A stretch of DNA of 64,000 bases, taken from NCBI RefSeq assembly GCF_029227915.1, contig NC_079887.1:14384001-14448000 (forward strand). The letters are read 5' to 3'. This DNA comes from Hydractinia symbiolongicarpus. Lineage: Eukaryota; Cnidaria; Hydrozoa; Anthoathecata; Hydractiniidae. A program made the translations under genes and the position numbers. The notes beneath the pieces were generated by a model. That model was not told the origin of the DNA, made no database searches, and worked only from the letters and a program-made list of their open reading frames with translations. Within the stretch, counting starts at the first letter, position 1. Every line of letters begins with the position of its first letter. Below, one piece after another: positions 1 to 64,000 of this stretch.

Positions 1-1
1 G

Positions 2-2371
2 CATATAATTCTTCCCACAAGAGTTACTGAAGTTTCTAGCACGATTATTGATAATATTTATTTTAGTTCAGCCAAGTGGGACACTGTGTCTGGTAATATT
101 ATAAGTTCAATATCTGACCATTTCCCTCAGTTCTTAGTCTTAAAAAACTTGTCTGCAATCAATCCTTTGCACACCTCTGATGATATATTTGTTCATGATT
201 GGAAGAAATTTCATCACAATGACTTTCTCACCGAACTTCACAATAAAAATTGGGATGATATCCTACAATTGAATGTAGATGATCCCAACTTATCGTTTAA
301 CAATTTTTACAATTGTATCAACAGTCTATTGGTCAATCATGCTCCTCTAAAAAAAACATGCAACAAAAAAAGAAAAAAAAAATCCAATCCTTGGATTACT
401 AATGGTATCCTTACCTCAATAATCAAAAGAGACCATCTGCATAAATGCTTTTTAAGAGAGAAAGATCCACTTTTAAAGTCTTCCTTGCTAGAGAGTTTTA
501 AAAAGTACCGCAACAAAATTGTATCTCTATGTAGAATGAGTAAGAGTAATTTCCTCAATAAATATTTTAGCAATAACCAAAAAAATATTGGCAATATTTG
601 GAAAGGGGTTAAAAATATTATTTCTGTTCGTTCTTCTGTTTCTGCTTCTCCCACCTGTATGAACATTAATAACTCTGTTGTAACTGATCCAGTGACAATT
701 GCTAATTCTTTTAATGATTACTTTGCTTCAATTGCAGATAACATCAGAATGAATATCCCGTTCACTCGAAAACATTTCTCCTCTTTTCTAAAAAATTCTA
801 CTTCTAATTCGATGTTTCTTTCACCAACTGATGATTTAGAAGTTCTGCATTGCATTTCTTCCCTTGACCCTGGTAAATCTTCTGGGCCATTCAGTATTCC
901 TGCCCATATTTTAACTCTTGTTAAATCTGAATTATCTATACCACTTTCAAAACTTATTAATTTGTCTTTCACAACTGGTATTTTTCCTACAAACCTAAAA
1001 ACTGCCAAGACCATCCCTATTTATAAAAAAGGGTCCAAATTAGAATTAACAAATTACCGACCTATATCCTTACTCTCAAATATTGATAAAATATATGAAA
1101 AAATCATATACAAACGAGTGTATGGTTTTCTCGAAGCAAACAACGCCCTCTACAAGCATCAATTTGGCTTTAGGAAAAATTACTCGACTTCTCAAACACT
1201 TCTGAACATCTCTCAAAAAATTATGGATGCTCTTGATAAAGGAAATTATGCATGTGGAGTGTTCATTGATCTTCAAAAGGCTTTTGATACGGTTGATCAT
1301 GAAATTTTGCTTAAAAAGCTTTTTCACTATGGAATTCGTGGTACCCCACTCTCACTATTTAAGTCTTACTTAACAGGACGTCAACAGTTTGTATCCATCA
1401 ATGGAAATATATCAACTAGTAATCTTATCAGGCATGGTGTCCCTCAGGGCTCTGTTTTAGGACCTCTTTTATTTTTAATTTATATTAACGACCTGCATTG
1501 TTCAATTAATTTTTCTTTGGTGCATCACTTTGCTGATGACACCAATCTCTTAAACTTCAGTAAATCTTTGAAACAACTGGCCAAACAAATGAATTTTGAC
1601 CTCAAGCTTCTTTGCCATTGGCTCAATGCCAATAAAATTTCTCTTAATGCTAGTAAGACTGAGTACATTGTTTTTAAACATACACGGAAACCTCTTAATT
1701 ACGATTTTAGGCTTTTTATCAATGGTAAAAGGCTTATACCTAGTAATTGTATTAAATATCTTGGTGTTCTATTAGATTCTGATTTAAGCTGGAAGTCTCA
1801 GATCAATGATACTGTTGCCAAGCTCAAGAGGGCCAAAGGAGCTTTAGCTAAACTTCGTCACTTTGTGCCTTTAAATGTTCTTATTCTAGTTTACTATGCC
1901 ATTTTTCATTCACACTTGCAATATTGTAATCAAATTTGGGGTCAGCCAAACAGTCTTGATGTTAATCGTATTACTGTTTTGCAAAATTTTGCTATTAGAC
2001 TCATGTCTTTTGAATCTCGAAGAGCATCATCCAGTCACCTGTATGGTAATCTTGAGCTCCTCAAATTCTCTGATATTGTCAAATGTCACAATATTCTATT
2101 TTTACATAAACTATTTCATGAAAAATTGCCTGCTTCTATCCTTAATACATTTGCGGTTGACTTCACCCATGCTCAAGGCACTCGGGCAGAGAAAATTGGT
2201 TTGATCAATCTCCCTACCTTTAATACTATTTCTTTTGGTAAAAACTCAATTAGATTTAATGCCATTAATTCCTGGAATAAATTGCAGTCTTTAATGACTA
2301 GAAAATTTGTCTCCCTTGATTATTTTAATCTTAGAAGTGATCTGAAAAAGTACTTTGTTTCCTCTTACTAA
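2..2371 (+). CDS. LINE (non-LTR retrotransposon) ORF2, 3' part: endonuclease C-terminus plus reverse transcriptase
   Basis: An open frame runs from the left edge to the stop at 2369-2371. It begins inside the APE-type endonuclease: the end of that domain reads 'SDHFPQFLVL' at about residues 10-20 counted from the GTG at 86. Next comes the linker typical of Jockey/CR1/L2-type LINEs, then a full reverse transcriptase. RT landmarks are 'NYRPISLLSN' (about nt 1052), 'GVFIDLQKAFDTVDH' (motif A, about 1256), 'GVPQGSVLGPLLF' (about 1436) and the catalytic 'FADDTNLL' (about 1528). No frameshift or stop breaks the frame over about 790 codons, so this copy looks young. The N-terminus and any ORF1 lie outside the window. 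The exact clade cannot be set without a phylogeny. Confidence 0.93.
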   Translation, partial: HIILPTRVTEVSSTIIDNIYFSSAKWDTVSGNIISSISDHFPQFLVLKNLSAINPLHTSDDIFVHDWKKFHHNDFLTELHNKNWDDILQLNVDDPNLSFNNFYNCINSLLVNHAPLKKTCNKKRKKKSNPWITNGILTSIIKRDHLHKCFLREKDPLLKSSLLESFKKYRNKIVSLCRMSKSNFLNKYFSNNQKNIGNIWKGVKNIISVRSSVSASPTCMNINNSVVTDPVTIANSFNDYFASIADNIRMNIPFTRKHFSSFLKNSTSNSMFLSPTDDLEVLHCISSLDPGKSSGPFSIPAHILTLVKSELSIPLSKLINLSFTTGIFPTNLKTAKTIPIYKKGSKLELTNYRPISLLSNIDKIYEKIIYKRVYGFLEANNALYKHQFGFRKNYSTSQTLLNISQKIMDALDKGNYACGVFIDLQKAFDTVDHEILLKKLFHYGIRGTPLSLFKSYLTGRQQFVSINGNISTSNLIRHGVPQGSVLGPLLFLIYINDLHCSINFSLVHHFADDTNLLNFSKSLKQLAKQMNFDLKLLCHWLNANKISLNASKTEYIVFKHTRKPLNYDFRLFINGKRLIPSNCIKYLGVLLDSDLSWKSQINDTVAKLKRAKGALAKLRHFVPLNVLILVYYAIFHSHLQYCNQIWGQPNSLDVNRITVLQNFAIRLMSFESRRASSSHLYGNLELLKFSDIVKCHNILFLHKLFHEKLPASILNTFAVDFTHAQGTRAEKIGLINLPTFNTISFGKNSIRFNAINSWNKLQSLMTRKFVSLDYFNLRSDLKKYFVSSY

Positions 2372-2690
2372 TCCTTCCTGAATTGTCAGACTTGGCCATT
2401 TGTTTCCCGCATGGTTGTTTATCATTTGACCCACTTTTATGTGTGTGTTGTTTTGTGCGTCTCGTATCGTTTACTGTAATTGTCCAAGGGTGGCCATACC
2501 CTTTGCCTTAGCTTTATGCTATTAGGTATGGTCTCCCTTCAATAGCATTATATATTTTAATTTTGTTACCCTGACTAATTATGATATTTATTTTCTTTTT
2601 CTTTATATTTATTTTCTTTTAATTTTAATTGTATATATATAACTGCTATTGATAAATAAAATATCTATCTATCTATCACAGCTGTCTATA
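2372..2690 (+). mobile_element. 3' UTR and tail of the first LINE
   Basis: Between the RT stop codon and about 2690 the sequence is non-coding and T-rich. It ends in AATAAA followed by three to four TATC/ATCT units (about 2654-2679). Short simple-repeat tails rather than poly(A) are usual for CR1/L2/Rex-like LINEs, so this is read as the element's 3' end. The right boundary is approximate because no target-site duplication can be checked: the 5' end is outside the window. Confidence 0.6.
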
Positions 2691-3457
2691 GCTAACATGC
2701 CAACCAGGAGAATTGACAAGTTCAAATCAAATGCGTGAATCCGTCTATGGAATTACTGGAAACGAACTTTGAAATTAGCCGTCTTGTTTCAATGTCCTTG
2801 ACTTAAAAATAAAAAAAGTTTTACCTAACTGCAGAAGGTTGATAACTGTTGCCTTGTGACTGAAATGGGAACCAATGCGATACCTTGTATTGTATTGCAC
2901 GTGCGTTCATGCTGTATTTTCCACACACTCTCCGTGTTCCACACAAAGTGGGGTCTTATACAAGGTCTGACACTAACATCTGGTTTTAGTCAGACTTTGA
3001 CAGTTTTTGTCCTACATGGTTCATGTGTGAAATCTGACAGCGTTGATTGAAGTGTTTTATTGGCTGGGAATAAAGAAATTATGTACGATAAAATAAAGAG
3101 AAACTTTTTACCATAAGTATAAGAAAACCACTGTATTGCAAAAAATGCCTTTTAGTCAGCTTTGTACAATTCTAACCAAAATTAGGATCAGTTAAAGAGG
3201 GAATCTTTTTATCACGATATCAGGAAAATATAGCTATGTTGAAAAATAACTTTAAAAAAACAACCTTGTTTTAAACAAGAACCTTAGCCTAAAACTCAAA
3301 AAGCACAAACTCTTTTTATTCTAGTAACCTTTATTCGAAAAGCCTTAGAGCCAATTAAAGATGTGCATTTTCATCATTCTCGTCCTCTGAGGTCTTCGAT
3401 ATGAAAAACTTGAAACTAGCTCTGACAAATACCCCCATTTTATGTGGCGTATTTTTC
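2691..3457. other. Intergenic, nothing recognised
   Basis: AT-rich DNA with only short chance open frames (64 codons at most). No splice-site-bounded coding segment, repeat or RNA gene was recognised. Confidence 0.5.
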
Positions 3458-3637
3458 CAGGTACGGCGGCACTAAGGGGGCTGGGGGGGGGTTGCTAAGT
3501 AATAATTTTTTATTTTCTGCCAATAAACAAAGCTTTTCTGCAGTTCAAGCTAGCCGTTTTACGTGTTTTAGGACTCTAAAAATGCAATGGTAACAACCTC
3601 CCCCACCCCCCACTTTGAAATTGTGGCACCGCACCTG
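3458..3637. mobile_element. 180-bp MITE with hAT-like ends and G/C runs
   Basis: The ends are inverted: left CAGGTACGGCGGCAC, right end read in reverse CAGGTGCGGTGCCAC. The element is flanked by the direct repeat TTTTC (3453-3457 and 3638-3642), which fits a target-site duplication. The left arm has a G-run block (about 3475-3490) and the right arm a matching C-run block (about 3599-3613), so a single strand could fold back. No coding capacity. The CAGG start resembles hAT-family termini, but the 5-bp duplication is shorter than the usual 8 bp, so the superfamily is open. Confidence 0.6.
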
Positions 3638-3642
3638 TTTTC

Positions 3643-5130
3643 TTGAATCAATTACCTAATGTTGTGCTTGTAAACGAGTCGTTTTTAATTTGATTAATCG
3701 TTTGTGGGGACCTAATTGTATTCGTGATTCGCACAGCTTAACAAAGCTGACCTCACAGTGCAGTAATGACTCATAAGCACTTATTTAAATTTATAAGCTA
3801 CATCTACATCTGAAACTTAGTTACGTAGCCAGTCTCTTTTTTGTAGCTTAAGTGCTGGTTTTAGCTAGTTTCACACTGCACATTGCTACAAATTTAGCAC
3901 ACTCCATTTATCCATTGTATTACCGTTTCATGTATATAGACATAGCTAGATATTTCTGTGAGAGCTGTTTTGTTAAACTAGCCTAGAGCTTGACTATATA
4001 AGATGGCCTCAATTATTTGTAGCTTGCCATATGCTCAGTGTTTTCTTTCACGTCATATAAAGCGAGTATGTGGAGCGAACCATCATAAGGCAAGTCTGCT
4101 CGTTTCCTGTTTCCAGCTCAGAATGAGTTTATTCGGTGCGTTGACTCGATATATATAATATCGCTTTGGGGAGCCAGTGCCAGGTTGAAATTATTCGCAT
4201 AAAATAAAACTTGCGACTTAAAATACTTGAAACTTGCAAAAGCTTTGCTCTTAAACTTGGATGAATGAAATATGGTAAATCACTAAAAGTAACTAGAATC
4301 CATCACGTGACCAGGGTTGCCGAGCTACTTTCAAGTTTACCTCAAAGAGCAATGGGGTCGAAAATCCATTTTAACTTTGAGTTACTTCGAGCATTGTTGT
4401 TTCGCGCACCGACTGCCTAGCCAAATCTGTTTTTACTTCCCTGCCCAATTTTAAAACTAGTACCCAGGTATATTCTTAATTTGGGTAGTTTTGATTTTTA
4501 ACAAAAGTCGGTTAAAAGTCGTCAATATTAAAATACTGTAAAACAATTACAATAAAAGTCGGGCCAAAAGATAAGCCTTACTGTGGGTATCTATGTAAGC
4601 TATATTTTGGGCAAGCTTTTACTAAAAAAGTTCTCGATTAAAAGTTTAAATTTTGGTTAAATTTGTGTTCATAAAAGCGATTTTTTCATTAAATCAAGTT
4701 CAAATATCTTCGTAAAAAATAGTAAAGCTTAAAGTAATTAATAAAATATTTTACGAAGCAGTTTTAACTATAAAAAGAATGTGTTTTACTTTGTATAGCT
4801 TTGCCCTCTTTAGGGTATCATTTAAAAATGCCCGATGTTAGGCAGTCGCCCCACTTTGGGTGAAATTTTCTGCTTGGAAGACCCTACAAAACTTCCGCCA
4901 TCACCGGTTGCGGATTTTCACTAATCATAATAAATCCAAAAATCATTCATGCGGAAAGGACTTCGTGCAATTTCCACACAAGTTGTAAACAAGCCGAAAA
5001 CCAAAACAGGTGTTTGCTCCGGAACAAATCTCGTCCGCAGGACCTCTTTTTCGATTTCTGATATATGACCAGCGCAAAAGTAGTGCTCGATTACAAATCT
5101 ATGTAAAAACACACCACGCCGTCAAAACAA
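3643..5130. other. Intergenic, nothing recognised
   Basis: AT-rich sequence. A 63-codon minus-strand open frame (4921-5112) has no recognisable motif and is treated as chance. No exon, RNA gene or repeat could be supported. Confidence 0.45.
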
Positions 5131-5384
5131 ATACCTTATTCCATGGAATGAACGAGTTATGAAGTTAACGCGGTTTTTCAAAATTTTAACACGTCTTTTT
5201 CAAACAGCAACTGACGGACTCGACTGTTGCCGTAACTTTTGCTTCAAGCGGTATCGTATATTATCAAATTTGCCTTAATTAAATGCATTTTTGAAAGCAA
5301 CCTTGATTAACCGCTTTAATTTCATGACCGTTAATTTAATTCGAGTTAATTTCTTGACTCGTTTAATTTCATGGAATAAGGTAT
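5131..5384. mobile_element. 254-bp MITE with about 30-bp inverted ends
   Basis: The left end ATACCTTATTCCATGG is matched in reverse at the right end, ending ATGGAATAAGGTAT. The similarity continues inwards through the AACGAGT and GTTAAC segments. The interior is AT-rich and non-coding. It lies 87 bp left of the Tigger-like transposon but has different ends, so it is a separate element. The family was not recognised. Confidence 0.6.
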
Positions 5385-5471
5385 GAACGTATTCAAAGAA
5401 AAGTAAAGATGATATGCGACAGAAGATTAATTTGGTTTAAGTTTCGATAATTTTCAGATTTAATTTGTATA

Positions 5472-5494
5472 CAGTTGAACTCATCTAATTCGAA
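5472..5494 (+). repeat. Left terminal inverted repeat of the Tigger-like element
   Basis: 23 bp starting CAGTTGAACTCATC. It matches the reverse complement of 8461-8483 with one mismatch (C against G at position 14). The TA at 5470-5471 is the likely target duplication. Confidence 0.88.
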
Positions 5495-5647
5495 TTCTCA
5501 AGGGACCGAGAATTTTGTTCGAATTACATGAGTTTCGAACTAGATGAGTTTTCATATTTTTGACCTAATTCGATAAAAAAAGTCTTTCCCAGGTTTACTT
5601 TCGAACTATTTTTTGTATTTTCGAGTTAGAATAATGAAATACTAAAT

Positions 5648-8167
5648 TCATAATTTTTCGAAAAAGTCTTTGATTGTTGATTGTTTCATTTTCTGCTCTC
5701 GTTTCTTGGAAATCTCTTCGGAGATCTTCTGAATCAATGGGATGACGTTCGATGATTCGAAAAGGGTCATCTTTTTGAGAGTCTCGATTGCATCGTCAAT
5801 CTCATTTTGCGATGGGGGTGGAATTGGTTCATCATCAGGACACTCTGCACTTTCGTCGTCTGAAGAGCCGTCATCGATGACTTCTACTTCCGGATTTTTA
5901 TACATATCCACGATTTCTTTGACAGACAATGGGCGTGATTCATTAGTAACAACGTTGAAATCTATATCAATGAACGATTCGACATCCCGATCGTCAGGTG
6001 CAATGTCAGGTCTAATCTTTCGTAATCGGTCTAGATCTTGATTCAAATCTTCTACAACATTCGTTTCATCATTTTCGTCGTCTGAATCGCTCTTGTCACT
6101 TTCCGTATCTTTGAAAGGATCGTCATTCTCATCCATAGCACCATTCCTTGCAACCTCCGAGATTCCTGATTTTCGAAAGCAATTTACGATTGTTTCACTC
6201 GACACACTATCCCAAGCCGTCTTGAGCATTATCATGGCTTCAAGAATTGATGTTTTCGGTAGTTCAGCCTTCTTGTCTAACGCTTTCAAGATCCTTCGAA
6301 TTACCAGTGATCGGTATTTTGCCTTCAAAGACCTGAAAAAAAAAAAATGAAAGTCTATTAGAATGAATTAAGATCCATTGTTTGAGATAGCTCTGGGGAT
6401 TATAATTCGATAAATTGGAAACAATTGTTTTTTCTTCGAATCATTACATTTCTTTCCTTCTAAGAAAATAAAATTACATTCACAAGGGGCATGAATTCAA
6501 CTCTCTCTTAAGAATGTCTAAGTATTTTTCTTCTCCTTCAAATGTAATCGTGCATGGTATTTGTAAGCCTTCTCCATCTCCTAGGTTGACTCTTTTTCCA
6601 GTGACGGAAATATTAGCAGCATTAGTTGATTAGATCGTAAAAAGTAAAAGATTGTTTTCGCATATCGACCAGTTTTTCCTTTTTTTAAATGACCAATAAC
6701 TTTGTCGTCTTTTGTCACAGCAACTGCATATTTATCTATTTCGTTCTCAGGTTCAGGACGCGTTTGTAAAGATTCACCAATAACTGGTGTCCATTCATTC
6801 ATATAGGCGTGATACCCTTTAACCATTGACTCGTATTTGAATTGCCTTACTACGGACAATGGAATTTCATAACTCAAAGAAATCTTCTTCCCACAAACTT
6901 CAACAACTTCTGCAATATTAGTTCTTGCCATTTTACTTAAGTTTAGTATGACAAAAAAAATTTTTGATTTTGTTTTGTTTTGGTAGAGAGTAATTGGAAG
7001 ACATTCTAGTGTTACCAAACAAACTTTTTTCTTTGACAACACTGGAATGGCTTCAAAACAATGAATGGGAAATAAATATTTCCAAACAATGAGTAACTTT
7101 GAAGAAATTTTACCTGATAACTCCTTGATCCATAGGTTGGGTACAAGAAGTGGTGTTAGGTGGCAGGAATTGTAGATTTACAGCCTTTAACTCTGTGATG
7201 TTTGGGTGTGCGGGACAGTTGTCGACTATTAAAACAATTTTCCTTCCTTGTGACTCGAATTTACGATCTAATTCTCTAACCCATTCTTCAAATAATACTC
7301 CATCCATCCAGGATTTATTTTGCGAGCGATACCGACAGGGTAGATTTCTCACGTTTTTGAAACATCTGGGTTTCGCGGACTTTCCAATCACAAACATTGG
7401 AAGCCTTTCGCCCAAAGCATTGGATGCAGCCATTCCTGTTAGGCGCACTTTGCTGTGCTTTCCGCCGGAACAGCGTTTTCCTTTGAAGTGATAAGACTTT
7501 GATGGTAGCGCTTGGTAGAATAGGCCGAATTCATCGGCATTGAAGATGTCTTTTAATTCATATCTGACCAATATAGTTGGTAGGGTAGTTTCTTCCCAAG
7601 GTGCTGTCATCTCACTTGTTACTTTTGCGGACTCCCCAGATACTTCTTTGAATGTGATTCCATATCTGAATAGTAAAAAAAGATCATGTTGCAAATATCG
7701 AACTTACGGAAGTTTTTATCCTTATGTGCATGGAGTGAAAGCATTCATATTAGAATAAACCCTGTTGGAACATAATAGACAAGTAAGTATTACCTCTCCT
7801 TCCAGCCTCTCAACCATCCGCTCGATGCTGAAAAATCTTCATAGTTGAATGCTGTGGCAAATTCACGAGCTTTCTCGATTAAAATTGGTCCATTAATTGG
7901 GATGTTGTTACCGCGCATTGAGGTAAACCAAGTCAACAACGATTCATTCAATTTTTCGTACGTGTCAGTCTTAACTCTCTGGCGTTTTAGTGACGACTTT
8001 TTGAAAGCAAGGAATATCTTCTCTTTATTGTTCTTCCATGTTGACAAGGTGCTGCTTGGAACATAGTACTTGATGGATGCGTCTTTATTGGACATACCAT
8101 CCTCCAAGTCACGGAGAGCTTCATATTTTGTTTTTAAAGTGAGTTCTTTATGCTTTCTTTTCCCCAT
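5648..8167 (-). CDS. Tigger/pogo-family transposase, intact, three exons
   Basis: The exons on the minus strand are 8167-7794, 7665-7114 and 6332-5648. All introns are GT-AG and joined codons stay in frame (1611 nt, 536 aa). I start at the ATG at 8167 (MGKRKHKE); an upstream in-frame TTG at 8194 is not a likely eukaryotic start. Domains: a psq-type helix-turn-helix (about residues 5-55), a CENP-B/Tc5-type DNA-binding HTH (about 70-125), and a DDE_1 catalytic core. Catalytic residues: D169 in 'FNADEFGLF', D273 in 'IVDNCPAHP' and D304 in 'QPMDQGVIR', with 30 residues between the last two (D30D, as in pogo/Tigger). The acidic C-terminal tail runs from about residue 340. It should cut and paste the element at TA sites. 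No disabling mutation was seen. Confidence 0.92.
6490..6931 (-). pseudogene. HIRAN-like domain passenger frame inside intron 2 of the transposase
   Basis: A minus-strand frame starts at the ATG at 6931 (MARTNIAEVVEV). It contains 'KGYHAYMNEWTPVIGE', then 'DKYAVAVTKDDKVIGHLKK', a pattern typical of HIRAN-like domains found in many uncharacterised invertebrate and fish proteins. Around 6635 the frame shifts by one: after 'FYFLRS' the expected 'ISVTGKR' and 'GLQIPCTITFEGEE' continue in another frame to a stop near 6490. So this copy is broken, or has an unseen small intron. It lies wholly within the transposase intron on the same strand. HIRAN domains are thought to bind DNA ends; a role in transposition is only a guess. 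Confidence 0.6.
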
Positions 8168-8460
8168 CTTGTCTTGATAAGAAATGGAAGCCAAAAGCAG
8201 TGGACGAGCTTCAATCGAATGTAAAAAAAAACATTCGATTGCAAATTATCGAGTTGGTAAGCTTCAAAAACTCAAAAAATTCGAAAATTCGAATTACATG
8301 ATTAAAATTTCTTGATGAGACCCGAAAATCTGTTCGATTTACATGATTTTTCGAATTACATGGGTTCGAATTATAGGAGTTTTTTTGTAAGGTTTTCAAG
8401 GGAAATTCTGAGTGGACCACAGAATCTGTTCGAATTAAGTGAGTTTTCGAATTATAGGAG

Positions 8461-8483
8461 TTCGAATTACATGAGTTCAACTG
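8461..8483 (-). repeat. Right terminal inverted repeat of the Tigger-like element
   Basis: 23 bp ending TGAGTTCAACTG on the + strand, inverted relative to 5472-5494 and followed by TA at 8484-8485. Confidence 0.88.
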
Positions 8484-9800
8484 TATTATTATAGAGATAG
8501 CCGGTAGAGCCGGCGTGAAACGCCTGGTTAAACCACCATTATTCCAGGGTAACCTAACGGCAAACGCCAGGTAGAGCGTTTAAGTGCAGAAAAACCGAGG
8601 TGGACATCAGGTTGGAGCGCTTAATAAATGTATACTTTACGTCATGCATCTGCTTACTCAAAAATAAATTTCTTGCAGGAACGGTTGAAATACAAACAAA
8701 GAATGCAGGTTATGGAAAAACTTGTCATATGTACAACAAGACACCCTGTGAAAGTTCCAAAATAAAAGGTAACTCTGGTTTAAATAAAAGCAAAAAATAT
8801 AACTAACTGGCTAAAGTCCTGATCTTGTCATAATGTACGTTCGTAGTAAAAATCTTTAAATAAGTGTGTTTAAGAATTGTATGTGGCTAAAAAAGTAATG
8901 ATATATTCACCTTAACATATGAAAACATACCAGAAAGAAATATTCCTATAAATAAAAAGTATTCAGAAGAGAAAAATGTAAAAATAACCTCACTTGGAAA
9001 CCCAAATGGCCTTCGTCCATGTAGCCCAATCGTTTCATTTTCTTCTGTCAGCATGTCAAGGTTTATTGAGACTGTTGTCTCCTTGAATCAATAAACTTTA
9101 GACTTTTAGCTTATTAGTTTATATTACAGTAACATAATGCATTGGACATAAGAATTTTGTTGCAGCCAAGCTGCATTGAACTACTGTCACTTTTTATCCA
9201 GAGGTAGCTAGATAGCCACAACTGCAACATTTAAACAAATACTGTTGGGAAGGATAAAAGGTGAGTAAAAGTGAATAAAAATGAATAAAAAATAGCTATC
9301 TAGCTGGCTTTTAAGGTGCTGCCTAGAAATCTAGGCTTGTAGTCAAAGTCTGGTTTGGTTAAGATTGGCTACAAAGCACGACAATATATTTATCTTAACA
9401 TTTAAAAACGTATAAAAAGTAAATATTAAAACAAATATAGAGCTTTCAGAAAACAAAAAGACAAACAAACTTCCCTCAAAATAGCCACCATTACATTAGA
9501 TCGCCCACCAAGCATATCGTCATCGCTAAAACTTCACTTAATTAATGGAACAGATCACAAAGCGTACGAAGGCTTATATTTAAAATGGCGTGGTCGAATT
9601 TCTTTTAATCTTTGTTTTTGGTTTTTTAATAGATATTAATTGTTTTTAAAATTTTGAATATAATTATTGTGTTAAGTATTAAATAAAATACAATAAAATA
9701 ATAAAATATAATGAATTAACCTCCGCTTTTTTAAAATCATTGAAGCTAACGCGGCTCTGGTACCATAATGTCGACAAACAGACAAAATAGGGCTTTTACT
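8484..9800. other. Intergenic; one possible orphan exon, otherwise nothing recognised
   Basis: Apart from the candidate exon at 8679-8768, this stretch is AT-rich non-coding DNA with poly-A-like and TAAAA-rich runs (9640-9720). No gene, RNA or clear repeat was supported. Confidence 0.4.
8679..8768 (+). CDS. Candidate orphan exon, phase 1-1, Cys-containing
   Basis: A 90-nt segment is bounded by a good acceptor (TTTCTTGCAG before 8679) and a donor (AAAAG then GTAACT after 8768). Read as 2 + 87 + 1 nt it is open and gives a segment containing 'GYGKTCHMYNKTPCESS'. Phase 1-1 exons with two cysteines are typical of shuffled extracellular modules. No partner exons were found nearby and the domain was not recognised, so it may be a lone captured exon, part of a gene with very long introns, or chance. 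Confidence 0.3.
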
Positions 9801-9808
9801 ATAGAGAG

Positions 9809-10203
9809 AAGTCGTTAACACGTGGAAAAAACCACGGGGTCGCACCTCTTTAAATTACACGCTATTTCGTGTGCCCGTTGCACAACACTTTTTTTTGCGA
9901 ACAGACAGGCAAAATACAGCTATTATTATAGGGTCGTTAACACGTGGAAAAATCCACAGGTTCGCCCGTCCTTTAAATTTACCTTTCGCAACAAAGTGAT
10001 TAAAATATATCGCATTTGACATTTGTGTTTCCGTAGCAAGATTTTCTAACCCAGCGGGGGATCCGCACAGAGACAGACAAAATATGGCTATTGTTAAAAA
10101 AACTAGCCGGTAGCGCGTGGAAAAATCCACGGCGTCACTCGTCATTTAATATATCGCATATTTTTTCACGTACAAATAGACAGACGGAAGACGGCTATTA
10201 TTA
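9809..10203 (-). mobile_element. Array of three head-to-tail Helitron-like termini (minus orientation)
   Basis: Three units of about 100-165 bp follow each other. On the minus strand each starts with a TAATAATAG/ATTATAG-like 5' segment then CTGTCTGT, and ends with a hairpin of the form CGTGGATTTTTCCACG. The 3' hairpins lie at about 9819-9838, 9940-9955 and 10114-10132. In the third unit the hairpin is followed by CTAG then T (10106-10102), the hallmark of Helitron 3' ends. The first two have degraded last bases. No Rep/helicase coding is present, so these are non-autonomous. Confidence 0.5.
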
Positions 10204-10372
10204 GCTACTGTCGAAACGTTGGTTTAAGACATCAGTCAATGGGTGACCCAGCATTGAAGGCAAGGTTAAGCGCATATGTGCAGGTATACAGTGTGTCACA
10301 AATACAGTGAAGTACTTACAGTCATAAAGCCTATTCAGGAGGTGATGGAATAAACGGGCGGGCGTTGGAGAA

Positions 10373-10494
10373 TCTGTTATTACCCGTATACGTGTTTCTG
10401 TCACGCAAAATGATAACCGCTGCAGAAAGACATACAAAATGCGGTAAATAAAGGACGGGCGAATCCGTGGGTTTATCCACGGGCCACTAACTAG
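10373..10494 (+). mobile_element. 122-bp mini-Helitron
   Basis: It begins TCTGTTATTACCCGTATACG and ends with the hairpin CCGTGGGTTTATCCACGG (about 10465-10482), then CTAG, followed by T. Nearly the same 5' segment (CCCGTATACG) and 3' segment (AAGGACGGGCGAA) recur in the 123-bp copies at 30260-30382 and 56916-57038, which supports one family. It is non-coding. Confidence 0.55.
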
Positions 10495-13267
10495 TGTATT
10501 GTAAATAAATGATTGAGGTGGGGAAAGGGATGGATATAGAACGCATGAGTATTTCAGGGGGTGGCTGTTACGGTTATTTTTTCTTTTGAAATGTCCCTAT
10601 CAATGCAACATTTTTCTATTTCTCTTTGTTCGGGCCAAATACGCTTTCATATATGGTTTTGATTACAGATAAAAATAAAATGATTAAAAATTTCAATAGT
10701 TAAATAATCTGCTTATTACCTGGATAAAATAATACAAGAAAAAGCGTGGGGTGGATGGGGAGCAGGGTATGTGGGAAAACGTTAACAGTGTGCCTCCAAG
10801 GCTGCATAAGTTTTAGAAACGTTACGCCAATTACAACATCGAATCTATCATGTTTCTTCAAGTAGATTTCAAGCCAACATATCTAAACAAAACAAACTAA
10901 AATTGATCAATTTTCTTTGTAAAAACATCGCCAGATCTCAATAAAATATTTGTTACTAATGTTACTAATAACATAGTTAAAAACTCAACTACTTTACTCT
11001 CTTGACAGTTTATAAAAGAACAGTTTAAATATAGAACACTAAAAACATCTACAAACAATGATCTACAATAAACCTTCTCACATCTTTGACAACTTTTTAA
11101 TTTCTTTCTTTTCCTTCATTGGCGATCCATTAATTCTTTTTATTGTTGAGGATGCTTTTAACTTTCGAAATGTAAGAAAGTATATGATAGATGATCTCTT
11201 AATCTTCTTTACACGTCTTTAGAATTGACATTATGTTTTGTATTGTCGTGTTGTGGAAGCACTGGGCAATATTATCTTTTTATCTCCATCTCTTTTATGT
11301 TATTTTATTCTATTTTTTATTGTCCAACTCTAGCTTCGTGTTTTCGTTTTTTATTTTAATTTGTTATTAACAAGATCTTTTAGCAAATTGATTTTTGTGT
11401 GTACTGACTTTACATTAAATAGCTTACTTTGTCTGGAACTAAGATTTTTATAAACAGTCATAACCACATCTTCAAGAAAGAGATTGTCATTGCTACGTTC
11501 ATTAAGAAGGTAAATATCCACTTTGTTTAAAGCTAAAGCAACAATCAAATGGTAGAAACATGAGGTATGCAACAGTAAGGAAAGGTGTATTGTCAACAGG
11601 ATCCAAAGTGAAAATTTAAGTTCGATGTAAAGTGAAAATTTAGAAAATCGGTAATTCCAACGGTACATATAAATTAAAAACTCGCGTCAACAAAATGGCC
11701 TACTGTTTGAACTATCCATTTAAACTTCTGATCTAGCTATTTTCGCAGGTGTTCAGTGTTATTGTTCTTGATATTCTTTAAAAGAAATACTTTGAAATCA
11801 CTCAAAGGCGATGCTTTGCCTTATTGCACAACAGGTTAAACCTGAGTTTTAAACTGCACAACTTTTAAAAGACAACGTTTCTGAAATTAAGTAAATACAA
11901 AACATAAGCACATGCATGACTAAAAGATAAAATCTTATACAAGTAGTAATTATCGGGGGTACAAAGTACAATACCGCATGTATTTTTACAGTTCTGGTAT
12001 TTTTGTTTGGTTGTTTCTTTTAAAAATTAAGTTTTCTAAGTACAGAATATTTTTAAAAAGCTGTTTAACAGCCATGATCGTAGAAAATCGTGGACAATAA
12101 AAGCACGCATGCGCAGACAGATCTCAGTATACATATGAGAGTTTTGTTTCCAAAAAAGTGTTGCTTAGATATCAATAAATTTTTCGCAAATCACAGTGAA
12201 GATATTCTGCATGCTAATATTAAACTTAAACTAACACCACAGCCAACGCCGTACTATAAGAAAGCGCCTATCAAATTAATTATAAATAATAAAAGACACG
12301 AAAATGATGAAAAATGAGTAAAAGAAGGAAGAACGTAATAAAGAAAAGGTTGCTACGTGCATAATTAAACAGTTTCCAAGTTTTAATTTTAAACGAGAAC
12401 TGAGAAACGTACTAAACTGTAACTTCATGTTTTTTTTTCCTGTGAACATTCCTTTTTCTATTGTATGTGATAGATAAAGAGTAGGCTATTAAGAAGTATA
12501 TAAAAGAACAAAAGAACGAGTTGGGAACTGTGGATGGCATATATAGCTAGCTCGCCACAAGAAAACGCAAACACATTGTTTGCGTTTTCAATGTTTGGAT
12601 GTAGGTAGATGTATAAGCTGGTTATTTTAGTGAATATTTTTTGCATTTAAAAACGTTTTTGATGTTTGGACACTTTGCTGTTTGTGTAAGTTTTATTTGT
12701 GCATGATATTAACCTTGTTTGAATACACGCTCGTCATATGATGCAATGCCTATTTCCTCTTTAAAATATCCGTGATAGAGTAATACTATTTGAGGTTTAA
12801 CTATCGTAGTCTTTTCAACTCGATCTGTAAGCCAGCCAATCATATGCATACGAATACTGGAAAAGCCACTTATCAAACCAAAAGGGCAGGTGTATACACA
12901 CAACATCAAGGATCAGAGTTATCAGTTATCACTATGTGTTGCATACTAAATATGAACTTCTAATAATTATTTTGTGAAAGACACTGCATTGGAGGGACAC
13001 GGTATGTCAAATAAAGAAGTTTATCAACTTTAAATTACTTTTTCCCTGATAACCTTAATACACCACGGCAATTATCAGTTTATTGATTTCTGTATCGTGT
13101 TGTATATTTTTTTACTTGACATTCTGAGCCAATTAGTTTAGTGCATGCCAGAAGAACTGTCGATAACAGCTTCAATGATTCGTTCGAATTGAAATAAATA
13201 AATAAAAAAATAGTTACAGGTTATTTTTCTTTTTTTCTTTAAAGTTACAAAATGTTGTTCTTTTAGA
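10495..13267. other. Intergenic, including upstream region of the GPCR gene
   Basis: AT-rich. A 105-codon minus-strand open frame (11351-11668) and short + frames (for example 12090-12317) show no recognised motif. A homopurine/T-run stretch precedes the GPCR start (13190-13260). No promoter element could be fixed. Confidence 0.45.
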
Positions 13268-14245
13268 ATGGATAGCTACGACAATTTAAATGCGACATTA
13301 CCAAACAGTACAACAATTTTTGCATGTTATGAGGGGGTAACCGATGCCGTTAATGGCCCAAAGAAGATGGATAAAATTATACTGATGTTCCTATATGGCA
13401 TAACAGCGTGTTTTATCACCGTTTTAAATGCTTACATGTTTAATATTTTGAGAAAGAAGGACAGAAAGCGTGCAAATATGCAATTTATGATTTTAACCTT
13501 CTCTGATATGATGAATGGAATGATATCGCTACCTATTGTGATGCTGAAGTTTGTGAATTTTGGCGAAAGTCTGAATTGCAAGATACGAGTGCTTGTGCAG
13601 TTTGCTTACCTTTTTCCTGTCACATACTCATGGCTAATCACAGTTGGAATTTTCTTTGACCGATTGATCATGATATCAATACCAATTTTCCGTGAAGTGC
13701 TAATGAACCGAATAAACTTGTTATACCGTATTCTTTCCTTAATTTTGTGTCTCTTAATCTCAATAAAGAGCACACATTCGGCTTGGAAAGAAAGCAAAGT
13801 GCAATACACGTTTACCGAAGCAAGTAACAAAAAGTCAAGTGCCGGTAGTGTGTTTCAATTATACGGTGAAATATGCGTCATTATCTTGGTCTGTCTTTTA
13901 CAATTGGTGCTTGCCGTCAAGGTGAACAGAAAAGAACGCGAAATCGAACAAAGTCGAGGCGCAAACAGCTATAATCGCAGAGTAACAAACACGATTATTT
14001 TGTTGATGCTTTTCACTGTCCTCTCCACCATCCCGAGGATAATCATATTTTCGTTGGAAATACACAAGAATGCATTGGCGGATAAAAGAATGCGATCAGG
14101 CTATTATTGGGTGAATATTGGAGTGTTGGGCGTGCATTTTAATTCTTTGTTTAGCGCAATAATTTTAATACGAAGAACGTCCACATTTAAAGTTGCAAAA
14201 ATTAACAAAAACAATACGGTCATGGTGACATTGAATGATGACTGA
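13268..14245 (+). CDS. Single-exon class A (rhodopsin-like) G-protein-coupled receptor
   Basis: This 325-residue intact frame starts at an ATG. The N-terminus has two N-glycosylation sites (N8 'NAT', N13 'NST'). Seven hydrophobic segments follow at about 36-58, 72-95, 107-129, 150-167, 196-218, 240-262 and 280-302. TM1 has the conserved Asn ('TVLNAYM', N54). TM2 has the conserved Asp ('TFSDMMN', D80). C104 sits at the start of TM3, but the second extracellular loop has no Cys, so the usual disulfide is missing. The DRY motif is DRL (131-133), TM6 has a Pro ('STIPRII') and the TM7 NPxxY is reduced to 'FNSLFSAII'. The intracellular tail is short. Ligand unknown. Intronless, divergent receptors of this kind are common in cnidarians (family knowledge). 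Confidence 0.85.
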   Translation: MDSYDNLNATLPNSTTIFACYEGVTDAVNGPKKMDKIILMFLYGITACFITVLNAYMFNILRKKDRKRANMQFMILTFSDMMNGMISLPIVMLKFVNFGESLNCKIRVLVQFAYLFPVTYSWLITVGIFFDRLIMISIPIFREVLMNRINLLYRILSLILCLLISIKSTHSAWKESKVQYTFTEASNKKSSAGSVFQLYGEICVIILVCLLQLVLAVKVNRKEREIEQSRGANSYNRRVTNTIILLMLFTVLSTIPRIIIFSLEIHKNALADKRMRSGYYWVNIGVLGVHFNSLFSAIILIRRTSTFKVAKINKNNTVMVTLNDD

Positions 14246-14433
14246 TTGAAAAAGAATGAAAATAATTCAGACTAACGATGGCACGGAATTATTTTAAAAG
14301 ACAATGATACTGAAGCTATGAGTTGCTTTCGACAAGAATGGAACGGAAATGAACATGTTACCGGAACTACACACGCGAGTGATGCCTTGTCCTACATAAT
14401 TATATTCTGAATAGTAAAATTGATATGGTTGAT

Positions 14434-17217
14434 GCTACGGTTCTTATTTTGGCGAATGAAGGAAGGATGAAAAATGCGACAAGGCTTCGTCTGCAACGAC
14501 CTCATTGCAGCTCTAACGGAAGTTTCCTTTTAAAGACGAGTGTTGGTTGTGTTGCTTTCTTTGTGAACTTATTAATCTTGTGAATATAACTGTGAGGGTA
14601 AAGAACAACAGAGAAAGATATATGTATGGGCGCATTCTATTAACATACGCAATTATTTAACATTACCAAATGTTTTTTCAGACCATTCTCACTTCGGTAA
14701 TAGTGTGCTCGAAAACATCTTGATTGAACTTACTTGAAATAAATATTTAATTACAATATGATATTTTGATAGAAACAAAACCAAATAACAAAATGGATTC
14801 TGCAATGTGCCTAATAAACAGAAGCAGCGTCTAACATGGCTAGATTTTCTCCGTTACATATGTCTATGTTTTGAATTTTCTATTTGTGTTTGCATAAGGA
14901 GCAACCCCGTTCTTGTTATGATTCATCTAACGCTAATGAATTCTCACACAAACTTTACTAAATCCCTCCAGGCTTTTGCAGATATCTGGTGATCATGATA
15001 AGACCGATTGGTATATAATTTTTAACTTTTTTTGCAAAATGTATTTTACTGTGTTTATTTTTTAATACACTACTCACTGAAATATGCACATGCAACAGAT
15101 GTGTTTTACATTAAGAGAAAAAAAAAAGTTATTTATGGATTCCATTTCTCAAAACTGAGTATTTCAAACGCAATAGATTAAACCATCGCTTTTATAAAAT
15201 TCCCAAAATAAACAGCTGCAAAAAGCATGCATAAACAACACCTTTTCCCTTTCCCAGTGATTTTTTTGAATCTGGGCAGCAAGCTCCAGTTTATTTTTCA
15301 ATTACGTGTTTTACAGGTAGATAAGCAACAGTGTTTGGATTCCAATTGGCTATCCGCATATGTATCATTCTTATTACGTCGTACTCTGAAGTTATGTCTT
15401 TTTATACAAAATCCTCTGCCAATTTTCTGACAATAAAAACATTTGGAGAATAAATTTTTGCAATAGATTTGAATTTGCGGCAAGGGTAATCTTTAGCAAA
15501 TGTCTTGCGTTATCTCTAAAACTAATGATTCTTGGTTCTATTAGTGAGCTTCCAGACCGATACAACTTCATGTTGTTACGTGCAACACTACTGCAACTCA
15601 TTAAATGCATGAGTATGTTCAGAGCAACACAGAAGCAATATGTGCTTGTCTACCTCTAAATGTTGGTTTAGGCACCAAAATTTCGCTGATTGCTTTAGAC
15701 AGTCAACTATTCTGCTTCACGCCCTATCCAACCATTTCAACTGAAAGTGACGTCTTCAAAGTGGCATTAGGCTTATTGTATCTCTGGCTTCCTTGCTGTA
15801 AATAGAGCCAATTTAGAATTTTTGCAGCTCCAACTTACTCTACTCTATTTTTTTCTCACAATTAGCTTTTTGGAATTTTCTTGTAACCTATATCACTTCA
15901 TATGACACTAGTGAAATTAAATTTTTTTAAATGTCTGTAATTTGACAGGGTAAAAAAGATGGGCAGCTTAGCTACTTAATGAAATTCTCTTCACAATTTT
16001 AATAGGCTATGACTGCTTAATGGTACATCTATATTTTTGTGGAAATAAAGAAGTTAAAAATTTAACAGGAACATATTTATTTCAAAAAAAAAATCACGGG
16101 TGACTGTTTTAGCAATAATGGGGTATTGCCAAGCTTTGTCCTCTTTTTCCTAACCAAATGGAAGTTGCGGGACTGTTATTTTTAAAATAACATCTTACGC
16201 CTTACTGGACGTGCGATAAAGTTTCCTGTACTAAAGAACTCCGATGATTAAGAACAGAGTTAAAAGATCTTTTACAATATTTTTACTGGCATAAACTTAG
16301 TTTGAACATTCTGGCACAACAGCACAATTAAAATTTCTCTAAAGTGGTTAAAGCATATGTTTTGTGGAAACCCTAACTGAATTATTTCCATCATGAAAAT
16401 TGATTGCAAATGTGGCTTTGTCAAAATTGAGATGCGCCACAAACAGGTCATATCAAATATCATTCTGAGATTCAAGTCATTATTTTAATTTCAAGTTATA
16501 GAACTTTCAACTTAAACGAAAGGTAGCTATTATTTTTTATGCCAACGAAATGATGACATCTGTTCGGATTTTTTTTAAAAGAATTTGATATGTTAACCGT
16601 CTTGTAATGATATCTAAAGTTTTGAATGATATATCACTGAAGCTCTTCAGTTTATCTGTAGACATTTAAATTTAATCTTAGACCCCTACATATCATTTAA
16701 CATAATATTCCTGATACGCAACTTACACGTGGTTTACCATTACTAGACACCCTAGCCGTTGTCTGACACAACTTTAGTGCACGTTTTAACATAGCATTGA
16801 CAGTCTGTGTTTTCTATTTGAACTGATCTTGTTAAGGAATTTTAAAAGTGAAATTATAAGCACTCCACTTGATGTTTGGCACAGTTCACCTGTACCCATT
16901 GCTCAAACTAAGGCGCAACGCCAGATGTTATAGCAAAAGACAGGCGCCAATTTAAAGCAGAGAGTGTTTTTCCCACTTTTTTGCTGCTTTTTTCGTTTTT
17001 TGCTATAATTTGTCCTATTTTGTGATAGCTTGGCTCACACCTGTGAGCATAATTTATTTACACATGTTTTCATGTCAGGATATAAATGTTACCAATTTTC
17101 TTTTTCGGGCTTTCACGGTTTGGCAAGCATGCTAAACAAGTCATTAACATATCGCTCTACTGAACACACACCGTGCTTATTTAATAGTTAATTAACTACC
17201 CAGTTATCTTGTTAGGC
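14434..17217. other. 5' flank of gene A, non-coding, with copy-A-only segments
   Basis: No coding exon was recognised. Compared with copy B, two stretches are extra in A: about 14993-15828 and about 16068-17045. Whether they were inserted in A or lost from B cannot be told; I found no clear terminal repeats. Short open frames here (61-72 codons) look like chance. Confidence 0.5.
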
Positions 17218-17225
17218 TATATAAA
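17218..17225 (+). promoter_or_regulatory. Candidate TATA box of gene A
   Basis: TATATAAA lies 235 bp before the start codon inside a block conserved with copy B (TTGTTAGGCTATATAAACAA here, TTGTTAGACTATATAAACAA in B). Conservation of this block in otherwise diverged flanks supports a core promoter. Confidence 0.45.
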
Positions 17226-17459
17226 CAATAATAGTATTGTAGAAACGCAATGGAACGTCTTACAGTCAAAGTAAGAATCCAATTTAACGAGAATAAAAAG
17301 ATGGAAATTTATAATTTAGTAGTAAATAGTAAATAGTTCTTTAAGACGATAATAAACCAATGCTTGGAAACAAATGTGTGTTGTGAGTCTATACGACGTA
17401 TACGGTTTTATATGGTACGAAAAGTCTCGCTGTTGTATTATTAGAAGGAATTGAGCGAC

Positions 17460-17517
17460 ATGCAGTACTACGAGGTTTTATATCTCATATTTGTCGCCAA
17501 CTTGTTGCTAGTAATAA
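17460..17517 (+). CDS. Gene A exon 1: signal peptide
   Basis: ATG then 'MQYYEVLYLIFVANLLLVI', a short hydrophobic signal peptide. Donor is GTAAGT at 17518. Ends in phase 1. Copy B has the same exon with 'MQYYKVLFLIFVVNLSLL'. No in-frame ATG further upstream is conserved, so this start is preferred. Confidence 0.75.
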
Positions 17518-20500
17518 GTAAGTTCTATTTTATTTAAATAAGGAAATGTTGATGACAAATGTATTTGTGTTTTGTTATTCTATGATATTATTTTAAACTT
17601 ATCATTTCAAATCCATTCCTTCTTCTTTACATTTTCTTATATAATCAACACTAACGTTTAACTGACGTTCAATGTTACTGCAACTTTGTATTTCACAAGC
17701 TCAATGTTAAGCCTAGTTCTCATAAGCACATTTATTATTAAAAATATGTTTACTTCTAGACTCACATATGAGTTTATTTTTATCTAATTGATTATGAAGT
17801 TAAGAATTGTAATTTGTAAATATGGATGTGGAGAATGAGGAAATCTGACGTTTTTCACAAAAGAACGGTTGGAGATAGATAGATGAAAAACTAGGGTATG
17901 ACCAAGGTTTAGTGTTTATTTGTTTTTTAAAAATGTAGTTTTTATCATACGTAAAAAGAGATAAGCTAATTCTGAATTTTTCTGGCTGTCCACATCCTTA
18001 CAAGTCACAAATCTTAATTTCCGTTCGAAAATTAAGTTCAGTGCGAACGCATAATCTTACTGCATAATTACTAGGATATACAGTAGTATAAAGTAATATA
18101 TAGTAAGTATTAGCATATTTGAGAAGAATTTATAAACAATCAGAAGCCTATTAACCACGAAATATTGAGAGTTTAAAGGTCTGTTGTAAATTTTCTCAAA
18201 TTCTGGTCTGCAAAATATACCATATAAATATAAAAATATAAATACAAAATAGTGAAAAAAAAAATCTACATAATTGACAACGCATTCGATTTAAATAGCT
18301 GATCTGTAATTTCTCAAACCCCTGTCTATTAAAAACCTGATTTTTCCTTCCTAATGAGAAGAAAACATTCAGATGATTCACTCCTTAAAATAAATGCTTT
18401 ATCGAAATGATTATGATTTGGAACAGTTCAAAAGAAGTTTTATTACCATAATGTCGCATAATTCATTTTTCTTGCTTTTACAATTAGTATTGTTTAGCTG
18501 TCGTTATGGTAAAACAGAAACAAAACAGAATAAAGATTTAACTTAATAACTACATTAAATAATAATTCCGTTTGACACAAAAGAAAAAATACGCTGTTTA
18601 TAAAAAGAACACTGTAGAATATCAGCGCCGAAACGAATCTACAGTAAAAGAACAACTAAAAATGGGTCGATGTGAACATAACAGTAAATACAAAACTCTA
18701 CATGATAGAATACCAACACCACAGAAACGCTTAGAAAATCTTGCTGAATACAATGTTGATACTTATTTAAATGAAAGTTTCACATCATGAGTTTGAAAAA
18801 TCTGTGACATGCATATATGGTGATAGTATTATAAAAAATGTTAAAGGATGGAAGATCAAAGAAAAACTCTTAGAAAAACAGGATATCATTATTCGATCAT
18901 TTCCTGGCGCCAATACAGACCGTATAAGAAATTATATTATACCACTGGCAGAAACGGATAAACCAAATCGCACAATTATACATGTTGGTACGAATGATCT
19001 TTGCTCTTCTAAATCACCAAATGAAATTTCAGACTCATTATTGACTTGGTTACTGATGTCAGCAAATCATGTCCTTCTGTAATGGTGTCTGGACTTACTA
19101 TGCGAGATGATAATTTTAACAGAAAGGCATTAGAACTAAAAGGATTTTAGAACGATCATGTCAAGAAAGAAATATTTGCTACATAAAACATAGTAATATC
19201 AGCAAACACCATTTGAACGGTAGTAAACTTCATTTGAATAAGAATGGAACAAAGAACATGACTAAAACATTTGCCAGTTATATCAACAAGTGCTGATATG
19301 TACTGCACAGAGACGCACTTCTATCAATTGAATCTCCTCAAATTAGTAATGTCAAATCCATTAAATATTTGAAAACAAAAAACATGTTCAAACTTATGAT
19401 TGGACACTTAAACATCAACTCAATCAGAATAAAATTTGAACAGTTAAACAATCTCTTGTGTGATAAAGTTGATATTTTCTTAGTATCAGAAACAAAACTT
19501 GATGGAAGCTTTCTGAACTCACAATTTCATATGGATGGTTTTTTTTCACCATTCAGAAACGATAGAAACCAATATGGTGGAGGTGTTATGTTTTATGTTA
19601 GAAATAACATTGTTTGCAGAGAAATCGATAAATCGTCCTTACCTTAGATATAGAAGCAATATTTTTTGAAATTAATTTACGTAAACAAAAATGGATTGTT
19701 GCTGGCATTTATAAACCACCATCCTTGAATACTAAATATTTTACAAGATGCATTCGTGAGTTTCTTTCGAAAATTAATTCTGATAATATTATTTTAATGG
19801 GTGATTTCAATGCTGTTGAACATGACGATGATATGTTACTTTTTAATTCAGAGTTGCGTTTAAAAAACCTCATTAAAAAACCAACGTGTCACAAATCATT
19901 ACATAATCCATCATGTGTCGATCACATATGGGTGTCTGATTCTAAACGATTCCACCACACCAGCATTTTGGAAAACGACCTTTCTGATTATCACGATATA
20001 GTTGTAACTTTCTTAAATGTGGAAATACCAAAGAAAGATCCTAAAATTATAAATTATCGTTGTTACAGACTTTTTAATGACGAACATTTTAAACATGACC
20101 TTGAGTCACTTATTGCATCAAACAATGACTTAAATTACAACGACTTTGACGAACAATTTAGTCAGTTGGTCAGCAAACACGCCCCTATAAAATACAAAGT
20201 TGTTAGAAATAATAACTCTCCATTTATAACAAAAGCAGTACGAAAGGAGATAATGATTCGATCGAGATTTAAAAATATCTACAAAAAAAACCCTTCTATT
20301 AAAAACTGGGAAAACTTTAAAAGGCAAAGAAACAAATATGTTTGTAGGGACGCGAAAAGAATTTATTACACATCACTAAATATGAACAACATTTTTGATA
20401 ACAAAAATTTCAGGAAAACTGTAAAGCCGATATTTTCTAACAAATGTGTAAAAGATACAGTCCAAGGAATAGTTGAAAATGATCAAATAATTCGTGAAAA

Positions 20501-23500
20501 ATAACATATAGCAAGTATAATAAATGATCATTTTGTTAATGTCACGAATTCATTGAATATTGATGGAATTTCCGCACGAAAACTATGAGGATATTAAAAA
20601 CGATATTGGAAACGTCATCAAGAATTACGAACAGCATCCAAGTATAATATGGATAAAGAAACATATTACCACTACCAACAAAATGAGCTTCAAATCAATT
20701 GAAATTGACATCATGAAAAAGTATATTGGTAACCTAAAAGAAAACAAATCTGGACCGAAAGGAGCGATTCCACCATGTTTCCTCAAATATTACGTCGATG
20801 TATACGGAGAACATATCAACAAGCTGTTTGAGAAATCTATTGTCGATGAAATTTTCCCTGGAGCAATGAAATTGGCTGATATTTGTCCACTATTTAAAAA
20901 CGGAGATCGTTCATCAAAATTGAATTATCGTCCTGTTAGTAAACTGAGCAGTGCGTCAAAAATTTTTGAACGCATTATGTTTGATCAGATTTATGAATTT
21001 ATTGATAGTAAATTATCACCTCTTTTGTCAGGTTTTCGTAAGGGTTTTAGCAGCCAGCATGTTTTGCTTCACATGATAGAATCGTGGCGAAAAGATCTTG
21101 ATAAAGGAAATGCTGTAGGGGCGCTATTGATGAATTTGAGTAAAGCTTTTGATTGTGTGGATCATAATCTGTTAATAGCGAAACTACATGCATATGGTTT
21201 CTCAAAAAGTGCTTTAGGTCTTTTAAGGAGTTATCTCACCAATCAGTTTCAAAGAGTCGGAATTGATGGCTATTTCAGCTTGTGGAAAGAGATTATTATT
21301 GGTGTTCCACAAGGTTCGATTCTGGGTCCACTTTTATTCAATATTTATATAAATGATTTAATGTTTATTTTAAATGATAGAGCTGATGTTAAAATTTTGT
21401 AATTACGCAGATGACAATACACTTTATACATATGGAAAACAATTTGAGGAGATAAAGTTATGTTTAGAAAGTGCTTTTTCAACTGTTAGCACATGGTTTT
21501 CCAATAATGGGCTTCAGTTAAATTCTGAGAAGTGCAAACTGCTCATTCTGGGAAAATCAAAAACCAAAGATTTTGTTACTTTAAATTTGAAAAATAATAT
21601 ATTACAAGAGTCTCCATACGTAAATTTGTTGGGTATAATTCTTGACAATCAGCTTTCTTTCAGGCAACATGTTCTTCCATTATGTAAGAAGGCTAATGCC
21701 AAGATCAATGCCCTAAAACGTATATCACCATATATGTTCTAATTATAAGCAAAATGTTATTGCTAGTTCATTTATTTCTAGCATATTTAATTACTGCCCT
21801 CTTATATGGGGATTTTCAAGTAGAGATCTACTACATAAAGTTAATAGCATTCATAGTAGAGCAAATAGACTTTTATGCGACAGAATTGAAAATGAATGCA
21901 GAATCAGTATTCATGAAAATTTCTGCCGAAAATTGTTAAAGGAGGTTTTTAAAACAAAAATGAAACAGAATCCCTCCTACATGAATGATGTTTTTGCATT
22001 CAAAAAGACAGCATATAGTTTCCGTGCATCAAGTTCTCTTGAAAGGTGCAGAATTCGCACCACAAAGCATGGTCTATTAACCTTTTCTTATATTGCGTCT
22101 AAATTATGGGAGAAGCTTCCAAACTCTGTCCGAAATTCCCCTTCGTTGTCTTTATTCCATCACGGGGTAAACACCATTCCGTTTATTCAGTGCAGTTGTC
22201 GTCTCTGTGCCACATATATTTGTAACGTAGGATATACGAATTAGCTTCTTATTATTATAATATAAATCTCTTATTTTTTTAGAAACTTTATTTTAGGACA
22301 GTCGATTTTAATTAGCCCAAGGCTAACAAATTTTAACTTTTTTTAATGTGTCTAGCATGTTATATTGTATATTGTATATCGACTTTAAAGAAAGAATAAA
22401 TAAATAAATAAATAAATGTTACCGAAATTATGTTCAAACACACCCAGCGAGAAATTTCAACTCCGTCTTCAAGATAGAAGTGAAATAAAGCCGGAACGAA
22501 GTTATATTTCGGATCTTTCATGTAAACAGACATTGGCTTTTCTTAGGAGTCCAAAGTTCACGCCGGCGTGAAAAAATACTATAAAGGACCCCTACACGGT
22601 ACTATATGTCACGTGATGCCCCATACTTAAAGCGCTCAAAAAAACTGCTCCTGAATAGGTTAAGTTGCCTAGTCACTACAGAAAAGGTATCTTGTATACC
22701 ATATTCATATTCATCAATGCAATGAAATGTTTAATAACACAATTGACTATTTTTATATATATAATGGGGTATCCTCTTCTTATCCTTGTCCTTTAGGGCA
22801 TGATTGATTTGTCAAGGAGAATGAAACGAAAGTTGAAATAAAGTCAATTTTCATGAATACCAAAGGTTTTCCTTAAACGACTCTGGTTTACGTTGCTAGA
22901 GTTTTTATCATATCGCATTGTGGATAATTTTAGGTTAAAAATTGCGTTTTACAGTGCTTTACTCTCGTTAATTATTTTTTCAACTCTTTTTAGAATGTGA
23001 CAAAAACCTGACTGCAAGAAAGTAAGTAGTTTCTTTTAAAATAAAATTACCATTTATCTGTTCAATCATTGTCTTTGAATAATATAAAATATTATCATGC
23101 ACCTCAGGCGGCAGCGTCTGCTGAATATATTTGGATATTCGTGCAGTCGTTAGACGAGAGTTAAATATCTCAGCAGAAATCCGATATCAATTATCTACTC
23201 CAGATATTCGATAGTCCCTCCGACACTTATATTTCGTGTATGTATGTAGTTCTCTTATAAAATCACATGAAAGTCGATCAGATGAAGAGTCAAAACTAAT
23301 AAAAGATAAAAAAGTTATCAAACAGGAAGATGTATTATATCGCACTCCTATTCTTATTGTTCTCGATAGTGGTGCACAAGAGATAAGCAATCAGATGGAG
23401 AGCTGAAAATAACTGAAGGGCGAATGTCTTAGAACAACAAGAAACAAGAACGGCATAGATACCCTGATTGTTTTTATTTATTATTTTTTTTGGCGGTGTT

Positions 23501-26500
23501 TTATTTTAATGAAAATCCTAATCTTTTCTCATTATTTTCTTGTTTTTTCAACATAAGATATCAGAGATGATATGTTGGTTTATTTGAAGCAAGGCGTACG
23601 TTCAATCGAATGAAATTTGCTTTCGGTTTAAAAGTGTCGGAACATGTGCGCATACTGTTTGCATAGCACTCGAGTTGAATGTGGTCAAACCTTTTTTGAA
23701 GCAATGCAAAAAAAGAGACCTAATATCAGAAACTTAGTAGACTTTTTAACGAGAGAAACGAGGGCAAAGAGAAAACGAATACCAATTACAAATTTAATCG
23801 ATCCATCAGCTAATGCACGAACGGAAACACCATCTACACTATCGCTATCGCGGCCTACTATTGTTTCAACTACTTAGCAGACACATACGTCATATATAAT
23901 GCTACCAATTGTATCATCTGCGCATTTAATATAAACATCTCCAATACTACCATCAACGCAATCTATTCCACCTTTAACACAGTGAATAAACCAGCAACAA
24001 CTGTACCCACAGATAATGGTTATGTCTTGTTCCTTCTCAACTTCGCCCACAAAAATGTATCAACTTGCTACTGTTGTGGAGGAAAATTTTAGTCAAATAT
24101 TCCATCGGACAATATGCAAAATTTAACCGTAGTTTCGAAAACCAAAAAAGTTATTTCGACCCTACAGCGAAAAAACAAACATTCTCATTCATGTTTAAGC
24201 TGCTTTGCTGCTGGTTTTATTGTAGTTCCTGGCGATATAAAACCATTGTTGAACCAGCAGCATATTCGCATATCACGTGCAACAAACATTTCCGTATAAC
24301 GAAGAAATATAGATATCAAATGTGTTTTTATCATCGTTCATGTTAAAAAAAAAAAAAATAATAAAAAAAATCAGGGCATCGGGTCTGAAGTATCGGTATC
24401 AGGGTATTGGGCATCGGGTATTGGGTCTCGGGTCTCGGGACTCGGGTCTCGGGTATCTCATAGGATCCCTTTTCTGATATGCCAACCAGAGCAAAAATTT
24501 ATGATTGTGTGAACTGTTATTGTCATCTCATTTGTTTTCAATGGTGCATGATAAAACAGAAATTCAGCGCAGTAAAATCAGATATCGTGATTATTCAGTC
24601 TCGTTTTGTTGATATTCGACTCCGCTGCGAGTCGTCGTACATCACAAGCTCGGCTGAATAATCACGGATATCCGATTTTACCTTGCTGAATATCTCTTTA
24701 ATATGACATGATAATAGATGTATTATTCGATAAAGTAAGTATTTGTAACTTATTTGCATCGTCCAAGTGCGAGTATTACACAGGCGAAGTGCAGTTTGTT
24801 ATCGTACTTAAGCTTGATATACAACTGAATGAAATAACTTTTGAGCGAACATTTATAAAGTATTTTGGCAGGACACTGATTATATGTTACCTCCGCTTTG
24901 TTTCTTCATGCGATATAACAATTGTGTCATGTTCAATTAGTCTAAAAAATACTGCCCTTAATTGCATAAATAAATTTTATGCTGACTTTTGCAAATACAG
25001 TTTGCCCTTTATGGAAAACATTTTTGCACAAACTAGATCTAGTGTCCAATTAAATTAATGAGAGCAAGTTTATATTTATTAGAAAATTCACTAAGAAAAC
25101 TTAACTTGCAAAATTGGAATTAGTTATTACACCTATACTCATATGCGAGACGGTTTACCGTATTAGGTGCCGAGTGTGGTGTTAACAACGGATTGTTTTC
25201 CCATGTTTTTATTTAAAACGAAGCTGTGATAAAGGTTTTTGAAAAGGGTACTACGCCTATACGGATGTGTACCGCACTTCTTGAATTTTAGCGGAAAATT
25301 GTAATAAAAAATAAAACAATGTTGCTTAATTATTTTTGCTATTAAGGGGTTACAAAAACGGGTGGTAAACTGTTTTTATTTCAGCCGCAGTTGCAGGAAA
25401 GTTATTTCTTGGAAAATATATTACACCCAAACCACTATAATGCTGTGTGCGCTTCAACAATCCAAGATATAGGGCATTTCTGTACTGTACTATACTAAAT
25501 ACCTGTCTAATTTTCTATCCATTTTTGCTCAAGTTTTAGTTTCGTTAATTAAGCCAATAAGAAATAAAATAACAAAATTTAATATAATAGCCTTACCCTC
25601 ATTTTTGTTTTTATGCAACAAGATTGTAAGCTATTATTAAAGGTGTAACAACTACTTGTGTTATTATTTTCTGATTTTTTTTTTAGTTGCATTCCCTACA
25701 AAGATATATTACCGCATGGGCAATGTTTTGATGCTTTGTCTAAGTATAATATCTACAATTATAACATGGAGGAGCTGAAAAGAACTGATAAAATTTTAAG
25801 CATAGTCTTCTCGCTCGTTTCTGGGTGGAAGAATGCCGATAACCATACAAAGATGATAGCGATTAATAGACAATTGCGAGAACACCTAGGTAAGACTGCT
25901 AAATCTCAATAACAATAAAGGTTGACTGTCTGTGCAGTAAAACCCATAACAAGAAGAAAAGAGTTAGTTAGAAATTAGATAACCATACAAAGATGATAGC
26001 GATTAATAAAGAATTGCGAGAACAACTGGGTAAGTCTAAACTTCTATAACAATAGAGGTTGACTGTTTCTGTAGTGAAATCCATAATAATAAGAAAACTG
26101 TACTAAGCGGTCCAATCGGATGTGAGACACGATTTACACGCACTAAACGCGTAACTGGATGTGCGACGCGGCATCTCCTGGCTTTAAGTCTATTGCATTC
26201 AGTTGATCTAATTTAGATGTATGCAATAATTTTCCCAAATTAAAAACAAACTTGGAAAATATCACTGAAGTATACAAAGAGAAGATCTCATTATTCTTTA
26301 GTTGCTTCTCTTATGATATCAAGTGGATTCTTTGTCATCTAACACATTCAGTGTGCTTACAATCAAATGTTGATGCTTCAGTTATACTATCTCCACCTTG
26401 TAAATCAACCTGCGTCAATGACAAGTGTTTTGCTTTGTTCAAATATGTTTACAATCTGATGAAAGATTTACGTAGTATCTGCCATGTATCAATGCCTCAC

Positions 26501-29500
26501 TTGAATGACAGCAGATTTAATCTAAATTGCCAAGCTTTACCTGAAGCGAATCTTACTTATTTTGAACGTTGTCAAAACAAAGGTATAATTTTAATTAAGT
26601 TTAAGTAACTGGTTTATTTCCTTTCCCCTTTCGCTAAGGCAACTATACAAATCCAGTTTTTCTAATTGTTAGTTTAGTCTATTTGCTACAGTTATAGGTT
26701 TTATGATGGAAGAATTCGGTTTTTAATACCACAAGGAATTTGTTTTGCTCCTTTTTATACAGCTATAGGCAGTCTTAAACACTTGTAATGCTGAATCTTT
26801 ACGTGGCGAAAAATGTCAAAGGGGAGCACTTTTTTTGCTGCTATATTTTTTGCCTCGTGAAGATGGCTACTAGTAGTTGCTCGCAATAAATTCACATTAT
26901 TAGTAAGAATTATATCAATGCCCAATATTGTACTGCCTTTTTTAGAATCGGCACGACTGAATTTAAGTTGTATGCATTTCGACATTTATATTCATGATGT
27001 TATTAAAAAGTTACTATACCTTTTGACATCAGTCAAGTTAAGTTTAATATAATAAGGCACTCGTTGTATCGGGCAAACCATTTTAGTCAACACTGCAGCT
27101 TCGCTTTGCCGAGACTTCGCGTTTATGAATAGACATTTTCGTTTGCGTCCAAATTCTCGTATGAAAAAAAAGCACATTATAATATCTTTGAAGAAGACTT
27201 AATTGATTAGTTAACTTATTTCACTAGGCTACTGTATAAAAGGTTCCTCAGATAAAGTAAAATGCAATCATATTGAAAATGAGCCAATCTAGTTTGGCGA
27301 GATCGCTTTCATATGCCGTGATCTGGGTTAGGCAGACAAAAAATTTCTCGTGTAATATAGGTTGAATTTTATAATTTTGTGCATTATTATTTTAATTGCA
27401 GCCGTCTTTTTTGGAGACTGTTAAGGATATGGGAAACACCCATACAGCCTATAATAAAAATATATGAAAGTACATGTATTTTAAAAGCTAAATTAATTTC
27501 GTTTTTTGTATTAAAGTAATAATTATTTGGGAAAACGTAAAAAATATCGAACGACCTTTTTGAAATTCTGACTTTCAAGCCTGATACTTTTTGCATAAAA
27601 TAAGTCGAGCTTATTGGAGTGTTATATATTAAAATGCTTTTAACACACTAAAACCTTTATTTTGATACATTATTGTATATATGTTATGACAGCTTATATT
27701 GTTTCGTTAATAATGGTATAAAAATGAGAACGTTTGAAGTTTAATTTGTTTTACAAAACTACTAGGCTTTCGTCTTTGCCGTTTGCTTTTCTGTGATCCC
27801 AAAATATGATCTAAAAACCATCTTTACATTTCTTCTTTACATTCTTTATTTTTGGAAAAGTTTAGTATAAATTTTTTATACGATTTTTAACCTAATATCG
27901 TCGGAAAACTAACTTACCGTAACTTGCGTTCTGCTTGCTGTAGGTAAAACATACCTCTCCACTTTATGGTTTTGTGAAAGAGGTTTAAAATGTAAGAAAT
28001 ACTGTCCTAAAAATTTAGTCACAAAGGTAACCACCATTACCTAACTGTTTTTTACATCTTCTTATGCTGCACGTGGTGGCTCATATAAATGATCATTAAA
28101 ATTGATTTCTAAAAACATTATTTGGGAGAAAATATTTGATCGTTATCACAAAGCACAAACGTCAAATACATTTTCAAAAACTATTTTTGCACCGTCCAGA
28201 TCTTTTTCTATCTGATCACTAAAAATCTTTTTTAACAAAAACTGATTTTCTTTTACACTTTTGCGATAAATCCCTTTGATACCCAAATATAACTAAAAAC
28301 AGCAGAAATGTACCTTACCAAAGTTTATATAATTTATAATTAATTTATGCGGGAAATCCGCTGCGATGATTGGATAAGAACTTTCACTACGGGCTCTATA
28401 CAGCACGGTAGAACTTTTAACCTTCGGTCGGCGTATAGTCCTCGCAAGCTTGGTCGGCACTTTCGCCCTGACATTATATTTCTCAGCATAGATAGACAGA
28501 ACAGCTTATATTGTTTTAATACGCTTTATGACCTCTTATCTGGCTTTAAAATTAAGTTTTCTGGCAAAACATATTTCGTTCATTAATGTCCTTGCTTTTG
28601 CCCATTGCAGAAGTTGAGTTTGTCGATATTTTCATTTGATTTAAATGTGTCAGGTGCTTTACGCACGCGTTAGATTATGTCTCCTAAAGTTGAGAAAATA
28701 TAGAGAAAGTAAGTCTACCTTTTATGTGTCCATTGTTTAGTATCAACAGATGGGTTAACTTACCCACTTTTCCTGGTTTACTTAGGGCTGCAAAAAGAGC
28801 AATACTATGACGAGTTACAATTTGTTAAAAACATGTACTTTATGTCTCCTTTGCATAAAGCGTGAACGTATTTACACATGGATATATCGGATATTTTTTA
28901 AAAATAGTTTAATTAAAATTCACTTAATGACAGTGTGTAATACTCAGAAAGTCTCGTGTATGCTTTTTAGCCTGCCCAACAAGACTAGCTCGCTCTATGT
29001 GATTGTATAGAAAACGTTAGTGAGCTCATATGATCAGTCCTATATCATCCTTTTCAAATACAGGTTCTACAATGAATATAAATTATGTGCGAGATTTCTT
29101 ACAACGACACATTTCTCAAGATGTTTGTTTTACTAAATTACAGAAAACCGGAACATCCTGCACACGCGATACTGTCACAATTATACCCGAAGAGACGACA
29201 GCTTTGTTGGAGAAATCGGCGAGGGATGCGTATTTTGGAGTGAAGCAAACCCGTACGTATCAGCGAGCGTTTATCCAACTTTGTATAAGCAATATTGTAG
29301 AAATCCACAGGGATTTTCCACCACACCATGGTATTACACTGATATGCGAAGCCGTGCCTGGAAAACGTGTGGATACTTAGAGAAATGTTTGACACCTGAA
29401 GAAAAAAGTAAGTACATATTTTTCCCTCGATCATACTTGATTTTAAAGGTACACTAATTGAAGAGGGAGCACAAAGCTGCGGATAGATTTTTGCTCCTAC

Positions 29501-32500
29501 AAGCCACAAAAGAAAATTTCAACAAATCGAAAAACGAATTTCATAGAACTTGCACTTTTATATTAAGTTGTGTCAAAATTTTTAAAAGTGTAAAATCATA
29601 TCACATGGCTTAATATAAACAGTATGGACAGCATCAGAATGTTAATTGGGCACAAAGCGTCCTTAACAAAACATTTCATAATAACAGGCTAGCCCTATGA
29701 TTTGTAGGATAATCCACTTATTACAGAGAAAGTATGTTTCACGAAATCAGGTTTAAAGTTCGTAAATATATTTTTACCTCATCAAAAGGCAAGAATAAGA
29801 ATGCCACTTGTCTAAAAGTCTTTTCCACAATACTCCATAACAGTAATACTTTCTTTTCTTTATATTTATGTACTGGACACCTGCCTGCCAAATCTTTGAA
29901 TCCTATGTATTAAAACTTATTTCTTAAAATGAATCACATAATCACAGAAATAAGTTTTTAATGCAGTACTTGTTCAGACCTTAACCAGGTTTTAACCAGC
30001 AAGTACATACACAAATCCCAAACCCTCTTAAAGTTTGAGTTGCCAATCAGTATTGCTTTTACCTATAATAATCTAAAATAAGTTCCAAGACACGTAAGGT
30101 TCACTAAGACTGCAGACATGTCTTCTCGAGACAGCGTGAAGTAGTAAGCATATAATGTGATTTCATTTGCCTATAAGCTATAACCACAGCTGTAATATTG
30201 CTTGTCTAATAATATTTTTAGATAAAGAACTTTGGACAAAGAAGTAAGCATATTATTTGTCTATATTATAATACCCGTATACGTCTGTTTCTCACGCAAA
30301 GTGGTACTGCAAATAGCAAGACGCGCGCAATGCGATATAAAAAGGACGGGCGAACTCTTTGCTTCCACGAGTCACTGCCTAGTTAACACTATTTACTTTA
30401 AAGTCTCAGTTATTGGATGTCGCTGAAGTGATGTAAAAAATATTTAAATGATGCTGACATGAATTTGTATTTCGGTCAAATAGATCAGAAAAAGGACAGA
30501 AAGAGAACTATCTTATCCATATTGTAACACTAGAGTGAGCGAGCCTCGTGTTCTTTAAATAATTGAAGTAGAATTTTAAATAAATAGCCATTACCTGTTA
30601 CTTTATTGAGGTACCAGTTACACAAATAGTCTAATACTTTGATTTGCTTTATGAGGTACAGCATTTATTCGCTGCATTTTAGGTGAAGATACATTCTTAC
30701 CAATTTAGCGTAGCTGTCACTGTCATTAGCACAAAAAGCGTTTCCGCAATAATTGCAGAAATATTTCAGAGGAATTTGATTCCGTCGCAAAAATATCGGG
30801 GATTACGAAGCGTGATAAGGCTGAAAGAATCACAATTTCCGATAAGTTTGTGATTGCAAAGTGTGACAAAATTGTGTTATAAAGTGCGATGTATCAGAGT
30901 TTACGGGGTGGTGAAAGGGATAACAGGATCCTTGGACCCCAGTTGTCTTTTGAGCATGGTTAGAAGGGTTTTCAAACAAAATGCTTATGTGGCAATACTA
31001 AGATATATGGAGATAAAGTTAGGTAAGTGTTTTATTTACGTTTGTTGTTATTCTTATCAAACACATAAATATATCATAAATAATTATTCAAATGTAAAAG
31101 AACAAAACATGATAACACAATCTTTTCCCTCTGGTGCCAATTGTAACAAGCAGTAGATATTTAGTTTTCGTGAAAGGATTGCAAAGCCTTAATTATTTCT
31201 TTTTTTATGAAATCGTTTGCATATAAAAAACACCAAACAAGGCTATATTTTTCGAAAACATGTACAATTAAAAGTTTATCACATGAATCAAACACAAGTC
31301 ATTGTATTTGATAGCTATATTCGGTAAACTTTTGTCCAACTTCAGATATCGTTTATTAAGTTCTTTGGTTAACAGCATATAGTCTAGGAACCCACAATGA
31401 ATCCTATGTTGTCATACAATTAAATTTTCACATTTGTATATAATCGAAATAAACACAAATCATAACTATTTATCTGAAGTTTGAGGTAAACTAAGAATTT
31501 TTCAGCGGTCGATAGCACCTTGCTCCTAACGGCTATATGCTAACAAAAGAATAATTGGAGCGTGAATATCTGTTTGTGTCATAAAAAGTTTGTTATATTC
31601 GAAAAAAGACTTGAAACAACCAACAAGTTCTTCTTTCTAAAGTAAATCATAACTTCACTCTACCAATCAGGAATATCATATAAGGTCTTTTTGCCTGATA
31701 TTTCAGCTAAAAAGAGAAAAAATATATGCTTTTTGCACTGTAAAATTAAAAGTTAAGTAAAGATTGAACACGTTCCTCGATGTAACTTGTGTAGACTTTA
31801 GCCAATTAAAGCGTCCTAAGGCAAAATTAGACAAACTTTGACCCCATGATGATAAATTTAAAAACTTAGATTTTCTTTAGAGCCATATACCAATTTTGGG
31901 TTGGATAAAATTCTATCAAATTTGACAAGAAGTCTTCAAAATGTTATTGAAGAACTTAGCCAACACCCAATTCTATTCAAAAGGATTTTCTGTATGGTAC
32001 GATTTAGAGTTTGCTTAACTTCGTCGAAAGATAAATCATTCATTATATCCTGGCCATGCCGCAGCTTATGCGAAAAATATTTACCAGTTTCGCAAGAAAT
32101 ATATAACATTCTTCATCAACTGAAAAAACTACCTTCAGAAGAATTCATAAACGTGCCCGATTTGGGAAATAAATCTATCTGTACATTTCTTCCGGAACAG
32201 GATATAACACACTTAGAACGATGTCAATTAATTGGTGAGTAACTAATTTAGTTAAAAATTTCAGAATATTGTTAGTGGTAAAAATATTTGTAAGCATTAC
32301 CTATCTCGGTTTATTTGTATTGCAATGGCCTTATCATAAAATAAAACTGGAACTTCAAACACAAATTATCTATTTTAACCAATGACAGCTACCAATTTCA
32401 GCTGGTAATTAGATATTTTAAAATCTTCTTATTAATGAAGCGATAAGTACAACCCGTTTTTGCGGGTTATAAGGGTTCAAATTAATATAGCGTGTCTTCA

Positions 32501-35500
32501 AGGAAAAGGTACAAACTTTTCAAATTAAGAATTTAAGAGAAAAGCATTGCAAAAAAAAGCGGAAAGACTTAAACACTTACAGATTGGTTATTAACAGGGG
32601 TACAATATAAAAAAATAAAGAAAAATAACTTATTATAATCAATTTTAGTAAAATATGTTTTATGTTCGCCTATGGTTGTTTTCTGGTTGCTTAATTTTAC
32701 TGATAAGACTGGTTTAATGACCCTTTGTGTCAGGTCGTAGAGGTTACACCCTCTAAAGATCAAGCACAGTTCAAGATCTCCCTTATTGCAAAGATAGTCT
32801 GCATATTCACGAACGAACGAACGAACGAACGAACGAACGAACGAACGAACAAACGAACGAACGAACGAACGAACGAACGAACGAACGAACGAACGAACGA
32901 ACGAACGAACGAACGAACGAACGAACGAACGAACGAACGAACGAACGAACGAACGAACGAACGAACGAACGAACGAACAAACGAACGAACGAGAGTATAG
33001 GATATACGGTAAATGCTTGTAGTATGGCATTGACATAGCAAGTATTATCCTTGTTTGTTAGACCAGCACGGGTAGTTTCTGATTGAACATAAGGGGGAGG
33101 AATTAAACTGTTTAAAAAATTGTTCTCAGAAGTTATGTATTTTTGTTCTAGTCGAGACGAGTCATTCTTGTCCTTGGCACGAGACGAATTTTTGCTGGCC
33201 TCTTTCTTACCTTATTCAATGTACTTTGGGTGCAACTGTCTTGGCTCCATTCCTTTGAATTTCTTGCGAGCCAAATGCAAAATAATGCTTTCATACCAAC
33301 ATTCCCAAACGAGTTGAAAAGTTTCTCTGTTTCAGTAACCCAATCTCTTTAAACAAATAAAAGCTGTTTTACATCACATTAATTATACAGGATTTAAAGC
33401 ATATACGCCAGTGCGTAAATTGCTTAGAGATGAAAGAACATCGTAGGTGGAGCTTAAAAAGAAAGAAAACAGTTTTGGTGGCATAGCAAGTAGACATTCC
33501 CAGGAGAGTTCGGTCCATCTGGTTCAACATCCCCACACCCGCTGTTTTAAAATTTTCCTCATATCTTTCTTCCATCAATTTATTTTCACAACTTCTAAGA
33601 ACCTTTATAAAATAACTTGTCAACACTCGAGAGACCTGCAGGTAACATTTCATTATGTTTGTCAATAGCCTTTCTATCTGAGGTAGACCCACCAATAATA
33701 AGACGTAATAATTGCACAGGCATGGTGTGGATAGAAGAAAAGAAGGAAGAGAAGTATGTAAAGTCTTAAGGCTTTTTGACAGCAAAAAGAATTTGAACTG
33801 AGGGACTTACCCTTTCTGATCACAAAGCCACTTGATTTGTGCACACGGAAATCTATGGCAGCTGATTTTAGTGCTACAGAACACCTAGAAAACAGCGTTT
33901 AGGTAACAGACATTGATAAAGACATCATGGTGATATCGTCTATAAAGGCCCTTATTAAAGGGAGTGACACTTTGTTTTATGCAAAGGGATCCAGTAGTGT
34001 ATACCCATGAATAGTATTAATGATTACAAGAAAAAGAATAATTGACGGTGTACAACCCACAAAAATTCCCCGCATATGTTTATGCCAATTGCTTGGTGCA
34101 TACAGAGAGACAGATTTTCTGTAGACATTGATGTAATATTTTATTATAACACCATAGCGTTTCAGGGCAAAAAGGATAAGTCGGTGAAGAAATGATGGAT
34201 AGGCATTTGCTATATCTTGCCAGATTGTACCTAGATCTGACTTAGAAGAACGGTCATCTTTTAGTGCTGACCATACAATTGACATGTGTTCCTAGCATAG
34301 AGGAACTCTTTCCATGCATTCCTTCTAAATAAGATACAAAGATACAACAGAAGCTTACCTACAACATACCTGGGTCAATGAAGCCGTTGTGGAATTACCT
34401 GGTTGGTGACGTCATTAATAAACATTCACACAACAACATCTTTTCAACCGTTTGTTAAGAGTACATACAAGGTCTGGTAACGGAATAAATATTGTAAAAT
34501 AAACCTTAAATTTTTTTAAACTCTCATATCTCCTTAGCCACAGGAAAAACCACGTGATCTTATACATTGTTATCATCAGAGTTTCAAGCTCTAAGGAAAA
34601 GAGGTAACGGCTAAAATAATTTATTTGTGCATCAACCGGCCATTACTTTCGTCATCAAAATTCAAATGAAAGATCTTTTTTGTTTCCTTTTGGCCTGAGT
34701 TGAACTTTCCATCAATTAATTTGGATATTAATCCAGTCTTTCTCACCAGAACTAGCTAAGCTTTACTTCCGTTTTACAGTGTCATTTACTATTGTTTGTC
34801 ACTATCTGATATATCATTATACCTCTTAGGCTCAACCCACAAGCCAAACTGGCCACTAAACAAAGATGTGTGAAAGTCTCTTAGTTGCATCTTCTTTTTG
34901 CCATGTATACATTTGCAGCATTTTCGTACTAGATCCTAGTACGCACCCGCTTGGGTTCGGGGTTCGGGATCTCAGCATGCCCATTCCTAGAAATAACTTG
35001 GGTTCAATAATTCCATGCACGAAATCTTTAGCATCTTGAACAATTCAACCTCACATGCTTGGCTGAATGCGGAATAAGGAACAAATGAAGTAATACAATC
35101 GCTTGTATACAATTATTTTTCTATAATCATCATGATTATAATTAGCATTCAATGGTCGTCGGTATATGCAAAATCTTTATACCAATGCTAGTTTATAACA
35201 ATACTTGTTTTCAAAATTTGTTTTTAAAAAAGCTGTGTTTTTTACTTACGATGGTGATTTTGACGAGAGTATATGGTTTGCCAAGTTTGCAGATTCAATT
35301 GTCCAATATCTCAATGGCGACTGGAACTTTATTAACAAATGTACCAGCAATGGCGATATATGCATCCATCTTTTTTTTCTTCAAAAAAAACCTTTTCATG
35401 CTTAAACGTTGTGTGTCCAGTGAAGATGGTTCACTTATTGTGGTTCAACTGCTTTGATAATCTTTTCTTTTTATAGGTTTTTATTACTGCATTTACTCTG

Positions 35501-38500
35501 CTAGAAACTGTAGTCTACTATGCTAATTTATGATGCTAATTTATCTATTTCTTTAAGATTTCCATTGTTCGTTCACGCAACTGGTATTCTTCTTGTTGTA
35601 ATGACATAACTTCTATATTTTCATTCAAGGGGCTACACAACAGTTCTATAAATAAAATCCCCGCAATCTCCGAAGAATTGCGAGTAATAACGGACCAGGT
35701 CAATGTGCAAGAAATTATACACAATTTAGAACTACGTAGAGGTTTAGACAACTTGTTAAGGAATAATTAATATTTTATGATGAATGTGTAATTTTTTAAT
35801 TTTTATATTTTTAAAAAGGAATCTTCCAGAATCAATTTAGTTCTCATCGTATTTCATCATCAGCGGCTAGAATTTCGATAATTACATCCATTGTTTTTTT
35901 CACCGGTACTGATGGATATAAGTTTACAACATCATACTAAACTTGTACTTCGTCTGGCGTGATCGTACAATCTTTTGAAGTTTCGACAAACGTTCTCGAA
36001 TTCTTCAACCTTGTGCCGTTTTTATTCAACGTTGGTTGTGTGTTCATGACAAGATGTTCTGATGTCCTATAGCTTGGTGTACCGATCGTTGATACCGAAA
36101 CTCTCATTGGGGAGCTTGTGAGCCTTTACTGTAGCATACATCCTTGGCGGAATGGGGTTGTTCGGGTAGAGATATTCGTACTTTTTTCTGGTGAACTTGT
36201 TTTGTTTTTAAGTTTTAAGAGAGTAGAACAGCATTTTCGAGCAAGGGATGGTGTCGGATCGTTTGTTATGACTTTGGTTTCGCCGATTTGCTCGTCTATT
36301 TTCTTGATCGCTTCATTTTTCTTAATTCGCGCTATTACAGCTCCTTTATCGTACGGGTAAATAAAAATATTTTCGTCCGATAGCAATTCCTTTAACGCCT
36401 TCCTTTGGCCTGATTATCAATCATTAATTAATTTATTATAAATATCAGTAATTCGAAAGTTTGTTTTGACAAAACAACAGAGGCAACATGAAGAGCTGTA
36501 ATTGTGAAGAAATGCTATGTTGCTAGCATGAGAAGATAATTAATACCTCTTAATAGACTTCAAGTCATTGTTGTTGGTCAGACTGGTTTATGTACAATAA
36601 ACTTATATGCTTCTATCAAAAATTTTGAAGGATATACCTAGCTAGCTACTTAAAAAGATTTGAAGTTTATTTTATTAGAAAGTTTGAGTTAAAAACTTTT
36701 TATGAAACTGATGTAGTCTGATGTAGTCTTACATTTGACATGCTAAACAAGATTAGATAAGTCCACCTAGCTTTAAATTTTCCTTTCTGATGCAAATTGT
36801 TTTACGTTATATTGCAACACCATATTTTTTCAATTAGATATAATGTGCATTTAAATGAAAGCGCTGGCTTTTAACTTTATATTACCAGATTTATTGGGTT
36901 ACTAATGAGATATTTTTTGAAAACCAGCCTCACCACCAACTCTATTGTTCTACATTTTTGATAAATTAGATTTCAAAGCACTGAAGTGCGTAAAAAATAT
37001 GAATTCTTATAAACTTTGTAAATATTGAAATATATATATAAATATATATATAAATATATAAATAAATATTTGTAAAAATATTATAAGTCTATAAAAAAAG
37101 AGCAGCTAGCTAGCAAACTGGGCCATGTGCAATTCCTTACAAAAGTTTTATCGCTATTTGAACCAATAGTGACCCACAATCTGACAGCACACACGCTTTT
37201 AGCGGGCGTAAAGATCATGGAGGAAAGGAAGCGTAGTTTCATTTTTTTAGATTCCAAAAGCGTAGTTGAATCAAAGTGGCGAAGGTGCCAGAAGCAGTTA
37301 TATATTACAATCCATGAACAAGTAGAAGGATCGAATTCGATTCCTCATAGTGACGAAAAATATAAGTAACTTTCAGAAACAATTTTACAGTGGCCCCTAT
37401 AAATCTTTTTAATTGTTTAAGTAGCCTAACAGCAGAAGCGAAAACGATCCTAAAAAAAGCTGGATTAAAGCAAACAGCTTAAATAAACATGTTTTTTTTC
37501 TTCACTATTACTTTAGAAGATTCAAATCAGAACTTCACCAAAGTGTGTTACGAAGGAAATGGAAGTGGTTACATTGGGATCATTAATGTTACGTCTTCTG
37601 GAAAGACCTGTCAACCCTGGTCTATAAATCCTTATTTAGACCCTGGCTCTTACCCAACATTAAAGGAAAACTTTTGCAGAAATCCACAGGGTCATTTGGA
37701 TAAACCTTGGTGTTACGTAGAAAAGTCGATGCAACGTTGGGAATACTGTGACGTCAAAGAATGCAGCAATAATATTATTGATGGTAGGTATATAAATGAT
37801 TATTGCTCTGCAAACATTTCACATAAGTGTGTGTAATGAAAAAACCCAGTAACTTTAAGCTGATATTTGTATACATTTGCTAGAGAGTTTTATTTTTTCA
37901 GTTTTTTTCTTTTCAATATCATTAAAGAAATGGCTAACTTATATTTTTCCCAATTTTCTTCACACTTTTTATTTTAAAGAAGTATAAAACGTCATTTTGA
38001 AACTTGTTTTGTTACAGACAAGGAATTGTGGGAGATAAATGTTTGGATGATTTTGTCATTGCTTGGAGTAATTATGGTTTTGTTAGTAATGGCTTATTTC
38101 ATCAAAAAACACCGGAAACAATGCAGGAGTGAACAAGGTTTGTTATTGGTTATACAAAAGCATCAATATTTTCCCGTTTATGATTATTAGTGACAGAAAA
38201 ATCTAACCTAGCGAAACATGCACAAAAATACTTGGATGTTGTTCAACACGTAAATAGATAGTACTTATCTACCTATCAACCTACCAAGCAAATTGTTGTT
38301 TAAATTGTCTGAACACATGACTACGTAATTCCATAAAATCAGTTCTGTACTTTGTCTTTTCTCGCGATAATTTTTAACCGGTCTTGCGTGGCTGTACCAA
38401 AATAATATATTTTTGAATGACGACAGATACTTTTCCTCATTTTTCCTGTGAACACGATCATTTTTAAATGATGTTTTAAAAAATTATTATTTAAGGTGAT

Positions 38501-39608
38501 GGTGTATTTCGTTTAGTACAGCAGAAACAATTAATGCCGGGGCAGGGGGAACGGAGAGAGGAGAGAAAGCATGCCCTACCTGGGACACTTTCATTCATAT
38601 CGTTAGAACCATTAACCCATTGAGCTTGAAAATGGTGGTTAGGCACGCCCATTTTATAAACTCTATCTCATACCTTTTTAATGTTTTGATATGTTAGTTT
38701 TATTTTGGAAGAATAAATATCCCAAAATTTAATTGTCCGAGTTTTTAATAGTCCGAATTTTAAATTGACCTGACAATTTAGAAATTTTCCTAATGTTGCG
38801 TCCCCCAGGGTTTTTTTTAATAAAAATAAAGAAAGGAAGTAATTAATATGTTCTTTGTTTTTGATAATGCGATATATTCAATTTCATAGTCTTTAAGAAA
38901 CACAATGAAATCTTTTTCTATTACTTTTTTCCCTTTCATCATATGATACATATAGAATATTTGTAAATACAAGTAATTTGTTCAATTATAAAACAAATTT
39001 TGTTCAAACTTATTTTTATAGTCAATATACCGTTATCTCCTTATCTTGAATACAACTGCAACGACGACAAAACGTTATTAAATCTTCTGCTACCTCCACA
39101 AAGTGAGTCCAAAATGTAAAACTAGAATTTGTCGTAAAATGCGCCAAAATTACACATGTATGTGTTGATGCAATATTTGCCAATATTTTACCGATGTGGT
39201 TAATCGTTGTGGTTAATGGTTGTAATGGCACCGCACACCGTATGTCTGCAAAGAACCAACATACTTACTCTTCTCGGCAAGTTAGACGAAAAGAATAATC
39301 ACTGTAATATCTAAGAAGTAATTTATCTCAAACTTATTCGTAATGTATAAAACTTACTTTTTGCTTGTCAGTTTTTACTGATCGTATTTCCAACGTTCTT
39401 TGTTATTAAATACAATTACCCTTTAATTATTTTGCAATTATTCATAACCCTGAAACTAACGGAAGCGGAAACGACGACAGAGGTATTCTCCAGTAATTAG
39501 TTTATGGAATATAACCTGATTATAACCTGATAACTTAAATTGGATTTTATTTAATTTATTTCCTTTCTTTCTTTTCCGACAGGAGAAATCAGAAACTTAA
39601 GTATTTGA
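17460..39608 (+). CDS. Gene A: CRD-kringle-CRD-kringle transmembrane receptor (kinase-less ROR-like), damaged paralog
   Basis: Exons: 17460-17517, 22994-23021, 25687-25889, 26217-26582, 29144-29407, 30222-30243, (broken exon 30891-31022), 31881-32234, 37517-37783, 38018-38137, 39022-39102, 39583-39608. All intact exons have GT-AG borders and matching phases. Order: signal peptide, Frizzled-like CRD1, kringle 1, CRD2, kringle 2, single membrane helix, short tail. In ROR/MuSK receptors an Fz-CRD and kringle precede the membrane helix and a kinase. Here the pair occurs twice and the tail is about 40 residues with no kinase. Damage: the CRD2a exon lost its acceptor and 5' half and is frameshifted, and kringle 1 has Cys to Tyr. 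Skipping exons 30222-30243 and CRD2a leaves kringle 1 in frame with CRD2b, so a shorter protein is possible. Function is inferred only: binding of a Wnt-like ligand. Confidence 0.75.
18771..19293 (+). pseudogene. LINE ORF1, SGNH hydrolase-like domain, frameshifted
   Basis: The SGNH block I motif is 'CIYGDSIIKNVKGWKI'. A Gly-X-Asn-Asp block is seen in 'IIHVGTNDLCSS' and a late block in 'LHLNKNGTKNMT' near 19230. The frame breaks near 19075 and again near 19150. A basic N-terminal piece is open at 18572-18787 in another frame. Confidence 0.7.
19369..22244 (+). pseudogene. LINE ORF2: APE endonuclease and reverse transcriptase, frameshifted
   Basis: Endonuclease: 'IGHLNINSIRIKFEQL', 'LVSETKLDGSF', then, after a stop and frameshift at about 19645, 'VAGIYKPPS', 'ILMGDFNAVEHDDD', and 'SDYHDIVVTF' near 19980. 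RT: 'NYRPVSKLSSASKIFE' (about 20925), 'LLMNLSKAFDCVDHNLL' (about 21125; motif A has Asn where Asp is usual), 'GVPQGSILGPLLF' (about 21301), and 'NYADDNTLY' (about 21403), reached by a frameshift around 21380. Further breaks follow at about 20504, 21742 and 21940. It cannot make active protein. Confidence 0.85.
22994..23021 (+). CDS. Gene A exon 2: 28-nt microexon, first Cys of CRD1
   Basis: Acceptor TTTTTAG, donor GTAAGT. Phase 1 in, phase 2 out. With neighbours it encodes 'KCDKNLTARN'. It is conserved in B at 48232-48259 ('CDENLTARN'). Confidence 0.7.
24363..24458 (+). repeat. Degenerate CGGGTCT/CGGGTAT tandem repeat
   Basis: About a dozen imperfect 6-7 bp units (CGGGTCT, CGGGTAT, TGGGCAT). 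It lies inside the copy-A-only insertion. Confidence 0.7.
24568..24697. repeat. Imperfect palindrome at the right end of the copy-A insertion
   Basis: The segment from CAGTAAAATCAGATATCGTG (about 24570) is repeated in reverse orientation ending TCACGGATATCCGATTTTAC (to about 24682), with an inner match TTATTCAG/CTGAATAA. It could form a long hairpin. Probably a MITE or the terminal fold of the larger insertion. Confidence 0.55.
25687..25889 (+). CDS. Gene A exon 3: CRD1, first half
   Basis: Acceptor TTTTTTTTAG, donor GTAAGA. Phase 2 in, phase 1 out; 67 codons. 'CIPYKDILPHGQCFDAL' matches the Cys-x-Pro-Tyr...Cys opening of Frizzled/ROR CRDs, followed by a helix-rich stretch ('NMEELKRTDKILSIVFSLV'). 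Copy B (49222-49424) differs by about a dozen bases. Confidence 0.78.
25839..26103 (+). repeat. 140-bp tandem duplication of an exon 3' end, its donor and downstream intron
   Basis: GATAACCATACAAAGATGAT starts at 25839 and again at 25979. The second unit repeats the last 51 nt of exon 3 with a second donor-like site (CTGG then GTAAGT) and the following intron. It is absent from copy B. It creates a decoy 5' splice site and no acceptor. Confidence 0.75.
26217..26582 (+). CDS. Gene A exon 4: CRD1, second half
   Basis: Acceptor TAATTTAG, donor GTATAA. Phase 1-1; 121 codons plus split ends. It begins with the split codon Asp then 'VCNNFPKLKTNLENI' and runs through 'SCFSYDIKWILCHLTHSVCL', 'PPCKSTCVNDKC', 'ICHVSMP', 'LNCQALP' and 'ERCQNK'. 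The Cys spacing follows the C-terminal half of an Fz-CRD. Possible N-glycosylation at 'NIT', 'NDS' and 'NLT'. It is nearly identical to B (50539-50904). Confidence 0.8.
26583..29143 (+). other. Intron 4 of gene A
   Basis: Intronic; high similarity to copy B after the Helitron there is removed. An 80-codon open frame (28347-28586), present in both copies, has no recognised motif or splice signals and is considered chance. A piece around 27390-27680 is missing from B. Confidence 0.55.
29144..29407 (+). CDS. Gene A exon 5: kringle 1, with a lost cysteine
   Basis: Acceptor CTAAATTACAG, donor GTAAGT. Phase 1-1 (2 + 261 + 1 nt). The kringle core is 'RYCHNYTRRDDSFVG', 'GCVFWSEANPY', 'YPTLYKQYCRNPQGF', 'PWYYTDMRSRAWKTC', 'GYLEKC'. 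The kringle fold needs six cysteines. Here the fourth, normally in 'PWCYT', is Tyr (TAT at 29332-29334), and the Tyr after the first Cys is His. Copy B keeps both ('CYNYT', 'PWCYT'). The domain is therefore likely unstable in gene A. The frame with the longest plain open reading (29030-29380) is a different, non-kringle frame. Confidence 0.85.
30222..30243 (+). CDS. Gene A exon 6: 22-nt microexon, KELW linker
   Basis: Acceptor TATTTTTAG, donor GTAAGC. Phase 1 in, 2 out, exactly the phases of microexon 2. It encodes 'NKELWTK'. The membrane exon after kringle 2 starts 'DKELWEI', so this microexon looks like a remnant of a duplicated membrane exon start. Confidence 0.55.
30260..30382 (+). mobile_element. 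123-bp mini-Helitron just after microexon 6
   Basis: It begins TCTATATTATAATACCCGTA and ends GCCTAG followed by T. It has the family's CCCGTATACG and AAGGACGGGCGAA segments. It is present at the same place in copy B (56916-57038), so it was inserted before the duplication, 16 bp downstream of a splice donor. Confidence 0.55.
30891..31022 (+). pseudogene. Gene A exon 7 (CRD2, first half), destroyed
   Basis: It corresponds to 57731-57864 of gene B. Copy A lacks 167 bp (57564-57730 of B), which removes the acceptor and the first 75 nt of the exon, including both opening cysteines. It also lacks 2 nt at about 30946, which throws the frame into a TAG after 'EHG'. The donor (TTAG then GTAAGT) remains. 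The exon cannot be used as CRD2a. Confidence 0.85.
31881..32234 (+). CDS. Gene A exon 8: CRD2, second half
   Basis: Acceptor TTTTCTTTAG, donor GTGAGT. Phase 1-1 (2 + 351 + 1 nt). Cysteine landmarks: 'IFCMVRFRVCLTSS', 'SWPCRSLCEKYLP', 'SICTFLPEQ', 'LERCQLI'. It aligns with the second half of CRD1 but lacks four of its cysteines. N-glycosylation is possible at 'NLT'. It is nearly identical to B. Confidence 0.75.
32811..32992 (+). repeat. (CGAA)n microsatellite, about 45 units
   Basis: Perfect GAAC/CGAA tetranucleotides over 182 bp with two single-base interruptions (CAAA). Copy B has only about six units (59595-59617) and lacks the next 365 bp or so. Confidence 0.97.
33369..34285 (-). mobile_element. 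R2/NeSL-like non-LTR retrotransposon remnant (RT fragment)
   Basis: On the minus strand 33977-34285 reads 'GTIWQDIANAYPSFLHRLI' (RT motif A region), then 'SNWHKHMRGIFVGCT' and 'SIILFLVIIN' (motif B region). This resembles the DLANAYGSVPH / GCTISP pattern of R2/NeSL-type elements. The next piece, 33800-33870, fits 'KSSGFVIRKGKS'. The frame at 33369-33785 is on the same strand but not securely assignable. The same remnant is in copy B, so it predates the duplication. Confidence 0.6.
35826..36420 (-). mobile_element. Penelope-like element RT remnant
   Basis: Minus strand: 'SDENIFIYPYDKGAVIARI' (the DKG motif of Penelope-like RTs), then in other frames 'PRMYGTVKAHK' and RT motif A 'YDVVNLYPSVP' (about 35905-35938). 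Stops and frameshifts break it. The ends were not located. The same remnant is in copy B. Confidence 0.72.
37030..37078 (+). repeat. AT microsatellite, copy A only
   Basis: TATATATAAATATATATATA-type tract. The matching position in copy B (about 63285) lacks it. Confidence 0.8.
37517..37783 (+). CDS. Gene A exon 9: kringle 2, intact
   Basis: Acceptor TATTACTTTAG, donor GTAGGT. Phase 1-1 (2 + 264 + 1 nt). Canonical kringle: 'KVCYEGNGSGYIG', 'TSSGKTCQPWS', 'YPTLKENFCRNPQGH', 'KPWCYVEKSMQRWEYCDVKEC', read here in two parts with all six cysteines. N-glycosylation is possible at 'NFT' and 'NVT'. It is the strongest single domain call in the window. Confidence 0.95.
38018..38137 (+). CDS. Gene A exon 10: transmembrane helix
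   Basis: Acceptor TTTGTTACAG, donor GTTTGT. Phase 1-1. It encodes 'DKELWEIN', then a helix of about 23 residues beginning 'VWMILSLLGVIMVLLV', then the basic stop-transfer 'KKHRKQCR'. This makes a type I membrane protein with the CRDs and kringles outside. Confidence 0.82.
39022..39102 (+). CDS. Gene A exon 11: cytoplasmic tail
   Basis: Acceptor TATTTTTATAG, donor AAAGTGAGT at 39103. Phase 1-1. It encodes 'NIPLSPYLEYNCN' then 'DDKTLLNLLLPPQ'. 'DDKTLL' fits the acidic dileucine sorting motif [DE]xxxL[LI]. If the donor is not used the frame ends after 'SESKM' at 39117. Confidence 0.55.
39583..39608 (+). CDS. Gene A candidate last exon
   Basis: A strong pyrimidine tract (CCTTTCTTTCTTTTCCGACAG) precedes it. 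In phase 1 it gives 'REIRNLSI' and stop TGA. Using this exon makes the total coding length a multiple of three. Alternatives are reading through the previous donor or another unseen exon, so the C-terminus is the least certain part of the model. Confidence 0.45.
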
Positions 39609-39646
39609 ATTTGACGTTTGAAATAATCAGAAACATTTTTTTCAAA

Positions 39647-39652
39647 AATAAA
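39647..39652 (+). terminator. Candidate polyadenylation signal of gene A
   Basis: AATAAA 38 bp after the predicted stop codon. Confidence 0.4.
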
Positions 39653-40974
39653 GAACAATGGCGAAACACCCAAAGTTATCAACTTTACAATGCGTTGTCA
39701 ATCACAAATCTTCATCGTTTGGGATAAGGGTTGGGAAAATTTAATGGTTTTGTAGACGCAATTACGTTTATGTTGAAAAACTAATTTTAAATGTCTCGTT
39801 CTTTAAACATTTTTTTAAAATATTATTGTATAGTTGGAACTACTGTAATCGCTCTGCGGCAGGAAAAGGACGCGGGAAAAAGGGTTTATTTTGGATTAAT
39901 AGGGGCATAAATCACATATGAAATATTTTTTGCAAGGAAATTCTTGTCTTGTTGTGGTGATTCCATCTTTTTGTTTTATAGCCACTGACTTTCTTAATGT
40001 GGAGAGGTTTAATGTATACGCCAGAACGTTTAGTTTTGATGTTTTACTACTTAAAACTAATGAAAATTTCCATTACTTTTTATAAAATTTCCGAAGTTTT
40101 TCACAGTACCAAATTATAACAACTTTAGAATAGATATTTTGCCGAACTTGAAAAAATGTGACAAACCTTACTGATGCATCGCAAGTGGGGCGCAGGACAA
40201 GCTCTCAAAAATATCAAAGAAAAAACCTCTCTAGATACAAATTGTATATACCCCTTTGGCCCAAATCAAATAGTTTTTGTCCGACTACTATTCCTTTGCT
40301 ATCTGCATATCTCTTTTGTTGCGTTGCACTTGGTAGTAAAATGTTGCGTTATGCACTATCACTTAATCTTGTGTGACGAAATATAACACAGGGAAGAAGT
40401 AATGGCACTACCTTTTACAGGTTAATCGTGGGTCGAAAAAATTATATTTCCCTTGTACTACTAATATTAACAAAAAACCTTCTCCTAATGAAACACTCCC
40501 ACAAGTACAATTTAATAATTCTTTGTTATGACCTTGGCGTGATCGTTATGTTCCCTTTGTATGTGATAGAAACTGCCCTCTTTTTCTGACGAGATAAATT
40601 TATATTCATTACGCCCTAAAAATTTGTAGTCAACAATTACTTTGTGTTTTGATGTTTTCGATAAGCATCTATATTTTGCATCCTTCTTTCTTATCTAAGA
40701 GAACAGTCGTAAAGTATATTGTTATGTTCTTTATACTTTTAACATCGATCTTTCACATTACGGATTTTTTTCCATTACTCTTGTTCATACAAAAAGTTAC
40801 TATTCCTTTTTTTAGGGGCCGAACGATGCCTTTGTTGAAATTACCAACGATTATTTACCAGTCAGACGCCCTATATCGATTAGGTAGCAGCTAAAATGTA
40901 CACACGAAAAAGTTAACAAACTTTCTTTAAATTCGAATGCTGTCAAACGTCCAAATAAGATATACTGTAAATAT
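39653..40974. other. Intergenic 3' of gene A, nothing recognised
   Basis: AT-rich; short frames only (up to 81 codons). No kinase-like exon (no Gly-rich loop, HRD or DFG-type motif) was seen in any frame between the membrane exon and 40974. Confidence 0.5.
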
Positions 40975-42671
40975 TTGATTTAACGCCGCGGCGCTTAATT
41001 AAAATTCGACTTTTTTGGTGAGGCGCTTAATCGAGGGCGGCGCAATCCAGAAACTAAAGATTTCAGGCAGATCCATATTTTCTATTTTATTAAAAGAATA
41101 CACTGACAACCAATGCAACTAGCAAATGTCTACATTCTCATCTTCATTCCCTTCCTCGTCAGGATCAATGACCCGGACTGGCTCAGATTGACTGTTATGG
41201 AAGGCGTTACTTTGAGGTTCTTCGAGGGTTTGAGGGTTGTGTTCGCAATAGTTCTGCTTTGAAGGTCTTCCAAGTCATATGTGACGCTTGTTAACTCAAT
41301 GTTTATCCAAGCATTGGGGGAACTTGCAACAACAGCTTGACTTTTGAATTCTTGAAAGAGGACCTTAGTTTCTCTAACAGTCCCCTTTCATTGTGATTGT
41401 TTTTTGCTAGACGCATCAACGGTTTTTTGTGAAACCATGTCACTCCATACGGGAGTCTCATTCATTGCAATTATTTGCGAAACTTGGTAGTTATGTGCTC
41501 TTTGCATTCGATGTATTTGGACAACGTAAGATACGACTTTAGCAATAAACTTTTCAGGATCCTTCTAAGCTAAAGAAGTCTTTCTTCTTAGTGACAAGTT
41601 ATTACGGCGAAGTGCTCATTTCCTGATGCAGTAATTTTGCTTTTTTTCATTATAAGCTTTCTCGATTCTCGATACTCCTAATGCTCGCCGAATTGTTATC
41701 CAGTTCATGATGCGCTGTTCAAGATTGGTACTTAAAGGCTTCGCACCACCACCATGTTTAACTGTTTTTTAAAGAAACCAGGGTGGATTTCTTCGGCTCT
41801 AATTCTTTTTTCGTCTACCCCATTCTTTCGTCCAGCTGATCTGTTACCACGAATTCCAGCATAATTTACAGCTTCTGTTTTCATTTTTACAGGCAAGAAA
41901 GAACATTTTTCCTCTTATAAGACATCTCTAATTCGTTTGAATCTGCCATTTTGATGTGGAGATTTCCGACTGGAACGTGGTTTGGTAAAAGAGAAGGAAA
42001 ACAAAACATTCGATTTTCGAATGACAATTCGATCGAACGTGTACAATAACAAAACAGGAAAAATCAAACAAAGTACGGTAGAGTTAAGAAGAAAAACATG
42101 GCATGGTTACAGCTTGTTAGTTTTGTAATTATTTACAGAATATAATTCCATACAAACATTCGTGAACATCATGTCTACAAAGCAAGCTGGACGCTTGAAA
42201 TTGGGGAACAATTGATCTGTTCTAAAGACAACTGCAGTGACGCTATGGAGTACGACAAGCACTCATATGGTGTTTACAAAAAAGTTGACAAACCAAATGC
42301 AAAAGTAAAACTTTTTAAACACATCCCAATTGAATAATCGTCCTAATTGGATTATTTTCTAAATTATTTTCTACGTGATGCTAACATTCTACATCATAAA
42401 CTGAAAGTAGGAAACTAAATATGGTCATTTTGAAATTGATAAGATATCCTTTGACAGAAAAAAATGGCCAAGAAGTGATCCACTATAAATTATAACGTTT
42501 TAGTCTTTTCGAACTCCCTTTATCAATTAATGCTTCGAACAAGCGACGCATTTATAGTGTAAGATGCGGTGCTTACTCGAGGGCGGCGTTATTTAAAAAA
42601 AAGCATAAAAGCGCAGCGCTTATTAAAGGGCGGTGCTTACTTGCTGTCGGCGCTTTATTAAGGATTTACGG
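40975..42671 (-). mobile_element. Second, degenerate pogo-like DNA transposon, about 1.7 kb
   Basis: The ends CTGTAAAT (left) and CCGTAAAT (right, in reverse) are flanked by TA on both sides. Inside both ends are GC-rich repeated motifs of the form GCTTAnTCGAGGGCGG (41020-41043, 42568-42586, 42618-42645). The minus strand has relics of a pogo-type transposase: 'AKPLSTNLEQRIMNWITIRR' (CENP-B/Tc5 HTH, about 41680-41750) and 'IIAMNETPVWSDM' (first catalytic block, about 41430-41480, with Asn-Glu where Asp-Glu is usual). Stops and frameshifts abound. It sits at the boundary between duplication copies A and B. Confidence 0.65.
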
Positions 42672-43689
42672 TAAGTTTTGTAATAATTGAGTTAAGCTTT
42701 TAACAGTACAATGATAATAAAATGATGATAATAAAATTCTTAATAATAAAATCTATATAGTATATGTTACGGTTCTTTTTTTGACGAGTAAAAGAAAGAT
42801 GAAAAATGCGACAAAGCTTCATCTACAACGAGCTGATTGCATTTTTAACGGAATTTCCTGTTTAAAGGCGAATGTTGGTTGTTTTTCTTTCCTTGTGGAC
42901 TTGTTAACTTTGCAAGGAGAAATGTGTGAGTTAAAAAACAAAAATATATATGTATGGGTGCACTTTGTTAACATTCGCAATTATTCAACATTACAAAATT
43001 TTTTTTCAGACCATTCTCACTTCCGGCAATAATATGCTCGAAAACATTCTGATTGAACTTAGTTAAAATGAATATTTAATTACAATATGATATTTTGATA
43101 GAAACAAAACTAGATAACAGAGTAGATTCTCCAACATGTCTAATAGAAGAAGCAGCGTCTAAAATGGCTATGTTTTCCTCTGTTACGAAGTTGATAGCCA
43201 TGTATTAGGATGACTTAATTGTCTTTAAACGCCAATAAGTGTGACACAAGTTTTTGGGAGAGATATATGACAAGGACCATGAATTTCGGATACAATTAGA
43301 CTACTTTTTGCGAAAGTTCTATGTCTCTGTTCTAAATACCTTATTTGTGTTTGTATAAGGAGCAACTCCGTTCTTGTGACGATGCATAACGCTATTGAAT
43401 TTTAACTTTACTAAACTTCTCAAGTTTTCCAGATATCTGGTGCTCCAACTTACTACATCCTTTTTTTTCTCACGATTAGGTTCTTGGAAATTTCTTGTAA
43501 CGTTATTCACTTCATATGTCACTAGTAAAATAATATAAGAGTGTCTGTGATTTAACAAGGTAACAAAGATGGACTAGGGTCGTCTCCGAGATTGTTTCAA
43601 AAAAAATCGTTTCATTTTTTAATTAACATAGCATGTCATACGAATTTGAAACGATTTTAAAGTAATGTTTAATTTTTTGAAATCGTTTC

Positions 43690-43774
43690 AGATCGTATGG
43701 AAATCGTTTCAGATCGTATGGAAATCGTTTCAGATCGTATGGAAATCGTTTCAGATCGTATGGAAATCGTTTCA
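43690..43774 (+). repeat. 21-bp tandem repeat, four units, in the CGTTTCA MITE
   Basis: The unit AATCGTTTCAGATCGTATGG plus one base is repeated four times nearly perfectly. Confidence 0.9.
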
Positions 43775-44044
43775 CTATTTTGCAAATCGTTTTATTAAAG
43801 AATAAAATTGTTTCATAATCGTTTCAAGATTATTTAAAGACTGTTTTGTTATATTTACTTGAAATCGTTTCACATACCATAATTCGTTTCAAAATCGTAT
43901 CATTATGATCGTTTCAGTATATTTATTTTAAATCGTTTCAAACTCGTTTCAAGGTAATTCTTTTACATTCTTTTAACATAAAAAAATAAAAGAAATTATT
44001 AACCTAAGAAAGGTCTCTTAATAAAACCTACGCGCTATCACATA

Positions 44045-44175
44045 GGTTTTTCTATCGCTGCTTTTCGTTCTTAAACTTTTAAAATGCGATCTCAAAAAGC
44101 ATTTCTATCGTCGTTCTTCGTTCTTAAACTTTTAAAATGCGATCTCAAAAAGCATTTCTATCGCCGTTTTTGTTC
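44045..44175 (+). repeat. About 57-bp tandem repeat in the middle of the CGTTTCA MITE
   Basis: AAAATGCGATCTCAAAAAGC and its flanks (TTTCTATCG, TTCGTTCTTAAAC) occur twice in full and once partly. Confidence 0.85.
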
Positions 44176-44982
44176 TTAATTTTCTTTCATCGCAATATTT
44201 TCCATTTTTAAAGAAATTGTTAGTTTTAAGAAAAACTTTTATTTTTAGTTTTGAAAAAACTGTTTTACGATATTTATGATAAAAGATGTTGTTGATGATG
44301 TCGATGTTGTGTTGAATGAATGAAAGAGAAACAATAATTTTACATTTATATATAAGTTTAATTGGTTTTTAATTAGTTAAACATCGTTTCAAATTTCGTT
44401 TCAATAACTTCAAAGACTTTAACATCTTACAGATAGATATATAGATCGTTTCAGAATTTTTTCTAATCGTTTCAAAATCGTTTCAAAATAGTTTCACAAT
44501 CGTTTCATTTTTACGTAGTTTATACAAAGTCGTTTCGCAAATAAAATATGAAACATTTAATTCGTTTCATGATACGATTATGAAACGATGTGAAAAAAAT
44601 ATTGAAACGATTACCATACGATGAAAATTGTTTCAATTCGTATCAAAACTGAAACTATCTTGGACACTATCCATAACATGTTGTCTTGAGAATTGTACTA
44701 GGCCATTACCGCTTGATGGTACATCCATTTATTTTTTTTCGACAATTAAGAAGTTAGAAATTTCACAGCATAATTTATTTGCACATATTTTTAGGTCAGG
44801 AAATCAATTAAGATTTTAAATTTCACCAAGCAAGCTAATCAAGTTAGTAACAGCAGCTTTCTATTTGTTTCACGTTTTAAATTTATATACCTCTACTGAA
44901 CACACACCGTGTTTTTTTAATAGATCATGGTACCTTATTAATGGTATCTCAGTTAATTAACTACCAAGTTATCTTGTTAGAC

Positions 44983-44990
44983 TATATAAA
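44983..44990 (+). promoter_or_regulatory. Candidate TATA box of gene B
   Basis: TATATAAA 230 bp before the gene B start codon, in the same conserved block as in gene A. Confidence 0.45.
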
Positions 44991-45219
44991 CAATAATAGT
45001 ATTGTAGAAACACAATGGAACGTCTTATAACCAAAGTATGAATACAATTTAACCAGAATAAAAAAAATAAGATTAAAAATTATAATTTAATAGTAAATAC
45101 ATTTTTAAGACGTCAATAAGCTATTTCGTAGATATAAATTGGTGTTGTAAGTATAAGGTTTTATAGTACGATAGAATGTCTAGCTAAATCTCGCTCTTGA
45201 ATTATTAGAAGAAACTGAG

Positions 45220-45274
45220 ATGCAGTACTACAAGGTTTTATTTCTTATATTTGTGGTTAACTTGTCGTTATTAA
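45220..45274 (+). CDS. Gene B exon 1: signal peptide
   Basis: 'MQYYKVLFLIFVVNLSLL', donor GTAAGT, phase 1 out. One codon shorter than in gene A. Confidence 0.75.
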
Positions 45275-48200
45275 GTAAGTTCTATTTTATTTTATGAGTA
45301 AGGAACAGGACAAACGTATTATTTTACTTGTTATTCTACGATATTATTTTAAACTTATCATGTCAAAGTCATATTTTCAATGATCCTTCTTTTTTACTAC
45401 ACTTTCCTATATAAGTAACACAACCGTTTGACTGACGTTCAATGTTACTTGTATTTTACAAGCTTAACTAATATTGTATTTTACAAGATCAACTGTTAAG
45501 CCTAGTTCCCACCAACGCGTTTATTATTAAAAATATGTTTATTACTAAGCTCGTTGAGTTTATTTCTATCTAATTGATTATGCAGTAAGATTATGTGTTC
45601 ATACTGGACTTAAAGATAATTAACTCCTATATATACGGAGGTGTGGCACCCGAGGACCAAAATATGCTAATATCAGCAGCAAATATCTGAAAATCATAAG
45701 GCAGAACCACATTTTTTCAAAATTACCCAGAGTTCTTCCTCAACGTTGTCCGTCATTTTGGCTAGCGCTGAAAGTTGTGACTGAGACGGGGTTGGAAGCT
45801 CAGGGATCGTGGCTTGAAACTAAAGACATGCAAAGAAATGCCATGAGTAGTGCAAGGGAAAGAAGAGGAATTCTTAAGTAATTTTTATTCATTGGATTTG
45901 CAAGAATTTGAGGTGCCCCACAATGAGAAGTAAAGAACAGAAACGCCTTTCCGATGTCTGATGATGAGTGATGGTCACATCTGGATAATACTTATTTTGT
46001 GATTTTAAGCTACCTAGCCAGTACCATGCCAGCACTCCTGGGCACATTTGTTATTAAATAATTAGGTGATAAGGTACAAGAGCTTAATATATTACTTTAA
46101 TCTAGCTAGCTGCACAAGAGATTTTTCAAGGCATTCTGTCATTTTAAATAAAAATAGGTAGCTATTTGGACCTCCCATAGCAGTGAACATTTAAGACTTG
46201 AGTATATAGCTAGTTAGGTATGGAAGACATTGCATGTTGGTAAACATGTTTCCACGACAAACTGAAACCTATATTTCATAAATAAATTTCTGCATATATA
46301 AATAATTTTGTAGATTTTCAGTTTTCTTTTATGAAATAACAAAATTTGGGAAAGTATAGCCAGAAGTAATATTCGCTTGAAGTGGGAAGACCTAAAGTCT
46401 TCAGGTTAAGACTTAGTAAAGCGTAAACTTATTGTAATGTGCTACAAATCCAGTGGACAATTATAGCATTAAGAATATCTTTTTCATAAACCAACACTCA
46501 CAGGACTTATGATAAAGATAAGCCTATTGTTACTTCTGAGAAGCAAATACAGTTGTTTAGCATTTTTCATTTTGCATAAAAAGTTCCTGTGGATATTCAA
46601 AAATTAATTGTGAGTGGCACCAGACTGGGCGATTAGTGCAAAGTAAATGTGTTGCAGATGCAGGTGGACATTTAGCACTGTGCTTTAGAAGCACATTCCT
46701 TTTTTCTCTGAGCTGGATAAGGTATTTGGTCCTAAACCTGGGACACATTGTATCTGTTTGAATTATTTTTAAGCCTGAGAATCACTTAGAATGTTTTCTG
46801 TACACTTGGCCTGTCAAAATTGATATGCTGTCAAAAAAAGTTTATCGGCGTCTCCAAAAATGGCGAAAATTAAGAACTCAGAAACTATGATAGTAGTTTT
46901 GGGTTCATTTCATCAAACTGGTCTAAAAACATGTAATACTAAGTTTCAGGTCATTATTTCAATTTTTACTGAAGTAATAGGACTTTTACTTAGTATAGTT
47001 TTAGCATAGTGTTTCATACAGCTGACACCAAAATGACTGCAGGGACTAATCGGTTTGAAATTATTTATAATATTTTAATAACAAACTTTCTCTCTTGATG
47101 TGTTTTTATTTTCCTGCAAAAGTTCTTGCATAGCTTATGTATTAACATTAAGATAAGAATGAAAAAGTTACTGTGAGATATGGGTTTTAAACCTTAAAAA
47201 TTTCCAGCGAGAAATTTGAAAACTAATGAATGACAAAATCGCAAAAGTTTTTCTTCAAATTTTTATTTTTGTTAATGTAAAAGTAATCCACATGAAAAAA
47301 GTGCCTGATGCTTTTTATGAAGAAATCTTCCATATTAGCCATATGGGGTAACTTGATGAACAATGCATTTTCCTGCAGGTGTTCTCAAATATGTGTAGTA
47401 TAATCTTAAAAATGTGATGTAAACCCATTGGTATTTTTGTAACAAGTACCAAATTTTGTTCATTTCTTGCGCTTATGAGTGCAACCAAAGTGCCCTGTAC
47501 GTAAGTCCTAAGAATTTATGTCATTGACTCACTCTTTACGAATGACACCACGTAACAAAGGAAGACCATGCTTTGCTATTTCCCGTAACCTATACCGAGT
47601 AAATGTGATATATATCAGAATTAATTGTCTTTAATTTTCGAATGAGAGTTATGAATTGTGATTTGTAAGTATAGATGTGGATAGCGAGGACATCTGAAGT
47701 TTTTTACAAACAAATTTAAAACAAAACAAAAACAACACCAAACCTTGTTTATACTCTAGTTTTTCATCTATCTCCAAGCGTTCTCCTTTCTGTCTTTTTT
47801 CTTGTATTCATCATAGAGACAGGGATAGAGTCTCACCAGCTCAGACAGTGTTCCTCTGCTACTATTCTTATTTAAGAAAAGAGGAGTGTTTATTTTTTTG
47901 AAAGAAAATTTAGTTTTTATCCTACTTAAAAAAAGATGACATAGGCTTTCTTAAGAGTGCGACGTGAAGTAAAAATACGGCATAAAAATACGTGTAACTG
48001 ACCCATATACGGTATGACACTCAAAAAAAAGCTGCTCCTGAATAGGTAAAGTTGTCTAGCTTCTTCAGAAAAAAGTATCCTGTATGCCATTTTATAGTCA
48101 TTGTTTAATAACACAATTCGTTACTATAACACCTAATTGGTTATTCTTCTTATCCTTGCTGAAGTACAGTTGTCCTAAATTCCAAAGTTTTTCCTTGAGC

Positions 48201-51200
48201 AGCTCTTTTATTGTTTTTCAACTCATTATAGAATGTGACGAAAACTTGACTGCAAGAAAGTAAGTAATTTTCTCTTTTTAAAAAATTACCATTTATTTGT
48301 TAAATCATTGTCATTGAATAATATAACATAATATGACATGATAATACTTATATTATTCGATAAAGTAAGTATTTGTAACTTATTTGCACCGTCCACATGC
48401 ACGTTTGACACATGCAAAGTGCATTTAGTTATAGCGCTGAAATTAGATATACAAGTGAATTTAATAACTTCTGAGCGAAAATTTGTAAAGTATTGTGACA
48501 TGGCACAGATTATATGTTACCTTTGCTTTGTTTCTTCGTGCAATATAACAATTGTGTCAGGTTTAATTAACTTTAAAAAATACTGCCCTTAATTGTATAA
48601 ATAAATTTTATGCTGACTTTTGGAAATACAGTTTGCCCTATATGAAACACATTTTTGCGCAAACTAGATCTATTGTTCAACTAAATTAATGAGAGCAAAT
48701 TCATATTTATTTCAAAACTTAATTTGCAAAATTGGAATTAGGTATTACACCTGTACGCATATGCGAGAGGGTTTACCATATAAGTGCTGAGCCTGGTGCT
48801 TTCCTATGTTCTTATTTAAACCGAACCTGGGATAAATTTTTTTGAAAATAGTATAACGCCTATCCGGATGTGTACCGTACGTTTCGAACTTACGCGGAAA
48901 CTTTTTGTGTAAAATATTTTTTGGAGAATATATTACACCTGAAACACTATAATGCTGTGTGCGCTTCAACCATTTAAGACATTGAGCATGCCTGTACCGT
49001 ACTATAGTACATACATATCAAACTTTTTATCCATTTTTGCTCCAGTTTTGGTTTCGTTAATTAAGCTAATAAGATGTAAAATAAATATAAGAAATTATTC
49101 TCTTTAATAACAAAATTTAATAAAATAGCCGGACCCTTATTTTTATTTTCCCGCAACAAAATTGTAAGCTTTCATTAAAGGAGTAACGTGCTATTATTTT
49201 CCTGATTTTTTTTCTTTTTAGTTGCATTCCCTACAAAGATGTGTTGCTGCATGGGCAATGTTTTGATGCATTGTCTAAGTATAATATCTACAATTATAAC
49301 ATGGAGGAGCTGAAAAGCACTGATAGAATTTTGAGTGTAGTCTTCTCGCTCGTTTCTGGGTGGAAGAATGCCGATAACCATACAAAGATGATAGCGATTA
49401 ATAGACAATTGCAAGAACACCTAGGTAAGACTGCTAAATCTCAATAATAATAGAGGTTGACTGTCTGTGCAGTAAAACCCATAACAAGAAGAAAAGAGTT
49501 AGTTTGAAATTTCTTAACACAAAAACTCGTTCTTCGCGGTACCCTCTTTTATGCAACTTTCAATCCGCTTTTAATGGTGTTTTGGCCTAAATATTGCTTA
49601 CAACTTATTGAATTGAAGGGTCGAAACCGTTCTTGGCTGTTGGTTATAATAACTGGGGTGGGCGTCATTAGAGACGACTTTAAACGATAGTGACGGTGAG
49701 AGCATTTTTAAAACAAAGTTGATTTATTTTTTTCTGAACTTTCAGTTACGATTTTGTACTCTAAATTTTAAAGTAAATATTTAAAAACGCTTTTAGCCAT
49801 TGGTCATAGATTTCGTTTCGTAATCACAGGTTCTGTGATTCGATCTACCACGCGGGCATGTTTAGCAACCCATACCATGTAAGAGAGATTGTATTGGTGT
49901 ATACTTAATGTATATATTCAGAACACAGGACCTACATTGATAACAGTGTTTCCAACACTGAAGTGGCTATATTTTGTATAAATGTTTACAATAAACAAAC
50001 AATTTAACGATTTTGGCTGCAAAGCTACATCCGTCAAAAACTTGGTAACTATTTATGTTTTTTTTTGCTTGTGTGTTCTGCTGAACAGTAAAAGTATTCA
50101 ACATAAAACAGATTTTGTGCTGAACAGTGTCAATTACACAATTAGGCAAAAACAGCTGTTTCCACAAATATTATTCCTAGGTACGTAGGCTTAGATAGTC
50201 ACTTCAGCACAGCGACTCTGGCAATACGTCCATGAACTAGCTATACTTTCCTTTTTTTGTTTTAAATGCGCTCTAGCTAGCCGACACATTTTACTGCTGT
50301 TTCATTGCTAAAGTTTGTATTATGAATGCATAACCATATTTAAAGTAAACACACACATAAAGTCCTATCTACCTAGCTTGACTAACCTAGATGATATTCA
50401 AATTATATCATCTGCAATGGCGGATGTGCCACAAAGGATGCCTGTATTAAGCAGCCCCATCGGATGTGGTGTTAACGAGGTGTGCAACGCTGCGTCTCCT
50501 AGCTTTGTATCTACTGCATTTATGTTGTTCTAATTTAGATATGTGCAGTCATTTGCCCAAATTTAAAACAAATTTGGAAAATATCACTGAAGTATACAAG
50601 GAGAAGATTTCGTTATTCTTTAGTTGCTTCTCTTATGATATCAAGTGGATTCTTTGTCATCTAACACATTCAGTGTGCTTACAATCAAATGTTGATGCTT
50701 CAGTAATACTATCTCCACCTTGTAAATCAACCTGCGTCAATGACAAGTGTTTGCCTTTGTTTAAATATGTTTACAATCTGATCAAAGATTTACGTAGTAT
50801 CTGCCATGTATCGATGCCTCACTTGAATGACAGCAGATTTAATCTAAATTGTCAAGCTTTACCTGAAGCGAATGTTACTTATTTTGAACGTTGTCAAAAC
50901 AAAGGTATAATTTTAATTAAGTTTAAGTAACTGGTTTATTTCCTTTCCCCTTTCGCTAAGGCAACTATACAAATCCAGTTTTTCTAATTGTTAGTTTAGT
51001 CTATTTGCTACAGTTATAGGTTTTATGATGGAAGAATTCAGTTTTTAATACCATGGGGAGTTTTTTTGTTCTTTTTTATACAGCTATAGGCAGTCTTAAC
51101 ACCTGTAATGATGAATCTTTACGAGGCGGAAAATTGGGGGGGGGGACTTTTTTCGCTGCTACATTTTTCGCCTCGTGGAGATGGCTACCAGTCGTTGCTC

Positions 51201-54200
51201 GCAATAAATTCACATTATTAGTGGGACTAGTCGATAAAGCCCGTGGAAAAATCCACTTAGGCAAAAGGCCATTAAAAAAATAAGTTGCTTTAGATGTTTT
51301 TTGCTGATGTAAGAAATGCATATAGAAAAAAAATGTTCTTAAAATCTTACACAAAATGTCAAATGTCAAATCTTACACAAAATAAAAAAAGAACAGCTTG
51401 CAAGGTGCAAAATCTAGTTGATAAAAAGTTACAACAACGACACTCACAACATCGACACTCACAACACCAATACTCACAAAACCGACAGTAAGAACACCAA
51501 CAGTCACAACACGGATAATAACAATGTCAGAAATAACGCATCTCAAATATGTACATCTTATAAGTGATTATGTTGAAAACCCTCAGTATTTTATTCTGAA
51601 ATGTCAAAAAGTTGGCCTGCAAGAGTTAGCACAAATCAACAAAAATAAGTTCTTTACACATTTTAAATATAGCCATAGTTTAGAAAACATTAAAGGTAAG
51701 TCTACAAAAATCAGTCATTTCAGTTGCATACCATTCTCTCTCACAAAAATTTACACACAGTGTAAAAATCAACCAGTTAAGAACACAAAAAAATTTCTTT
51801 TTTAGTATTATGATCCGTACTGCCCTTTACCAACAAATCTGAACCTAAATGTCAAAAAATCAATAATCAAAGAATCTTGAATTAAAAAAGATCATTATTT
51901 TGGAAACATTGTATACGGTTCGTAAACAAAAGTTTACACAAAATGTAAAACAGATTGGTTTTTGAGAAACACATCTAAATCAACAAAAATAATTTCATTC
52001 AGCATGTCGTATATTGCATCAATCTTCCACCAAAAGGTTACGAAACACATTAAAATTTAGAAAAATCAGTCATTTCAGTGCATACAGTCATCGCCCATTA
52101 GGTTACAAAATCAGAAACAAAACAATAATAAATAACTTAACACACACACTTTAAATTCTATAAAATTCGTTCCACTTGTCATATTGCATGTGTTAAAGTG
52201 CACAGGTAATGTGAAAAAAATTATAGATGAATCCAGCGTGACGTGATTTGTTTACTTTTTAGCGGTAAGCTCCTTGGCTCTGGCTTTTGCGTGGCAGGAA
52301 AAAAGATGCTAGGATTTGGTAAAGAAAGGTCTTTTACTGTGGATTTCTTCTAACGGGGACATCGCTGGGGTTATAAACTATTATCGAGTGTAGGTTGATG
52401 CCTTGTTTTATTTGAATTCATTAAAAGTCATAAGAAGTGAAAATTACTTTGCTTCACCTAGCACCCCAATCTTTTTCCCTGCCATGCAAATGCCAAAGCT
52501 GAAAGAGCTTATCACTGAAAATGTAAACAACGGAATTCATCTATACTCTCTATGGGCATAAAAATACATCCTACTATCCTGCAAAAGTTCAAGTCTTTGA
52601 AAGATTTTGTAGGTAGCTAGCTAGCTTGTTACATCAAAATTCGTGCTCATAAAAGAAGAGAAATTTGGAAACTATAGTAGTTAGCTATATATAATTAAAA
52701 AAGAGGAATAACAACAGAAGTCATAGGTTAGAGAGCTAACCATGGGATGGGGAGCTGGACTTGGAGGCTAACATTAGCTAGCTAACAGTAGAGCTAAGAC
52801 ACCAAGTTAAATACACTTAAACTGGGAACACTTACCTAAAATTAAAGCTAGCTATTTATGCTTAGTAAAACACATATAGGGGGAAGCAAATATGGCTACA
52901 TACGCGGTAAAATATGAGACTGTAGTTTTTATTGGGAAATGCGAGTCTGCTTGCTCCACCGACATAAAAACCAAACGAATAAAAATATCAAAGTTCTTAC
53001 TATTTGTGATTTCAAATCCACTTTAAACTCTAGCCTTTGTTTTCTACTTCTAACTTTACTTTACATCTAGCTCCACTTCTCACTTCACTTTTCTACTTCT
53101 TCACTTGGTCTCTTTTCTTTTTAAATATATAGCTATGCTTTTTTAAACCACTTTTTTTCCTTTTTTTCAAGGTAAAAGGATCGTTCTTCTGTGCTTCCTT
53201 TTGGTGGCCTTTATTTTCTACTTCTAAATTTACTTCACTTCTAGCTCCACGTAACTCCACTTTCACTTCCAACTTCACTTTTTCTACTTCTTCACTTGGA
53301 CTTTTTTCTTTTTAAATATAAAAAAATATCAAAGGTCTTACTATATGTGAATCCAAATCGACTTTAAACCCAAGCTTTTATTTTCTACTTCTAACTTTTC
53401 TTTACTACTTCTAGCTGCACTCTTCACTTTCGAAGCAACTTCTCGTGGCTTCTAACTTTACTTTTGTACTTCTACTTCTCCACTTTGACTTTTCTTGCTT
53501 TTAATATCTGCACTTTTATGTGACTAAGGGATCGTCGAAAATAAGAAATTTTTTAACCGCTTCTTCAGTTCGCCTTTTGTGTCGAGAACTTTGTCGAGAA
53601 ATTTTTATGTTTGTTTGTTTTTACGCTAACGGAACTTTTTATTCGAATGCCGTCCCGTTCGAAAGTACGCATTTCAGCCAATCATACTGCTTATTTTCTA
53701 TCACGTGGTTTCTAACGGTTGCGAGACAAATGTAAACAAAACAAAAAAACTCGGCAAACGCGCGCACTCGGTTGTTAAAGAACATCGTATTTGCAAAAGT
53801 CACAGACAGAAGCTCTGTATTATTATAAGAGATATATATTGAACTGCCTTTTTTGGAATCGGCGCGACTGAACTTAAGTTGTATGCATTTCGACATTTAT
53901 ATTCATGATGTTATTTTAAAGTTACTATACCTTTTGACATCAGTCAAGTTAAGTTTCAAGGCACTCGTTGTATCGGGCAAACCATTTTAGTCAACCCTGC
54001 AGCTTCGCTTTGCCGAGACTTCGCGTTTATGAATAGACATTTTCGTTTGCGTCCAAATTCTCGTATGAAAAAAAAGCACATTATAATATCTTTGAAGAAG
54101 ACTTAATTGATTAGTTAACTTATTTCACTGGGCTATTGTATAAAAGGATCCTCAGATAAAGTAAAATGCGATCATATGGAAAATGAGCCAATCCAGTTTG

Positions 54201-57200
54201 GCCAGATCGCTTTCATATGCTGTGATCTGGGTTAGGCAGACAAAAAATTTCTCGTGTAATGTATGTTGAATTTTATAATTTTGTGCATGATTATCTTAAT
54301 TTCGGCTGTTTTTTTTGGAGACTGACAGCTTATATTGTTTCGTTAATAATGGTATAAAAATGAGAAAGTTTGAAGTTTAATCTGTTTTACAAAACTACTA
54401 GGCTTTCGTCTTTGCCGTTTGCTTTTCTGTGATCCCAAAATATGATCTAAAACCATCTTTACATTTTTTCTTCACATTCTTTATTTTTGGAAAAGTTTAG
54501 TATAAATTTTTTATACGATTTTTAACCTAATATCGTCGGAAAACTATCTTACCGTAACTTGCGTTCTGCTTGCTGTAGGTAAAACATACCTCTCCACTTT
54601 ATGGTTTTGTGAAAGAGGTTTAAAATGTAAGAAGTACTGTCCTAAAAATTTAGTCACAAAGGTAACGACCATTACCTAACTGTTTTTTACATCTTCTTAT
54701 GCTGCACGTGGTGGCTCATATAAATGATTATTAAAAATTGATTTCTAAAAACATTATTTGGGAGAAAATATTTGATCGTTATCACAAAGCAAAAACGTCA
54801 AATACATTTTCAAAAACTATTTTTGCACCTTCCAGATCTTTTTCGATCTGATCACTAAAAATTTTTTTTAACAAAAACTGATTTTTTTTACACTTATGCC
54901 ATAAATCCCTTTGATACCCAAATATAACTAAAAACGGCAGAAATGTACCTACCAAAGTTTATATCCATAACTTATTTACTGATAGCTATTTTTAATTAAT
55001 TTATGCGGGAAATCCACTGCGATGATTGGATAGGAACCTTCACTACGGGCTCTATACAGCACGGTAGAACTTTTAACCTTCGGTCGGTGTATAGTCCTCG
55101 CAAGCTTGGTCTGCACTTTCGACCTGACATTATATTTCTCAGCATAGATAGACAGAACAGCTTATATTGTTTTAATACGCTTTATGACCTCTTATCTGGC
55201 TTTAAAATTAAGTTTTCTGGCAAAACATATTTCGTTCATTAATGTCCTTGCTTTTGCCCATTGCAGAAGTTGAGTTTGTCGATATTTTCATTTGATTTAA
55301 ATGTGTCAGGTGCTTTACGCACGCGTTAGATTATGTCTCCTAAAGTTGAGAAAATATAGAGAAAGTAAGTCTACCTTTTATGTGTCCATTGTTTAGTATC
55401 AACAGATGGGTTAACTTACCCACTTTTCCTGGTTTACTTAGGGCTGCAAAAAGAGCAATACTATGACGAGTTACAATTTGTTAAAAACATGTACTTTATG
55501 TCTCCTTTGCATAAAGCGTGAACGTATTTACACATGGATATATCGGATATTTTTTAAAAATAGTTTAATTAAAATTCACTTAATGACAGTGTGTAATACT
55601 CAGAAAGTCTCGTGTATGCTTTTTAGCCTGCCCAACAAGACTAGCTCGCTCTATGTGATTGTATAGAAAACGTTAGTGAGCTCATATGATCAGTCCTATA
55701 TCATCCTTTTCAAATACAGGTTCTACAATGAATATAAATTATGTGCGAGATTTCTTACAACGACACATTTCTCAAGATGTTTGTTTTACTAAATTACAGA
55801 AAACCGGAACATCCTGCACACGCGATACTGTTACAATTATACCCGAAGAGACGACAGCTTTGTTGGAGAAATCGGCGAGGGATGCGTATTTTGGAGTGAA
55901 GCAAACCCGTACGTATCAGCGAGCGTTTATCCAACTTTGTATAAGCAATATTGTAGAAATCCACAGGGATTTGCCACCACACCATGGTGTTACACTGATA
56001 TGCGAAGCCGTGCCTGGAAAACGTGTGGATACTTAGAGAAATGTTTGACACCTGAAGAAAAAAGTAAGTACATATTTTTCCTTCGATCATACTTGATTTT
56101 AAATGTACACTAATTGAAGAGGGAGCACAAAGCTGCGAATAGATTTTTGCTCCTACAAGCCACAAAAGAAAATTTCAACAAATCGAAAAACGAATTTCAT
56201 AGAACTTGCAATTTTATATTAAGTTGTGTCAAAATTTTTAAAAGTGTAAAATCATATCACATGGCTTAATATAAACAGTATGGATAGCATCAGAATGTTA
56301 ATTGGGCACAAAGCGTCCTTAACAAAACATTTCATAATAACAGGCTAGCCCTATGATTTGTAGGATAATCCACTTATTACAGAGAAAGTATGTTTCACGA
56401 AATCAGGTTTAAAGTTCGTAAATATATTTTTAACTCATCGAAAGGCAAGAATAAGAATGCCACTTGTCTAAAAGTCTTTTCCACAATACTCCATAACAGT
56501 AATACTTTCTTTTCTTTATATTTATGTACTGGACACCTGCCTGCCAAATCTTTGCATCCTATGTATTAAAACTTATTTCTTAAAATGAATCACATAATCA
56601 CAGAAATAAGTTTTTAATGCAGTACTTGTTCAGACCTTAACCAGGTTTTAACCAGCAAGTACATACTCAAATCCCAAACCCTCTTAAAGTTTGAGTTGCC
56701 AATCAGTATTGCTTTTACCTATAATAATCTAAAATAAGTTACAAGACACGTAAGGTTCACTAAGACTGCAGACATTTCTTCTCGAGACAGCGTGAAGTAG
56801 TAAGCATATAATGTGATTTCATTTGCCTATAAGCTATAACCACAGCTGTAATATTGCTTGTCTAATAATATTTTTAGATAAAGAACTTTGGACAAAGACG
56901 TAAGCATATTATTTGTCCATATTATAATACCCGTATACGTCTGTTTCTCACGCAAAGTGGTACTGGAAATAGCAAGACGCACGCAATGCGATGTAAAAAG
57001 GACGGGCGAACTCTTTGCTTCCACGAGTCACTGCCTAGTTAACACTATTTACTTTAAAGTCTCAGTTATTGGATGTCGCTGAAGTGATGTAAAAAATATT
57101 TAAATGATGCTGACATGAATTTGTATTTCGGACAAATAGATCAGAAAAAGGACAGAAAGAGAACTATATTATCGATATTGTAACACTAGAGTGAGCGAGC

Positions 57201-60200
57201 CTCGTGTTCTTTAAATAATTGTAGTAGAATTTTAAATAAATAGCCATTAACTGTTACTTTATTGAGGTACCAGTTACACAAATAGTCTACTACTTTGATT
57301 TGCTTTATGAGGTACAGCATTTATTCGCTGCATTTTAGGTAAAGATACATTCTTACCAATTTAGCGTAGCTGTCACTGTCATTAGGACAAAAAGCGTTTC
57401 CGCAATAATTGCAGAAATATTTCAGAGGAATTTGATTCCGTCGCAAAAATATCGGGGATTACGAAGCGTGATAAGGCTGAATTACAAAGTGCTTCATGAA
57501 AGAATCACAATTTCCGATTTTTCCACAATTTCAGTGTGACAAAATTGTGTTGTAAAGTGCGATGGGATTACAATACATTTGATGGTTCTAATGTTATAAA
57601 ATAAAAAATGTCAAGTAGGTTATTTTGCCTCTAAAGTATAATGTTCTTTTTCTAGGCAATGTGTGGAATACAAGAATATTGTACCAGATCAGTTAGGGTT
57701 TTGCACAAAATATCTAAATAACAAAAAAGTGTATCAGAGTTTACGGGGTGGTGAAAGGGATAACAGGATCCTTGGACCCAAGTTGTCTCTTTTGAGCATG
57801 GTTAGAAGGATTTTCAAACAAAATGCTTATGTGGCAATACTAAGATATATAGAGATAATGTTAGGTAAGTGCTTTATTTACGTTTGTTGTTATTTTTATC
57901 AAACACATAAATATATCATAAATAATTATTCAAATGTAAAAGAATAAAACATGATAACACAATCTTTTCCCTCTGGTGCCAATTGTAACTAGCAGTAGAT
58001 ATTTAGTTTTCGTGAAAAGATTGCAAAGCCTTAATTATTTCTTTTTTTATGAAATCGTTTGCATATAAAAAACACCATACAAGACTATATTTTTCGAAAA
58101 CATGTACAATTAAAAGTTTATCACATGAATCGAAAACAAGTCATTGTATTTGATAGCTACATTCGGTAAACTTTTGTCCAATTTCAGATATCGTTTATTA
58201 AGTTCTTTGGTTAACAGCATATAGTCTAGGAACCTACAATGAATTCTATGTGGTCATACAATTAAATTTTCACATTTGTATATAATCGAAATAAACACAA
58301 ATCATAACTATTTATCTGAAGTTTGAGGTAAACTAAGAATTTTTCAGCGGTCGATAGCACCTTGCTCCTAACGGCTACATGCTAACAAAAGAATAATTGG
58401 ACCGTGAATATCTGTTTGTGTCATAAAAGTATGTTATATTCGAAAAAAGACTTGAAACAACCAACAAGTTCTTCTTTCTAAAGTAAATCATAACTTCACT
58501 CTACCAATCAGGAATATCATATAAGGTCTTTTTGCCTGATATTTCAGCTAAAAAGAGAAAAAATATATGCTTTTTGCACCGTAAAATTAAAAGATAAGTA
58601 AAGATTGAACTCGTTCCTCGATGTAACTTGTGTAGACTTTAGCCAATTAAAGCGTCCTAAGGCAAAATTAGACAAACTTTGACCCCATGATGATATATTT
58701 AAAAACATAGTTTTCTTTAGAGCCATACACCAATTTTGGGTTGGATAAAATTCTATTAAATTTAACAAGAAGTCTTCAAAATGTTATTGAAGAACTTGGC
58801 CAACACCCAATTCTATTCAAAAGGATTTTCTGTATGGTACGATTTAGAGTTTGCTTAACTTCGTCGAAAGATAAATCATTCATTATATCCTGGCCATGCC
58901 GCAGCTTATGCGAAAAATATTTACCAGTTTCGCAAGAAATATATAACATTCTTCATCAACTGAATAAAATACCTTCAGAAGAATTCATAAACGTGCCCGA
59001 TTTGGGAAATAAATCTGTCTGTACATTTCTTCCGGAACAGGATATAACACACTTAGAACGATGTCAATTAATTGGTGAGTAACTAATTTGGATAAAAATT
59101 TTAGAATATTGTTAGTGGTGAAAATATTTGTAAGCATTACCTATCTCGGTTTATTTGTATTGCAATGGCCTCATCATAAAATAAAACTGGAACTTCAAAC
59201 ACAGATTATCTATTTTAACCAATGATAGCTACCAATTTCAGCTGGTAATTAGGTATTTTAAAATCTTCTTATTAATGAAGCGACAAGTACAACCCGTTTT
59301 TGCGGGTTATAAGTGTTCAAATTAATATAGCGTGTCTTCAAGGAAAAGGTACAAACTTTTCAAATTAAGAATTTAAGAGAAAAGCATTGCAAAAAAAAGA
59401 AAGAAAAATAACTTATTATAATCAATTTTCGTAAAATATGTTTTATGTTGGCCTATGGTTGTTTTCTGGTTGCTTAATTTTACTGATAAGACTGGTTTAA
59501 TGACCCTTTGTGTCAGGTTGTAGAGGTTACACCCTCTAAAGACAAAGCACAGTTCAAGATCTCCCTTATTGCAAAGATAGTCTGCATATTCAAGAACGAA
59601 CGAACGAACGAACGAAATGAAAGCTGTTTTACATCACATTAATTATACAGGATTTAGAGCATATACGCCAGTGCGTAAATTGCTTAGAGATGGAAGAACA
59701 TCGTAGGTGGAGCTTAAAAAGAAAGAAAACAGTTTTGGTGGCATAGCAAGTAGACATTCCCAGGAGAGTTCGGTCCATCTGGTTCAACATCCCCACACCT
59801 GCTGTTTTAAAACTTTCCTCATATCTTTCTTCCATCAATTTATTTTCACAACTTCTAAGAACCTTTATAAAATAACTTGTCAACACTCGAGAGACCTGCA
59901 GGTAACTTTTCATTATGTTCGTTAATAGCCTTTGTATCTGAGGTAGACCCACCAATAATAAGACGTAATAATTGCACAGGCATGGTGTGGATAGAAGAAA
60001 AGAAGGAAGAGAAGTATGTAAAATCTTAAGGCTTTGTGACAGCAAAAAGAATTTGAACTGAGGGACTTACCCTTTCTGATCACAAAGCCACTTGATTTGT
60101 GCACACGGAAATCTATGGCAGCTGATTTTAGTGCTACAGAACACCTAGAAAACAGCGTTTAGGTAACAGACATTGATAAAGACATCATGGTGATATCGTC

Positions 60201-63200
60201 TATAAAGGCCCTTATTAAAGGGAGTGATACTTTCTTTTATGCAAAGGGATCCAGTAGTGTATACCCATGAATAGTATTGATGATTACAAGAAAAAGAATA
60301 ATTGACAGTGTACAACCCACAAAAATTCCCCGCATATGTTTATGCCAATTGCTTGGTGCATACAGAGAGACAGATTTTCTGTAGACATTGATGTAATATT
60401 TTATTATAACACCATAGCGTTTCAGGGCAAAAAGGATAAGTCGGTGAAGAAATGATGGAAAGGCATTTGCTATATCTTGCCAGATTGTACCTAGATCTGA
60501 CTTAGAAGAACGGTCATCTTTTAGTGCTGACCATACAATTGACATTTGTTCCTAGCAGAGAGGAACTCTTTCCATGCATTCCTTCAAAATAAGATACAAA
60601 GATACAACAGAAGCTTACCTACGACATACCTAGGTCCATGAATCCGTTGTGGAATTACCTGGTTGATGACGTCATTAATAAACCTTTAAACAACAACATC
60701 TTTTCAACCGTTTGTTAAGAGTACATGCAAGATCTGGTAACGGAATAAATATTGTAAAAGAAACCTTAACTTTTTTTAAACTCTCATATCTCCTTAGCCA
60801 CAGGAAAAACCACGCGATCTTATACATTGTCATCATCAGAGTTTCAAACTCTAAGGAAAAGAGGTAACGGCTAAAATAATTTATTTGTGCATCAACCGGC
60901 CATTACTTTCGTCATCAAAATTCAAATGAAAGATCTTTTTTGTTTCCTTTTGGCCTGAGTTGAAATTTACATCAATTATTTTGGATATTAATTCAGTCTT
61001 TCTTACCAGAACTAGCAAAGCTGTACTTCCGTTTTACAGTGTCATTTACTATTGTTTGTCACTATCTGATATATCATTATACCTCTTAGGCTCAACCCAC
61101 AAGCCAAACTGGCCACTAAACAAAGATGTGTGAAAGTCTCTTAGTTGCATCTTCTTTTTGCCATGTATACATTTGCAGCATTTTCGGACTAGATCCTAGT
61201 ACGCACCCGCTTGGGTTCGGGGTTCCGGATCTTAGCATGCCCATTCCTAGAAATAACTTGGGTTCAATAATTCCATGCACGAAATCTTTAGCATCTTGAA
61301 CAATTCAACCTCACATGCTTGGCTGAATGCGGAATAAAGAACAAATGAAGTAATACAATCGCTTTTATACAATTATTTTTCTATAATCATCATGATTATC
61401 ATTAGCATTCAATGGTCGTCGGTATATGCAAAATCTTTATACCAATGCTAGTTTATAACAATACTTGTTTTCAAAATTTGTTTTTAAAAAAGCTGTGTTT
61501 TTTACTTACGATGGTGATTTTGACGAGAGTATATGGTTTGCCAAGTTTTCAGATTCAATTGTCCAATATCTCAATGGCAACTGGAACTTTATTAACAGAT
61601 GTACCAGCAATGGCGATATATGCATCCATCGTTTTTTTCCTCAAAAAAAGCCTTTTCATGCTTAAACGTTGTGTGTCCAGTTCAGATGGTTCACTTATTG
61701 TGGTTAAACTGCTTTGATAATCTTTTCTTTCTATAGGTTTTTATTAATGCATTTACTCTGCTAAAAACTGTAGTCTACTATGCTAATTTATGATGCTAAT
61801 TTATCTATTTCTTTAAGATTTCCATTGTTCGTTCACGCAACTGGTATTCTTCTTGTTGTAATGACATAACTTCTATATTTTCATTCAAGGGGCTACACAA
61901 CAGTTCTATAAATAAAATCCCCGCAATCTCCGAAGAATTGCGAGTAATAACGAACCAGGTCAATGTGCAAGAAATTATACACAATTTAGAACTACATAGA
62001 GGTTTAGACAACTTGTTAAGGAATAATTAATATTTTATGATTAATGTGTAATTTTTTTAATTTTTATATTTTTAAAAAGGAATCTTCCAGAATCAATTTA
62101 GTTCTCATCGTATTTCATCATCAGTGGCTAGAATTTCGATTATTACATCCATTGTTTTTTGCACCGGTACTGATGGATATAAGTTTACAACATCATACTA
62201 AACTTGTACTTCGTCTGGCGTGATCGTACAATCTTTTGAAGTTTCGACAAACGTTCTCGAACTCTTCAACCTTGTGTCGTTTTTATTCAACGTTGGTTGT
62301 GTGATCATGACAAGATGTTCTGATGTCCTATAGCTTGGTGTACCGATCGTTGATACCGAAACTCTCATTGGAGAGCTTGTGAGCCTTTACTGTACCATAC
62401 ATCCTTGGCGGAATGGGGTTGTTCGGGTAGAGATATTCGTACTTTTTTTTTGGTGAACTTTTTTTTTTTTTAAGTTTTAAGAGAGTAGAACAGCATTTTC
62501 GAGCAAGGGATGGTGTCGAATCGTTTGTTATGACTTTGGTTTCGCCGATTTGCTCGTCTATTTTCTTGATCGCTTCATTTTTCTTAATTCGCGCTATTAC
62601 AGCTCCTTTATCGTACGGGTAAATAAAAATATTTTCGTCCGATAGCAATTCCTTTAACGCCTTCCTTTGGCCTGATTATCAATCATTAATTAATTGATTA
62701 TAAATATCAGTAATTCGAAAGTTTGTTTTGACAAAACAACAGAGGCAACGTGAAGAGCTGTAATTGTGAAGAAATGCTATGTTGCTAGCATGAGAAGATA
62801 ATTAATACCTCTTAATAGACTTCAAGTCATTGTTGTTGGTCAGACTGGTTTATGTACAATAAACTTATATGCTTCTATTGAAAATTTTGAAGGATATACC
62901 TAGCTAGCTACTTAAAAAGATTTGAAGTTTATTTTATTAGAAAGTTTGAGTTAAAAACTTTTTATGAAACTGATGTAGTCTGATGTAGTCTTACATTTGA
63001 CATGTTAAACAAGATTAGATAAGGCCACCTAGCTTAAATTTTCCTTTCTGATGCAAATTGTTTTACGTTATATTGCAACACCATATTTTTTCAATTAGAT
63101 ATAATGTGCATTTAAATGAAAGCGCTGGCTTTTAACTTTATATTACCAGATTTATTGGGTTACTAATGAGATGTTTTTGAAAACCAGCCTCACCACCAAA

Positions 63201-64000
63201 TCTATCGTTCTACATTTTTGCTAAATTAGATTTCAAAGCGCTGAAGTGGGTAAAAAATATGAATTCTTATAAACTTTTTAAATATTCAAGGATAAATTTT
63301 GTAAAAATATTATAAGTCTATAAAAAAAGAGCAGCTAGCTAGCAAACTGGGCCATGTGCAATTCCTTACAAAGGTTTTATCGCTATTTGAACCAATAGTG
63401 ACCCACAATCTGACAGCACATACGCTTATAGCGGGCGTAAAGATCATGGAGGAAAGGAAGCGTAGTTTCAGTTTTTTAGATCCTAAAAGCGTAGTTGAAT
63501 CAAAGTGGCGAAGGTGCCAGAAGCAGTTACATATTACAATCCATGAACAAGTAGAAGGATCGAATTCGAATCCTCATAGTGACGAAAAATATAAGTAACT
63601 TTCCGAAACAATTTTACAGTGGCCCCTATAAATCTTTTTAAGTGTTTATGTAGCATAACAGCAGAAGCGAAAACGATCCTGAGAAAAGCTGGATTTAAGC
63701 AAACAGCTTAAATAAACATGTTTTTTTCTTCACTATTACTTTAGAAGATTCAAATCAGAACTTCACAAAAGTGTGTTACGAAGGAAATGGAAGTGGTTAC
63801 ATTGGGATCATTAATGTTACATCTTCTGGAAAAACCTGTCAACCCTGGTCTATAAATCCTTATTTAGACCCTGGCTCTTACCCAACATTAAAGGAAAACT
63901 TTTGCAGAAATCCACAGGGTCATTTGCATAAACCTTGGTGTTACGTAGAAAAGTCGATGCAACGTTGGGAATACTGTGACGTCAAAGAATGCAGCAAAAA
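45220..64000 (+). CDS. Gene B: CRD-kringle-CRD-kringle transmembrane receptor, intact as far as seen (3' end outside window)
   Basis: Exons: 45220-45274, 48232-48259, 49222-49424, 50539-50904, 55800-56063, 56878-56899, 57656-57864, 58721-59074, 63745-beyond 64000. Every border is GT-AG and every phase matches. All 12 kringle cysteines visible in the window are present, and CRD2a, broken in gene A, is whole here. By comparison with gene A the remaining exons (membrane helix, tail) should lie within about 2 kb past the window end, giving a protein of about 665 residues. The pair of Fz-CRD and kringle is the hallmark of ROR-family receptors, here doubled. Binding of Wnt-like lipidated ligands and action as co-receptor, decoy or clearance receptor are inferences. 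Confidence 0.8.
45275..48231 (+). other. Intron 1 of gene B with a 2.0-kb anonymous insertion (about 45598-47640)
   Basis: The flanks match gene A intron 1 near 17805. The extra 2.0 kb has no open frame above 63 codons, no recognised terminal repeats and no known motif. The LINE of gene A is absent. Confidence 0.5.
48232..48259 (+). CDS. Gene B exon 2: 28-nt microexon of CRD1
   Basis: Acceptor TCATTATAG, donor GTAAGT, phase 1 to 2; encodes 'CDENLTAR' with split ends. Confidence 0.7.
49222..49424 (+). CDS. Gene B exon 3: CRD1, first half
   Basis: Acceptor TTCTTTTTAG, donor GTAAGA, phase 2 to 1. 'CIPYKDVLLHGQCFDAL' opens the CRD. The 140-bp tandem duplication seen in gene A is absent. Confidence 0.78.
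50539..50904 (+). CDS. Gene B exon 4: CRD1, second half
   Basis: Acceptor TAATTTAG, donor GTATAA, phase 1-1. Starts 'MCSHLPKFKTNLENI' after a split Asp. Same cysteine set as gene A ('SCFSYD', 'WILCHLTHSVCL', 'PPCKSTCVNDKC', 'ICHVSMP', 'NCQALP', 'ERCQ'). Confidence 0.8.
51428..51510 (+). repeat. Imperfect 15-bp tandem repeat inside the Helitron
   Basis: About five units of the form CGACACTCACAACAC with substitutions. Confidence 0.7.
53000..53525. repeat. Three imperfect pyrimidine-rich tandem units inside the Helitron
   Basis: Units of about 180-200 bp share TTATTTTCTACTTCTAA, then CACTTCTAGCTCCAC-like and TTCTACTTCTTCACTTGG segments, then CTTTTTAAATATA. The strand is strongly C/T-biased. 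Confidence 0.7.
55800..56063 (+). CDS. Gene B exon 5: kringle 1, intact
   Basis: Same borders as gene A plus 26656. It differs from gene A at three bases, all changing an amino acid: 'CYNYT' (A: CHNYT), 'GFATTP' (A: GFSTTP) and 'PWCYT' (A: PWYYT). All six kringle cysteines are present. Confidence 0.9.
56878..56899 (+). CDS. Gene B exon 6: 22-nt KELW microexon
   Basis: 'NKELWTK', donor GTAAGC; it joins CRD2a with codon ACG. Phase 1 to 2. Confidence 0.55.
56916..57038 (+). mobile_element. 123-bp mini-Helitron, copy B counterpart
   Basis: Same place and ends as 30260-30382 with few substitutions; it predates the tandem duplication. Confidence 0.55.
57656..57864 (+). CDS. Gene B exon 7: CRD2, first half, intact
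   Basis: Acceptor CTTTTTCTAG, donor GTAAGT, phase 2 to 1 (1 + 207 + 1 nt). 'QCVEYKNIVPDQLGFCTKY' matches the CRD1 opening 'CIPYKDILPHGQCFDAL', and a helix-rich segment follows. The whole exon is open. Only this copy retains it. Confidence 0.78.
58721..59074 (+). CDS. Gene B exon 8: CRD2, second half
   Basis: Acceptor TTTTCTTTAG, donor GTGAGT, phase 1-1. Starts 'EPYTNFGLDKILLNLT'. Same cysteines as gene A exon 8, with a handful of substitutions. Confidence 0.75.
60237..60545 (-). mobile_element. R2/NeSL-like RT remnant, copy B
   Basis: 'TIWQDIANAFPSFLHRLI' and 'MRGIFVGCTLSIILF', as in copy A (33977-34285). The next segment on the same strand gives 'KSSGFVIRKGKS' at about 60070-60104. Confidence 0.6.
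62090..62680 (-). mobile_element. Penelope-like RT remnant, copy B
   Basis: Here one frame (62328-62648) runs from 'SDENIFIYPYDKGAVI' to 'PPRMYGTVKAHKLSNESFG', joining segments that are out of frame in copy A. Motif A 'YDVVNLYPSVP' follows at about 62165-62200. Confidence 0.72.
63745..64000 (+). CDS. Gene B exon 9: kringle 2, cut by window end
   Basis: Acceptor TATTACTTTAG. 'KVCYEGNGSGYIG', 'TCQPWS', 'FCRNPQGHLHKPWCY', 'WEYCDVKEC'; all six cysteines are present. About 11 nt of the exon lie past the window. Confidence 0.93.

Follow-up and report, generated by a model that had tools for sequence, protein, structure and literature searches.

The window, a 64,000-nucleotide stretch of scaffold C13 of the colonial hydroid Hydractinia symbiolongicarpus, contains two (units 1 and 2) of the four tandem units of a receptor gene array. 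The parts of the receptor can be read directly from the DNA: a signal peptide, two divergent modules each comprising an Fz-type cysteine-rich domain (CRD) and a kringle, a membrane helix and a tail of approximately 43 residues, with no kinase. We put at about even the chance that these tandem genes encode a single-pass receptor that is catalytically silent, with doubled ligand-binding CRD-kringle modules that originated from an exon block. The preliminary description had treated positions 17460-64000 as one gene; the interval instead holds two tandem units, the first of them damaged, with signal-peptide exons that start at 17460 in unit 1 and at 45220 in unit 2. Its doubled CRD-kringle architecture is borne out by the unit 2 gene model and by a RefSeq paralogue with the same layout. 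The two units are 92-97% identical from 26.2 kb onward, and because they differ by insertions and damage a false duplication in the assembly is unlikely.

Unit 2 spans 45220-65330, with the final 1.33 kb beyond the window. The predicted gene has 11 exons, ten of ten introns are GT-AG, all phases fit and the open reading frame encodes 661 amino acids. On the forward strand, exon 1 (45220-45274) encodes the signal peptide (MQYYKVLFLIFVVNLSLL), which matches that of the RefSeq paralogue P0002 at 17 of 18 residues (94%). It is followed by exon 2 (48232-48259; 28 nt, phase 1 to 2), exon 3 (49222-49424; the N-terminal part of CRD1 with Cys 1 and 2), exon 4 (50539-50904; the CRD1 core) and exon 5 (55800-56063; kringle 1). 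Counterparts of exons 2, 3 and 4 are then found in exon 6 (56878-56899; 22 nt, phase 1 to 2), exon 7 (57656-57864; the N-terminal part of CRD2) and exon 8 (58721-59074; the CRD2 core), and kringle 2 is encoded by exon 9 (63745-64000, continuing to 64011 past the window). Beyond the window, exon 10 (64246-64365) encodes the membrane helix and exon 11 (65233-65330) the tail with the stop. The product begins with the signal peptide, after which come CRD1 with kringle 1, CRD2 with kringle 2, a single membrane helix and the tail of about 43 residues up to the stop.

These exon joins were predicted from the DNA prior to any look at the annotation, and the prediction could have fused two adjacent CRD-kringle genes. 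Mispredicted domain architectures are described as a recognised problem in an excerpt of PMC3927609, and the database model for the window's own gene (P0001) begins only in exon 4. Such a fusion is nevertheless highly improbable given that all of the exon phases of unit 2 fit, that the same joins and layout occur in LOC130622936 X1 (P0002; 652 amino acids, 77% identity over 100% of the query), although this is itself a predicted RefSeq model, and that the doubled module order recurs at three further places on C13 (11.11-11.13, 11.90-11.93 and 11.99-12.01 Mb).

Unit 1 (17460-39119) is missing the beginning of CRD2 as well as one kringle cysteine. It retains, also on the forward strand, exon 1 (signal peptide; 17460-17517), exon 2 (22994-23021), exon 3 (N part of CRD1; 25687-25889), exon 4 (CRD1 core; 26217-26582), exon 5 (kringle 1, in which the fourth kringle cysteine is changed to tyrosine; 29144-29407), exon 6 (30222-30243), a remnant of exon 7 with a disturbed frame (30890-31022), exon 8 (CRD2 core; 31881-32234), exon 9 (kringle 2; 37517-37783), exon 10 (membrane helix; 38018-38137) and exon 11 (tail, ending in TAA; 39022-39119). 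Compared with unit 2, approximately 166 bp of exon 7 are gone, including the acceptor and CRD2 cysteines 1 and 2; a start of this exon at a nearer acceptor was abandoned once unit 2 revealed the missing segment. A twelfth exon past the tail was also rejected, because the exon 11 stop is kept in three units and the extra donor and acceptor are missing in unit 3. The CRD1 of unit 3 is interrupted by a stop and unit 4 is a remnant, which brings the damaged units (1, 3 and 4) to three of the four. Such damage would be expected of decayed ROR/MuSK genes that have lost the kinase and are heading for loss. This is improbable, however, as the reading frame stays open for 661 codons in unit 2 and for 652 in P0002, dN/dS between units 2 and 3 is 0.44 and transcript-like contigs are found among the relatives (P0008, 1059 nt; P0011, 1318 nt).

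The preliminary description proposed a profile search for both domain types, which recovered kringle 2 above its cut-off but neither CRD above that for Fz. Kringle 2 scores 73 bits (unit 1) and 74.3 bits (unit 2) with PF00051 (cut-off 34.3 bits), while kringle 1 falls under the cut-off at 28.5 and 32.7 bits, respectively. Both unit 2 kringles have six cysteines and unit 1 kringle 1 has five; on the PF00051 cut-off together with the six cysteines, the kringle domain was counted as present. For PF01392 (cut-off 32.1 bits) CRD2 remains below the gathering score (16.3 bits in unit 1 and 16.1 bits in unit 2) and CRD1 of units 1 and 2 gives no match, and CRD2 of unit 1 matches CRD1 of unit 2 in tblastn (E of 4e-13). 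What identifies the window CRDs as probable divergent Fz domains is their relatives, the arrangement of their cysteines and the ROR-like succession of CRD and kringle. The single-module relative P0010 (26.7 bits, E of 8.6e-6) and a C11 relative (29.0 bits) are under the PF01392 cut-off; relatives exceed it only in a six-frame scan, at C11:20447841 (32.6 bits) and at C2:24572992 (32.5 bits), the latter a mostly masked locus in which only the CRD is informative.

PMC6938638 describes ten cysteines in the Fz-CRD, with C4-x6-C5 and C6-x3-C7 spacings and the disulfide partners C1-C5, C2-C4, C3-C8, C6-C10 and C7-C9, and the window CRDs agree with this pattern. CRD1 has all ten plus an extra pair, with the disulfide pairing predicted, and departs from the published spacing at C7-C8 (4 rather than 6-7) and C3-C4 (9 rather than 8). 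CRD2 has eight of the ten, C3 and C8 being jointly missing. All 12 cysteine columns are occupied in four first modules and in four of six single-module units; in the cysteine alignment three second modules are without C3, C8 and an extra pair, and the single-module units P0011 and P0014 are without exactly C7 and C9. The chance of complete-pair losses only is 0.09 for two losses and 0.03 for four, in an estimate for which the definition of the extra pair was made post hoc on the same data. Columns 3, 9 and 10 are empty in the kinase-bearing outgroup P0018, to which the family profile aligned over the kringle and the CRD end only. By sequence, residues 129-311 of P0010 match ROR2 (9fse; E of 2e-14), mostly through the kringle (56.1 bits for the CRD-kringle structure versus 53.1 bits for the ROR2 kringle alone), and P0010 also matches 7me4 by sequence. 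For the doubled paralogue P0002, an AlphaFold model built with six closely related rows was discarded (mean pLDDT of 31.5). A model of P0010 (pLDDT of 57) gave kringle-driven Foldseek matches to ROR2 (9fse, E of 9.1e-4; 7me4, E of 1.5e-3), and 48 of 50 rows in a second structural look were kringle matches and are thus silent on the CRD fold.

The absence of a kinase, as claimed previously, holds: the unit 2 reading frame closes with the stop codon in exon 11, and no kinase domain was found by tblastn across 154 kb (best E of 3.2), a check that was the sole use of one C9 locus, L019. The PF07714 list places no kinase in the neighbourhood of the family members on C13, C9, C3 and C11, and the nearest on C13 among the matches listed is more than 3 Mb away. 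Fz-kringle-kinase loci are separate, at C2:30.05 and C2:31.22 Mb, where a kinase match follows a kringle by 0.8 and 0.9 kb.

The window gene is not a lone oddity but a member of a genome family with one-, two- and mixed-module forms. Seven double-module loci lie on C13 (including the unit 4 remnant), and C3 and C9 carry eight CRD-kringle pairs with single-module relatives; one-module genes resembling the presumed ancestor persist there. Exons 2-5 and 6-9 have similar sizes (28/22, 203/209, 366/354 and 264/267 nt) and identical phases (1-2, 2-1, 1-1 and 1-1), which indicates that a block of four exons was duplicated before the C13 paralogues diverged. In a tree of 16 module rows the first modules group together (100/100), as do the second modules (98/98). 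An in-frame duplication of exons 2-5 to give 6-9 in a one-module gene is therefore well supported as the source of the doubling. No description of the architecture was found in open-licence PMC papers, within which the earlier label 'undescribed' stands, although relatives do appear in RefSeq, under the names uncharacterized, 'MuSK-like', 'Ror2-like' or 'plasminogen-like'. Rfam gave no matches at the gathering score, and CRD1 had no match in a phage collection, as expected for an animal gene.

The single membrane helix of unit 2 (residues 600-618) has a 19-residue hydropathy of 2.8 and is the sole segment over 1.6. In the tail, a Tyr and a Leu-Leu are invariant across seven tails selected for alignment, with the omission of P0010, the isoform of which ends otherwise. 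The canonical [DE]xxxL[LI] occurs in two of nine tails and Yxx followed by a bulky hydrophobic residue in three of nine. With no kinase, the receptor would present its ligand, sequester it or take it up, or else associate with another receptor, as a co-receptor, decoy or clearance receptor. Its ROR-like modules may bind a secreted or cell-surface ligand, for which domain kinship suggests a Wnt-type protein as the first candidate; doubling could give higher avidity or two ligand sites, and the recurring tail residues may serve sorting or adaptor binding. An adhesion or extracellular-matrix binding protein, in which kringles and CRDs are structural and there is no receptor function, is rather unlikely. 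Kringles are common binding modules, no catalytic domain was found and the 661-residue protein has 12 N-glycosylation sequons, all in keeping with adhesion, but the tail Tyr and Leu-Leu recur at loci whose ectodomains have diverged, and the CRD-kringle-helix order is that of the ROR receptors.

A recognition receptor family with an immune or allorecognition role, lineage-restricted and with tandem duplicates, diversifying modules and exon-skipping isoforms, is somewhat unlikely, though less so than adhesion. The number of loci on C13, C3 and C9 and the damage to three of four array units agree with it, as do RefSeq isoforms that lack kringle 1 or the CRD2 core. CRD2 of the window gene is 53-64% identical to that of P0002, whereas CRD1 reaches 87-91% and kringle 2 reaches 93%. 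The tail exon has a dN of 0.36 and a dS of 0.14 over 29 codons between units 2 and 3, which suggests that the tail is not well constrained there. The ITIM pattern, however, occurs in none of the nine tails, and overall dN/dS is below 1 in both comparisons (0.44 for units 2 versus 3, and 0.61; the row for unit 1 exon 7 is spoiled by its deletion), so positive selection on the ectodomain is unsupported. More tentatively than the silent receptor, yet with better prospects than an immune family as such, the genes may form a hydrozoan lineage-restricted, kinase-free recognition repertoire for Wnt-like or self/non-self cues, with a diversifying CRD2 and a shared tail motif. Here, a ROR-type ectodomain would have become independent of its kinase, increased in copy number and been shuffled as phase 1-1 exon modules into the forms CRD-K, CRD-CRD-K, K-K and CRD-K-CRD-K.

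Through ROR, MuSK and Kremen, both kringles and Fz domains are tied to the control of Wnt. A kinase-less CRD-kringle family beside kinase versions would offer a direct test of the ectodomain acting alone, in a tractable model for stem cells and allorecognition. The window genes also illustrate a route, exon-block duplication, by which the ectodomain of a receptor can double.

ROR1/ROR2, Drosophila Nrk and MuSK likewise have an Fz-type CRD, a kringle and one membrane helix. Unit 2 has this order, doubled before the helix; unlike ROR and MuSK it has two CRD-kringle modules and a short tail, and no intracellular tyrosine kinase or pseudokinase. The ROR2 CRD is described in PMC11219042 as being without the lipid pocket of other CRDs, a point against the reading of the window genes as ligand-binding receptors. 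Kremen1/2 are similar as single-pass receptors bearing a kringle, and Kremen1 is internalised via an atypical dileucine motif according to an extract of PMC3522622. A Pfam scan of the 661-residue protein at E up to 1 returned kringles only, with no WSC or CUB. The Kremen ectodomain also includes WSC and CUB domains, in place of which unit 2 has CRDs. The sFRPs and other secreted Fz-CRD decoys have an Fz-CRD without a signalling domain; unit 2 differs in being membrane-anchored, kringle-bearing and doubled. No paper was found for the RefSeq models LOC130622936, LOC130622972 and LOC130623534, which are named uncharacterized. These other models from the same species and scaffold belong to the same family, and LOC130622936 has the full unit 2 layout.

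The window corresponds to C13:14384001-14448000 in an assembly of 480.9 Mb and 76 contigs (HSymV2.0 is published as 15 chromosomes and 483 Mb; PMC10411563) and has a GC content of 0.31-0.37 in 4-kb steps. From about 14.4 kb onwards it is taken up by two tandem units, which are 92-97% identical from 26.2 kb onward and less so before that point; two further units (3 and 4) follow downstream. Unit 2 is intact. Its exons (exon 1, 45220-45274; exon 2, 48232-48259; exon 3, 49222-49424; exon 4, 50539-50904; exon 5, 55800-56063; exon 6, 56878-56899; exon 7, 57656-57864; exon 8, 58721-59074; exon 9, 63745-64011; exon 10, 64246-64365; exon 11, 65233-65330) form a reading frame of 661 codons plus a stop, with consistent phases at every join and GT-AG boundaries in ten of ten introns. 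The predicted product of this spliced 11-exon model consists of a signal peptide, CRD1 (a divergent Fz-type cysteine-rich domain), kringle 1, CRD2, kringle 2, a membrane helix and a tail, in agreement with the doubled ectodomain proposed in the preliminary description.

A search of the unit 2 protein against 5.8 billion proteins (E up to 1e-3) returned seven matches: P0001, the shorter existing model of the window gene, which begins in exon 4; five RefSeq entries from Hydractinia symbiolongicarpus; and P0007, a kringle protein of different make-up. The paralogue LOC130622936 X1 (P0002) aligns with 77% identity over 100% coverage, with an identical domain order throughout; CRD1 (87-91%) and kringle 2 (93%) are conserved, and CRD2 (53-64%) and the tail (56%) are not. 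Isoforms X2 and X3 of LOC130622936 are without kringle 1 or the CRD2 core, and the exons for both are phase 1-1 in unit 2, so that in-frame skipping would be possible.

In unit 1 the fourth cysteine of kringle 1 is replaced by Tyr, and exon 7 has lost about 166 bp at its 5' start, with a disturbed frame. Exon 3 of unit 3 carries a TAG, and no clear acceptor was seen by eye at its exon 7; unit 4 keeps only pieces of CRD2 and kringle 2, interrupted by stops. Over eight exons, the pairwise dN/dS of unit 2 is 0.44 against unit 3 and 0.61 against unit 1, the latter value being affected by exon 7, where the deletion distorts the comparison. The tail exon is an outlier between units 2 and 3 (dN 0.36, dS 0.14).

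Reverse-transcriptase-like ORFs were recognized by reading at 2-2371 and 18771-22244 (+), the latter within the exon 1 to exon 2 interval of unit 1. A DDE transposase, presumably pogo/Tigger-like, lies in pieces at 5648-8245 (-) (PF03184, 24 bits over 5648-6367). The fragment GLTNKDNTCYVNAILQAF at 32807-33211 (-), in the unit 1 intron between exons 8 and 9 and beside a four-base tandem repeat, is one that we take to resemble the start of a ubiquitin-specific protease. Seven-helix-type ORFs adjoin the family on both C13 (window 13214-14245, +) and C11 (L020, 6845-7858, +); they are 25% identical (E 3e-17), and PF00001 is matched by the C11 ORF and not by that in the window.

Genome-wide, 50 kringle matches were found, and 63 matches with the C13 paralogue P0006 as the query. 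Together these searches place the double-module type at seven loci on C13 (11.11-11.13, 11.90-11.93 and 11.99-12.01 Mb and the four units described here, of which unit 4 is a remnant) and reveal eight CRD-kringle pairs on C9 and C3, with 0.2-4.9 kb from CRD to kringle. The C3 locus L018 can be read as a signal peptide, a small exon, a CRD over two exons, a kringle, a transmembrane (TM) segment and a tail, with exon phases almost identical to those of one half of the window gene. Its TM exon is repeated (4110-4241 and about 4702-4833, +), and the RefSeq isoform P0009 holds this stretch twice, which would mean two membrane helices. Other orders are CRD, CRD, kringle, TM on C11 (L020; TM by eye) and kringle, kringle, TM in P0012. 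Within the window gene, exons 2-5 match exons 6-9 in size and phase. In a tree of 16 units (root arbitrary; kinase rows and C11 on long branches), the first modules form one group (100/100) and the second modules another (98/98). Because the window gene, P0002 and P0006 are represented in both groups, the tree places the module duplication before the split of these C13 paralogues. P0008 falls among the first modules.

With the C3 protein as the query and a limit of E 1, ten proteins were matched. Seven are H. symbiolongicarpus entries; the others are P0011, P0017 (kringles and a protease domain) and P0018 (an Fz-kringle-kinase protein). P0011 (382 residues from a 1318-nt contig) and P0008 (313 residues from 1059 nt) probably represent cDNA from a relative of H. 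symbiolongicarpus, because both run uninterrupted across positions that hold introns in the window gene. At E up to 1, the two family protein searches, which detect only relatives with short exact words in common, yielded no member assigned by name to any other species. No paper on this receptor family was found in the open-licence PMC literature on kringles in Hydractinia and on Fz-kringle receptors in cnidarians and beyond, or under six RefSeq gene names.

The receptor had also been proposed to lack a kinase, and this holds: tblastn with the P0018 kinase domain gave nothing below E 0.30, either in 154 kb of C13 or at four further loci, one of which (L021 on C2) is mostly masked. In a genome search with PF07714 (165 matches reported; 138 of 646 candidates scored), none of the kinase matches listed came within 3 Mb of a family locus on C13 or within 330 kb of one on C9, C3 or C11. 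Two C2 kringles have a PF07714 match 0.8 and 0.9 kb downstream; both loci (L022 and L023) contain Fz matches too and are read as predicted Fz-kringle-kinase genes. At L022 (C2:31219501-31225500, 270-5039) the ORFs predict a receptor kinase locus with the order Fz, Ig-like, Fz, kringle, kringle, TM, kinase. Both kringle stretches, the kinase and the second Fz (22.7 bits, under the cut-off) have Pfam support, whereas the first Fz and the Ig were assigned by eye. This kinase has HKDLAARN and no clear DFG, and we take it to be PTK7-like. In an alignment of seven family tails (P0002, unit 2, P0009, P0011, P0012, P0013 and P0014; a P0010 isoform with a different end was left out), one Tyr and a Leu-Leu are the sole residues invariant in all seven, and no canonical sorting motif fits them in most tails. 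The window gene most likely encodes a catalytically silent receptor with a putative ligand-binding role.

The window CRDs score under the Pfam cut-off, but are linked to Fz through relatives and the cysteine pattern. CRD1 and CRD2 align with one another at 29-33% identity (E 4e-13 to 5e-9 across units), and each P0002 module aligns over the entire CRD-kringle of the single-module relative P0010 (E 2e-42 and 4e-41), which matches PF01392 with E 8.6e-6, yet under the cut-off. Among 14 aligned units, all 12 CRD cysteine columns are present in four first modules and in four of six single-module units; three second modules miss an identical four, the CRDs of P0011 and P0014 are without C7 and C9, and three columns are empty in the kinase-bearing P0018. 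Except in P0018, the losses hit disulfide partners. A Foldseek search with a P0010 model (pLDDT 57) matched ROR2 (9fse; E 9.1e-4) and Drosophila Nrk (7me4; E 1.5e-3), in both cases with poor r.m.s.d. and largely through the kringle, and therefore does not prove the CRD fold. In sequence, P0010 aligns with ROR2 (9fse) as a single continuous CRD-kringle match, although the ROR2 kringle alone scores nearly as high.
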